NCBI GenBank assembly: GCA_001692895.1
Contig: KV748186.1
Coordinates: forward strand, 2,285,785-2,349,784
Reading direction: 5' to 3'
Length of the DNA stretch: 64,000 nucleotides
From: Cenococcum geophilum 1.58
Taxonomy: Eukaryota; Ascomycota; Dothideomycetes; Gloniales; Gloniaceae
The notes under the pieces are model-generated. The model was not told where the DNA came from, did not search any database, and saw nothing but the letters and a program-made list of their open reading frames with translations. A program made the translations under genes and the position numbers. This document shows positions 1 to 64,000 of the stretch, one piece after another; the stretch's first letter is position 1; each line of letters opens with the position of its first letter.

Positions 1-485
1 ATATGCACGACTAGCTTTACCTCCCCCCCCGTTTAGCGAGTTGCAGATTCAATATGGGTATCTAATTTCGCCTAATTGCCACCGACTGTATATAGTAATT
101 GTAGTAAACGGCTGTGGCTACGCGCAAGGACCTTTTTAGTTACCCTAAAGAATCGCTTTAGTTAACCTGGAGATTCGCGGTTAGCTAGGAGAACTAAATT
201 AAAGATATACGCTTTCTCTTCTCCCCCTTAACTACGCCTCCGTTATGGCCGCTAAAACGCGAATATAATGCTGTCTCTTTAATTACTAATAAAATTTGGT
301 AATACCGTATAGGTGGAAACCTTACGATATTTAATAAAGATCACGATACTGCGGAGGAAGGCTAGTTGTAAGTCCGCTAGAAGTAAAGTTCTTATAGCCA
401 AGCATACGGCAATTAGGTAAAATTAAATACCTAAACTAAATCTACAACTCGCTAAACGGGGGAAGGTAAAGCTGGTTGTGCACAT
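1..485. mobile_element. Non-autonomous TIR element (MITE-like)
   Basis: The two ends are inverted copies of each other over about 80 bp. The left arm is about 1-82 and the right arm about 405-485. Both contain CTTTACC, a C-run, GTTTAGCGAGTTG, and further in CCTAATTGCC. Arm differences are mostly C/T or G/A. No transposase is seen in the roughly 320 bp between the arms. The left end lies at the window edge, so the true terminus and target duplication cannot be fixed. Superfamily is not assigned. Confidence 0.7.
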
Positions 486-486
486 T

Positions 487-550
487 ACTATAAGTACTAA
501 GCGAGCCGTCACACTAGGCGAGCCGTCACCCTAATTAACTTTCTGTACCT
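487..550 (+). repeat. Fragment matching the terminus of the pogo element at 23330
   Basis: This stretch carries TAAGTACTAAGCGAGCCG, then a second GGCGAGCCG, then AACTTTCTGTACC. The same string, with RIP-type differences, lies on the minus strand just upstream of the pogo transposase start (23345-23412). It therefore looks like the end of a related pogo-family element. No transposase follows on its right, so it is a fragment or a deleted derivative. Confidence 0.6.
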
Positions 551-679
551 TTGTAGCTATAACATGCGGATTATTAGCCCCCTAACGAAAATTTTAACCT
601 AAGGTTATAAGTAATAAGCTAATTAATTTTAGAGCTTTATTATATAGACTTTAATTAATATATATAGAGATAAGGTTTT

Positions 680-698
680 CTAGGGGGAGACCCCCTAG
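680..698. repeat. Perfect short hairpin
   Basis: CTAGGGGG and CCCCCTAG are separated by three bases. A further C-run follows at once. Role unknown; it could be a terminal hairpin of a lost element. Confidence 0.6.
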
Positions 699-1129
699 GA
701 CCCCCCTATATAGAGCTTTTACTTAATTTAGAAGTAGTAATAAGATTAAGGCGCCTTAGTTATTGCTAGGTAAGAATCTACTACAGTAATTAAGGCGCCC
801 TACTTAAGCTAGGCTTAAGGATTATATTAGTCACAAATTTAGTATATATTTAGACTGCAGAGCTTTAATACAGAGCCCTCTACGTAAGATCTAATATAGT
901 AGATTATAATTCCAATTTAAAGCTTTATATACTAAATATTTTTAATACCTAATAACTAAATCGCCGCATAGCTGGAATTAAAGTAAGTCTACTACCCTAA
1001 CTCAATTAAATACGCGTATAGGAAGAGATATAACTATATATAGAGACGTCTAACATAATTAAATAACCACGTCATTACCCACCTAGTTCGGACGTACAAT
1101 AACGCAATAGCTCGGCGACGACGTAATAG

Positions 1130-1141
1130 CTCGGCGCCGAG
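1130..1141. repeat. Perfect GC palindrome CTCGGCGCCGAG
   Basis: A 12-bp perfect palindrome in AT-rich DNA. A partial copy (CTCGGCG) lies about 20 bp upstream. No function is assigned. Confidence 0.5.
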
Positions 1142-1451
1142 TAATGGGAGGGGGGAGGAGAGGGAGGAGATTGGGGGTGACTCGGCCACTGCAAGAAGGT
1201 CATAATATTAGTATGGTGTTAAACTTTAAAAATTATGTCCTAGGAGCTTAATTAACAACCCCTATATAAAACGTTAATAACGTTTAATTATAGAGCTTTA
1301 AACCAGCAGATCTCTTAGGAATGCCTATTATAAGCAGCTCTAAGTGCGAAATCTAGAATATTTAGTAGTAGTATAAGTATGGGACGGGGGTACATATTTG
1401 CGTTCCCAAATATCGTCACGTAACGCAATTTTTAGGTAACGAAAACCGCCG

Positions 1452-2452
1452 TTAATATTGCTCGACTAACACCTACCAGAGGTTCCTCCGTCCTTCCTAT
1501 CTCCTCTCTTACTCGTCTCCTCGTCCGATGCTGTCCATATTACTATATCGGCCAATAGATCCCCCAGTAGAGACTAGGGAGGGGTATTAGAGCACCTCTA
1601 GCTCTTATAAGGAAGAAGAAAGAAGAAGAGAGAAAGGTATAAAGGAGGGAGTATTTATAGACGGGAGAAGGCCTATAAATGGGAGATTAGGCAGCTATAA
1701 TATAGACATTAACGTTACTTAACTAATACCTACCAAACACCCCTCCGTCCTTTCTGTCTCCTCTCTTACCTATCTCCTCGTTAGATGCTGTTTATATCGC
1801 TACATCAACCAATAGATCCCTTAGTGGGGACTAGAGAGGGGTATTAAAGCACCTCTAGCTCTTATAAGGAAGAAGAAAGAAGAAGAGAGGAAGGTATAAA
1901 AGAGGGAGTATTTATAGACGGGAGGAGGCCTATAAATAGGAGATTAGGTAGCTATAATATAGACATTAACGTTGCTCGGCTAACACCTACTAAAGACTCC
2001 TCCGTCCTTCCTATCTTCTCTCTCACCTATCTTCTCGTCTAATGCTGTCCATATCGCCATATTAACTAATAGATCCCTTAGTAGAGACTAAAGAGGAGTA
2101 TTAAAGAACCACTAGCTCTTATAAGGAAGAAGAAAAGAAAAAAGAAAGGTATAAAGGAGGGAGTATTTATAGACGGGAGGAGGCCTATAAGCACAGGAGA
2201 TTAGGCAGCCATAATATAGCTATTAACGTTGCTCGACTAACACCTACCGGAGACTCCTCCGTCCTTCCTATCTTCTCTCTCGCCCGTCTCCTCTTCTAAT
2301 GCTGTCTATATTACCATGTCAACTAATAAATCCCTTAGTAGAGACTAAGAAGTATTAGAGTACCTCCAGCTCTTATAAGGAAGAAGAAAAGAAGAGAGGA
2401 AGGTATAAAGAAGGGAGTATTTATAGATAGGAGGAGGCCCTATAAGCACGTA
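1452..2452. repeat. Tandem repeat, four copies of a 257-bp unit
   Basis: Copies begin at about 1452, 1709, 1966 and 2223, giving an exact 257-bp period. Each opens with a form of TTAACGTTGCTCGACTAAC. It continues through CTCCTCCGTCC, AATGCTGTCCATAT, CTAGCTCTTATAAGGAAG and a purine tract, and ends in GGAGGCCTATAA. The fourth copy stops short. Differences between copies are mainly transitions. No frame stays open, so this is a short satellite-like array, not a gene. Confidence 0.85.
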
Positions 2453-2522
2453 ATTTAGTAAGTACTAATAAGCACAAGATTCTCATATAAGATGGGCTTA
2501 ATTACTTACTAAAATATAGGGT

Positions 2523-2560
2523 GTCTCTATCACTACAGTAGCTACTGCAGTAGTAGAGAC
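2523..2560. repeat. 38-bp near-perfect palindrome
   Basis: The sequence opens with GTCTCTATCACTACAG and closes with its near-complement CTGCAGTAGTAGAGAC around a central AGCT, giving arms of about 19 bp with few mismatches. It sits just past the 257-bp array. No function is assigned. Confidence 0.6.
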
Positions 2561-2574
2561 GCCTTAAATATTTA

Positions 2575-2870
2575 ACGTAACCGACTACTAAGGCTGTTAA
2601 TAAGTAAAAGGTAGGCTACCGATATAGTGCAAACGATATAGTTATTAATATCGTTTATAGCCTATTTTTGCTTCTAGTATACGCGTAAATCGTCCTTATA
2701 TTCGGCGTAGAGCTAGTTATAGGCAGTAAGCTAATTTGGGTCTAGTTTTACTATCAATATAGCCGTAGGTAGTATGTCCCTTAGTATAGGCCGACTTAGT
2801 AGTTCTAGCTTTAGAAGATCGTCTTTCTTCTTAAATAGTGCCATACCTCGTTAGTTTTAGCTATATCTTA
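2575..2870 (-). pseudogene. Possible Copia-type gag fragment (fossil)
   Basis: Read on the minus strand, one frame keeps a protein-like run including YAEYKDDLRVY followed by INDINNYIV. This resembles the conserved N-terminal gag block of fungal Copia elements, where a Y-x-D-E-L-x-x-Y-like motif is followed by a short helix. Only about 100 codons are visible, with no LTRs, and it is broken. The assignment rests on motif memory alone and could be wrong. It lies just downstream of the Helitron helicase remnant. Confidence 0.35.
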
Positions 2871-3559
2871 GATAATAAAGAACCATTAAATCCAATTAAA
2901 TGGCTTGTTAAGGATAAGGTTAATTTTTAATTTAATAGAGGTCGTTATTTTTAGAATTTAACAGGTTAGGAAGGGTCTAGGTTAGGGTCCAGCTAGCGTT
3001 TTAGCAGAACCTTATTTAGACATTCCAAACTTTTGATTTAATTTATTAGTTTATTCGTCAGTCAGATTTTGTTATAGGGAGCGCGATTAATAACCCCTAC
3101 TAACAGCTCTAACCATATCTAATTTTTAATTTATAAATCGGCAGATCTATAGGTAATAGTTATTTTAAGCAGCTCTAGGTGCGGTATATATAAAATCTTA
3201 ACTATAGTGTAGAGAAGTTGTAGCTGCTAATATGCGGTCCTAAGTAGCATATATTCTCGGAGGTCACGTGACTTCTTATATAAGCGACATTTCCGCCCTT
3301 TAAAAAAAATAAAAAAATTCCAAAAATCGATTAACGCTACAGATAGCAGTAATATTGATCCGGCAATGCTGCCAATTCTCCCTATATACCATTATATGTA
3401 TATCTAACAGCTCTAAAAGCGGTAAGAAGGTAGAACGGATAGGGGGGTTAAAATTTAGAAAATTAGATTTCGCGGTTAAGCTATTTAAAAGTTAGGAAAC
3501 CAAGATAAATGCCACATTCTCCGCTTACCTCCGAGCCAGTACATGGTTTCCTAATTAGG
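2871..3559. other. AT-rich flank, may include the Helitron 3' end
   Basis: No open frame is seen. The Helitron 3' terminus should lie here or slightly lower, but I could not find a convincing CTRR end with a hairpin. A block at about 3075-3190 (AATAACCCCTA, CAGATCT, AAGCAGCTCTA) shares these words in the same order with about 1245-1340, suggesting a dispersed short repeat. A CACGTG palindrome lies near 3255. Confidence 0.4.
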
Positions 3560-4471
3560 AAAAGTTGTTTATAAGTAGTTGCTACTGCCTCCGTACAAAA
3601 TCTTCCTATTATACCTCTTTAGTCTTACTTGTAGATAACTAAAATTATTCCTTATTAAATCTACGTTTAAATATAAGCCCTAAAAGCTTCTTAACTCGTA
3701 AGATTGCTATATAGGTTAATCCAGCTATCTTATCCTTTTCCTTAACATCTAGAACTACCCGGTTAAGCATTAGGCTCTAGCTTTTATATACGGTAAGAGT
3801 AAAAGCTAGAGTAATTAGAAATTAACGCCGTAAGTAAGAGCCTCTTATACCCTCCTACTTATAAAGTACGGAAAAGATAGGGACGACTTTCTTACCATTC
3901 TGCCGAGTAAATAGGGTAGGTCTATTATACCCATCTACTGTAACAAGCAGTGACTAGGGCTGATCTTTTTTAATATCCACGTATTCCTTCTATACGACAT
4001 CTTTAACTATACCAGTAGTACCGTTTACTAAGCCTAGTTCAACCCAGATATTCTATATTAGTATTACTTTCGCGCCAATATATAGGGCTAAATTCTCTAT
4101 AGTACTGCACTGATCGGAAGTAGCTTTCCGCGCACCTACACTAGTGTTAACTAACTTAATAGCTACTATTGGCTATAAAAGGTCGCGAAGCCGAATAGTA
4201 TTATACTTACCTATAGCAGCACGTGTGCTATATAGCCAAATTGCGTTATTAAAGCCCGCAACCTTACTAGTAGGTAGGCCCTGCTTACACCTAGTTAAAA
4301 GAAGCTTCTAGGTTAAATTACTTACAGAATTACTATATAGCTCCGCGAGGGCGGTCCTAAATGCAGAGCTCTTAGCGTTATTACCGCCCTGCCGCATAAC
4401 TTAATCTAGGATAGTAGTTCGGTCAATCGCCTTATAGGCTCCCTTTCTATAGCTAGCGAGCTCTAACGGCC
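3560..4471 (-). pseudogene. Helitron PIF1-like helicase, C-terminal part
   Basis: This piece encodes the end of the SF1B (PIF1-type) helicase that unwinds DNA during Helitron transposition. On the minus strand one sees AYKAIDRTT then VMRQGGNN (start of the 1B/2A block), then LALYIGAKVIL, ELGLVNGTTGIV, VDGYNRPT, VPIFSVLYK and a decayed form of the final motif ending in GLTYIAILRVKKL. Order and spacing fit PIF1 motifs IV-VI. Several stops sit where glutamine, tryptophan or arginine codons are expected, as RIP produces. It starts immediately beside the insertion at 4474, and its frame continues that of the piece at 7584. Confidence 0.9.
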
Positions 4472-4529
4472 TATATCGGGAAAATATTCGCAGGATGAGA
4501 TTCAAGTAGACTTTGGTTTTCGCGTTTCG

Positions 4530-5015
4530 CGTAATTAATATGCAATTTGACTAACTCGACACGCAATTAACTAACTTGATACGTAATTAACTAACTTAAT
4601 ATACAATTTAACTAACTTAATATGTAGTTAACCTACTTAACATGCAATTTAACTAACTTAATACGCAGTTGACCTACTTAATATGCAATTTAACTAACTT
4701 AACACGCAGTTGACCTACTTAATATATAATTTAACTAACTTAACACGCAGTTAACCTACTTAACATGCAATTTAACTAACTTAACACGCAGTTAACCTAC
4801 TTAATATACAATTTAACTAACTTAACACGCAGTTAACCTACTTAACATATAATTTAACTAACTTAACACGCAGTTAACCTACTTAATATGCAATTTAACT
4901 AACTTAACACGCAGTTAACCTACTTAATATATAATTTAATTAACTTAATACGTAATTAACCTACTTGATATATAATTTAACTAACTTAATATATAGTTAA
5001 CCTACTTAATAACTT
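4530..5015. repeat. Array of a 41-bp unit (20+21-mer dimer)
   Basis: Alternating half-units TTAACTAACTTAACACGCAG and TTAACCTACTTAATATGCAA-like give a period of 41 bp for about twelve repeats. Outer copies are more diverged than inner ones. It is AT-rich, unlike the next arrays, and was found only in copy A. Confidence 0.85.
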
Positions 5016-5087
5016 TAAAAGCTAACTGTATATTTCTTAACGTGCGATTAAGGTAAAGTTATATACTATATATTTAACTATTATATA

Positions 5088-5140
5088 TAATCCTATATAA
5101 TCTTATATAATCTTATATAATCTTATACAATCTTATAGTC
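5088..5140. repeat. Short 10-bp array (TATATAATCT)
   Basis: About five near-identical 10-bp units join the 41-bp array to the 12-bp array. Copy C has a different 10-bp array (TTTTGTATAT) at the other end of its cassette. Confidence 0.75.
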
Positions 5141-5151
5141 TTATTACTTGG

Positions 5152-5665
5152 AGGCTCTACACGAGGCTCTACACAAAGCTCTGCGTATAGAGGCTCTGCA
5201 CGAAGCTCTATATATAGAGGCTCTGCACAAAGCTCTGCATAAAGCTTCGCATAAGGCTCTTCACGAGGCTCTACACGAAGCTCTGCGTACAGAGGCTCTG
5301 CACGAAGCTCTGCACAAAGCTCTACACGAAGCTCTGCACGAAGCTCTGCACGAAGCTCTGCACGAGGCTCTGCACGAGGCTCTGCGCGAGGCTCTGCGCG
5401 AAGCTCTGCGTACAGAGGCTCTGCACGAGGCTCTGCGAGAAGCTCTGCGTACAGAGGCTCTGCACGAGGCTCTGCGCGAAGCTCTGCGTACAGAGGCTCT
5501 GCACGAGGCTCTGCGAGAAGCTCTGCGTACAGAGGCTCTGCACGAGGCTCTGCGCGAAGCTCTGCGTACAGAGGCTCTGCACGAGGCTCTGCGAGAAGCT
5601 CTGCGTACAAAGGCTCTGCACGAGGCTCTGCGCGAAGCTCTGCGTACAGGGCTCTACACGAAGCT
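5152..5665. repeat. 12-bp array (GAAGCTCTGCAC) with a 39-bp higher-order unit
   Basis: The basic unit is 12 bp, a form of GAAGCTCTGCAC or GAGGCTCTGCGC. From about 5408 a 15-bp variant (GCGTACAGAGGCTCT) joins two 12-mers into a regular 39-bp higher-order repeat. All units are multiples of three and lack stops, so several frames stay open: 207 codons on plus (5148-5771, peptide EALHEALREALRT) and 165 codons on minus (5113-5610, peptide AELRAEPRAEPLY). No promoter or start context supports expression. GC and CA/TG content is far higher than in the flanks. Confidence 0.9.
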
Positions 5666-5784
5666 CTGCATCAGGTCCCGCTATATTCCCGATAGCCTCT
5701 ACACGTCCTCTACCCTATGTAACCACCTTATTTTTTACCCTTCCTTCCTTCTTTATATCCTCCCTACCTAGGGAGGCACCAGAA

Positions 5785-6755
5785 CGGCAGCCAGCAGAGG
5801 ACCGTTGCTAGAACTAGACGACCGTCGCCAGAACCAGATAACCGTTACCAGAACTAGACGACCATCGCCAGCCAGACGACCGTCGCCAGAACCAGACGAC
5901 TGGTCGCCAGAACCAGACGGACTGTCGCCAGAACCAGACGACCGTCGCCAGCCAGACGAACCGTTACCAGAACCAGACGACCGTTGCCAGAGCCAGACGA
6001 CCGTCGCCAGAACCAGACGACCGTTGCCAGCGCCAGACGACCGTCGCCAGAACCAGACGACCGTCGCCAGCCAGACGACCGTTACCAGAACCAGACGACC
6101 GTTGCCAGAGCCAGACGACCGTCGCCAGAACCAGACGACCGTTGCCAGCGCCAGACGACCGTCGCCAGAACCAGACGACCGTCGCCAGCCAGACGACCGT
6201 TACTAGAACCAGACGACCGTTGCCAGAGCCAGACGACCGTCGCCAGAACTAGACGACCGTCGCCAGAACCAGACGACCGTCGCCAGCCAGACGACCGTTA
6301 CTAGAACTAGACGACCGTTGCCAGAGCCAGACGACCCGTCGCCAGAACCAGACGACCGTTGCCAGCGCCAGACGACCGTTGCCAGAGCTAGACGACCGTC
6401 GCCAGAACCAGACGACCGTTGCCAGCGCCAAGACGACCGTTGCCAGAGCTAGACGACCGTCGCCAGAACCCAGACGACCGTTGCCAGCGCTAGACGACCG
6501 TCGCCAGAACTAGACAACCGTCGCCAGCCAGACGACCGTTACCAGAACCAGACAACCGTTGCCAGAGCCAGACGGACCGTCGCCAGAACCAGAACGACCG
6601 TTGCCAGAGCCAGACGACCGTCGCCAGAACCAGACGACCGTCGCTAGAACCAGACCGACCGTCGCCAGAACCAGACGACCGTCGCCAGCTAGACGACCGT
6701 TACCAGGACCAGACAACCGTTGCTAGAGCTAAACGACCGTCGCCAAAACCAGACG
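5785..6755. repeat. 18-20 bp array (GACGACCGTCGCCAGAACCA)
   Basis: About 50 units of 18-20 bp built on AGACGACCGTCGCCAGAACC, with alternating CGCC/TGCC and AACC/AGCC/CGCC variants and some 14-bp short units (CAGCCAGACGACCGT). Unit lengths not divisible by three break the frames, so only short repeat ORFs exist. Each unit contains the near-palindrome GACGACCGTC. The array is present but short in copy B and absent or reduced to a trace in copy C. Confidence 0.9.
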
Positions 6756-6804
6756 ACAACGACTAGCTAGCCAATACTATAAACGATTCAATCGATTAAT
6801 TGAA

Positions 6805-7240
6805 TTAAGGTAGCACAGACAGGTAGGCATAAATAGGTAGATGCTAATAGGTAGGTAGATATAGACAGGTAGGTAGATATAGATAGGTAAGCAGATATAG
6901 ATAGGTAGGTAGATATAAATAGGTAAGTAAATATAGATAGGCAAAGCAGATATAGATAGGTAGGTAAATACTAATAGGTAGGTAGATATAATAGGTAGGT
7001 AGATATAGATAAGTAGATATAGATAGGCAGGTAGATGTAGATAGGTAAGTAGATGTAGATAGGTAAGTAGATATAGATAGGTAGGTAAATGCTAACGGGT
7101 AGGTAAATATAGATAGGTAGGTAGATGCAAATAGGTAGGCAAATGCAAATAGGTAGATGTAGATAGGTAGGCGATATAGATAGGTAGGTAGATGCAGATA
7201 GGTAGGCGATATAGGTAGGTAGGTAAGTTAATAGGTATAG
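6805..7240. repeat. TAGG-rich array (GATATAGATAGGTAGGTA)
   Basis: Units of about 16-22 bp combine GATATAGATA or GATGCAGATA with one or two GGTAG blocks. The same array type follows the 18-20 bp array in copy B and, in reverse orientation, follows the spacer in copy C. It ends in GGTAAAAGAGAACC, a junction shared with copy B. Confidence 0.85.
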
Positions 7241-7409
7241 TAGATAGGTAAAAGAGAACCATCGCTATATTATATTAAATTATCTAAAATAATAATATTT
7301 ATTTTGCTAGCCTTATAAATAGCTTTAAAATAGCTTTTATTTATTTAAAATATGCTATTAGTATAAAAGAGGTAAATATAATTATGGTTACCAAATGCGT
7401 AGATTGCTA

Positions 7410-7470
7410 GTAGGTTGCGTATAGGTTGCGCGTAGGTTGCGCGTAGGCTACGCGCAGGCTACGTGTCAAA
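7410..7470. repeat. Short array of TAGGTTGCGCG units
   Basis: About five 12-bp units (GTAGGTTGCGC, then GTAGGCTACGC) lie near the right end of copy A. They may be subterminal binding sites for a transposase, by position only. Confidence 0.6.
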
Positions 7471-7583
7471 AAAACACGACATAGGCTAGTCGGTCGAGTT
7501 GCTAAATGACCTTAACTGCGCGCTAATTGCGTTAACCACCAACCATTAAGGCCATTGAAAGGGTACCATATTTTGCCGATATA

Positions 7584-8315
7584 GCGGGTAGATTACTATA
7601 TAAGGCCGCCTAACCTATAGGGGGAAGCTAATAGAAATCGCCTACTAGCAAGATGTTTAAGCCTTTAAAGTAGTTATTATTATATATAGGGTAGATCTAA
7701 TAAAGGTAGCGATTAATCTAGGCCAAATATACTTACCCAATTATAGATTTCTTATTAAGGATAAGATAGTAAATATCCTTAAAAGCTTGTTATAGAGGCG
7801 TAAGACTAGCAGCAGGCAATTTCTTAAAGGGGCAATTCACTGGCAACCTTAATAGTTTGTATATAGTTTTACCATTAATATTAAAGGCAGCTACTCTAGT
7901 AGGGGCGGCTTAAACTAATAGCGACGGCTTGCTATTAGATATAGCTATATTATAGAGCGTAGTAAATAAAATAGCAATAAGATATAACTTACCGGTTCCT
8001 ACCTCTCCATTAACGTTAATCCGCAGTAGGGGGGGGGCTAAGGCCTACTTAGATCTGCCTGTAGTAATTAACTATAATATTATAGATATAACGCTAACCT
8101 AGTTATAAGGAGGACAGAGTTGCTGTTTAGGATAGGCGGCTCTATAGTAGAGGTTATAGCCATACTTTCTACTAATAAGTCCTCTTATTAAGCTACGGGT
8201 ACGTACCCTAATATATACTCTAGTCGTAGTTATAATTAAGCTTTTTATCACCAAGCCTATCAGGATCCTTAATTTTAACTCTATTAGTATTTTAAACGCG
8301 GGTATATAGGGCCTT
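7584..8315 (-). pseudogene. Helitron PIF1-like helicase, N-terminal motifs
   Basis: The minus strand shows RLGDKKLNYNYD-like linker sequence, then the Walker A region INVNGEVGTGKLYLI, then APTRVAAFNINGKTI (motif Ia) and ILLVGDFY followed by LPPIG (motif III). The invariant Ser/Thr after the Walker A lysine is Leu here, and the DE pair of motif II is gone, both explicable by C-to-T change. Stops interrupt the frame. It begins beside the LTR element (8316-8320 is the AAAGG copy) and ends at the TA at 7582, where the frame continues at 4471. Confidence 0.9.
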
Positions 8316-8320
8316 AAAGG

Positions 8321-8741
8321 TATAATAAAGCCTTATAGTAGAGACTACAGTAGACTTATTAATAGGCTAGGTATATAGGTATTACAAGTAAGTTAATAAC
8401 GTAATAATAACTGGTAAAGTGGTTGCCTAATAGATTAACTCCAATTATATTTTAAGAATTACTATAAGGAAGGAACTATCTAGGTAGGGACTAAGGGTCC
8501 TTAAATACACAACCGTACTTCTAAGAAAGTCGTTACTCTGTTTACTCTATCTGCTCTATTTGCTCTATTATAAATCTTACAGATTATATAGATTATATAG
8601 GTTATATTACGTAACTCTGCTTACTATTCCTTATTATATAGTTCCACTAGTTCTATTCTAGACCGTACCTATATTAACCAACTAGCTTCTTCTAGCTTTT
8701 CTCCAAGTAGTCGTAATATTATACTTAAAGCGTCCGTAACA
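8321..8741 (-). repeat. 3' LTR of Gypsy A1
   Basis: 421 bp, matching 17701-18121 along its whole length; the differences I noticed are C/T or G/A. The inner edge is followed by a purine-rich tract on the minus strand, as expected for second-strand priming. Confidence 0.9.
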
Positions 8742-11700
8742 CTATCTCCCTCCTTTTTATCTTCGTCCTTAAAGATTCTAAACATCTCTAAGTTGTTTAC
8801 TAGAGGTGTAATATCCGTCTAATTAATTTAGTTAATATTATTACTTATTATATCTAAAGTTTCTTCCTCTTCCTTAACTCTTTATTATACGCGTACAGTT
8901 TCTTCTATACTATTGCTTAGTAAGGTAATACCATCTCCATATTTCCGTTATGCGAGAAAGGGGTTAATTTGCGTTATATTAGCGAGCCCTTTATCTTAGC
9001 AACCCTCTTCTTATTTAGAGTGTACTAAAGTAAACATTTAATTGTCTTGTGATATTTGCTTAATTCCTAACGCTAAGTGTACGCGTCCTATAGTTCTTAA
9101 TAATTTCTAAGTTTCCTAAGTAATTTGTTATAGGGTCTTATATTTAATCTACTACTATAAAACTTAATAATAAACTGTCTATCGCTTTGGCGGAACTTTA
9201 TTATTCGCGTAACGCTAAAAAGAAGGCTACTAATGCTTAACAGCGGGCTCTTAACTCCCGTCTTGCTGCCTCTACTTAACTAATTCGTCTTAAGAAAGTA
9301 CGTAAAAAGGTCCGTTTTAAGGAGTGGAAACTTATGGAATAAGGTTTATAGGAGCTAGGTAATAAAAAAATAGATTCTCTTTTAACAGAGAAGGAAATAA
9401 CTCTAAGTAGTTTAGTAGTCGCTCTTTCTAGGTCCCCCTTAGGTAACTTATTCTTTAACAATCCTTCTTTATTAATGCTGCCTGACCTTTTCTCTTTTAA
9501 TACTCCTATACCTTTTCTATAGCATTCTTTAGGTTTTCTAGTGGCTTCTAGGTAGTCTTATTATAGCCTATCCACTTTACTTTATACTATATTTTATTAT
9601 CTATATCCTTATAACTAATAATCTTTAAAACTTACTATTTATCTTCTTCTTGCCCTCTATATATGTCTGCTTTATAAACTAGTGGCTTAACATTCCTATA
9701 TACTAGCTCTAGTATTGTAATATGCTATATAGGGTAGATCTTTATTTTAGCTAGTAGGTTTAACTTAAACATAACCGATGAAATTTTCTACGTAATTTTA
9801 AAAGGTCCTAGTCTAACATAGTCTAACTTCTTACTTAGTTATTAACTCTTAAAATTTTTATATAGTAGCCATACTTTATCTCCCTCCTTAAGATCTAGTC
9901 CCTTAGATCTCTTAGTATTATAGTACTTTTTTATTCTCTNTTATACNTTNTTTACTAATTCNATAAGGTCTATATAAAGATTTATTAACGTCTTTATTCT
10001 TTCTTTAGCTATACTACTCGTTTTCTTTACTTAACGTAGCGATAATAATATTCTTAGCTTATATCTATAATTCGCCTTAAATAGTAACATACCTATTCCT
10101 TCTTATAGTGTTACATTATATGCAAACTATATAACTAGTAATAGTAATACCTAATTATTCTGTACGTGATTAATATAATGCCTTAGATACTGCTCTAGTA
10201 TCTAGTTTAATCTTTCTATTTAACCGTCTGTCTGCGGATAATATACGGTGGAAGTTACTACTTAAACTCCTTACTCTGCTAAGAATACTTCCCAAAATAC
10301 TGCTATAAATCTTAGATCTCTATCTAATATAATCTTACTTAGTGCTCTATATCTTATAAACACTTCTTTAACATAGATTCTAGCAATATCTTCTACTAAG
10401 ATTTCTTCCGTATATATTATAAAGTATCCCCACTTTATAAGCTTGTCTACTATTACTAAGATTACGTTATAATCTTATCTAGTAATAGGATCTTTTAATT
10501 TTAGCAACTTAATAATAAAGTCCTATAATATAACCTCCTATAGTCTCTCTGGTATTTTAATAGGTTATAGCTCTTTATATAGCTTATACCTTATTAGTTT
10601 ATTCCTTTAATAATTTAAATACTCTTTAGTAACCCTTTTAGCTATCCTCTAGATTCCATTAATAATATACTCCTTCTAAAGTCTTAATACTAAGCCCATG
10701 GCTCTATTATATTCTTAAGTTAGTTCCTTATAGAAGTCCTCCATAAACTGCTCTACTATGCTTCTTAGGATATACTTCGCTTCTTAATTTTCGTATATAT
10801 CTATCTATAAATCCTCTAGCTATGCTTCTAGAATTCTTTATTCCTAAATGCTTTCCGGTATCTCGTAGACTTTCTCTAGTTTATTATCTTTTTAAGTTAC
10901 TATAATTTTTAGATAATTGTACCTAATTAACCTATCTATATTTTTTTGCAATAAAGCCCCTAATGGCTTCTCCTCATTTTATAGTTTGGCTTTACGACTT
11001 AGAGTATCTACCCTTATATTGTCTATACCTTTAGTATACTAAATCTTAAAATGGTATTCCGTAAGCATCTCTACCCATCTAACCTATCTTTAGTTAAGTT
11101 CCTTTATTATTAGAAATCCTATTAGGTTCTTATAATCTATTTTAACTATAAATGGTTTTTCTATACCTTATAAGAATGCTCTTTATTTCTTTAATACTGT
11201 AACTATACCTAATAACTCCTTGTTATAAATGTTATAGTTTAACTCTAGTAGTATTATCTTCTAACTATAGTATACTACTAGGTGCTATCCGTCTGGATAC
11301 TTTTATATAAAGTATACTCCTAGTATAAAGTCTAATATATCTATTTCTATAACCGTCTCTAGTTCTAGTTAATAGATCTTAAGAACTGGCTCCTAGGTAA
11401 ATAACTCTTTAACTTTCTTAAAGAGTTCTCTTTACTCCTTTCCCCATGCCTATAGTTCTTCTTTCTTTATTAACCGCGTAAATGGCTTAATGTCCTTTAA
11501 CTACTGCGCTATAAACCTTCTATAGTAATTACAAAACCCTAAAAACAATCTTAACTACGTAACGTTCTCTAGTTCCTACCAATTCACTATAGCCTTAATC
11601 TTTTTTAGATCTATACTAAGTTGGCCTAGTTTAATAATAAATCTAATAAAATCGGTCTTCCTAGTAAAGAACTTGTATTTCTTAATTATTACTAGCATCT

Positions 11701-13835
11701 ATTCTTCCTGTAGTCTCTTTAAGACCTATTTAATATATTTTCTATATTCTTCCTTACTCATTAAGTAGATAATAATATCGTTGAGGTATACTATAACAAA
11801 TTTATCTAAATATTCTCCTAATACATTATTAATATACTTCTAGAACGTTACTAGTGCGTTTATAAGCCCAAATTACATAACTAATAATTTGTATAGTCCT
11901 TCCTTTAACCTAAAGGCTACTTTCTATTCGTCGCCTTCCTTAATTCTGATCTAATAGTATACCTATCTCAGATCTATCTTTATAAAGATTTACGCATTGC
12001 CGATCCTATCTTAGATTTCGCTAATTAAGGGTAAAGAATACCTATCCTTCCTAGTAATGCTGTTTAACTATTTATAGTTAATACACAGCCTTAGTTTACC
12101 ATTCTTTTTTAGTATAAATAGTACTAGATAACCTGCTAATAACTACAATAGTCTAATATATTCCTTTTATAGATTTTCCTAAACAAACTCTTTTAACGCT
12201 CTACCTTCTTCTTTAGTAAGCTTGTAGATTAGAAAGAACCTTAGACTTATTCCTAGTTCCAATTTTATCTTATAATCTTATGCTGCATACTTTAACAGCT
12301 TTTTACTCTTAGGTGACTATAGTTTCTTACCATACTTATAGTATCTTTTTAGTATATAGCTTAGCCCTTTTTCCGTTTTTTTATAGGTCGCTCCTACTTA
12401 GTACCATACCAACTTAGCTTATTATTATATCTTACGGCGTTAAGTATCTCTAATATTGACCTAACCTATAACCTAATTAATCTTTAGATTATATTTCTGT
12501 AACTAAGGCATTCCTAATACTGCCTTATTATTTCCTAATAGTAATATATCGAAAGACATCTTAACTTATCTTCCTTTAATGGTTAACTAAATAGGTCCTG
12601 TTTTAAGATTAATAATACCTCCTCTATAGGCTATCGGATCTCCTAAAATTGTCACTAATAGGTAAGAATATTCCTTCTATCTGTGTGGTAACCCCATTCT
12701 TTTAACTGCTATTAGTAAGATATGGTTCCTTATTACTCTACTATCTATTAATACCTTAAACTATTAATCTTACCACTTAACTCGTAAATTTAGGTGTCGT
12801 CCTTAAATTCCTTTAAGGGTCTAAGGCTTTACCACTAGCTCCCTCTAGTCCTGTAGGCCTTTACTTTTCCTAACTATTAGCTACTTAATCCTAGTGCACT
12901 TAGCTTACTCTTTAGCTAATGCCTAGTTCGCTTTTTATCTTTAATATACTATAGATACGTATTTTCTAGGCATTCCTACTACTGTTGTCCATCTAAGCAT
13001 TCTTCCATAAGGAATCTTCCTGGTTAAAGTACTAAGCTTTCTTCCTCTTAGACCTCTACTAGATGCCATCTATATATATATTTAGCATTTCTATACTATT
13101 ACTTATCTATTATCTAGTATATCCTTATAGGGTATTTCCGATTCTTTTTCTTTGGATTTTTATATATTTCGTATATATCGTCTACGCACGCAATCTATAA
13201 TAACGTATAGTATACTAGGTGCTTTAGGTTAACTCTTAGTTTATCTTCGTCCCTAAGTTTAAACCTTTATTATACTAATCTAAACGTTATAACTTTATTC
13301 GCAGGTACTAAGATGCGTCTTTCGCTTCTCTAGTCCTTTAAACATTCCTTTAGATCCTTTAACGTTATAATTAAGGCTCCTTTAATATACGTTATGGCCT
13401 TTTCTATAATCGGGTAGTTCTAGATAACTTTTTTATCTAACTACATATAGAAATCTTCCTACTTATTATTATGCCTTTGCCTATACCACTTTTAGTACAG
13501 CTGCTGGAGTATATACAGTCTGTCCGTAAGGAAGTATCTTCTTATTACTGCATTATAACAGCCTTTAGTGTGTTGTTCTTCGAACCTAGTAGGAATTCCT
13601 AGATCCTCTTCTTATTCCAGTTCGGTAAGCCACTTAGCTCTTAGTATGCCTGTTCTAGGCCTATTAGTAACTCTTCGTACCGGCGCTCTGTCCTTTATAC
13701 GTCCCAATATACTAGATCTCTTGTCTAGTTTCTGTTCTTGCCATAAGGTAATTCTTGCCCTAAACTCCTCTATAGTTTCCTTTACGTCGCGTCTTACAAG
13801 TGGATCCTTAAAGTCTTTATACTTCTTAATCTTTA
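8742..13835 (-). pseudogene. Gypsy A1 pol region and 3' region (fossil)
   Basis: The pol part of A1 on the minus strand. The RT palm is recognisable from GKLRLCINY near 12100. The chromodomain is recognisable from YKVKWIGYNKTT near 9570. Integrase lies between them. The 0.7 kb between the chromodomain and the 3' LTR has no known domain but is present in all family A and B copies here. The piece is heavily broken. Confidence 0.85.
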
Positions 13836-15587
13836 TTCTGCCCTATACTAGCTCAAGCCTCGTTCCGGAAAATTCCTACGCCATACCGGAACAAATCGTC
13901 TTTAAAAAGAAACGATTTGTATATCGGTTTTACCGTCTTAATTCCGGAACAATTGCTTCATTCCGGAAAAGATCTTTAAAAGATTAGGCTAATTATAAGG
14001 TGGTATAGTAGCGCATAGCTATGCACGAATTGTGAAGCTCTTTAACATATATTATATTAATAACTTCGGTTTTCTTCCCCTCTTAATCTAATTGGTAAAT
14101 TATTATCGCATAACGTCCAAAATAGCCTTAAATTACCCCAACCATGCGTACACGACGTCGCTAAAACGGCTAGTTAATAAGCCTAAGTTTGGTAGTTCGT
14201 TTGTATTTTATACCTAAGTGCAAGGCATTTCTTGTAAAACCTCCTAAGGTGTTAATTTTCTTGTTGCAATTACCCGATTAGACTAGCGCAGGGGCTCTGA
14301 AAGTCGAACTTTAACGTCTGTTAAATTTTCTCATTCGTCCTTCCTTATTTACTGCCTCTACGCATAACTCAATTATATCCTCAACGAGATGTACGTCTTA
14401 TCTGTAAGTTCTAAATATATATTGACTTGATTGCCAGCTTGAATCTGACACCAGCAACAGCAATGTCAACCTCCGCGACAACCTCCGCGACAACCTCCGC
14501 GACAACCTCCGCAACAACTCCGCGACAACCTCCGCGACAACCTCCGCGACCACCTCCGCGACCACCTCCGCACCTAATGCGATTGCCTCTCCTTCTACTG
14601 CAGACGACTCCTACAACGTTTCTCACGCTATTTCTGCTTTTTTAGTTATAGTAAAGCCTGCATTTACTAAGTATCTGGAAGAAACCAGAGTTAACTAGCC
14701 TATAAGAGGCCATAGAAGGCTTACTAGTACTTAGCTAAGCGCTTAATCAAAGTGAGCCTAATAGGAGACCTTATCGCAAAGTCCTATACTACCTTAATTA
14801 ACAATAGCAAATAGAGAAGGTAATCAATTGAGCCTATTATAAAGGCTGCGTAAGACGAAGGAAAGGAAGACCATAAAGCGAGTAAGGTTGGCGACTAGGA
14901 GAAATCTAAATCGTAATCGCGCTAAACCTAAATAGGCAATTAGTCTATGGCTGGTAGAACCTCGGAGGGCCCGGTTTTTGAGAGATCTTGGTAAGATTAG
15001 AGCTTTGTAAGATTTTTAATTTTTGGTGTTAGGGAACGTAATTAATCACCCCCTACCTAACTAGCTTCCACTACTTGTAGGCTGTATCTATAACGCGGAA
15101 AAGCCTTTAAATATACTTATTAATCGTAGCGTAATCTGGTTTAGATGGAATTTAATAATATTATAGTAGTTAGAGGGGGGTAGTAAAATTTAATCCCTAG
15201 AGCCTTATAAAATCTTATTAAAAAATCAAGATTTTATATTTTTATCCTAAATATACTCCACTAGATAATAAATTATAATATTAAGGATATATTATTACTT
15301 ATTTTACGCCTAAAATTAATAAGATTATATATTAATTATTATTTATAACCATTGACTACACAGTACTTCCTAAATCTGCTTATAGAAATAGCTAAAATCT
15401 AACAAAAAGCTCTACTAAAAGCTTTATATAGCTTTAAATATAGTATTAAATCTTTTCTAGAATGACGCAATTGTTCCGGAATTAAGACGATAAAACCAAT
15501 ACATGATTTGTTCCTTTTTAAAGACGATCTATTCCGGTATAAAGCAGAAATTTTCCGGAACGAGCTGTGTGCCGATATGGGGCAGAA
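13836..15587. mobile_element. 1.75-kb TIR DNA transposon inside Gypsy A1
   Basis: Terminal inverted repeats of about 140 bp (13836-13980 and 15440-15587) start TTCTGCCC and contain several TTCCGGAA palindromes each. Comparison with the uninterrupted paralogues near 32390 and 53550 fixes the insertion. Flanks AATCTTTA and CATCTTGG fit a decayed 8-bp duplication, pointing to hAT or, given the long TIRs, Mutator-like. The interior has no recognisable transposase. It holds a 9-bp array (14465-14575) and a short open stretch after it (peptide STADDSYNVSHAISAFL) that may be captured coding sequence. Confidence 0.75.
14465..14575. repeat. 9-bp array (ACCTCCGCGACA type)
   Basis: About ten units of CTCCGCGACAAC-like sequence with a 12-bp period encode Thr-Ser-Ala-Thr runs on plus. 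A one-base difference inside the array shifts the frame between (TSAT)n and PRQP. The array is GC-rich against its flanks. Whether it was ever translated is unknown. Confidence 0.7.
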
Positions 15588-17700
15588 CATCTTGGTATCG
15601 GTTTTTCGATCTTTAGGCTGAACACTGTGTTCCCCTGGTAAGTCTTCTAGGTCTATGTATCTGTCTCCCAGTCTAATCGCTGTTTACGCTACAGATTCTC
15701 TAATCTATAAAGAAGCTCCTTACCTCTTGCTTATAGGCGTCCTAATTCGCACTCCGAATTCTTAACCCCTTAAATTACTTAATCCTAAGCTTACTTCTAA
15801 CTTAAGCTTAGCTCCAGCCTTAGTCCAACTAGGCTTTACGGGTGTTCTCATCTCGTCTTAAGAGTCTTAAATCTCACTTATCTCGTCTTAAGAGTCTTGT
15901 GCCTATGGGAAACTCTATTCCAAGCTTATTTATATATTTCTAAACTAAGCTACTGCCCTACTCTATCGGTTTTCGTCTATTATAGGTCCTTAGGTATACC
16001 TCATCTCGTCTTAAAAATCTTAGTCGTCTCTTATCTCGTCTTAAGAATCTTAAGCCTTTGGCCTTTTGCCTTTATTAAGTGGTAAGCTAGCACTAGCAGT
16101 TATCTGCTTGCTTATTTATCTTTAGATATTGCTCCTTCCATCTTATAAAGCGATAAATGCCGTATCTAACGGTGTTATAATGCCCGTTACTAAACCTTAC
16201 TCTATAGCGGTCTCAGTCTCTACTTCTATTACGCTATTAAGGTTTAGATACCCCTAGTTAGTTCCTTTACTATCCTTATTACTGTTAATTAATAAGTACT
16301 CCGACTTTATTATTATTATTACTAATCCTTATTCGTATATTGCTGTAATATCTTAATCTAGCTTATAGAGTTAATCTTATTCTTTATTTAACTCTTTAGT
16401 TCCTCTAAGTCCTCTTAACTCTAGCTCTTATAGCCAATAGCTTACACTATATTTAGCGTCTTTATAAATTTAGTATACGTTATTATAACAAAACGCAAAA
16501 CTTCTAATTAAATATTCTTTTATTCCTTGTAGTATACTATTATCCCTCTATACGTGTATGTTATATACTGCTAGTCTAGTTTCCTTTATTATATAGTAAC
16601 TCTAACCATCTTTATAATCCCTTATAAAGTAACCCTATTTTCTATAATTTATATAAGCTCCATCTTTAAACCATTAACTTTATTATAGAGTCCGCCTAAA
16701 CGTCTTCTGCTATTAAAATCCTTAATTTAGCCTCTACTCCTTAGTCCTATAATTACTAAATCCTTAACCTTTAGGTTTCTATAGTTTCTTACTCTATCTC
16801 TTATAGGCTTCTTTAATACTACTTAGGTCCATTAGCTCTGCGCCATACCATAGTTTCTAACTTAGCTTTAGTTGTTGCGTACTCTACGCCTTATATAACT
16901 ATAGAACTCTATTCTAGCCTCTCTTAGCCTATTCCCTTTAGAAGATCCTATTATTAATCTTAATTACTTAATCTATTAATTCCCTTAGGGTGTCCGCATC
17001 TTCCATTAGGATAATCGCGTCCTAGACTTTAGCCTTAAGTCCCTGTTTATACTATGCTATAAGCGCCTTATTATTCCACTCTACTTATATTGCTAGTATC
17101 TGGAACTATATTGTATACTTAATTACTAAAGTTCGTTATATAAGGTTCTGGAGTTTTTTTTTTACTATAGTTGTTTCTTCTGGGTCTCTAAACATCTATA
17201 TAAGTCGTTCTACAAATCCTTCCTAACTTAAGAACATAAATCGCACGTCTTAGTTAATGGTCGTTATTCCGTTTGCCTATATCTCCATAAGGTAAGGTTT
17301 AAACCACTTAAGTGCTTTTCCTAATAAGAATAGTCCTGTATAGGCTATCCGATCCATAGGTGTAGGTAACTTTACTCCTTCTTACGAGACCTTAAAATAC
17401 ATCTGCGTAAGGAATCCTTTAAGCTTTAACCTTTCTCCTATAAATCTCTTAATTAATAATAGCTTAATCTTTACTGCTCCTATCCCATTAAGTCTTTCTT
17501 CCAACACTATATTATTAGCTATTAGCTAGTTAACTATTTCCTATAGCTGTCCGACCGTTACAGGTTGCTATAAGTCAGTATCTGCTATACTAGTATCACC
17601 TCCTGTCCTTAAAGTAGTTGCTACCGTTAATAGCGTTATAGTGGCTGCTTTTAGTGGCATATTATTTAACTTATTAAAACCGTAACCGTAGTAGTGATTG
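15588..17700 (-). pseudogene. Gypsy A1 gag region (fossil)
   Basis: The gag part, beginning near 17660 just inside the 5' LTR on the minus strand. It is homologous along its length to 32400-34500 and 51545-53550 in the sister copies. It is broken. The primer-binding site next to the LTR gave no clear tRNA match by eye. Confidence 0.75.
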
Positions 17701-18121
17701 TGTAACAAAGCCTTGTAGTAGAGACTACGGTAGACTTGTTAATAGGCTAGGTATATAGGTATTATAAGTAAGTTAACAACGTAATAATAACTGGTGGAGT
17801 GGTTGCCCAACAGATTAACTCTAATTGTATTCTAAGAATTACTATAAGGAAGGAACTATCTAGGTAGGGACTAAGGGTCCTTAAATACACAACCATACTC
17901 CTAAGAAAGTTGTTGCTCTATTTACTCTATCTGCTCTATTTACTCTATTATAGATCTTACAGATTATACAGATTACACAGATTACATTACATGACTCTGC
18001 TTACCATTCCTTGTCACATAGTTCCACTAGTTCTATCCTAAACCGTGCCTATATTAACCAACTAGCTTCTTCCGGCTCTTCTCCAAGTAGTCATAATATT
18101 GTACTTAAAGCGTCCGTAATA
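17701..18121 (-). repeat. 5' LTR of Gypsy A1
   Basis: 421 bp. It begins TGTAACAAAGCC and ends CGTCCGTAATA in window orientation. The AAAGG duplication follows at once, then Helitron coding sequence. Confidence 0.9.
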
Positions 18122-18126
18122 AAAGG

Positions 18127-21100
18127 ACTAGTATAGCTCTAAGTCGTCTGCGAAATCGCCCTCAAACTTATTAATATCATTAGCAGTTTCGCGACCTTCC
18201 TCTAGTTTCCGATTACAGAAGTAGTTAGGCTGATGCTAATAAGAGTTAACGCAAGCCTAATAGGAAGCTATATAATTAGGAGCCCTAAATCCATCAGTAT
18301 AAGTAGCCACTTTCTTATACTCCCTCTACGGGTGATAAAGAATGAGCTTTACGCGGTAGAACTCAGGATACTACGGATAGAAAGGATCGCCGTTATATTG
18401 CAGAAAGTACGATATAACTCAAGGCCTTGCTCTTAGTCAACGCTTATAAGTAGAGTAATTAAAATAGAGGAGAAAGTTGAGGAAAGTAACGTCCTCTACC
18501 CCATCTAGGCGGCGCTTATATTTCTTATAGTTAAACAGTTTATACCCTCTTAGTTACCTATCCATAAGCTTATATATAGCGCTCTAATTATCCTCCTAGC
18601 AGCAGTTTAAAGTTATTACATTCCTAAAGCCTTCGTAAAGGGGAATATTAAAAAGTAAATAGTATACCTCCTGCGCTAACCAATCGCGTTTAGTAATAAG
18701 CTTATTTATAAATCTAGCCACGACCAAACTAAAGGCATAAAGGCTATTGGCGTACGGCTATACTAATTAGAGTAACTCCTAGTAGGAAGTTAACTTCTTC
18801 TCTTCCTTACTACAATATTTGCCTATATAGTTAACTATTACTAATATACTTATAGCGGGTAACATATTAATATTTGCCATCCACGCCAATATTATAGCTG
18901 CATTATAACTATTAAGAAGCTTATTGTTACGCTATAGACAGAACGTCCAGTAATATAGATTTTAATCCTTTAATACAGCAGCCTTATTACGGAGAGAGCG
19001 TAGAAAATAGAAGCGGCACTCCTTTACTCCAGTAGAACCTTTCTTTAATCTTAAGCAGTAAGATTCGGTGTAATTACGGTGCCGTTAAAATCAATTAAGG
19101 TAGGCAGTAAGAAGCTTACTAGTATTAAACTGCTCTTTATAGCTAAGAGTAGAAGGATATTAGAGATCGGGAGGCCTAGATTAATTAGGATTAATTACGG
19201 ATATAAAAGTATTCCAGTACTTAGTAAAAGCCGCCCTTAACTCACTAGCTAACAGATCTGGCCTTAGGGCTGTTAAACTCTATAAGAAGCTATATATATA
19301 GCCGCTACCTTATACCTACCACTTATATTAGGACTAAAAGTTAGTACCGTTAAATAGGCCTATAAGCACGTGCTTCCTAAACAAATTAAAGCGGCGATAT
19401 AGCTAGTAAGCAGCAATATACGGATTATTGTTAAGATTTTAAGAAGCAATCCGGTAGCGCTAAGCCTTATTAGTAGCCTTATATTCGTTAAATAGAGGTA
19501 TATAAGAGTATAGATTATACTAATATAGATCAGTAGCGCTAAGTGTAAAGAATAGAGACCCGCTCTTAATATTCTCAGTATAAGCCGTAAGCTTATTTCT
19601 CTTCTGCCTCTAGTAAGGTCTAGTGCCCTTAAGGTTCCGTGCATGCCGTATAATCTTATTTAGTAACTAGCTACCCCTATTACCATTTATAAGATTACTA
19701 AGCTTATTTAAAGATAGACTATTTTTATTTAATCGGCCGCAAAGGAAGCGGGTGGCGCTAAGGGCTTACTCTCTTATAATCCAATTAAACACATAGTAAT
19801 AAAATAAGGGGTGGCGGCCAAACCGACCGTCCTAATACTTAAGCATATGCTTGGCGTATGCAGCCAGAGTAACCGTACGGCTTCGTAGCATATTAAAATC
19901 GGCTTTACCATAAGGAAACAGAGTAGGAAAGGCGCCGCGCATAATAAAACTAGCTAATCGCTTAGAGAGAGGTGTCTACCGCACAGTAGGAACCTCTAGG
20001 CCCGCTCGTAGGTCTTATTAGTGTTAAACCTCGCGACTTAAAAGCTCCAATTTATTAAGGTTAGGCACCAGATTAGGAACCAAAGTATCCAATACGTCGT
20101 CATTAAATTCGCCATCCAGTATATCACTGCTAAGCTCAACAGGTAGAGGATTAATAATAAAAAGAGGTTATATAGAAGCAGAATTGCCCGTAAAAGCCAA
20201 CGCAGCCTATAATCTAGGAGTAAGCTAAGCCGTTAGGCCACTAGAATCTGACTCTAGCTTATTAATATAAGGTAGCTAATCTAATATAGAGCCATTTTTG
20301 GGTAAGCTAGTAAGCCAGGTGCTATATATTTCAATATTACGATAATTAGAATAATTAACCTTTAGAAAGTAAAGCTATAGTAATATAGCAGAGCGCCTTA
20401 CAGTATACCATTTAGTAAACCGCCGACTTAGATATTCGCCACCATCTACTACCGCAGGCCTCACGACCAGTATGTCGAGTTTAGTAGGTAGCCATAGTAG
20501 CTGCCTCTAAGTCTTTAGTGTATTCTAGCCAAAGCAGCAGACGTGGCCAGTATAGCGATATTATTGGCCGCGTACACGCACGACTTGCAGATAAACGTAT
20601 ACGCGCGCAATTAGAAGCTCCTCCACCACGGTAAGTATAGGTAGGAAGCCAGGAATAGGTCCCGGGTCAAGCCTATTGCTTTTACTAAATAGGGAAGAAA
20701 GGGTTGGATCCTTAAGGCTATCGGCGTCCTTAATACAGGCTTTGCATACACCTATATTATCACCCTCCGTAGCCAGGCCCATTTAGAACTACCGCTCCCT
20801 GCAATAACTACACGTCTCCATACATTTAGCTTATAGTATACTCCTAAACTTCTTAATTCGCTCCCAATTAACGGCCGAAACAGGTAGTGGTATGGCCGTA
20901 GTTAGAGTAGGTATTAGCGGTAGAGCAGGCATAGGAGCTAGTTCCAGCAAGAACGTATTTAGGCTATCTAGAGTACCTCTTCTACTGTATAGAGCTTTAT
21001 CTGCGGTATATAGCGGAGGAGTAGGTAAGTAAGCTTCACCCCGCTAATTAAGAATGCGGTGCTCCCGTTATATTGCCCTAATTGTCTTCCGCCGTTAAGC

Positions 21101-21419
21101 TATTTTAGGGGTATCTTGGCTATTCTGGCCGCAAGGCAGGAAGGTATTCTCAGTATCGTTTTTAGGTAGAGCAGTTCGCTAGCGCTTTATAGGACGAGTC
21201 TTAGTAGAACCTAGCTCTACAAGAGCTCTCCGCTTATTTAAATTATATTTGGATATCTAGAAAAGTAAGCAAAAGTAGAAGTAATATATAGGGAAGATGT
21301 ACCTTTAACCGACATAACTGGCAGAGCTTTAAAAGCTTCTTTAAAGGGCCATCTTTAATAAAGTTAAGGCGGGGCTTATAGATATGGCACCTACTGCACT
21401 TAATTACAGTAGGATCTAC
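18127..21419 (-). pseudogene. Helitron Rep-helicase, N-terminal and Rep part
   Basis: The presumed start is the ATG at 21419. A cysteine cluster follows (CSRCHIYKPRLNF, then CQLCR), as in many fungal Helitrons. Next comes the conserved block around RLDPGPIPGFLP, VEELLIARVYVYLQVVRVRGQ, which stays open for 73 codons (20561-20782). Then comes the Helitron_like_N/Rep region with CLRLKKGSTGVKECRFYFLR, IGKYCSKEEKK and RDWLAQEVYYLLFNIPL. The piece ends in the acidic linker before the helicase, where the LTR element inserted. The initiating HUH replication domain should lie around 19100-20000 but its histidines are not clear. Many RIP-type stops. Confidence 0.9.
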
Positions 21420-21683
21420 CATATTTATAATATATATAATAGTAATAATAGAGGTGTTAACAAAAAGGAAGGTGCAATACTAAGATATTTTAATGTTCAT
21501 AATATTTTAATATTCGTCACGTAGATTCTGCCAGAAGTTACCACGTAAGGTTTTGTTTCTAACCAATTAGAAGTTGGCTTGGCAAAGTTTGAATTCTAGG
21601 ACCCGAAAATATAGACCACTCGTACCTTAGGTTAATAAATCAACCACGCATTAAAATACTATTAATATAATAGCTATCCTAGT
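21420..21683. other. Junction between Helitron and pogo element
   Basis: AT-rich sequence that should contain the Helitron 5' end and the 3' terminus of the pogo element. Neither end could be placed with confidence. No open frame is seen. Confidence 0.4.
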
Positions 21684-23330
21684 TTAAGCAGTATCTACAG
21701 TACGCTTCTTATACGTACGTGAGTTGTGCCTAGGCTCCCTGCAGCTCGTACAGCGCATAAAGGCCTGCCGGCTCGCACCTGGTTGCGCCTTGCCTTAATG
21801 CCTTTCGCTCTCTAGCTACTACTTAATAGCCTTTTAAGCAATAATCTCCTCTCCCTCTGCCTTTATTAATATGCCTCGCTTCTAGATCTACTTCTTTTTA
21901 CGCTGTTTACGCTTTAAAGCAGCCTTATTTGCCTTCTTAAGGGTAGAGACCTAATCCTCAAGTAACGCAGCTAAATGTAGCATTACTTTAGCGCCCTTTT
22001 TAAGCTAATTAATTGCTATAATTATAGAAGTAGGTAAGAAGCTCTTATGCCTTTAAATCCGATTATAAATTAATGTTGTTTAAGCCTCTAGCTTACGAGC
22101 GTTGCTTAGTATTTTAGACTCCTATAGAGCCTCTAGTAGAGCTAGTAGTGGCGGCGTATAGAGCCTTATATTAAGCTTTAAGAGCACTACCTCTAGATTA
22201 TATAGGACTAGGCTAGCGCCTCAAAAGCTTACGCAGATATTATCCTTTATAATTAACTGTTAATAGGCTGCGTAGAAGGCTGGTAGGAACTTAAGCTTTA
22301 TAATATGGTTAATATAATTACGTATTAGGCTACTAATCTAATTCCCATACGCACGCTTTAACGGCGAAAAGTAGCCAATGTTAAGTAGCTATAAGAGGTA
22401 TAACGAATGTGGCGGCATATAGAGGATATAGATTTTATTCTCCTTATAAATTGCCTAGAATTCGAGCAAGTTGTGGCTCTTATAGCCGTTAATAATTAGC
22501 AGCTGCTACGCGCCTACTCTATAATCCTTTATATGCGCAATAAAGTGCTATAGCTAGGCAACTCCTAGCTCGTTAGTGGTCTAGCTATTATCGCTAACTG
22601 CGATAGCCTAGTCGCGTAGTATATCTTCCTAGTACTAGGTAGAGAGGTAATATTTGCCAGTAAAGATAATAAAGGGCGGGATTACCTACCTAGCCGTATT
22701 AATTCCCTAGATTACTATAACCTACTCGCGATTGCCTGGCTAGATTCCCTTTGGCCTACCACGTCTCTCTAAGCCAGTTATAACTAGCTATAGCGATATC
22801 TTGCCCATTATAAAGCCAGTCTTATTAAAATTATAGGTATCCCCATCCTGTATACCGTACGTAGCCTTAGTACGCGCTATAAGCTCAAACCAGGCCCCTA
22901 TAGCCATAGGATCCTCATATAGAGCTCTCTGCCAATCGTAGGGTTGATTAAATCGCGTTATAAGGCTGTCTGTTCGCTTAATAAAGGTCTTAGGCCAATC
23001 TCTCCCAACCTGCCCACCAGCGCGCTTCGCCAGCAGCTTATTTACCATATCTCGTACAGCGCCCAGAGTAGGCGTAAACCCTCGTGAATCTAGGTCTAGT
23101 ATATGCCTAACAATTACCTCCTCTTCTAGCTTTGTAAGCTTCTTTAAATTAGGCTCGCAATCGCGTTGAGCAGTAATTCCGGCGCATTAGTCGTGTAGCG
23201 TAGTTTAAGGGACGTTAAATATTACTGCAGCGCGTTTCTTGCTTTGGATTTGACCTTAACTAATAGCTAAGAGGGCAAGGAGGATATCTGCTTCGCTATA
23301 AGGCGATCGAGTAGTAATTGGTTGAGCCAT
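21684..23330 (-). pseudogene. pogo-family transposase (fungal Fot/pogo type), inactive
   Basis: Reads MAQPITTRSPYSEADILLAL from an ATG at 23330, giving about 548 codons, normal for this family. Parts in order are an N-terminal DNA-binding half with a CENP-B-like region (VRDMVNKLLAKRAGGQVG, KTFIKRTDSL), the DDD catalytic core, and a C-terminal coiled, charged region ending in a zinc-knuckle-like MRCTSCREPRHNSRTYKK. The first catalytic motif reads YNFNKTGFIMG where YNFDETGF is usual (D to N, E to K). The second keeps SDN. The third reads LLIINGYKSH where DGH is usual. Two of three catalytic aspartates are therefore lost, all by G-to-A change. Eighty-six codons remain open at 22788-23048. Confidence 0.93.
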
Positions 23331-23344
23331 TATTATTAGAAGGT

Positions 23345-23412
23345 GACGCGGTACAGAAAGTTGGGTGGGGTGTCGGCTCGCCTAGTATAACGGCTCGCTC
23401 AGTACTTACGTT
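23345..23412 (-). repeat. 5' terminal region of the pogo element
   Basis: Upstream of the transposase start the minus strand reads GTAAGTACTGAGCGAGCCG, a second GGCGAGCCG, then AACTTTCTGTACCGCG. The doubled GCGAGCCG looks like a terminal transposase-binding site. The same block recurs at 487-550. The matching inverted repeat at the far end was not found. Confidence 0.6.
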
Positions 23413-23599
23413 AACAGCCTTTAGCATGTTCATCAGGAATTTTTTTTTGTGGCAGGTTGTCGCGTTTTGTTGCGGTTTGCGGCAAAATGTACAAACTGTA
23501 CGATCGCGGCGGTCGTATATGGTCGCGCCAGAGCCTCTGCGTTTTGCGGCAACCNNNANAGAGTTTACAGCAACCTGCGCAAAGCCTATATATAACCTT

Positions 23600-23785
23600 T
23601 NTATTTTATATATTTTATATATTTTATATATTTTGCATATTTTGCATATTTTATATATTTCGCATATTTTGTATAATTTATACATTTTATATATTTTGTA
23701 TATTTTGTATATTTTGTATATTTTGTATATTTTGTATATTTTGTATATTTTGTATATTTTATATATTTTGTATATTTTATATATC
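23600..23785. repeat. 10-bp array (TTTTGTATAT)
   Basis: About 17 units of TATATTTTGT or TATATTTTAT. Two plus-strand frames stay open across it and into the next array (peptides ILYILYILYI and FCIFCIFCIF). These arise from unit composition, not a gene. A few N bases lie just to the left. Confidence 0.85.
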
Positions 23786-24030
23786 TGCCTATCTACCTAC
23801 CTACTTACCTGCCTATGCCTACCTGTCTGTGCCTACCCGTCTATGCCTACCCGTCTGCATTTGCCTACCTATCTATATCTGCCTACCTATTAGTATCTGC
23901 CTACCCGTTAGTATCTACCTACCCGTTAGTATCTGCCTACCTATCAGCATCTGCATACCCGTTAGCATCTACCTATCTATATCTACCTACCTGTCTGTAT
24001 CTACCTACCTATCTATATCTGCCTATATAG
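23786..24030. repeat. CCTACCTATCTGTATCTG array (inverted TAGG module)
   Basis: Units of about 18-22 bp such as GTTAGTATCTACCTACC are the reverse complement of the TAGG-rich array in copies A and B. They occupy the matching place in the cassette when it is read on the minus strand. Confidence 0.85.
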
Positions 24031-24059
24031 GCGTTCGCTGGCTATACGTTTAAACGGTA

Positions 24060-24165
24060 ATTGTCTGGGGTGCCTCCCTAGGTAGGGAGGATGTAAGGAA
24101 GGAAGGGTGAAAAATAAGGTGGCTACCTAGGTGTATATAGGGGGTATACTTGGCAGAGGCACGTG
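24060..24165 (-). repeat. Conserved cassette spacer, copy C
   Basis: On the minus strand it reads CCTCTGCCAAGTATACCCCC, TACACCTAGGTAGCCACC and CATCCTCCCTACCTAGGGAG, matching 35490-35580 (copy B) and, less closely, 5690-5780 (copy A). It is not repetitive itself, so its sharing shows common descent of the cassette rather than independent minisatellite growth. Confidence 0.85.
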
Positions 24166-25105
24166 CAGAGCTTCGTGCAGAGCTTTGGTGGAGCTCCATG
24201 CAGAGCTTTGAGGGAGCTCCGTGCAGAGCTTCGAGGGAGCTCCGTGCAGAGCTTTGGTGGAGCTCCATGCAGAGCTTTGAGGGAGCCTCCGTGCAGAGCT
24301 TCGAGGGAGCTCCGTGCAGAGCTTTGGTGGAGCTCCGTGCAGAGCTTTGAGGGAGCTCTACACGGAGCTCCACCAAAGCTCCACCAGAAGCTTTGCCAGA
24401 AGCTTTGCCAGAAGCTCTACATAAAGCTTTACTAGAGACTCTACACGAAGCTCTGCCAGAGGCTCTCTACGAAGCCCTCTCAAAGCTCTACACAAAGTTC
24501 TGTGTTAACTAAAGCTGTGCACGGAGCTCCACTAAAGCCCTGCACGGAGCTCCACCAAAGCTCTGCACGGAGCTCCACAAAGCTCTGCACGGAGCTCCAC
24601 CAAAGCTCTGCACGGAGCCTCCACTAAAGCTCTGCACGGAGCTCCACCAAAGCTTTGCGTAGAGCTTTGTGTAGAGCTTCGCGCAGAGCTTCGTGTAGAG
24701 CTTCGCACAGAGCTTTGTGCAGAGCCTCGTGCAGAGCTTTGTGTAGAGCCTCGTGCAGAGCTTCGTGTAGAGCTTCGTGTAGAGCTTTCGTGTAGAGCTT
24801 CGTGTAGAGCTTCGTGTAGAGCTTCGTGTAGAGCTTCGTGTAGAGGCTTCGTGTAGAAGTTCGTGTAGAGCTTCGTGTAGAAGTTCGTGTAGAGCTTCGT
24901 GTAGAGCTTTGTGCAGAGCTTCGTGCAGAGCTTCGTGCAGAGCTTCGTGCAGAGCTTCGTGCAGAGCTTCGTGCAGAGCTTCGTGTAGAGCTTTGTGTAG
25001 AACTTCGTGCAGAGCTTCGTACAGAGTCTCTGTACGCGGAGCTTCGTGTAGAGCCTCATGTGGAGCCTCGTGTGGAGCTTCGTGCAGAGCTTCGTGCAGC
25101 TTTAT
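24166..25105. repeat. 12-bp array family with an internal inversion
   Basis: Units are forms of GCAGAGCTTCGT. From 24166 to about 24350 they run in one direction with GGTGGAGCTCC blocks. From about 24360 to 24655 they run inverted (GGAGCTCCACCAAAGCTCTGC). From there to 25105 the first direction returns (TGTAGAGCTTCG). The first two blocks are inverted copies and could fold into a long hairpin. Repeat-only frames are open on both strands, up to 175 codons on minus (24532-25059). Confidence 0.9.
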
Positions 25106-25331
25106 AGTATTTTTATTGCAGCTAAAAATTAGGGTCTGCTTAACTAGTAATTTACGGCAATTTACACAAGTAGCCTGTGTATTTATAGCAATTTACACTA
25201 ACTTATACGAGTAGCCTGTGTATTTGTAGCAAATTGCTGCAAGTTGCCGCAAATCGCTAAAATCGCGACTTACGCAGGTTTTGCAGACCCTGATTTTCGC
25301 TTGCGACAACGTGCCTAAAAAAATTTTTCCT
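25106..25331. repeat. Right subterminal region of copy C with short direct repeats
   Basis: Two copies of AGTAGCCTGTGTATTTRTAG lie at about 25160 and 25210, each next to GCAATTTACAC. They are followed by GCAAATTGCTGCAAGTTGCC. Repeated subterminal motifs are usual in hAT elements. Confidence 0.65.
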
Positions 25332-25562
25332 GATGTTTGTTTAAGAAGAAAAAAATTTGAGTTCAGTACATAGCCAAGTTTTGAAGATATTCCTTCGAAG
25401 TACATACCAAGAAATTCCAACACCATTCCAGCTTTCCGCTTGCAACATCAAGTCTCCATCGCCGCTGAACGCATTAACTACTCCCAATCCCGCCCCTAAA
25501 CCCAGCCCTCAGCCCACCCTCCGCCTTCTTCCCTTCCGCCAGGCTTGCTTCCCTCGATGCCG

Positions 25563-25922
25563 TCATCCACGAACTACTCCCTTCCCCTCTTCCCCCCTCC
25601 TCACTCGCCACCCCATAACTTCCCCAACACTACCCCAGTCCTTCCACCTCCCCTCATCCGCTCGTGGGCTCTGGTACTTTACCTTCCACCTCCAGTCCTC
25701 AAATCTGACTTCCTTCCCTTCTTCCACCTTGGCCAGCAGAGCGTTGCGGCGCCGCGTGCGGACGGCGCAGAGGCGGTAGATGCGGAAGGATTGGAAGGGG
25801 TGGGCGCGAGGGCCGTGGCATCCATTCTCCTGTCTTTTCACATCAGGGAAGATCGGCCCTTTGCCTTTACCTCTGTTGCCGGTGCCTAGGTCTGCGAAAA
25901 GGGGTTTCGAAGAGGAGGCCAT
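25563..25922 (-). CDS. Possible small basic host protein (119 aa), function unknown
   Basis: The island 25341-26330 has balanced base composition with CA and TG intact, unlike everything around it, so it is probably single-copy host DNA. The minus strand has an ATG at 25922, preceded by a CA-rich leader (ACCACCAAACAGCAAACCC) and a TATA-like GATATAAAG about 75 bp upstream. The product starts MASSSKPLFADLGTGNRG, is rich in Arg and Lys, and has FQSFRIYRLCAVRTRRRN in the middle. No family is recognised. The frame is open further upstream to 26111. Downstream, a second frame (SSSWMTASREASLAEGKK) suggests a missed intron or frameshift near the stop. The gene could also be a truncated remnant, or the plus-strand frames 25357-25889 could be the real ones. 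Confidence 0.35.
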   Translation of the reverse strand: MASSSKPLFADLGTGNRGKGKGPIFPDVKRQENGCHGPRAHPFQSFRIYRLCAVRTRRRNALLAKVEEGKEVRFEDWRWKVKYQSPRADEGRWKDWGSVGEVMGWRVRRGEEGKGVVRG

Positions 25923-25991
25923 GGAAGAAGCTGCCCTGGGTTTGCTGTTTGGTGGTGTTGGGCTGCTAGACTTGATTACTAGGTCTGGGAG

Positions 25992-26006
25992 CGGCTTTAT
26001 ATCAAG
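25992..26006 (-). promoter_or_regulatory. TATA-like box upstream of the 25922 start
   Basis: The minus strand reads CTTGATATAAAGCCG. Its distance to the proposed ATG leaves room for a short leader. Support is positional only. Confidence 0.3.
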
Positions 26007-26330
26007 CGTGCGGCGCGGCTGAGAGTGCGAAGCTGCGCAGGGCAGGAGAGGGTGGGTTGCGAAGGTTGAGTGGCCGCAGGTTGTAAAAATGTAAAGATAG
26101 TGGTAACCCATCTTCGGTTCTCGTGCTCTGTGCGGGTAAGAGGCAAGCAGAGATATGATGATGAGAGAATGTCACACGTATCATCCTGGGTGAGGTTTGT
26201 TTATGTCAAAGTCTCTTTGTTCTTAATTCCTTGTTCTCTAAACGGTTGTTTGTTAAAAAAAATTATGGCTTCTTTACCAGAAGAGAGGCTTTGTGTCTTT
26301 ATTTACTGTAGATAGTTGACACCTAAGCGT

Positions 26331-26812
26331 TTACGAATCCCTTAACCATAGAAAATACATATATAATAAGAGTCCTTTATTTTCCCCAGTTCCGCTACAT
26401 ATATAAAAGAAATATACCACAGTTCTTTTAAATAATTAAAGCGATTTCCACGGATGCTTAGGCGCTAAAGTTTAAGTATACGCTTCAACGGTTAGGCGTT
26501 TAAGGTTAAAAGCCTAATACCCTAACTATAAGAGGACTTTATAGATAGGGGGCTATAAGTCACGATTATAGGAACAGATAGATTGTAGAGGAGACGAATC
26601 CCTAAGGAGATAAGGCCTTTAGGATTGTAAAGACTATATACTATAGGTATATGCCTCTAGTATATAGGAACTACGCGTAAAGTTTATAGAAGCTCTATTA
26701 CTACGGCATTATAACCTAGATTAGCTATTAATAATAATTACTAATATATTAAATTTAGCCCTTATTAGTATCCTACTATAACCTAATAGGTATCTAGATA
26801 CTACCTAGCTCC
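26331..26812. other. AT-rich stretch between host island and Gypsy B
   Basis: No gene is seen. Composition changes from host-like to RIP-like near 26330. Related short strings (CCTAAGCGTTTACG, GCTTAGGCGCTAAAGTTTA, GGTTAGGCGTTTAAGG) recur between 26323 and 26510, perhaps an old inverted or direct repeat. It could be the far side of the LINE at 48835 if Gypsy B inserted there, but no matching sequence proves it. Confidence 0.4.
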
Positions 26813-26887
26813 TATTACGGACCTTATATTAGTAGTAGTAGCACTACTAAGAAGAGATATAAACGGGTTAGTTAGGATAGTATAGGA

Positions 26888-27309
26888 TGTAACGGAACCT
26901 TATAGTAGGTACTACGGTGGGTTCGTTATTGGGCTAGGTATATAGGTAAAGCAAATTAAGTCAACAACGTAATAATAACTGGTGGAGTGGTTGCCTAATA
27001 GATTAACTCCAATTATATTCTAAGAATTATTATAAGGAAGAAACTATCTAGGTAGGGACTAAGGGTCCTTAAATACACAACCATACTCCTAAGAAAGTCA
27101 TTGCTCTATCTACTCTGTTTACTCTATTTGCTCTATTATAGATCTCGCAAATTATATAGATTATATAGATTATATTACGTGACCTTGCTTACTATTCCTC
27201 GTTATATAGTTCTACGGGTTCTATCCTAGACCATACCTATATTAACTAACTAGCTTCTTCCAATTCTTTTCTAAGTAGTCGTAATATTATACTTAAAGCG
27301 TCCGTAACA
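26888..27309 (-). repeat. 3' LTR of Gypsy A2
   Basis: 422 bp, TGTAACGGAACC to CGTCCGTAACA in window orientation, alignable throughout to 34505-34926. Confidence 0.9.
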
Positions 27310-30300
27310 CCATCTCCCTCTTCTCTATCTTCGTCCTTAAAGATACCTAGTATCTCTAAGTTATTTACTAGAGGTATAATGTCCGTCTAATTAATTTGGT
27401 TAATATCGTTACTTATTATACCTAAAGCGTCTTCTTCTTCTTCTTTAACTCTTTATTATGCGCGTATAGTTTTGTCCATACTATCGCTTAGTGAGATAAT
27501 ACCGTCTCTATATTCTCGTTGTGTGAAAAAGGGGTTAGTTTATATTACGTTGGCGAGTCCTTTATCTTGGCAACTGTCTTTTTATTTAGAGTGCACTAAA
27601 GCAAACGTTTAATTGCTCTGTGACGTTTGTTTTGTTTCTAATGCTAAGTATATATATCCTATTACTTTTAATAGTTGTTAAGTTCCCTAAGTAATTTGTT
27701 ATAGGGTTTTATATTTAATTTACTGCTATAAAGCTTAATAATGAACTGTCTATTGCTCTGGCGGAACTTCGTTATTCTTATAATGCTAAGAAGAAGGCTG
27801 CTAATGCTTAACAATATGCCCTTAATTTTCGTCTTACTGCGTCCGCTTAGTTAATCCGTCTTAAAAAGGTGCGTAAAAAGGTTTATTTTAAGGAGTAGAA
27901 ACTTATAAAATAAGGTTTATAGAAACTTGGTGATAAGAGAACTAACTCTCTTTCTATAGTAAAGGAAACAACTCTAAGTAGTTTAGTAGTCGCTCTTCCT
28001 AGGTCCCTCTTAGGTGGCTTATTCTTTAGCGATCCTTCTTTATTAATATTACCTAACCTTTTCCCTTCTAATACTCCTATACCTTTCCTATAGCATTCTT
28101 TAAATTCTCTAGTGGTTTCTAGGTAGTCTTATTATAGCCTATTTACTTTACCTTATACTATATTTTATTGTTAATATCCTTATAACTAACAATCTTTAAA
28201 ACTTGCTATTTATCTTCTTTCTATCCTCTATACGTGTCTGCCTTATAAACTAGTAGTTTAATATTTCCGTATGCTGGCTCTAGTATTGCGATATATTATA
28301 TAGGGTAGATCTTTATTTTAGCTGGTAGGTTTAACTTAAATATAACCGATAAAATTTTCTGTGTAATTTTAAAAGGTCCTAGTCTAATATGGTCTAACTT
28401 TTTACTTAGTCGTTAATTTTTAAAATTTTTGTGTAATAGCCATACTTTATCTCCCTCCTTAAGATCTAGTCCCTTAGATCTCTTAGCATTATAGTACTTT
28501 TTTATTCTTTACTATACCACCTTAGCTGTTTCCGTAAGGTCTGCATAAAGATTTATTAAATTCTCTATTCTCTACTTAGCTTTATTACTTATCTTCTTTA
28601 CTTAGCGTGGCGATAATAATATTCTTAGCTTATACCTATAATTCGCCTTAAATGGTAACGTACCTATTTCTTCTTATAGTGTTATATTATATATAAACTA
28701 TATAACTAGTAATAGTAATACCTAATTATTTTATGCGTAATTAATATAATGCCTTAAATACTGCTCTAGTATCTAGTTTAATCTTTCTATTTAACCGTCT
28801 ATCTGCAGATAATATGCGGTAAAAGTTACTGCTTAAACTCCTTACTCTGCTAAGAATACTTCCTAGAATACTACTATAAATCTTAGATCTCTATCTGATA
28901 TAATCTTACTTAGTACTCTATATCTTATAAATACTTCTTTAATATAGATTATAGCGATATCTTTCGCTAAGATTTCTTCTATGCATGCTATAAAGTATCC
29001 CCACTTTATAAGCTTATCTACTATTACTAAGATCGCGTTGTAATCTTATCCGGTAATAGGATCTCTTAATTTTAGTAACTTAATAATAAAGTCCCATAAT
29101 ATAACCTCCTATAGTCTCTCTGGTGTTTTAATAGGTTATAACCCTCTATATAGCTTATACCTCGTTAGTTTGTTTCTCTAGTAATCTAAATATTCCCTTA
29201 TAACTTGTCTTACTAGTCCCTAGATTTTATTAATAATATACTCCTCTTAAAGTCTTAACACTAAACCTATAGCTCTGTTGTGTCCTTAAGTTAGTCCTTT
29301 ATAAAACGACTTAATAAACTCCTTTGTGATAAATCTTGGCACGTACATTGCTTCTTAATTTTTGTACTGCTCTATATCTAAATCCTCTGCCTATACTTCT
29401 TAGATCTTCTATATTTAATTACTCTCTAGTAATTCGTAGATCTTTTCTTCTTATATTGCTGCGATTTTTGGATAATTGTACCTAATTAATCCGTTTATAT
29501 CTTTTCGCAATAAAGCCCCTAATGGCTTTTTGTTATTTTATAGTTTAGCCTTTTTACTTAAAGCATCTGCTTGTGCATTTTCTGTACCCTTAGTATACTA
29601 AATCTTAAAATGGTATTCTATAAGCATCTCTGCCTATCTAACCTATCTTTAGTTAAGTTCCTTTGTCGTTAGGAATCTTATTAGGTTCTTATAATTCGTT
29701 CTAACTATAAATAGTTTTTTTATGCCTTGCAAGAATGCTCTTTATTTTTTTAGTGCTGTAACTATACCTAATAACTCCTTATTGTAGATATTATAGTTTA
29801 ACTTTAGTAGTGTTATCTTTTAACTATAGTATGCTACTAGATGCTATCCGTCTAGATACTTTTATATAAAGTATGCTTCTAGTGCAAAGTCTAATGTATC
29901 TATTTCTATAACCGTTTCTAATCCTAGTTAATAGATCTTAAGAACTAGCTCCTAGGTAAATAACTCTTTAACTTTCTTAAAGAGTTCTTGCTATTCTTTT
30001 CTCTATACCTATAGTTCTTCTTTCTTTATTAACCGCGTAAATAGCTTAATGTTTTTTTAACTATTACGCTATAAACCTTCTATAGTAATTGCAAAACTCT
30101 AAAAATAATTTTAACTGCGTAACGTTCTCTGGTTCTTACTAATTTACTATAGCCTTAATCTTCTTTAGATCTATGCTAAGTTAGCCTAGTTTAATAATAA
30201 ATCTAACAAAATCTATCTTCCTTGTAAAGAACTTGCATTTCTTAATTACTACTAGCATCTGTTCTTCTTATAGTCTCTCTAAGACCTATTTAACGTATTT

Positions 30301-33300
30301 CTTATACTCCTCTTTACTTATTAAGTAGATAATAATATCGTTAAGGTATGCTATAACAAATTTATCTAAGTATTCTTTTAATACATTGTTAATTCGCTTC
30401 TAAAACGTTGCTAGTATGTTTATAAGCCCAAATTATATAACTAATAGTTTATATAATTCTTTCTTTAACCTAAAGGCTGCCTTTTATTTATTGCCTTCCT
30501 TAATCCTAATCTAATGGTATACCTATCTTAGATCTATCTTTATAAAGATTTGCGTATTACTAATTCTATCTTAGATTTTGCTAATTAAGGGTAAAGGATA
30601 CCTATCCTTTCTGGTAATACTGTTTAACTATCTATAGTTAATATACAGCCTTAGTTTGCTATTTTTCTTTAGTACGAATAGTACTGGATAACCCGCTAAT
30701 AACTGCGATGGTCTAATATATCCCTTTTATAAGTTTTCTTAGATAAATTCTTTAAGTGCTTTACCTTCCTCTTTGGTAAGCTTATAGATTAAAAAGAACC
30801 TTAGACTTATTTCTAGTTCTAATTCTATCTTATAGTCCTATACTATATACTCTAATAGCTTTTTACTTTCTAGTAACTATAACTTTTTGCTATATTTATA
30901 GTATCTCTTTAGTATATAACTTAATCCTTAATTAGTCTCTTTATATATTACTCCAACTTAGTACTATACCATCTTAGTTTATTATTATATCTTACGGTGT
31001 TAAGTATCTCTAATATTAACCTAACCTGTAATCTAATTAATCCTTAGATTATATTTCTGTAACTAAGGTATTCCTAATACTGTCTTATTATTCCCTAATG
31101 GTAATATATTAAAAGACATCTTGACTTATCTTCCTTTAATGGTTAACTAAATAGGTCCTATTTTAAGATTAATAATGCCTCCTTTATAGGCTATCGGATC
31201 TCCTAAAATTGTTATTAATAGGTAAGGATATTCCTTCTATCTATATGGTAACCCTATTCTTTTAACTACTGCTAGTAAGATGTGGTTCCTTATTGCTCTA
31301 CTATCTATTAGTGCCTTAAACTGTTAATTTTACCACTTAACTTATAAATTTAGGTGTTGTCCTTAAATTTCTTTAAGGGTCTAAGGCTCTACTACTGGCT
31401 CCCTCTAGTCCTATAGGCCTCTACTTTTCCTAACTATTAGCTGCTTAATCCTATTTATACTTAGTCTAACTTAGGCTAATACTTAGTTTGCTTTTTGTCT
31501 TTAATATACTATAAATAGGTATTCTCTAAATATTCCCACCATTATTGTCTATTTAGGTATTCTTCTATAAGGAATTTTTCTGGTTAAAGTATTAAGTCCC
31601 CTTATTCTTAAACTTCTATTAAGTGCCAACCATATATATACTTAGCGTTTTAATATTTTGCCTTATCCGTCATCTAATATATCCTTATTAAATACTTCCG
31701 GTTTTTATCCTTTAGTACTCTATATATATTACATGCATTATCTATATATGCTATCCACGATAGTGTATAATATGCTTAATACTTTAGGTTAACTCTTGGC
31801 TTATTTTCGTCCTTAAGTTTAAACCTTTCTTATATTAATCTAAGCGTTGCAACTTTGTTTGTAGGTACTAAAATTTATTTCTCGCTTCTCTAGTCCTCTA
31901 ATTACTTCTTTAGATCCTTTAACGTTATAATTAAGGCTCCCTTAATATAAGTTATTGCCTTTTCTATAATCGGGTGGTCTTGGATAACTTTTTCGTCTAA
32001 CTATATATAGAAATCTTCCCACTTGTTATTATGCCTCTGCCTATACTACTTTTAGTATAGCTACTTAAGTATATACGGTCTGTCTGTAAAGAAGTATCTC
32101 TTTATTACTGCGTCGTAATAACCTTTAGTGTGTTGTTCCTTAAACCTAATTAGAATCCCTAAATCCTCTTCTTATTCCAGTTTAGTAAGCTACTTAGCTC
32201 TTAGTGTGCCTGCTCTAGGCCTATTAGTAATTCTTTATACTAGCGCTTTATCCCTTATACGTCCTAATATACTAGATCTCTTATCTAGTTTCTATTCTTG
32301 CTATAAGGTAATTCTCGCTCTAAATTTCTCTATAGTTTCTTTTACATTACGTCTTATAAGTAGATCCTTAAAGTCTTTATACTTCTTAATCTTAGTATTA
32401 ACTTTTTGATCTTTAGGCTAAATACTATATTCCCCTAGTAAGTCCTTTAGGTCTATATATTTGTCTCTTAGTCTAATTGCTATTTACGCTATAGATTCTC
32501 TAATCTATAAAGAAGCTCCTTACCTCTTACTTATAGGTGTCCTAATCTACGCTCTAAATTCTTAACCCCTTAGATTCTTTAATTCTAAGCTTACTTCTAA
32601 CTTAAGCTTAGCTCTAGCCTTAGTCCAACTAGGCTTAACTAGTGTCCTTATCTTATCTTAAGAGTCCTAGATCTTACTTATCTTGTCTTAAAAGTCTTAT
32701 GCTATTAGGAATTCTTATCCCAAGCTTATTTATATATCTTTAAACTAAGCTACTACTCTACTCTATTGGTTTCTGTCTATTATGGGTCCTTAAGCTTGCC
32801 TTATCTTATCTTAAGAATCTTAGTCGTCTCTTATCTCGTCTTAAGAATCTTAAGCCTTTAGCCTTTTGCCTTTATTAAGTAGTAAGCTAGCACTAGCAGT
32901 CGTCTGCTTGCTTAATTGTCTTTAGATATTACTCCTTTTATCTTATAAAGCAATAGATGCNGTATCTAATGGTGTTATAATACCCATTACTAAACCTTAC
33001 TTTGTGGCGGTCTTAGTCTCTACTTTTATTACGTTATTAAGGTTTAAATACCCCCAGTTAGTTCCTTTACTATCCTTATTACTATTAATTAATAAGTACT
33101 CTAACTCTATTATTATTATTGCTAATTATTATCTATATATTACTATAACATCTTAATCTAGCTCGTAGAGTTGATTTTATTCTTTGTCTAACTCTTAAGT
33201 CCCTTTAAGTTCTCTTAACTTTGGTTTTTATGGCTAATAGCTTGCGCCGTACTTAGCGTCTTTATAAATTTAGTATGCGTTGTTATAATAAAACGCAAAA

Positions 33301-34504
33301 CTTCTAATTAAATACTCTTTTATTCCTTGCAGTATACTATTATCCCTCTATACGTATATATCTTCTACTATTAGTTAGGTTCCCTTTATTATATAGTAAC
33401 TCTAACCATCTTTATAATCCCTTATAAAATAACCTTGTTTCCTGTAATTTATATAAGCTCTATCTCTAAACTACTAACTCTATTATAGAGTCTGCCTAAA
33501 TGTCTTCTGCTAATAAGATCCCTAGTTTAGCCTATGCTCTTTAGTTTTATAATTACTAGATCCTTAACCTTTAGGTTTTTATAGTTTTTTACTCTATCTC
33601 TTATAGGCTTCTTTAGTACTGCTTAGGTCTATTAGCTCTGCGCTATACTATAGTTTCTAACTTAGCTTTTATTGTTGCGTGCTCTGCGCCTTATATAACT
33701 ATGGAATTCTGTCCTAACCTCTTTTAGTCTGTTCCCTTTGGAAGATCCTATTATTAATCTTAATTACTTAATCTATTAATTCCCTTAGGGTATCCGTATC
33801 TTTTATTAGAATAATTACGTCCTAGACTTTAGCCTTAAGTCCCTGTTTATACTATGCTATAAGCGCCCTATTATTCTACTTAACTTATATTACTAACGTT
33901 TGGAACTATGTTATATATTTAATAGCTAAGGTTTATTACGTAATATCTTAGAGTTTTCTTTTTGCTATAGTCGTTGCCTCCGGATCTCCGAATATTTGTA
34001 TAAGTCGCTCTATAAATCCATTCTAGCTTAAAAACATAAACTGTACTTCCTAGTTCGTTATCGTTATTCTATTTGCTTATATCTCTATAAGGTAAAACTT
34101 AAACTATTTAAGTGCTCTTCCTAATAAGAATAATCCTATATACGCTATTTAATCCATAGGTGTTACTAGCTTTACTCCCTCTTATATAACCTTAAAGTGC
34201 ATTTATATAAGGAATCCTTTAAGCTTTAATCTCTCTCCTAAGAATCTTTTAATCGATAGTAACTTAACCTTTACTACTCCTATCCCGTTAATCCGTTATT
34301 CCAGTACCGCATTATTTTCCATTAGTTAATTAACTATCTCTTATAGTTATCCGACCGTTATAAGTTGCTATAAGTCAGTATTTACTATACTGGTATTACC
34401 TCCTAACCTTAAAGTAGTTGCCGCCGTCAATAGCGTTATAGTGGCTGCTTTTAGTGGCATGTTATTCGACTTCTGTATTTGTTACTGTAATTAGGTAGTA
34501 ATTA
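27310..34504 (-). pseudogene. Gypsy A2 gag and pol region (fossil)
   Basis: The internal coding part of A2, collinear with A1 at 8742-17700 except that it lacks the TIR insert. It is broken in all frames. A 93-codon plus-strand frame at 32128-32409 lies antisense to it and is not a gene. Confidence 0.85.
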
Positions 34505-34926
34505 TATAACGGAACCTTGTAGTAGGTACTACGGTAGGTTTGTTATTAGGCTAGGTATATAGGTAAAGCAAATTAAGTTAACAATATAATAATAACTGGT
34601 GGAGTAGTTGCCTAACAGATTAACTCTAATTATATTCTAAGAATTACTATAAGGAAGGAACTATCTAGGTAGGAACTAAGGGTCCTTAAATACACAACCA
34701 TACTCCTAAGAAAGTCGTTACTCTATCTACTCTATCTGCTTTATTTACTCTGTTATAGATCTTATAGATTATATAAATTATATAGATTACATTACGTGAC
34801 CTTGCTTACTATTCCTCGTTATATAGTTCTACGGGTTCTATCCTAAACCGTGCCTATATTAACTAACTAGCTTCTTTCGATTCTTCTCTAAGTAGTCGTA
34901 ATATTATACTTAAAGCGTCCGTAACA
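34505..34926 (-). repeat. 5' LTR of Gypsy A2
   Basis: 422 bp, next to the TAGGA duplication that joins it back to Gypsy B LTR sequence. Confidence 0.9.
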
Positions 34927-34941
34927 TAGGAGGCACTACAT

Positions 34942-35101
34942 TAGGAAAAAATTTACCAGCATTTATTTTTACTTTTTAGCTATTTTAGCATTTCCTAGCA
35001 TTTCCTAGCATTTCTAGCATTTCCTAGCATTTAGCAGCTAAATGCTAGAAAATGCTAAAATAGCAGAAAAGTAAAATTAAATACTGATAAATTTTTTCCT
35101 A
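34942..35101. repeat. 160-bp foldback block
   Basis: Arms of about 70 bp, built from TTAGCATTT and CTAGCATTT, fold around AGCAGCT. Both outer edges read AGGAAAAAATTTA. It could be the left subterminal region of copy B or a separate hAT-like MITE that landed at its edge. Confidence 0.75.
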
Positions 35102-35102
35102 A

Positions 35103-35460
35103 CGCATAGAGGCTCCGCATAAAGTTCTATATAAAGCTCTGCACGAAGTTCTATATAAAGCTCTGTATAAAGCTCTACATAAAGCTCTATATAAAGTTCT
35201 ATACAAAGTTCTATACAAAGCTCTACACAAAGCTCTATACGAAGCTCTATATAAAGCTCTATATAAAGCTCTATACAAAGCTCTATACAAAGCTCTATAT
35301 AAAGCTCTACACAAAGCTCTATATAAAGCTCTTATATAAAGCTCTATATAAGGCTCTACACGAGGCTTTATATAAAGCTCTACGTATAGAGGCTCTATAC
35401 GAGGCTCTGCGCGAAGCTTTGCGTAAAGTTCTATATACGGAGGCTCTACACGAAGCTCCG
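35103..35460. repeat. 12-bp array, copy B version (AAGCTCTATATA)
   Basis: About 28 units of AAGCTCTATATA or AAGCTCTACACA. It differs from copy A mostly by C-to-T and G-to-A changes, so it appears more RIP-affected. A higher-GC tail keeps GAGGCTCT units. Open minus-strand frames give repeats such as CRALYRALYRAL. Confidence 0.9.
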
Positions 35461-35580
35461 TATCGGGTCCCCGCTATATTCCCAATAGCCTCTACACATG
35501 CCTCTGCCAAGTATACCCCCTATATACACCTAGGTAGCCACCTTAATTTTTATCCTTCCTTATATCCTCCCTACCTAGAC
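35461..35580. repeat. Conserved cassette spacer, copy B
   Basis: Holds CGCTATATTCCC, AATAGCCTCTACAC, CCAAGTATACCCCCTATATA, CACCTAGGTAGCCACC and ATCCTCCCTACCTAG. Copy A has the same ends, and copy C has the same middle on the opposite strand. Confidence 0.85.
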
Positions 35581-35775
35581 AGCTAGTAGACGACCGTCAC
35601 CGGAGCTAGACGACTATCGCCGGAGCTAGACGACCGTCGCCGGAGCCAGATAACCGTCGTCAGAGCTAGACGACCGTCGCCAGAGCTAGACGACCGTCGC
35701 TGTCGCTAGATAACCGTCGTTATCGCTAGACGATCGTCGCCAGAGCTATACGACCGCTGCTAGAGCCATATGACA
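35581..35775. repeat. 18-bp array, copy B version (GACGACCGTCGCCAGAGCTA)
   Basis: About ten units of AGACGACCGTCGCCAGAGCT. It is followed by TTTAAACGACTAGCCAGCGAA, which copy C keeps although it lacks the array. Confidence 0.85.
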
Positions 35776-35844
35776 ACCATTTAAACGACTAGCCAGCGAA
35801 CACAATAAACGATTCGATCGATTAATCGAATTAAGGTAATATAG

Positions 35845-35882
35845 ACAGGTAGGCATAGATAGGTAGGCATAGATAGGTAGAT

Positions 35883-35915
<33 letters not shown>

Positions 35916-36155
35916 CAGACAGATAGATAGATAAATAGATAGATAGATAGGTAGGTAGGCAAGTAGGTAGGTAGGTAGGTAGATAGATAGGCAGGTAGGT
36001 AAATAGGTAGATAGGCAGGCAGGTAGGTAGGCAGGTAAGTAGGCAGGCAGGTAGGTAGGCAGGTAAGTAGGCAGGCAGGTAAGTAGATAGGTAGGTAGGC
36101 AGGTAGGTAAGCAGGCAGGTAGATAGGCAGGTAGGTAGGTAAGTTAGTAGGTAGG
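35845..36155. repeat. GATA/GGTA/GGCA array, copy B version
   Basis: Tetranucleotide blocks: GATA-rich first, then AGGTAGGCAGGT. It ends in GGTAAAAGAGAACCGTCGC, the same junction as in copy A. Confidence 0.85.
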
Positions 36156-36235
36156 CAGGTAAAAGAGAACCGTCGCTATATATTAAATTATCTAAAATAA
36201 TATAATTTATTTTACACTAACTGCGTAAGAAGAGC

Positions 36236-36450
36236 AAGATATATAAAATGTGCGAGAAGGGCATTATGTATAGAATGTGTAAGGAGGGCATTATGTATAG
36301 AATGCGTGAGGAGGGCATTATATATTAATTGCGCATTAAGTGCAAAATGCGTAATTAGCTACACCGCATTATTAAATACGGTAGTATACTATACTATATT
36401 ATTAAATACAGTAATATACTGCACCGTATTATTAAATACAGTAGTATACC
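36236..36450. repeat. Two short arrays with units of about 27 and 30 bp
   Basis: Three copies of GAGGGCATTATGTATAGAAT-like units come first. Three or four copies of ATTATTAAATACAGTAGTATA-like units follow. They were not found in copies A or C. A 71-codon frame at 36306-36521 crosses them and is not considered a gene. Confidence 0.75.
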
Positions 36451-36687
36451 GCACCTTAGTTAATACTATACGCTATACGTTATATTACGGACGCTTTAAG
36501 TATAATATTATAACTACTTAGGGAAGAGTTAGAAGAAGCTAGTTAGTTAATTTAAGTATAGTTTAGAATGGAGCCGGTAGAACTATATAACAAGGAATAG
36601 TAATTAAGGTTATATAACGTAATCTATATAATTTATAGAATCTATATAATCTATAATAGAGTAGATAAAGTATACGTATATTATGTA

Positions 36688-38021
36688 CAATTATCTACAG
36701 AAAGTTATTAGCCGAAGCTAAAAACGCCAATTGATAACGTCTACCCCACCTATTTTGGTAGAGGACTTCGTGACCAATTGGCAAGCAATTCTAAAGCAAT
36801 TTAAATATATAATAGATTTATATCTAGAGAATATTTTAGTATAGCAGAGCCCTAATGTTTAATTAAGCCTCCCTTAGCTTTAATTACTAATTCACAACGC
36901 CTCCTTATACTCTCAATATACGCCCTCCAATCGGTAGGGGTTAATTTATCCCATTCCTCTTATAGTACAGCCTCTATCTCTTATAGATTGTTAATTAAGT
37001 AGCGCCTCTTAGATATCCAAAGCTTTATAATCCTCTAAAGGTACTTAATAGGATTTAAATCGGGAGACTGCGCAGGCCAAGGAAGTACCTGTATTTTAAG
37101 ATCTTTAAGGTGCTATAAGGCAGCCTTTGACGTATGGTACCCAGCTCCATCCTGCATAAAAACAGCGTTACCGTATTTAAGTGTTCTCTTAACGTAGAAA
37201 GGAGCCGCATGGGGTGTTAGGATCTCGTTGATATACCTATAAGAGTTCATGCGTGCTCCTTTTTTTAATATCACGAATCCTCCCTTAAATTCGAGTGAGA
37301 TCTCGCCCTAAATACCCACGGAGCTCCTTCCTAATTTGAATGTAGGCTTAAGGTTCTTTAACTTATAGGCTTCGCCTATTTTGCGACGTGCCTAGGGGGG
37401 CCTTAAGTTAATTCCAAGCTTAAACGTTAATTTGTTAGAAAAGCCAACTAGAGCCTAGTTGCTTAACTCTAAATCTCTATATATTTAGGCCCACCGCAAT
37501 CTTAAAGTCTTATAGTAAGGCCTTAGATAAGGCTTCTTCCGAGGACGGAAGGCGTAGTAGTGGTTTTTAGCGAGGTAACGTCGCGTAGTATTAATATGCA
37601 TGCGGTAACCCAATTTTAACGGCGTTAATAGGGAGGTAATTGTTTTAAAGGGGTGGTTGGCTGTAAACCTTACTAAACGTCGTTCAGCTTGTGCATTAAG
37701 CTTTAGAGGACGTCCTGTATATAGAGCTTTACAAAAGGGGTTACTAGGGTGTTTTCGTACTCGGCAAATGATCGATATAATTGTTGACTTTAGCAGCCCG
37801 TTTTCGAGTCATATTTTTAAGGCAGAGTACCCCATGTAATATAGGGCCCATATTACCGAAATAACCTCAGGAGGATGCTCCTGTCGATTTGTTTTCTTTT
37901 AATATACCATAGTTGGTGTATGGGGCGGTAGAAGGGGGGGTAAAAAACGATCAAAGTATTGAATGGTGGTGGCTTAACCTCGTATTCGCCAAATCGACCA
38001 ATGACTTTCTGTAGATGATTA
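36688..38021 (-). mobile_element. Tc1-type DNA transposon
   Basis: A 1,334-bp element between two TA dinucleotides (36686-36687 and 38022-38023). Inverted ends read CAATTATCTACAGAAAGTTA on the left and TAATCATCTACAGAAAGTCA from the right, about 28 bp with transition differences. It encodes one transposase on the minus strand. The target, TATTATG-TA-CAAGAAGG, is LTR sequence also present unbroken near 51283. Confidence 0.93.
36852..37910 (-). pseudogene. Tc1 transposase, catalytically dead
   Basis: About 352 codons from the ATG at 37910 to the stop at 36852, normal for Tc1. The N-terminal half carries two helix-turn-helix regions, with GRPLKLNAQAERRLVRF between them. The DD34E core follows. 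The first catalytic block reads VGFSNKLTF where FSDE is usual, so both acidic residues are lost (D to N, E to K). The second keeps MQDGAGYHTSK. The third reads WPAQSPDLNPIKYL where PIE is usual, so the glutamate is Lys. Two of three catalytic acids are gone, each by a G-to-A change. A few stops interrupt the C-terminal half. It ends GGLIKH. Confidence 0.95.
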
Positions 38022-38647
38022 TACAAGAAGGATTTTATAGGAGTACGGTTATATATTTAAGGACCCTTAATCCCTACCTAGATAGTTCCTTCCTTATAGT
38101 AATTCTTAGAATATAATTAGAGTTAATCTGTTAGGTAACCACTCTACTAGTTATTATTACGTTGTTAACTTTAATTTGCATTACCTACACACCTAGCCCA
38201 ATAACGAGCCCATTGTAGTTCTTGCTACAAGGTTCCATTACACGTTATAGTGCGCGGAATACGCATTTAGCCGCCAAATGCTGCCAAATGCTGTAAAAAT
38301 GCTAGTAAATTTTTTCCTGACGTAGAGCCGATTAAACTAGGATAAGGGGTAGCTAAGTTATATAGTTAGTTATATTATAAGTTTAAAATATAGAAATGTA
38401 GAAATATAGAAATATAGGCGACGTACTAATATACTAACGTACTGACGTACTTAGTATATTCCTTAGGCGCAGTATTATATATTTAAAGGACTACAGTTCC
38501 TACCTAGATAGTTCTCTTCTTAGTAGTAAATCTTAGAATTAGGAAACCTACTCTACTAGTTATATTATTATTATTAACTTAACCTATACCTATATACCTA
38601 GCCTATTAATAAGTTTACCGTAGTATTTCCTATAAGGCTTTATTATA

Positions 38648-38830
38648 TATTTACTACTACAGTTATAGTAAAAGGAAGTTAAATAATATACTACCTAAAA
38701 CAGCAACTATAACGCTACCTATAGTAACAACTGCTTTAGGATTAGGAGGAGATACTAGCATATATAATAATAACTTAGTAGTAGTTATAATAAACTAGCT
38801 TAGGAGTGTTATAGAGCAAGACAATCCTAA
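38648..38830 (+). pseudogene. Start of Gypsy B gag (fossil)
   Basis: The sequence just inside the left LTR. It resembles the first gag codons of family A (near 51550), and is cut by the LINE at 38846. It continues past the LINE at 41193. Confidence 0.6.
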
Positions 38831-39079
38831 TAATTATTATTATTAATTCTATTTATCGCCCGATTTGGTCCCTTTTTAGGTCCATACAGGCTTCTACCTT
38901 CTATATATAGGAAAAACCCCCTAGGGGGGAAAACCTAGGTATATCCTTTTAGCTAGTCTTACGCGCTCCGCCTTCGCCTAGCCTNTNTACCTTTATATAA
39001 TNTCTNCCTTACGTACNATNCTTCNAAGGTGTCTTGGAANATCTAGGGGGTAGTANNAGGGTTTAGTAATTCGCCGGCG

Positions 39080-40060
39080 TGCCACCTTTAACTAGGTAGG
39101 GGGTGTCCAGTCTCTAAGGGACTGGAAGGGGGCGTATCCTTTAGTGTCCTCCTACTGGATCTCATTTGCTATCTAGAACTACTAAAAAAACTCCTTAGCT
39201 TATAAGCCATTATGCTACTTTATATAGACCCCTGCTTATAGAGAGCATTTAGGTAATATTATTTATGCCTACTCTAGCAAACAACTGGTCTCTTATAGTG
39301 CGTTAGTTGCAGAATAGTAGTACATAGCATACTAACTATATAGGCCATCCGCACGTACAGTATAGCGTAATGTTTAGGACATAGATGCTTGCTAGCCATG
39401 TATTTAGCCCTAGGACCTCTATCCTTAGTAAGAAGGCGGCCGTAGATTCTGCCTTCGTCTGTCCTTTATATAGGGGGAGAGTTAATATCGTCCATAGGGT
39501 AATCCATGTGGCTGCCCTCTATATTTTTGCCACCTTCTTCCATTATTAGTTCCACTCAATATCTGCCCATCTTGCGATGCATGTAGTAGATCTCCACTTA
39601 TACTGGTGGCCTCCTATCCTCTACTACCATAGTGGCGCTCCGCCGGCGTGGCGCTGGGTCTCCACTTAGTGTTATAGTAGCTCCCGTATTTCCTGTTCTT
39701 TCTCTACCGTATATAGGCGGAGGGCTTCCTAGCTTGTAAGCTTAGGCGCGTTACCCCTCCAAGGGGCCCTTACTCCTTATATACAATTAAGTGTTTAGCG
39801 TATATCCTTCTCCACTAGGTAGTCTTGTACTGTAGCTGCTCTCTATATAGCAATTATGTCTGTATATATATCTAGTAGAGGTACTACTACTTCACGTTCT
39901 AGTGCGGTACGTAGTGTCCTCTTATAGGCCCCTATAATTCTATATAGGTATTAGTTTTATAGTTTAACTAGTGGCTCTAGAGAGCTTTTTGCTAGTAGCT
40001 TACCTTTTAGGTCCACACCCCAGATCTAGGCGCCGTATAGCATTATTAGCCTTACTATAG
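39080..40060 (-). pseudogene. LINE ORF2 C-terminal remnant
   Basis: The minus strand shows GQTKAESTAAFLLRIEVLGL followed by NTWLASIYV and TCGWPI. This matches the C-terminal part of Tad1-type ORF2 after RNase H, where an IQLRTGKIGL-type block precedes a cysteine-rich segment. Upstream, YKGPIRGH-like sequence fits the segment after RT. The RT fingers and palm are absent. Stops are present, and N bases lie at 38985-39057. Confidence 0.65.
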
Positions 40061-40339
40061 CTGTGTATAGTAGTCGTATGCGCCAGAATATATATATATT
40101 GTAAAACTACTATATATAGCAAGTTTACCTAAACTGCTTGCCCAGTTCCTTGCCACGGTTAACGCAGCAGCTAGTAGACAAAGCCAGCTCCTACCCGTAT
40201 GCACCTGATTTGCTCTATAAGCCTATCCTTATAGCCTACCCCTGCCTAAATAAACTAACACGCGTATCCGTCCTTTCGGGCTATATAGACAGTATCGTTG
40301 ATAAGGTATTAATCCTTCCTCTAAGATAGGTCCACCAGG

Positions 40340-41177
40340 GGTCAGAGCCTAGTAAAGAGGTAAGGTCCCTAGAGTCGTCTATTACTGCCATTGTATACCA
40401 CGCCCTATAGCCGTTATCTAGCTGCTTCGCGTTACCTATAACGCTCTTATGACAATAGGCCGACCGTGTCTTATAGGCGCGGGCCTAGATAACTTAACGC
40501 CGCGCAGCTATCGTCCCTCAGCCGCCTACTAACTAAACTTATTATCCTCCTATCTTAACCAACACCTGTATCTAAGTCCATTCCAGCCTACCTATGCAGG
40601 TTCGTCCTAGCTCTTTCTTAGTCCGTTTCGGATTAACATCGCCGCCTAGAGAAGGGTGCCCCTAGCTCTTTCTTAGTCCGTTCTAGATTAACGTCGCCGC
40701 CTAAAGAAAGGTTAACGCCGCTGCGTAGAAAGGGAGGATTAACGTCGCTAAATGTGGTTAACGGTGTTGAGATTCTTCCTATGCCCTCGCTATAGGTACA
40801 GTCTCAGAGCGGAACAAGTACAGAGGTGCCCTATCGTCTCCTTAAATTCCTATCGCTTCCACCAGCAAATGCAAGCGCTGGCTTGTGGCCCTAGGTCGGT
40901 GCCTAGGTAGAGAAACGTCGGGTAGTTTTTAAGACCATTCCTCTGTTCTTGATGAGTTGCCTTATGTTATTAACGAGCGCCAAGACCCGCGAAAACTCTG
41001 CTGTTCTAACAGCGTCAAGGACGACGCATTCGAAAGCGCCCTCTAGCCACAACGTAACGCCGCTACATCAGTAACAGACGAGATCCTCACTCTCAGCTTG
41101 ACCGTACGGACAAGATAAGACGGAAAGGAACCCCCATAGGACAGTATGGGTCGGATCTCGCTTTTAGTGTTCCTTTC
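40340..41177. other. GC-richer 5' segment of the short LINE
   Basis: This stretch is much less RIP-like, with CG, CA and TG frequent. It contains two direct copies of AGCTCTTTCTTAGTCCGTT followed by a GATTAACRTCGCCGCCTA block (about 40608-40710). A third, partial GTTAACGCCGCTGCG unit follows. An inverted pair, GGAAAGGAACCCCCATAGG and GTGTTCCTTTCC, lies at the end (about 41119-41178). It may be a LINE 5' leader with internal promoter repeats. No gene is seen. Confidence 0.5.
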
Positions 41178-41334
41178 CAATCCTAATAATTAGGTACTAC
41201 TTTTATAACTATAAAATATAAAGAGAAAATAGATTAAAATGCTATTAATTAAAGGATTCTTAGGAGAAAAGTATAAGCTAAAGGGATTCCTTATATAGAT
41301 AAAACTAAAGATTCGATATAAAGGAACGAAGTTA

Positions 41335-43060
41335 AAATAGGCCGTAGATTATAGTTATACTACGGTCCTAAAATTTAGAGTTTATAACGTTAAATACATT
41401 TAATAAGATTTTAAGGCAAAGCTGTTCCGGAGAGCGACTTAGCTCTAAAACCTTTCTTTTAAAGGTAATTAGGGCGGAGTTCTTATAGCGTATTAATTGT
41501 AGCTTCGTCCTTATAAGTGGTACTTACTAAATACTAAACTGGAATTAGATAATAATTAGAGTCGGTAGGCAGGCCTTAATGGAGACGATTAGTTGCTTAT
41601 ACTAGTTGTCCTTTTATATAATTGGGATAGTAATATACCGCCTATACTAGTTATTTAAATATTTATTTTAGGCAGGGAAATAGAGTAGTAACTTAAGATA
41701 TAAGCGTCGCTTCCGTATTTAAAATAAAGGCCGTATTTAATGCGTTATTTACGTTTAGTAAATCCTTTTAGGGCGTAAGAGAGGGTCCTAGCGTTAATGT
41801 CTATAGCGTCTAGGTCCTTGCGAGTCTTAGGCGGTTAAGGAGCAGAGTATTAAGGTGTATATTTTAGGGTAAGGCGTAGTATATCGTTATATAGGCCGTT
41901 AATAATATTAGCGTAGGCAGTAAGGGTATTTAGTAGCTTAATTCCTATAAGGGAAGCCTTTAGTTCGGAGTTTAAGGATTTTACTAGGCAATTAATTAGG
42001 GCGGGTTCGTTTTATTTAGTCTCTTTAGTATAGCGGTAGAACTTAGTAAAGTATAATAGGAAGCTCTTAGAGCTATAAATTATCTTATTTAGTTTCCTTT
42101 ATACCGTTATAATTTGGTTAGGGTCGCTATAAGATACTTCTAGTATAATAACTAGTTCTTTTATAGTGTTTAGCTAAAATGGGTATATAGTTTCCGCGGC
42201 GTCTCCTGTTAGACGGCTTATAGCATAATATAGTTAACTATTAGGGGTAGGTTAGCAATTAATATTACCGTTTAGCTTATTCTTAAGTTGGTTAAGGAAG
42301 GAGCGTAGTTCGCTCTTTTTACCTAAATAGATAGGAGGGTTAGGGAGACGTTCGGTTAGATTCTTTACGGGGGCACTAATTAGTAAATTTAGGGTTAAGG
42401 AGCTAGTTTTAAATATATCTCCTCTATCTAGTACTTATACGTTAACACTAGTAGAAACGGGTAGGGGCGGCAGTATAGTAGATAGTGGGTTATAGCGGAT
42501 CTCTTTAATTTCTTTTCTTAGGGATCTAATTATCTCTTAGTGTTAAGCCTCTTATTAAGCAAGGGCATCTATAAAGGCCTATTATAGGCCCTTTATTTGT
42601 TTGGTAAATATATTATATAAGTTAGTTGCAAATATAGGGGCTTCTAGATTGTTCTGCATGTTAGGCGGAACGAGGTGGTATAGGTTTAATATAACGTAGT
42701 ATTACGGAGTAAGTATAAGCGACGATAATATATAGCAAAGTAGATATTATTAAGCTATGTATATAAACTGTGTAATAAAATTAAGACGTTATATAAGGAA
42801 AGAAGGTAGGAGAATGGGAAGAAAGGGTATATATTATTGACTTAGTTACTTAGTTAATACGTATATAGGGCAGAATAGGGTTTAGGTCGTGGTCCTAGCA
42901 GAACTTAATAGAATTTAGTAGAACTTGGCAGAATACGGTAGAATGCCGTAGATTGCCGTTAGATTGCCATTTCGCGGTTAGTCTCTAATTGCTAAGTTAA
43001 TAGAAATAGGTAGATGTGTATAAGGTGTTATGGGGGTGTCCTGTAATATTAAAGAACTAG
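41335..43060 (-). pseudogene. Foreign Gypsy-type gag fragment inside Gypsy B (fossil)
   Basis: Between 41335 and 43060 the plus strand no longer matches family A or B gag. The minus strand instead encodes another Gypsy-type gag from an ATG near 42660, with KKSELRSFLNQLKNKLNGN and RLTGDAAETIYPF typical of that capsid region. It has a 0.4-kb leader and no pol. LTRs and duplications were not identified. It is broken several times. It may be a gag-only element or a truncated copy of a third family. Confidence 0.7.
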
Positions 43061-46000
43061 TATACTAGGTTATATAAGGGATAGAGCACCTATATAAAGA
43101 ATTACTAATAGGCCTAGGGTAGGTATACTAAGAGTTAAGTAGCTTATTAAACTAGAAGATAAAGAGGATTTAGGAATCCCTACTAGGTTTAAAGAACAAT
43201 ATATAAAGGGCTATTATGATATAGTAATAAGAAGATACTTTCTTACGGATAAACCGTATATACTCTAGTAGCTATACTAAAAGTAGTATAGGTAACGACA
43301 TAATAATAAGTGGGAAGATTTCTATATATAGTTAGATAAATAAGTTATCTAGGACCACCTAATTATAGAAAAGGCTATAATTTATATTAAGGGAGCCTTA
43401 ATTATAATATTAAAGGATCTAGAGGAATAATTAGAGGACTAAAGAAGTAAGAGGTAAATTTTAGTACCTATAAATAAAGTTATAACGTTTAGATTAATAT
43501 AATAAAGGTTTAAACTTAAGGATAAAAATAAGTTAAGAGTTAACCTAAAGCACCTAGTATATTATACGCTATTATAGATAATATATATAGATAATATATA
43601 TATAATGCACAAAAACCTAAAAGAAAAGAATTAGAAGTACCCTATAAGAATATATTAGGCGCTAGATAAGTAATAATATAGGAATACTAAATATATACAC
43701 AGATGGTATTTAATAAAAGTTTAGGAGTTAGGAGACTTAATACTTTAACTAAAAAGATTTCTTATAGAAGAATGCTTAGATAGATAATAGTAGTAGGAAT
43801 GCCTAAAGAATACATGTCTATAGTATATAGAGGATAAAAAGTAAACTAGGTATTAGCTAAAGAGTAAGCTAAGTATAATAGGATTAAGCAGCTAATAGTT
43901 AGGAAAAGTAGAGGCCTATAAGACTAGAGGGAGCTAGTAGTAGAGCCTTAGACCCTTAAAGGAATTTAAGGATAATACCTAAATTTACGAGTTAATTAGT
44001 AAGATTAACAGTTTAAAGCACTAATAGATAGTAGGGTAATATGGAACTATATCTTACTAATAGCGGTTAAAAAAAATAGAATTATCTTATAGACAGAAGG
44101 AATAACCTTACCTATTAGTTATAATTTTAGGAGATTTAATAACTTATAAAGGAGGGATTATTAGTCTTAAAACAGGACCTATTTAGATAACTATTAAAGG
44201 GAGACAAATTAAGATGTCTTTTAATATTCTATTATTAGGACGGGATAAGGTAGTACTAGAAATGCCTTAGTTATAGAAATATAATCTAAAAATCGATTAT
44301 ATTATAGGTTAGGTTAATATTAGGGATACTTAACGCTATAAGATGTAATAATAAACTAAGTTAGTATAGTACTAAGTTAGAGTAATATATAAAGAGACTA
44401 AGCGAGGCTTAAGTTATATACTAAAGAGATACTATTAGTATGGTAAGAAGCTATAGAGCCTAGAAAGTAAAAAGTTAGCAGATTATATAGTATAGGATTA
44501 TAAGATAGAATTAGAACCGGGAATAAGTTTAAGGTTTTTTTAACCTATAAGCTTACTTAAGAGGAGTTAAGAGCACTTAAAGAGTTTATTTAAGAGAACT
44601 TATAAAAGGGATATATTAGATCATTATAGTTATTAGTAGGATATCTAGTATTATTCGTACTAAAGAAGAACGGAAAATTTAGATTATATATTAACTATAA
44701 ATAGTTAAATAGCATTACTTAGAAGGATAGGTATCCTTTACCCTTAATTAGCGAAATCTAAAACCGGATAGGTAATGCGCAAATCTTTATAAAGATAAAT
44801 CTAAGATAGGCGTACTATTAGATTAGAATTAAGGAAGGCAATAAATAGAAGGCAGCCTTTAGGTTAAAAAAGGACTATATAAACTATTAGTTATACAATT
44901 CGGATTAATAAATATACTAGTAACGTTTTAGAACGAATTAATAGTATATTAGGAGAATACCTTAATAAGTTTATTATAGTATACCCTAATATTATTATTA
45001 TCTACTTAATAACTAAGAAAGAATATAGGGGATACGTTAAATAGGTCTTAAAGAGACTATAAAAAGAATAGATGCTAGTAGCAATTAAGAAATGCAAGTT
45101 CCTTATAAGGAAGACTAATTTTATTAGATTTATTATTAAACTAGGTTATATTAGTATAGACCTAAAGAAGATTAAAGCTATAGTAAGTTAGTAAGAACTA
45201 GAGAACGTAACGCAGTTAAGGTTATTTTTAGGGGTTTATAACTACTATAGGAGGTTTATAGCATAGTAGTTAAAGAATATTAAACTATTTACTAGGCTTA
45301 TAAAGAAAGAAGAACTATAAATATGGGGAGATAAGTAAAGAAAGTTATTTAAGGAACTTAAGGAATTATTTACCTAAAAGCTAATCCTTAAGATCTATTA
45401 ACTAAAACTAGATATAGTTATAAAAATAGACGTATTAGACTTTATACTAGGAGTATATTTACTATAGAAGTATAAAAGTATATAGCATTTAGTAGTATAC
45501 TATAGTTAGAAGATAATACTACTAGAGTTAAACTATAATATCTATAATAAAGAGTTATTAGGTATAGTTACAGTACTTAAAAAATAAAGAGTATTTTTAT
45601 AAGGCGTAGAGAAACTATTTATAGTTAAAATAAATTATAAGAACCTAACGGGGTTCCTAATAATAAAAGAACTTAATTATAGATAAGTTAGATAGGTAGA
45701 TATGCTTATAGAATACTATTTTAAAATTTAGTATATTAAAGGAACTAAGAATATAAGAGTAAACGCGCTAAGTAGAAAGGCTAAATTATAGAATAATAAG
45801 AAACTATTAGGAGTAATACTACGCAGAAATAAGGACGGATTAATTAGGTATAATTACCCTAAGCTAGCAGCAACCTAAAAGGATAAAAAACTAGAAAGAG
45901 TCTATAAGATACTAGAGAGCTTTTAGGTATAGAAAATTCTAAAAGTATAGCTAGAAGATCTATAGATAGATATATATAAATATTAAAAAGCAAAGTATAT

Positions 46001-47280
46001 CCTAAAGAGTATAGTAAAGTATTTTATAAAAGACTTTTATAAGGGAATAACTTAAGGATATAATGGAGTAATAGGCTTAGTATTAAGACTTTAGGAGAAA
46101 TATATTATTAATAGAATCTAGGAAAGTAATAAAAGAGTATCTAAATTACTAAAGGAATAAACTAATAAGGTATAAGCTATATAGAGGGCTATAACCTATT
46201 AAAATACTAAAGAGACTATAGGAGGTTATATTATAGGACTTTATTATTAAGTTACTAAAGTTAAGAGATCTTATTACTAGATAAGAGTATAATGTAATCT
46301 TAGTAATAATAAATAAGTTAACTAAATAGGGCTACTTTATAGTATACATAGAAGAAATCTTAGTAAAAGATATCGCTAGAATTTATATTAAGGAAGTGTT
46401 TATAAGATATAGAGTATTAAGTAAAATTATATTAGATAAAGATCTAAGATTTATAGTAGTATTTTAGGAGGTATTTTTAGTGGAATAAGGAGTTAGAGTA
46501 GTAACTTCTATTATATATTATCCGCAGATAGATAAATAGATAGAAAGATTAAATTAAACGCTAGAATAGTATTTAAGGCATTATATTAATTATATATAGA
46601 ATAATTAGATATTATTATTACTAATTATATAGTTTATATATAATATAACATTATAAGAAAAAATAGGCATATTACTATTTAAAGCAAATTATAGATATAA
46701 GCTAAAAATATCGTTATTACTATAATAAGCGAAGAAAATAAGTAGCACAGCTAAAGAAAAAATTAAAACACTAATAAATCTTTATATACCTTATAGAATT
46801 AGTAAAAAAGGTATAAGAGAAAATAAAAAGGTACTATAACGCTAAGAGATCTAAGGGACTAGATCTTAAGGAGGGGGATAAAGTATAGCTACTATATAAA
46901 AATTTTAAGAGCTAATAACTAAGTAAAAAGTTAAACTACGTTAGACTAGGACCTTTTAAGATTACGTAAAAAATCTTACCGGTTATATTTAAGTTAAACC
47001 TACTAGCTAAGATAAAGATCTACCTTATATAGTATATTATGATATTAGAGCTAGTATATAGGAATATTAAGCTACTAGTTTATAAAGTAGATACGTATAG
47101 AGGACAAAAAGAAGATAAATAGTAAGTTTTAAAAATCGTTAGTTATAAGGACATTAACAATAAAATATAGTATAAGGTTAAGTGGATAGGCTATAATAAA
47201 ACTACCTAGGAACTATTATAAAATTTAAAGAATGCTATAGGAAAGGTATAGGAGTATTAAAAGAAAATGGGTTAGGTAAT
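43060..47280 (+). pseudogene. Gypsy B pol region (fossil)
   Basis: Plus-strand order is protease (about 44010), RT (about 44560-45240), RNase H (about 45400-45780), integrase (about 46080-46900), and chromodomain (about 47090-47260). It is closely collinear with family A pol, so the two families differ mainly in LTRs and gag context. Broken dozens of times. Confidence 0.85.
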
Positions 47281-48002
47281 ATTAAGAAGGAGCTAAAAAT
47301 AAAGGGATTAGTTAAAGGTAATAAATAAGCCAGATTATTTAAGGGATCCACTACTAGTATATAAGCTATTTCCACCTCTTCTTAATTAAAATCCTTTTTA
47401 ACCTCCTTAGCCTTAAGTTTAGATAGACCTTACTTTACTAAACGTAGCTCTTTTAAGCGCACCCTTTTATATATCTTTACTAAATAGCTTAAGTAAGTAT
47501 AAGTATTTAGTTAAGCCTTTAGAGCCTAAGACGCCTTATTAAAACGATGTTAAACTTTAGTAAGGGCCTTAGCTAGCTTACTCTCTAGTTTTTTAGCCGC
47601 TACTAATATATAAGACCCTAAGGCAGATTAGATAAGGAACTAAATAATTATAAAGAATAATAAGATATATATACTTAGCGTTAGAGATGGATTAAATATT
47701 ATAGGATAATCGCATGTTCGCTCGCGTATACTTAGCGTAGAAAGAAGGTTGGCAACTAGATAGAGCCGCAATTATAATATATACTAACTTCTTCTCTATA
47801 TAATAAGAATAGGACAGTATAGCTTTACTAAGAGAAAGAATAAACGTTACTAGCCGGTTATAATAATTAGACATAGAGGATCTAATAAAAGGTATTAGAA
47901 ATAATAAAGGTTATTAAATTAAAAACGGGAATACTATACCTCTAATAGACAACTTAAAGATAGGAGATATCTTTAAGGATAAAGATAAAGAGGAGGGGGT
48001 AG
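47281..48002 (+). other. Gypsy B 3' region
   Basis: About 0.7 kb between the chromodomain and the right LTR, related to the same region in family A (62341-63111). No domain is recognised. A 60-codon minus-strand frame at 47692-47874 is probably chance. It ends in a G-rich purine tract beside the LTR. Confidence 0.5.
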
Positions 48003-48829
48003 TGTTACGGACATTATATTAGTAGTAGTACGACTACTAAGGATAGATATAAATAGGTTAGTTAAGATAGTATAAGAGGCACTAGAACTAATTAAGCTAT
48101 AAAATAAGGGGTAGCCGAGTTATATAGCTAGTTATATTATAAGTTTGGAATATAGGAATATAGGAACGTAGGAACGCGATATACTAACGTATTAATATAC
48201 TAATATACTAAACCCTTTACTATAGGGAGGAGTTATATATTTAAGGACACACGGTCTTTATAAATAGTTTCTCTTCTTTATAATAAATCTTAGAATATAA
48301 TTAGAGTTAATCTATTAGGTAACCACTTCACTAGTTATATTTATATTGTTAACTATTCTATAACGTAATCGGTAAGTAACCTGGCTACGCAAGTAAGCTA
48401 GCCACCTCAAAAAAAAATCATACTTTAATATCTTAACAACCACTTAATAATAATTTTTAATAATTTAAATTTGGGCTTTTATATACGGTTTGCAGCTTCT
48501 ATTAAAGTTTTATAGTAATTGGTTTAGTAGTTTTTAAAATATTATAATTTGGGGGCTAAAATAAAGCTAAATTGCTGTATCTTAAAAACTACTAAGCCAA
48601 TTACTATGCAACTTTAATAGATGCTGTAAAGCGTATATAAAAGCCTAAATCTAAATTATTAAAATTTATTATCAAGTGGTTGTTAAGATATTAAAGTATA
48701 AATTTTCTAATTTTTGGTGGGGTTTTAAGGTGGCTAGCTTACTTACGTAGCCAGGTTACTTACCGACTACGTTATATACCTAGCCCATTAACAAGTCTAC
48801 CGTAGTATTTCCTATAAGGCTTTATTATA
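48003..48829 (+). repeat. Right LTR of Gypsy B, interrupted by a MITE
   Basis: Begins TGTTACGGACATTATATTAG. It matches 26813-26887 and then 38320-38647. Without the MITE it is about 413 bp. Confidence 0.85.
48361..48774. mobile_element. 414-bp mariner-type MITE (hairpin)
   Basis: Inverted ends of about 45 bp: TAACGTAATCGGTAAGTAAC and onward through GGCTAC and GCTAGCCACCT, mirrored at the right. TA at both edges fits a Tc1/mariner-type duplication. A second inverted pair inside (CAGCTTCTATTAAAGTTTTA and TAATAGATGCTG region) means the whole element can fold. No coding sequence. It interrupts the right LTR of Gypsy B. Confidence 0.88.
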
Positions 48830-48834
48830 TTAGG

Positions 48835-50950
48835 GCTAAAACTAGAGCTAGAATTAGCTGCTAATTCGTCCCTATCTTTATTAATCTCTTTTATATAGGC
48901 CTTCTTAATTACGTGGGTTTCCTTAAATTTTAGGATTTTTAATGCGTAGTTCTTATAAAGCTTTTTAATCTAATTCTAGGAGGAAGAATAGAGGCTTTAA
49001 TCTCTATAGCTTGGCTAGGAGATCCTCTAAACGCTTTTAGAACTAGTTTTAGGGCCTTATTTTATAAAGATTAGTACTTATCTAGTAGGTAGTCTTTAGA
49101 TTTGCTTTTCTACCAGCATTATACTTTATAGTCTACTATAGTGGTAATATAAGCTATATAGAGATATTATAGGGCTTATAAAGATAGACCTTTTTATATA
49201 TTACTCAGTCTTCTAATTAAATAGAAGGCTGCCTTTACTTTAGAGATTTATATTTCTATATATTGTTTAAAAGTAAGCTTAGAGTCTAGGAATACCCCTA
49301 ACTACCTAACTAAGGGTTTAGGGGATATTTCTACTTCTCCTATAGTGGTACGTTTACTATAGAAGTGTATAAGCTCTGTTTTGCTAACGTCGAAACTAAT
49401 AGCAGCTTCTTTGGCTTTAGATATTAGCTCTAGCGCTATTCTCTCTAGCTTTTTGCAATTAGATTTAGCTAAATTTAAAGTAACTATAATTGCAAAATCG
49501 TCTATATAGCTAAGAGAATAGGCTCCTTCTATCTATATACTATAGATATTGCGTATATATAGTAGAAATAAGATAGGGGATATAGGTAATCCCTGTAGTA
49601 TCCCTATTTCTAATTTTACTTTTTCTTATATTTGCCCGTTAAAGGAAAGCTATAGCTTTCTATTGCTAAGGAAGGTAGCTACCTATTATATAAACAATAT
49701 AGGTAGTCCTAGTTCCTTATAGATAGATAGAAGCTGGTTTTTAGAGATATAGTTAAAAGCCCCTTTTACGTCTAGAAATAACGTAGTAGCTATCCTTTAT
49801 CTAGCTTTTTTCCTACTATTTTTAGATTGGATATTATTTAGAAGTAGTAAGACTACGTCTATTATGGACCGCTATCTTTTTCCTCCTAGTTGCGAATCTT
49901 AAAGCAAGCTAGTAGTACTAGCTAGATATCCTAATTTAGTGGCGAAGATCTTCTCTAGGGTCTTTCCTAGGTAGTTTAGTAAGGAGATAAGTTTATAGGA
50001 CTTTGGTAAGGAATGGTCCTCCTTATTTACTTTAGGGAGAATAACTCCTTAAGCTTCTCTCTAGGCTTTTAGTTAATAGCCTAGGGTAAATAAAATCTAG
50101 TAGATTCTATATAGAAGATCTTCTATAATAGGGTAGGCCTTTTATAAAATTGTAAAGGATATTTTGTCTAGCCCTAGGGCTTTTTTATTAGAGCTAAAAA
50201 AGATTACTTATTTAACTTCTACTTTCTCCAATTTTGGCCATTCCTATTTACTATCTATAGTATAGTCCTTTTACTCTATAGTGCTAATAGAAGGGGGTTT
50301 AGGAAATAGAGTAGTTATAAAAGCTTTATACTAATCCTTAAAGCTTTTTACTAGTCTTATAGTCCCATCTTTACTATACTTTAGACTAGGAATTGTTTAT
50401 AATATTTTATCCTTTATATATTTTAGGGCAGTAAAGATCTCTTTTCCTTATGCTTTTTCTAGAAAACTGTTCTAGTAGCTAGCTTTAGCTTCTCTTATTA
50501 TATAGAAGTATTAATTTTTAGCTTTTTTATAGGCTTCTAGTCTAGAGCTTCTAGTAGGTTGTTCTTCTTAAAGTCTTTCTAGTATTACCATTTTTTACCT
50601 TTTCTTTAGAAGCTCTTTATTCTATTATAGTTTAAAAAATTTGCAGGTTCTAGATTTAGGAATAGCTTTCTCTATTATTAGCTTTATATAGCTTATAAGA
50701 TCCCCTATTAGGTTATCTACTAGTATACTTAAGCTCCTATCCCTAATTCTATATAAATCCTCTAGGGAGGCTAGGGGGCCTTTTTCTCCTATCTCTATAT
50801 AGGGGTTTTCTCCTACTATTTCCTCTAGTATTAAAACTTTTACTTTTAGTTCTAGTTCTTGAACTTGCTCTACTAAAGAAGTAAAAAAAAGCTCCTAGTT
50901 TGCTTTTGTTTTATAGAAAAAGGAGTTTCTTAAAGAGATATATAATTATA
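48835..50950 (-). mobile_element. LINE remnant (reverse transcriptase region)
   Basis: On the minus strand the RT domain is well preserved in one frame. It shows LDVKGAFNYISKNQLLSIY (DVKGAFD-type palm motif A), ILQGLPISPILFLLY (motif B), and AYSLSYIDDFAIIVTLN (motif C, with YIDD intact). SFDVSKTELIHFYSKRT and VFLDSKLTFKQYI follow. The end reads LILVLA then a stop near 48840. The endonuclease side is lost or unrecognisable beyond about 50900. RIP-type stops interrupt it in places. No RNase H is seen, unlike the LINE at 56743, so it is a different LINE lineage. Confidence 0.88.
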
Positions 50951-51094
50951 GCACGTGGTATACTAAACGCGTAGTTACGCGTTTAGTGCACTAACTACTT
51001 AGGTACTAACTAATTAGGGGGAGGCGCGTTAGTATATAGACTACGTAGTCTACCTTAATAGAATTAACAGTTACCACTATTTAAAAGAGCATAC
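50951..51094. other. Short gap with two perfect palindromes
   Basis: Between the LINE and the duplication of Gypsy A3. It holds ACTAAACGCGTA-GT-TACGCGTTTAGT (50962-50987) and TAGACTACGTAGTCTA (51037-51052). No gene is seen. Confidence 0.6.
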
Positions 51095-51099
51095 AATAC

Positions 51100-51505
51100 T
51101 GTTACGAACGCTTTAAGTACAATATTATGACTACTTGGGGAAGAATTAGAAGAAGCTAGTTAGTTAATCTAAGCACGGTCTAGGATGGAGCTAATGGAAC
51201 CATATAACGAGGAATAGTAACTAAGGTCATATAATGTGATCTATATAATCTATAATAGAGTAGATAGAGCACGCGTATATTATATATAAGAAGGATTTTA
51301 TAGGAGTACGGTTGTGTATTTAAGGACCCTTAGTCCCTACCTAAGTAGTTCCTTCCTTATAGTAATTCTTAGAATATAATTAAAGTTAATCTATTAGGCA
51401 ACCACTCCGCCAGTTATTATTACGTTATTAACTTTAATTTATATTACCTATATACCTAGCCCATTAATAAGCCTACNGTAGTTCNTACTATAAGGTTNTA
51501 TTANA
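51100..51505 (+). repeat. 5' LTR of Gypsy A3
   Basis: 406 bp, TGTTACGAACGC to the end of the decayed GGTTCCGTTACA. It is about 18 bp shorter than the 3' copy because one short repeat of CTATATAATCTATA type is missing. Several N bases lie near its right end. Confidence 0.88.
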
Positions 51506-54500
51506 NAATNACTACCTNGTTATAGTATTAAATATANAAAGTTAAACAATATGCCACTAAAAGCAGCCACTATAACGCTATTAACGGCGGCAACTACTTT
51601 AAGGTTAGGTAACATTAGTATAGCAAATACTAACTTATAGCAGCCGGTGACGGTTAGATAGTTATAAGAGATAGTTAACTAGTTAACGGAAAATAACGTA
51701 GTACTTAAAACTAGGATTAACGGGATAGGCGCAGTAAAGGTTAAGTTATTATTAATTAAAAGATTCTTAGGAGAAAGATTAAAGCTTAAGGGATTCTTTA
51801 TATAAATGCATTTTAAGGTCGCGCAGAAAGGAGCCAAGCTGGTAATACCTATGGATTAAATAGCGTATGTAGGGTTATTCTTAATAGGAAGAGCATTTAA
51901 ATAGTTTAAGCCTTACTTTATAGAGATATAAGTAAATAGAATAACGACTATAAACTGAGAGGTATAGTTTATATTCTTAAGCTAGAATAGATTTATAGAA
52001 TAACTTACGCAAATATTTAGAAACCTAGAGGCAGTAACCACGGCGGAAAGGAAACTTTAAGACATTACGTAACGAATATTAGCAATTAAGTATATAACGT
52101 AGTTTTAGACGCTAGTAATATAAGTAGAGTAGAATAATAGGGCGCTTATAGCATAGTATAAATAAGGACTTAAGGCTAAAGTCTAGGACGCGATTATTCT
52201 AATAGAAGATGTAGACACTCTACAGGACTTAATAGATTAGGTAATTAAGATTAACAATTAGATCTACTAAAGGGAATAAACTAAGAGAGGTTAGGATAGA
52301 GTTCTATAGTTATATAAGGCGTAGAATATATAATAACTAAAGCTAAGTTAGAAACTATAGTACGGCGCAGAGCTAATAGACCTAAGTGGTACTAAAGAAG
52401 CCTATAAGAGATGGAGTAAGAAACTATAAAAATTTAGAGGTTAAGGATCTAGTAATTATAGGACTAAGGAGTAGAGGCTAAACTAGGGATCTTAGTAGCG
52501 GAAGATATTTAGGCGGACTCTATAGTAAAGTTAATAGTTTAAAAATAGAGCTTATATAAATTATAGGAAATAAGGTTATTTTATAAGGGATTATAAAGAT
52601 AGTTAGAGTTACTATATAATAAAGGAAACTAGACTAGTAGTAGAAGATATATATATATAGAGGGATAATAGTATACTATAAGGAACAAAAGAATATTTAA
52701 TTAAAAGTTTTGCGTTTTGTTATAATAACGCATACTAAATTTATAAAGACGCTAAGTATGGCGTAAGCTACTAGCTATAGGAGCTAAAATCTATAATATA
52801 TAGAGGAACTAACGAACTAGTTCGTAGATCGGATATTAAGGATAATAAATTTAATAAAGGCGAAATATTTTATAATAATAAGGTAATAAGGGCGGCTTAC
52901 TAGGAGTATGTAGACCTTAAAGATATTATACTAGAGGTAGAGGATAATTCCACTATAAAATAGGGAATATTAGTAGGGATTAAGACCCTACTAGACACAA
53001 TGTCTATTACTTTACGAGACGTAAGAGAAGTAGGATAGCGAACTACTTTAGCACTTAATAAAGGTAAAAAGCTAAAGGCTTAAGATTCTTAAGATAAGAT
53101 AAGAGACAACTAAAATTCTTAAAATGAGATAAGGCAAGCTTAAGGACCTATAACGGACGATAACCAATAGAGTAGAGTAGTAGCTTAGTTTAAAGATATA
53201 CGAATAAGCTTAGGATAGAGTTTTCTATAGGCATAAGACTCTTAAGACAAGATGAGTAAAATTTAAGACTCTTAAGACGAGAGGAGAACACCAAAAATGC
53301 CTAGTTAGACTAAGGTAGGAGCTAAGCTTAAGTTAAAAGCAAGCTTAGGATTAAAGAATCTAAGGGACTAAAAATTTGGAGAATGAATAAGGATACCTAT
53401 AGATAAGAGGTAGGGAGCTTCTTTATAGATTAGAGAATCTGCGATATAAATAGTAGTTAGACTAGGGGATAAGTATATAAACCTAGAAGACTTACTAGGG
53501 GAACGCAGCGTTCGGCCTAAAGATTGAAAAGTTAATACTAAAATTAAGAAGTAAGAGAACTTTAAGGATCTATCTATAAGACGCAAACTAAAAGAAACCA
53601 TAGAAGAATTTAAATAAAGAATTATCGTATAGTAAGAATAGAAACTAGATAAGAGATCTAGTATATTAGGACGTATATGGGATAGAGCACTAGTATAAAG
53701 AATTACTAATAGGCCTAGGGCAGGCACACTAAGAGCTAAGTGGCTTATTAAACTAGAACAAGAAGAGGATCTAGGGATTTTAACTAGGTTTAAAGAATAA
53801 TATATAAAGGGCTATTATAACGTAGTAATAAAAAGATACTTCCTTATGGACAAACTGTATATACTTTAGCAGCTATACTAAAGATGGTATAGGTAAAGGC
53901 ATAACGATAAATGGGAAGATTTCTATATATAGTTAGACGAAAAAGTTATCTAAGATTACCTGATTACGGAAAAGGCCATAAGTTATATTAAAGGAGCCTT
54001 AATTATAACGTTAAAAGATTTAAAGAAGCAATTAGAGGACTAGAGAAGTAAGAGGTAAGTCTTAGTACCTATAAATGAAGTTATAATGCTTAGATTAATA
54101 TAAGAAAGGTTTAAACTTAAGGATAAAGATAAGCTAAGAGTTAACCTAAGACACTAAGTATACTATATATTGGTATAGATCGTATATATAGATAATGTGT
54201 ATAATATATATAGAGTATCTAATAAGAATATATTGGATAATAGATAAGGTAAAGTATAAAAACGCTAAGTATATATATAGTTAGCACCCTATAGAAGTTT
54301 AAGAATAAAGGGACTTAATACTTTAACTAGGAAGATTTCTTACGGAAGAATGCCTAGATAAATAATAGTAGTAGAAATGCCTAGAGAACACGTATCTATG
54401 GCATATTAAAGATAAAAAGCGAACTAAGTATTAGCTAAGGTTAGACTAAGTATAAATAGGATTAAGTAGCTAATAGTTAGGAAAAGTAGAGGCCTATAAA

Positions 54501-56742
54501 ACTAGAGGGAGCTAATAGTAAAGCCTTAGACCCTTAAAGGAATTTAAGGATAACACCTAAATTTATAAGTTAAATGGTAAGATTAGCAGTTTAAAGCGCT
54601 AATAGATAGTAGAGTAATAAGAAACTATATCTTACTAGCAGTAGTTAAGAGAATAGGATTACCTTATAGATAGAAAGAGTAATCTTACCTATTAGTTATA
54701 ATTTTAGGAGATCCAATAGCCTACGGAGGAGGGATTATTAGTTTTAAAATAGGACCTATTTAGCTAACTATTAAAGGGAGATAAATTAAGATATCTTTTA
54801 ATATATTACTATTAGGAAATAATAAGGTAGTACTAGGAATGCCTTAGTTATAGAAATACAACCTAAAGATTAATTGGGTTACAGGTTAAGTTAACATTAA
54901 AAATACTTAATAGCGTAAGATATAATAATAAGCTAAGTTAGTATAGTACTAAGTAGGAGCAACCTATAAGGAAATGGAAAAGGGACTAAGCTATATACTA
55001 AAGAAATACTATAAGTATAGTAAGAGACTATAGTTACCTAAAAGTAAAAGACTATTAGAGTATGTAGCATGGGATTATAAGATAGAATTAGAACTAAAAA
55101 TAAGTCTAAAGTTCTTTTTAATCTATAAGCTTACTAAAGAAGAAGGTAGAGCACTAAAAGAGTTTATTTAAGAAAATCTATAAAAGGGATATATTAGACT
55201 ATTATAGTCATTAGTAGGTTATCCAGTACTATTTATACTAAAGAAAAATAGTAAACTAAGGCTGTGTATTAACTATAGATAGTTAAATAGCATTACTAGG
55301 AAGGATAGGTATCCTTTACCCTTAATTTGCGAAATCTAAAATAGGATAGGTAATGTATAAATCTTTACGAAAATAGATCTAAGATAGGCATACTATTAAA
55401 TTAGGATTAAAGAAGGCGATAAATAGAAGGCAGCCTTTAGGTTAAAGGAAGGACTATATAAACTATTAGTTATACAATTCGGGCTTATAAACGCACTAGT
55501 AACGTTCTAAAAGCGTATTAACAATATATTAGGAGAATACTTAGATAAATTTGTTATAGTATATCTTAATATTATTATCTACTTAATAATAAAGGAAGAA
55601 TATAGAGAATACGTTAAATGGGTCTTAAAGAGACTATAGGAAGAATAGATGCTAATAGCAATTAAGAAATACGAGTTCTTTACTAGGAAGACCGATTTTG
55701 TTAGATTTATTATTAAACTAGGCTAATTTAGTATAGATCTAAAAGGGATTAAGGCTATAGTAAATTGGCAAGAACTGGAGAACGTTATATAGTTAAGATT
55801 ATTTCTAGGGTTTTGCAATTACTATAGGAGGTTTATAGCGTAGTAGTTAAAAGATATTAAACTATTTACGCGATTAACGAAGAAGGAAGAACTATAGGCA
55901 TAGGGAGAGGAATAGCGGAAATTATTTAAAAAAGTTAAAAAGTTATTTACCTAGGAGCCAGTTCTTAAGATCTATTAACTAGGACTAAAGACGGTTATAA
56001 AGACGGATATATTAAACTTTATACTAGGGGTATGCTTTATATAGAAATATTAAGATAGATAGCACCCAGTAGTATACTATAGTTAGAAAATAACACTACT
56101 AGAGTTAAACTATAACATCTATAACAAGGAGTTATTAGGTATAGTTATAGTACTAAAGAAATAAAGAGTATTCTTATAAGATATAGAGAAACTATTTATA
56201 GTTAAGACGGATTATAAAAACCTAATAGGATTTTTAACAATAAAGGAACTTAACTAAAGATAGGTTAGATAGGCAGAGATGCTTACAGAATACCATTTTA
56301 AAATTTAGTATACTAAGGGTACAGACAATATATAAGCAGACGCTCTAAGTTAAAAGGCTAAATTATAAAATAATAAAAAGCTATTAGGGGCTTTACTGCA
56401 AAAGGACATAGATAGATTAATTAGGTATAATTATTTAAAAATTATAGTAATCTAGGAAGAACTAGAGAAAATTTATAAGTTACTAAAGAGCTTTTAGGTA
56501 TAAAGAGTTCTAAAAGTATAGCTAGAAGACCTATAGATAGATATATATAAAAATTAAGAAGTAAAGTATATCCTAAAAAGCATAGCAGAGTAATTTATAG
56601 AAGAATTCTATAAAGGACTAACTTAAGGACATAATAGAGCTATAGGCTTAGTATTAAGACTCTAGGAGGAGTATATTATTAACGGAATCTAGGGCTTAGT
56701 ACGGAAAATTACTAAGGAATATTTAGATTGCTAAAGGAATAA
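51506..56742 (+). pseudogene. Gypsy A3 gag and 5' pol region (fossil)
   Basis: Gag followed by protease, RT and RNase H, collinear with A1 and A2. The RT region is recognisable around 55270-55400. A 119-codon minus-strand frame (53368-53727) is antisense to gag, and the same antisense frame recurs in A1 and A2. Broken in all frames. Confidence 0.85.
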
Positions 56743-56879
56743 TAATAATAATAATAATAATTCATTGCTTAACGTCCGATTTAGATCCCTATTAGGCCCA
56801 CGCGGACTACTCCTTATTTACATATGGGGAGAAAACTCTATTTAAGAAAAATAAGAAAACCCCGTAATCCATCTCCCCA

Positions 56880-59800
56880 CCTTTTAGGACTCGCCTACTT
56901 AGCGCCTATAAGTCGCCTATAGTGCTCTACTACCTTACTATTTAACCTTTTTAGGAACCACTGCTGCCGTAATAAGCCTACGGACGCGCTAGTATTATAA
57001 ACTATTACTCTACTACTATAGAGTTACTAGGGGGCACCTACTACTTGCCCCCTTNCCTTTTATTACTATTTCCCTTANAACCCGGAACTAATTTAGCACA
57101 TTTTAACTAATAAGCTACTAGGTAACCGCCTTAAGGCCTTTTTATGTTAAGAGCAGTGTATTATAGTTCTCTATACCAACTGCTAAGAGTATTATTTCTT
57201 AATTAGTACGTAGGGGGCATAGCAGTATTACGTGTTTTGGTGTCTGTCTTGGCTAGCTATATTTACATCTTAGGCTACCTACTAGGACACCTACCCAGTA
57301 AAGCCAATCTTTTAGTCCTATTATTCCTATTTTTAAAAGTGTTGCTATTATATTTTCTACCTTTATTAGGCCTTCTTAGAGCCCTTAGGTATTTACCCCC
57401 TATAGCATTAACCATACTATAGCTTAGGTTCGTCTTACCTAAGTTAGCCTCTATACCTTTAACTCCCATTTACCTCTCTAGCGTTGGTCTAACTAGTATT
57501 ATATTACGGTAGATAGTTTCCTAGCGTTCTTACGTATTCTACTTTAGCTCCTTTCTCTATCTTACTATTATCTTTACTAACCTCTTACGCATTTCCCTTC
57601 CTCCTCTATATAGGCCTGGGCCCTAAAGCGGCACTATTTTTCTTCTGCTTTCTTTACCTGTTTCTCTAATATCTCTTCCCTACTTTGGGGTTATTAGTTT
57701 ATTCTTCTACGGGGCACCCTAGGGTCCCTCTATAGTTTACTTAGGCGTGTCTTAATATACTTTATAATATTAGAGTTGCGTTTATTTTACGTCCTTTACA
57801 TTATAGCGGCTTTAATATATAACTATAGGGGGGGAATATTAGATTCCTTCTTAAGCAGTGCTGTGGCCGTTCGCTTATACCCGCCTATAATACTTTAGAG
57901 GTAGGCTATCTAGACCTTTTAAAGTGGTTTAAGGAGTAATTTAGGGGGGCCCTTCTTAGTTTCTCTAATGGCCCAAATACTAGATCTATATATTATAGTT
58001 GGCCGGACAACTACTGTATATAGTAGGCGTGACCTCTAGAAGTATGGACCCCATATAAAGTTAACAATCCTAGATAAAGTAATGAACTGTGCTTGGCCTT
58101 TACGGGCCGCTTACGCCGTATATACGCTCCACCAGAGCTTGCTATCTACCTATACTCCTAATACCCTTAGGCCCTAAACTAGTTAACCCCTAAAGCCTTA
58201 GATGCGAATTATATGCTAGAGATCTATAGATTAGTTACGTTTTCTTATAAAATAGATTAGCTGGTATTTCTTTAGTAAGAATTAGACTCTATAATGTTTT
58301 GCCTATTCTATATAAGTATTATAGGCTTTCTCTAGTGTTCTGCAATTCTCTGCGGCTGTTGGCCCGTATATAATTAGGTTTATATTATCAACAAAGCCTA
58401 TCCCCTAGGTCGCCCCTTCCTTAAAGAAGTTAAGTAGGTTGCTTATAAAGAAAAGGAAGAGTATAGGCAAAAGGGGTAATTTTTATGGTATTCCTATTGT
58501 AACTACAATAGGGGGGCTCTAGTATCCGCTAAAGACCAGTAATGTTTCTTTCTAGCCTATAAACCCTTAGACAAATTATATAATCCATTTTAAGAAGCCC
58601 TTTACCCTAAGGATATATAGAAGACGCTTATAGGGTATATTGTTATAGGCACCACTAATATCTAGGCTAAGTATTAATACTATAAAGTCCTTTCGCATCG
58701 CCTATATAGATTTAATAGTAGTAGCGAGTAGCGTAAGTGCTAATAGTGTTAAGCGGTTCTTTCTTGCCCCTATTTAGCTTTATNGTAGTAGGGNNTNTTN
58801 NTCTNCCGTNTNTGCTATNNNTTCCGCTATTACCCTTTCTAAGATCTTACTAAGGGTGTTTTCTAAGGCAATAGGGCGGTAGCTTCCTGGGATTAAGTAA
58901 TCTGCTTTACCTTCTTTTTATAGGACAACCATTATTATAGATCTTCCAAGTTGTGGGTAGTAGCCTATAGCAAAGCATGCTCTGGCTACATCTATAAGCC
59001 AAAGTACTATAAGTGGCCCATAGGTTTTTAGGGCCTCATTTAGAATCCTATCTAGTCCTAGTACTATATTGTTTAAAAGGCGGCTAATAGTTTTAGCTAT
59101 TTCCTCTATTATTATATCGCTGTTAACCCGTAGGCAAGTCACTGGTGTTTCGCCCGTAATATTACTAAGGTCTACTAGAGCCGGTTAGGGGAAGAACCTT
59201 TCTATAAGGATCTTTGCCTTCTTATTATTGTCGTTTATAGCCTATAATTCTCCTACTCTTCATAGGGGTAATAGGTATAGGTCTTCTGCTAGGCGCCCTA
59301 CCTTTTTCTTTACCTATTTTGCTATAGCCTAAAGGCCCTTATTATAGGGGAGGCTCGGGTTAGAAGTATACTTATTTATAAACTGTCTCCAGTTATTCCT
59401 TACTTCTTTTTTTAGGGTATTCTTTAGCTAGTTTCTTATATCTTTATATCGTCTCTTATCTTTAGGGTTATAGCTGCTTATATATTTCCTTCTTACTCAT
59501 TATTAGCTAGTAACTAGAACTGCGTATTATATAAACCATGCGTGTCGCGTATAGGGGCCCGGTTTTAAGATCGGGCAGTGCTCTTTTAGCCCATTTTTAA
59601 TTGCTGCCTAGATCCTTTCTAGTCTTTGGTTAATTTCCTTAGGGGTAGCTAATAAGCCTCGCTTATTTAGTATTAGGTGGATTTCTTCTAGGTTTTAGAG
59701 TTATTGTTTAACTATATTAAGGAAACTGTCTATCTTAAGCTTCCTTATTACGTATCTTTTTCTATTTAGTTACGCTTTAGTATCTAGGTCTAGCTATATC

Positions 59801-60470
59801 TAGATAGGGATATAGTCTAGGGTCAGTGCCTATTCTTCTTCGGGGTTGCACCTTTTAAGTCTCTAGTATAGGCCTTTGTCCATAAATATAAGGTTAATTA
59901 TACTTTTAGCGGTGCCTCGTTGCCATATAATTGCTCCTAGGGGGGTGGCTAGCTTAAGGCCCTAGATATCTATAGCTCTTAGTAGGCACTCTAACTATTA
60001 ATCTGCAGCAATATAGATACCCCCCTACCGCGGGTAGTAGAGGTTTATGTCTCCTAGTAGGATAAACTCTATACCTTTGGTTTCTAGTAAGCTTATTACT
60101 AATATAATATTCTCTGTTTATGGGACCCCTTTAACCCTAGGGTTATATACATTAATAATTTATACCGGTCCCCTATATATTTAGATTATTATAACTATAA
60201 TATTTAGGTTAACTGCCTACTATAACTATAAGGACAGGCTAATAGCCTTGCTAATTATAAAGCACACGCGTGTAGCTGCTTTTAGTTCGTATAGGAGCTG
60301 GAATCCTTAAGGGCAGTATATTAATTATATAAAGGTATTGTAATACGGTTCTTGTATAGCAAGGATATAGTGTTTCTCTAGGTCTAGACTGTCTAGTAGG
60401 GGCCTTACAAGGCGGTAGTTTATGTTGCCGCAGTTATACTATATAATGGATAGGTGGCGGACCCCTAGTG
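56880..60470 (-). pseudogene. LINE ORF2: endonuclease and reverse transcriptase
   Basis: ORF2 nicks DNA and copies the element RNA at the nick. The endonuclease starts near 60440 with YNCGNINYRLVRPLLDSL and HYILAIQEPYYNT, matching APE-type endonucleases. The RT begins around 59100 with NIVLGLDRILNEALK and ACFAIGYYPQLGRSIIMVVL (a 74-codon open stretch, 58918-59142). The motif C box near 58390 reads GFVDNINLII, so the second aspartate of FVDD is Asn and polymerisation would fail. RNase H and C-terminal sequence follow to about 56880. Many RIP-type stops. Confidence 0.88.
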
Positions 60471-60959
60471 AGGGTCCTTCGACTCTCCTTTATTCCTCAC
60501 TTCTTCTATTTCTACTTTCTTTAGGATATTTAGAGCTTCTGTCTCTTGTATCTACACCCTAGTTACTACTTATTTTATATAGAGCTTTCCATTCCCGTGT
60601 CTTGTATTCCTATTAGCGCTTCTATATCTAAATCTATTATTATTACCGGTTCTTCCCCTATTCTTACTGGTCGGCTATATACCCTTTATGGGTCGGCTGC
60701 GAATATTATATTTGCCGCATTGAGTCTAATTCTTAATTATCCTAGTCTTAAGCCTACTGTCGCTGTCCATAGGGGTCTTCCTATAGGGCGTCCTCTCCCT
60801 TGTGTCCCCTGTAACCCTTATGTCCCTAATCGGTCTAGTAATGTCGCACGGCGTCGCTTCTGGCCCGTTGAGGCTTGGGATGGCTGGCCTAGCCCTCTAG
60901 TATTAAAGGTAGGAAACGCTAGGAAGGCGCCTACGTCCCCCTAGCTTATCGCCTATTGT

Positions 60960-61258
60960 TTCCATTCATATAACCTAGCGTGCAGTTATTCCCGCAGCTG
61001 TTAAGCCCTTACCTTCCGTCTCCTATATTTAATGCAGTCTTCTCTCTCCCACGCCTTATGTGTACTTCGGTGGCAGTTTGCGTATTTTATTTGGTCTTAA
61101 TTTAAGCAATGTCTCGTATCGTAGGGGCCTGCACAGTGGCCGTAGCACACCTGTACTGCGTATATAGATTGGGTGTGTCCCTATTATACACAGCGATAGT
61201 ATCGTTTTAGGCGTAGTCTGTAGTTATAGAGCCTTGTGTTATATATAAGGCCATTTAT
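60960..61258 (-). pseudogene. LINE ORF1 (gag-like) C-terminal fragment
   Basis: The minus strand reads QVCYGHCAGPYDTRHCL and then YANCHRSTHKAWERE. These are two decayed CCHC-type knuckles of the kind ending Tad1 ORF1 proteins, which bind the element RNA. The fragment starts at the truncation point 61258. Some cysteines have changed to tyrosine, a G-to-A effect. Confidence 0.75.
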
Positions 61259-61276
61259 AAATTGCTAAAGGAATAA

Positions 61277-63111
61277 ACTAATAAGGTATAAGCTATACGG
61301 AGGGCTATAACCTATTAAAACACTAGAGAGACTATAGGAGGTTATATTATAGAACTTTATCGTTAAGTTACTAAAATTAAGAAATCCTATTACCGGATAA
61401 GATTATAATATAATTCTAGTAATAGTAGATAAGCTTATAAAGTGGGGATACTTTATAGCATATATAGAAGAAATATCAGTAAAAGATGTCGCTAGAATCT
61501 ATATTAGAGAAGTGTTTATAAAATATAAAGTACTAAGTAAGATTATATTAGATAGAGATTTAAGATTTATAATAGTATTTTAGGAAGTATTCTTAGCGGA
61601 ATAGGGAGTTAAAGTAGTAACTTCCACCGTATATTATCCGTAGATAGACAGTTAAATAAAAAGACTAAATTAGATACTATATTAATTATGCGTAGAATAA
61701 TTAGGTATTGCTATTACTAATTATATAATTTGTATATAATGCAATACCTTAAGAAGGAATAGGCATATTATTATTTAAGGCAAATTATAGATATAAGCTA
61801 AGAATATCGTTGTTACTATAATAAGTAAAGAAAACGAGTAGTATAACTAAAGAAAGGATAAAGACATTAATAAATCTTTATATAGACCTTATAAAATTAG
61901 TAAAGAAGGTATAAGAGAGAATAAAAAAGTACTATAATACTAAGAGATCTAAGGGACCAGATCTTAAGGAGGGAGATAAAGTATAGCTACTATATAAAAA
62001 TTTTAAGAGTTAACAACTAAGTAAGAAGTTAGACTATATTAGATTAGAACCTTTTAAAATTATATAAAGGATTTTACTAGTTATATTTAAGTTAAACCTA
62101 CCAGCTAAAATAAAAATTTACCCTATATAGTATATCGCAATGCTAGAACTAGTATATGGGAATATTAAGCCACTAGCTTATAAAGTAGACACGTATAGAG
62201 GATAAAAAGAAGATAAATAGCAAGTTTTAAAGATTATTAGTTATAAGGACATTAACAACAAAATATAGTACGAAGTAAAGTAGATAGGCTATACTAAGAC
62301 TACCTAGGAACTACTAGAGAATCTAAAAAACGCTATAGGAAAGGTATAGGAGTATTAAAAGAGATTAGGTTAGATAGTATTAATAAAAAAAATTACTAAA
62401 GAATAAACCACCTAAGGGGGACCTAAGAAGAGCAGTTGCTAAACTATTTAGATCTATTTCCTTCTTAGCCGGAAGAGAATCCGTTTTTTTATTACTAAGT
62501 TCTATAGACCCTATTTTATAAGTTTCTACTCTTTAGAACGGACCTTCTTATAACCCTTTTTAAGATAGATTAACTAAGCGGACGCCATAAGACGAGACTT
62601 AAAGGCCCGTTACTAAGTATCGACAGCCTCCTATTCTGCGTTATAAGAATAATATAACTCCGCTAAAGTAATAAACAGTTTATTATTTAGCCGCGTAGCA
62701 GTAGATTAAATATAAGACCCTAAGACAAATTAATTAGGGAACTAGATAACTATTAAGAGTAATAAGTTACGTATATTTAGTATTAGAGATAAAGTAAATA
62801 TTATAGGACAAATAAACATTTGCTTTAGTGTACTTTAAGTAAGAGAACGGTTATTATAAGGATAGATTTGCCAACGTAATATAAACTAGCCCCTTTTTTA
62901 AATAACAAAAATATAGAGATGGTATAATCTTACTAAGAGATAATATCGCAGTAACGGTGCGAGCATAACGAGCGGTTAAAGAAAAAGAGATTGCTTTAGG
63001 TATAATAAGTAAAGGTATTAACTAAATTAATTAAATAGATATTACACCTCTAGTAAATAACTTAGAGATATTAGAAATCTTTAAGGACAAAGATAAAGAG
63101 AATAGAGATAG
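61277..63111 (+). pseudogene. Gypsy A3 integrase, chromodomain and 3' region (fossil)
   Basis: Continues the interrupted integrase, then a chromodomain near 62270, then about 0.75 kb without a known domain. A purine-rich tract (AAAGATAAAGAGAATAGAG) precedes the 3' LTR. Broken. Confidence 0.85.
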
Positions 63112-63535
63112 TGTTACAAACGCTTTAAGTATAATATTATAACTACTTAGGGAAGAATTAAAAGAAGCTAGTTAGTTAATTTAAGCACGGTTTAGAATGG
63201 AGCCGATAAAACTATATAATGAGGAATGGTAACAAAGGTTATATAATATAATCTATATAATCTATAGGATCTATATAATCTATAATAGAGTAAATAGAGC
63301 ATATATATATTACGTATAAGAAGGATTTTATAGGAATATAGTTGTATATTTAAGGACCCTTAGTTCCTACCTAAGTAGTTCCTTCCTTATAGTAATTCTT
63401 AGAATACAATTAGAGTTAATCTATTAGGCAACCACTCCGCCAGTTATTATTACGTTATTGACTTTAATTTGCATTACTTATACACCTAGCCTATTAACAA
63501 GCCCACCGTAGTTCTTGCTATAAGGTTCCGTTACA
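63112..63535 (+). repeat. 3' LTR of Gypsy A3
   Basis: 424 bp, TGTTACAAACGC to GGTTCCGTTACA, followed at once by the AATAC duplication. Confidence 0.92.
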
Positions 63536-63540
63536 AATAC

Positions 63541-64000
63541 TATATATATTTCATACCCCTGGATATAACTTAATTGTGTTATTAAATTAATATAAATACT
63601 AATTAGTAAGCGCGTACAGATTAGCAATTACTTAATACCTCCCCTAAGCAATATACGACAGCGACCACCCGTTTATATCCTAGTACGACCTACTAGAAGG
63701 TTAGAAGTTGGGGATTACGGACTATTACCAACCCTATATACTTATTTAAGTCTTAATACGGTTTACTAAAAGTTTATAGACGCGAATATAGACCTTTACG
63801 AAACCTTTTACCCTCCTATAAACCACTATGGACCTGCTAATTGCCTTTACGGACCGTTATAAGACCTTATGGAAACCCCTACCCCCTATAAACCGTTACG
63901 GACCTATTAATTAATTTTACGGACCGTTACAAGACCTCCTCTACCCGCTATAAGCTCCTCTTGACCCGTTACAGCTTATATAGATATACTACGCTATATA
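63541..64000. other. AT-rich flank with a two-copy repeat of about 70 bp
   Basis: From about 63814 and again from about 63884, CCTATAAACCRYTAYGGACC is followed by CTAATT and TTTACGGACCGTTA, then AAGACC. Weaker copies appear near 63765 and 63945. No gene or element end is recognised. It is the insertion target of Gypsy A3 on this side. Confidence 0.55.

Follow-up and report, generated by a model that had tools for sequence, protein, structure and literature searches.

Three non-coding elements of TIR type share a tandem-repeat core within unlike outer DNA

MITEs with tandem repeats and foldback elements of this kind are already known from animals and bacteria (PMC4079207, PMC12628747, PMC4596501). 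The foldback element Tetris of Drosophila virilis shares with the copies A, B and C described here an apparently non-autonomous, modular make-up, with tandem repeats in the interior and rearranged variants. It differs by long terminal inverted repeats (TIRs) that hold the repeats and by duplications of 8–10 bp, whereas A, B and C have short tips and central arrays, and A and B a TA duplication (PMC4079207). In Xenopus, the Tc1/mariner MITE miDNA4 resembles our copies in carrying a variable tandem array inside, which a review presents as a proposed capture of a pre-existing repeat; however, the accessible sections of that review describe one satellite and the element is non-fungal, while the core described here combines three arrays in a fixed order, separated by spacers (PMC12628747). 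Fungal MITE superfamilies have been defined in Mycosphaerella graminicola by grouping families with equal TIRs and duplication but unlike interiors (TA in 8 of 13 families, CT in one). Minisatellite cores are not described in the accessible part of that paper, and A, B and C conversely share the interior core and differ in subterminal DNA (PMC4522978). BrickBuilt of Porphyromonas gingivalis likewise consists of a minisatellite within a MITE with short inverted ends, but it is bacterial and intergenic with a single 23-nt repeat, and the accessible part of its description does not mention shell exchange (PMC4596501). A literature search conducted largely outside subscription journals showed no fungal element with the architecture of A, B and C.

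We analyzed a window of 64,000 nt, a fungal-looking stretch dense in repeats. It holds three non-coding copies of TIR type with a common tandem-repeat core and unlike outer DNA. Tandem Repeats Finder (TRF) gave the core order as 12-bp array, spacer 1, 20-bp array, spacer 2 and TAGG array, in agreement with the arrays and the order of the original prediction. The predicted array of 18–20 bp is present in A and B; C has of it only one degenerate 20-bp unit, recognised by eye. Element A comprises the following features:

4474–7581, plus strand: element A, a TIR element (restored helicase frame; transposase not recognised), with the tips TATCGGGAAAATAT and TATCGGCAAAATAT
4472–4473 and 7582–7583: TA duplication of A (frame test)
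5151–5670, plus strand: core, 12-bp array GAGGCTCTGCAC (TRF; 40 units counted)
5671–5794, plus strand: core, spacer 1 (aligned with B and C, it scores higher than any of 500 shuffles)
5795–6757, plus strand: core, 20-bp array CAGACGACCGTCGCCAGAAC (TRF)
6758–7305, plus strand: core, spacer 2, TAGG-type array and exit sequence (TRF; alignment to B)

Element B and the insertions nested in it are located as follows:

34939–38322, plus strand: element B (paralogous empty site, joined flanks with one TA), with the tips CATTAGGAAAAAATTTAC and CGTCAGGAAAAAATTTAC
34937–34938 and 38323–38324: TA duplication of B (empty site)
34939–35104, plus strand: near-palindromic MITE-like unit of 166 bp at the left end of B (inverted repeat, tip scans)
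35105–36213, plus strand: core of B (TRF, alignments), made up of the 12-bp array, spacer 1 (about 35461–35586), the 20-bp array (35587–35756), spacer 2, the TAGG array and the exit sequence
36483–38242, minus strand: solo LTR in B (self-BLAST of both halves to six LTR copies; junctions read)
36684–38022, minus strand: Tc1-type element within the solo LTR (limits by eye)
48005–48203, plus strand: paralogous empty site of B, with its TA at 48083–48084

Element C lies in reversed orientation:

23431–25335, minus strand: element C (tip scan and matrix; flank comparison), with N bases near 23555–23601
23788–25100, minus strand: core of C (TRF, self-BLAST, alignments, reading by eye), made up of a 12-bp array with an inverted stretch, spacer 1 (about 24069–24170), one degenerate 20-bp unit and a TAGG-type array

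The core is common to all three copies. Where alignable, its non-repeat parts are 87–95% identical. For spacer 1 we obtained alignment scores of 142 (B-C), 80 (A-B) and 96 (A-C), whereas 500 shuffles per pair reached at most 34, 33 and 35, respectively; the predicted homology of the spacer holds for every pair. Without gaps, identities and mismatches amount to 84/5 (B-C), 89/5 (A-B) and 62/4 (A-C), a near-equal identity of 94–95% of the ungapped columns. Spacer 2 and the exit sequence can be aligned between A and B, and the exit sequence they had been predicted to share was recovered with 58 identities and 5 mismatches (score 92, shuffle maximum 41). The corresponding region of C aligned no better than shuffles. 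Over all aligned core columns, mismatches number 19/224 (A-B), 4/66 (A-C) and 8/115 (B-C), or 6–8.5%. Of the 95 differences from the reference unit in the 28 units of B's 12-bp array, 81 are C>T or G>A. This array is eroded relative to those of A and C, and on this ground we reject the idea that the arrays are immune to RIP.

Element A interrupts the PIF1 helicase gene of a decayed Helitron. The helicase halves on either side of A lie in one frame (in-frame stops are present) only after one TA is removed, and in the joined helicase the Pfam domains PIF1 (residues 6–143) and Pif1_2B (277–306) flank the junction. Helitron N-terminal domains are found on the same strand, farther along. A is a single TA-duplicating insertion, and the TATCGG ends and TA duplication claimed for it are thereby confirmed.

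B is a TA-duplicating insertion as well. The paralogous empty site aligned to the TA-collapsed flanks with a score of 244, versus 125 and 124 for the single sides, and the limits of B, previously given as 34942–38319, were corrected accordingly. Much of its right side is a solo LTR of about 1.76 kb which entered B later and is flanked by the target duplication CGTTA (36478–36482 and 38243–38247); B therefore measured about 1.6 kb before the LTR insertion. The Tc1-type element within this LTR matches HTH_Tnp_Tc3_2 (3.5e-11) and DDE_3 (7.2e-10) in a single frame when stops are read through. B has a composite structure. The inverted-repeat arms of its 166-bp unit are 63 nt long and 90% complementary, and the tip sequence recurs at the inner end of the unit, where CA follows before TA, so that TA is not immediately adjacent. 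Among the ends examined, a long near-palindrome occurs only here. The left and right subterminal regions of B resemble each other to a degree reached in 0 of 300 shuffles.

In all three copies the tips fit one motif, YRTYRGSAA. A matrix built from B and C ranked the left tip of A 1st and the right tip 29th among 20,034 non-training sites preceded by TA. The matrix from A and C placed the two tips of B 1st and 2nd behind the training sites, and that from A and B placed the left tip of C 1st and the right tip 23rd of 127,404 positions. With a matrix from A alone the ranks were weaker (B 62nd and 110th of 20,036 TA-preceded sites; C 56th and 349th of 127,404 positions), so the tip homology depends partly on pooling. 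The short motif alone is not rare: it matches 22 times in the window, and the ends of the three copies account for 6 of these. The extended pattern TA+YRTYRGSAAAA, picked after inspecting the ends, is found 4 times, once at each end of A and of B, whereas 20 simulations averaged 0.15. That A and B have a single type of tip is well supported. Position 7 of the right tip of A is C in place of G. By eye, the TIRs, present in all three copies, are about 14 bp (A), 26 bp (B) and 33 bp (C) long; the tips are too short for the long, repeat-containing TIRs of foldback elements. A tip-like sequence also lies inside spacer 1 of A (5694, minus strand), with a counterpart in B at 35487; it is the top non-training match over all positions to the matrix from the tips of A, has no TA flank and is possibly a relic end.

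The original prediction had named one outcome, in two parts, that would refute it. The three copies come close to the first part, a single terminus type in all genomic copies; the second, that the tips of A belong to an unrelated element adjoining the core, is rejected by the helicase frame test, since all of 4474–7581 is one insertion.

Outside the core the copies differ. The DNA between tip and core gave no convincing homology between copies on alignment, placing the core in distinct but related shells, and the tips, which differ at 9 (A-B), 8 (A-C) and 5 (B-C) of 24 positions, diverge more than the core (Fisher 0.0003, 0.002 and 0.049, respectively), a contrast weakened by taking the core columns from local alignments, which favour similarity. 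From this comparison of three copies in one window, the shells look like different families sharing one terminus type. We lean towards A, B and, less surely, C being non-autonomous members of one TA-inserting group, in which the core was given new, related MITE ends. Plain descent of one family, in which the ancestor already had the core and only subterminal DNA was lost and regrown by array turnover and deletion, would account for the common tips and the constant module order, and the subterminal stretches are themselves partly arrays (41-bp, 10-bp, 11-bp, 27-bp, 30-bp and 9-bp in TRF). We nevertheless regard it as rather unlikely, given a core that differs by 6–8.5% next to subterminal DNA that does not convincingly align and tips that diverge more than the core.

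The original prediction had assigned A to a Tc1/mariner shell and B and C to hAT shells. A core that crossed between these superfamilies would agree with the 8-bp flanks of C (ACAAACAT/ATGAACAT), which match at 6/8 positions (chance about 0.004–0.007), and with the CAGG-like tips, which resemble hAT tips. The claimed 8-bp duplication of C is however imperfect, and a 2-bp reading, AA/AA, rivals it, which leaves the target duplication of C ambiguous; the limits of C hold if both tips are read as CATCAGG. A and B carry the TA duplication of a Tc1/mariner-type MITE, their 8-bp flanks match at 1/8 and 3/8 positions, and membership of B in hAT is ruled out by these flanks together with the empty site. 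The tips of C match those of B, including the outer CAT or CGT, and no hAT domain was detected in the stretches given to Pfam, a part of the window. As B duplicates TA like A and all tips fit one motif, the contrast of two classes is not supported and we consider a passage between superfamilies improbable; of the proposed movement between shells, the occurrence of a similar core in different shells is supported, the different transposon classes are not. Separate insertion of the core into every shell, as a mobile unit in its own right, is very improbable: the 12-bp array marks its start in all three copies and the A-B likeness stops at the same point past the exit sequence, but the core of C ends within the TAGG array with no exit sequence detected, and by eye the core limits show neither a duplication nor a common tip.

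We thus return to a core re-clothed with related ends. A, B and, less surely, C would be non-autonomous cut-and-paste DNA elements of one terminus type, with the tip motif YRTYRGSAA and a duplication of 2 bp, which is TA in A and B. A transposase domain was not recognised in any of the frames scanned (all six of A, all six of the part of B to the left of the LTR, and the three on the minus strand of C); a common transposase was thus presumably supplied from elsewhere. No transposase with tips of this type was found in the window, and the ends of the window's own Tc1 and pogo elements differ by eye. The minisatellite core may be a passenger that swaps shells through composite transposition: with related MITE ends on both sides of the core, the transposase would take the outermost pair and move all in between, and the core would be captured by this route. 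B keeps such a layout: its left side is formed by an entire near-palindromic MITE-like unit, its right side by one end, and the empty site of B shows that the two outer ends travelled together. Within the core, arrays would expand and contract through slippage or unequal exchange, and RIP-like transitions may have eroded the 12-bp array of B.

Among weak matches in the frames scanned, DUF826 just reached its cut-off within the 12-bp array of A (2.1e-5; 25.0 bits), and FAF, Pus10_THUMP_arc and SOG2 stayed under their cut-offs; no single stretch passes alone, and we took these matches for translated repeats. Spacer, exit and array patterns had 0 matches in viral contigs and 0 in prokaryote genome contigs, which is weak evidence as these collections are not fungal. 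Rfam gave no match and ARAGORN, in its bacterial setting, no tRNA.

A shell change of this core would not count as evidence for movement between superfamilies. A multi-array core whose alignable parts are about 92–94% alike within differing outer DNA would illustrate how minisatellites become scattered over a genome and by what route non-autonomous elements gain new ends. It would also help to explain why minisatellites lie dispersed in those repeat regions of fungi that are affected by RIP. Tentatively, the core may be a long-lived passenger repeatedly re-shelled between related MITE ends, so that the core and not a transposon family would persist and spread in the genome.

The elements A (4474-7581), B (34939-38322) and C (23431-25335, reversed) have a minisatellite core in common, ordered as 12-bp array, spacer 1, 20-bp array, spacer 2, TAGG array and exit sequence. 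The arrays named in the original prediction were found in the window by tandem-repeat search, and its claim of a homologous spacer 1 was confirmed for all three pairs: alignment scores of 142 (B-C), 96 (A-C) and 80 (A-B) exceed shuffle maxima of 34, 35 and 33 (500 shuffles each). For spacer 2 we obtained scores of 89 versus a shuffle maximum of 33 (A-B), 37 versus 32 (B-C) and 14 versus 26 (A-C), the last within chance. The exit sequence is indeed common to A and B (92 versus 41); neither A-C nor B-C exceeds the shuffled controls and none is detectable in C, where by eye the 20-bp array is a single degenerate unit.

In A the 12-bp array has a higher-order period of 39 bp and the 20-bp array one of 78 bp, and in C we noticed inverted 23-bp blocks inside the 12-bp array (24168-25100), so that its unit is present in both orientations. 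These features suggest that the arrays grew inside the individual copies. Counted against a 12-bp reference unit of our choice, C>T or G>A accounts for 81/95 differences in B, 27/73 in A and 36/52 in C (24651-25100 only); the 12-bp array of B fits RIP-like erosion. RIP-like composition and the mix of elements also agree with a fungal host, as taken in the original prediction. Spacer 1 carries a tip-like sequence near the 12-bp array border on the minus strand at 5694 in A (TATCGGGAATAT) and 35487 in B (TATTGGGAATAT), possibly a relic end of an earlier, shorter element.

Judged by its domains, A sits in the apparent remains of a Helitron:

18120-21400 and 2450-8330, minus strand: putative decayed Helitron with DUF6570, Helitron_like_N and PIF1 domains, interrupted by LTR element 1 and by A

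Parts of a PIF1-type helicase are encoded on the minus strand at either side of A. After removal of 4474-7581 plus one TA, the PIF1 and Pif1_2B parts share one frame (Pfam, residues 6-143 and 277-306 of the joined protein); with both TAs kept they fall in different frames. Because the helicase parts rejoin in frame only with one TA, A is a single TA-duplicating insertion. No Pfam match crosses the A junction in the joined protein; the stretch over it, AALYSN to VMRQ, is presumably like PIF1 helicases. In-frame stops interrupt the joined frame at both sides of A, as expected for a decayed copy. Helitron_like_N (2.4e-18) and DUF6570 (5.9e-21) were detected by Pfam at 18120-21400, on the minus strand like the helicase, from which LTR element 1 (8321-18121, AAAGG at both sides) separates them.

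Two LTR insertions are associated with B:

27310-34480, minus strand: LTR element 2, adjoining B on the left, TAGGA at both sides; its reverse transcriptase and RNase H domains lie in two frames
36483-38242, minus strand: solo LTR in the right part of B, flanks CGTTA, with a Tc1-type transposase inside (Pfam)

With these insertions set aside first and one TA kept, the B flanks match a related repeat (48005-48203), a paralogous empty site, with no gap where they join and a score of 244 (left side alone 125, right 124). The two flank alignments overlap by exactly TA, which places B at 34939-38322 with tips CATTAGG and CGTCAGG. A hAT-style ending of B had been proposed; the 8-bp flanks at the ends first assigned to it agree in only 3/8 positions.

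For C, whose tips are CATCAGG at both ends, the predicted 8-bp duplication (ACAAACAT/ATGAACAT) holds only imperfectly, at 6/8 (chance of at least 6/8, 0.004-0.007). Read as a 2-bp duplication the flanks are AA/AA, and no convincing empty site turned up when the joined flanks were compared with the window by BLAST. Tip likeness, including the outer CAT, favours the same terminus type for C as for B. Precedent for non-TA sites in comparable fungal elements is on record: 61.6% of Tc1/mariner copies in Paracoccidioides are reported to insert specifically in TA sites (PMC2836289), and one of 13 MITE families of Mycosphaerella graminicola is listed with CT (PMC4522978). Near C, the query range 21600-23403 (minus strand) contains a Pogo/Fot-type element (DDE_1 1.2e-17, HTH_psq 9.8e-5); its end apparently lies ~20 bp from C and the same end sequence recurs at 491-549. 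The left subterminal region of C (25125-25297) holds a nested inverted repeat of the TTAGGGTCTGC type (20-nt arms, 85% complementary), perhaps another MITE.

The tips, which probably represent one terminus type (for C less surely than for A and B), were compared by 12-position matrices. Trained on the four B and C ends, the matrix ranked the left tip of A 3rd of 20,036 TA-preceded positions, after B's own ends only, and the right tip 31st. An A+C matrix placed the B ends 3rd and 4th, after A's own, and an A+B matrix the C ends 1st and 23rd among 127,404 positions; the A-only matrix was weaker (B ends 62nd and 110th of 20,036, C ends 56th and 349th of 127,404). The pattern TA+YRTYRGSAAAA, picked after the ends were seen, has four matches in the window, one at each end of A and of B (simulated mean 0.15, n=20). 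Its short form YRTYRGSAA has 22, and the termini of the three elements make up six of these. Any superfamily name for A and B has the TA duplication as its sole basis. The 418 bp at 48359-48776 form a near-palindrome, self-complementary at about 80%, whose ends ACGTARTCGGTAAGTAACC lie beside TA; it is perhaps a pogo-type MITE.

The shells, the outer parts around the core, nevertheless look different. Subterminal DNA, between tip and core, showed no convincing homology among copies in 12 comparisons (six pairs, two orientations; 300 shuffles). The best pair, A left versus C left inverted, was reached by 2/300 shuffles and the next, A right versus C right in both orientations, by 13/300, unconvincing since twelve tests were made. 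Among these three copies within 64 kb, on which all comparisons rest, tips differ at 9/24 (A-B), 8/24 (A-C) and 5/24 (B-C) positions, and core columns, taken from local alignments and thus biased toward similarity, at 19/224, 4/66 and 8/115 (Fisher 0.0003, 0.002 and 0.049). As the tips differ more than the core and the subterminal DNA lacks a convincing alignment, we read the core as younger than the shells.

Tandem repeats within MITEs or foldback elements are already established, as described for Tetris (PMC4079207), BrickBuilt (PMC4596501) and, via a review, miDNA4 of Xenopus (PMC12628747); fungal MITE groups sharing ends with unlike interiors are likewise reported (PMC4522978). In the literature searched we found no description of several related shells that carry one ordered core of three arrays. 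Pfam detected no transposase domain in six frames each of A and of the part of B left of its solo LTR, or in the three minus-strand frames of C. On its left, B ends in a near-palindromic unit of 166 bp with 63-nt arms that are 90% complementary; the tip sequence recurs at the inner end of this unit. As the empty site demonstrates, left unit, core and right end transposed together. B illustrates how a shell can change, of which composite transposition by a common transposase would be the simplest account.
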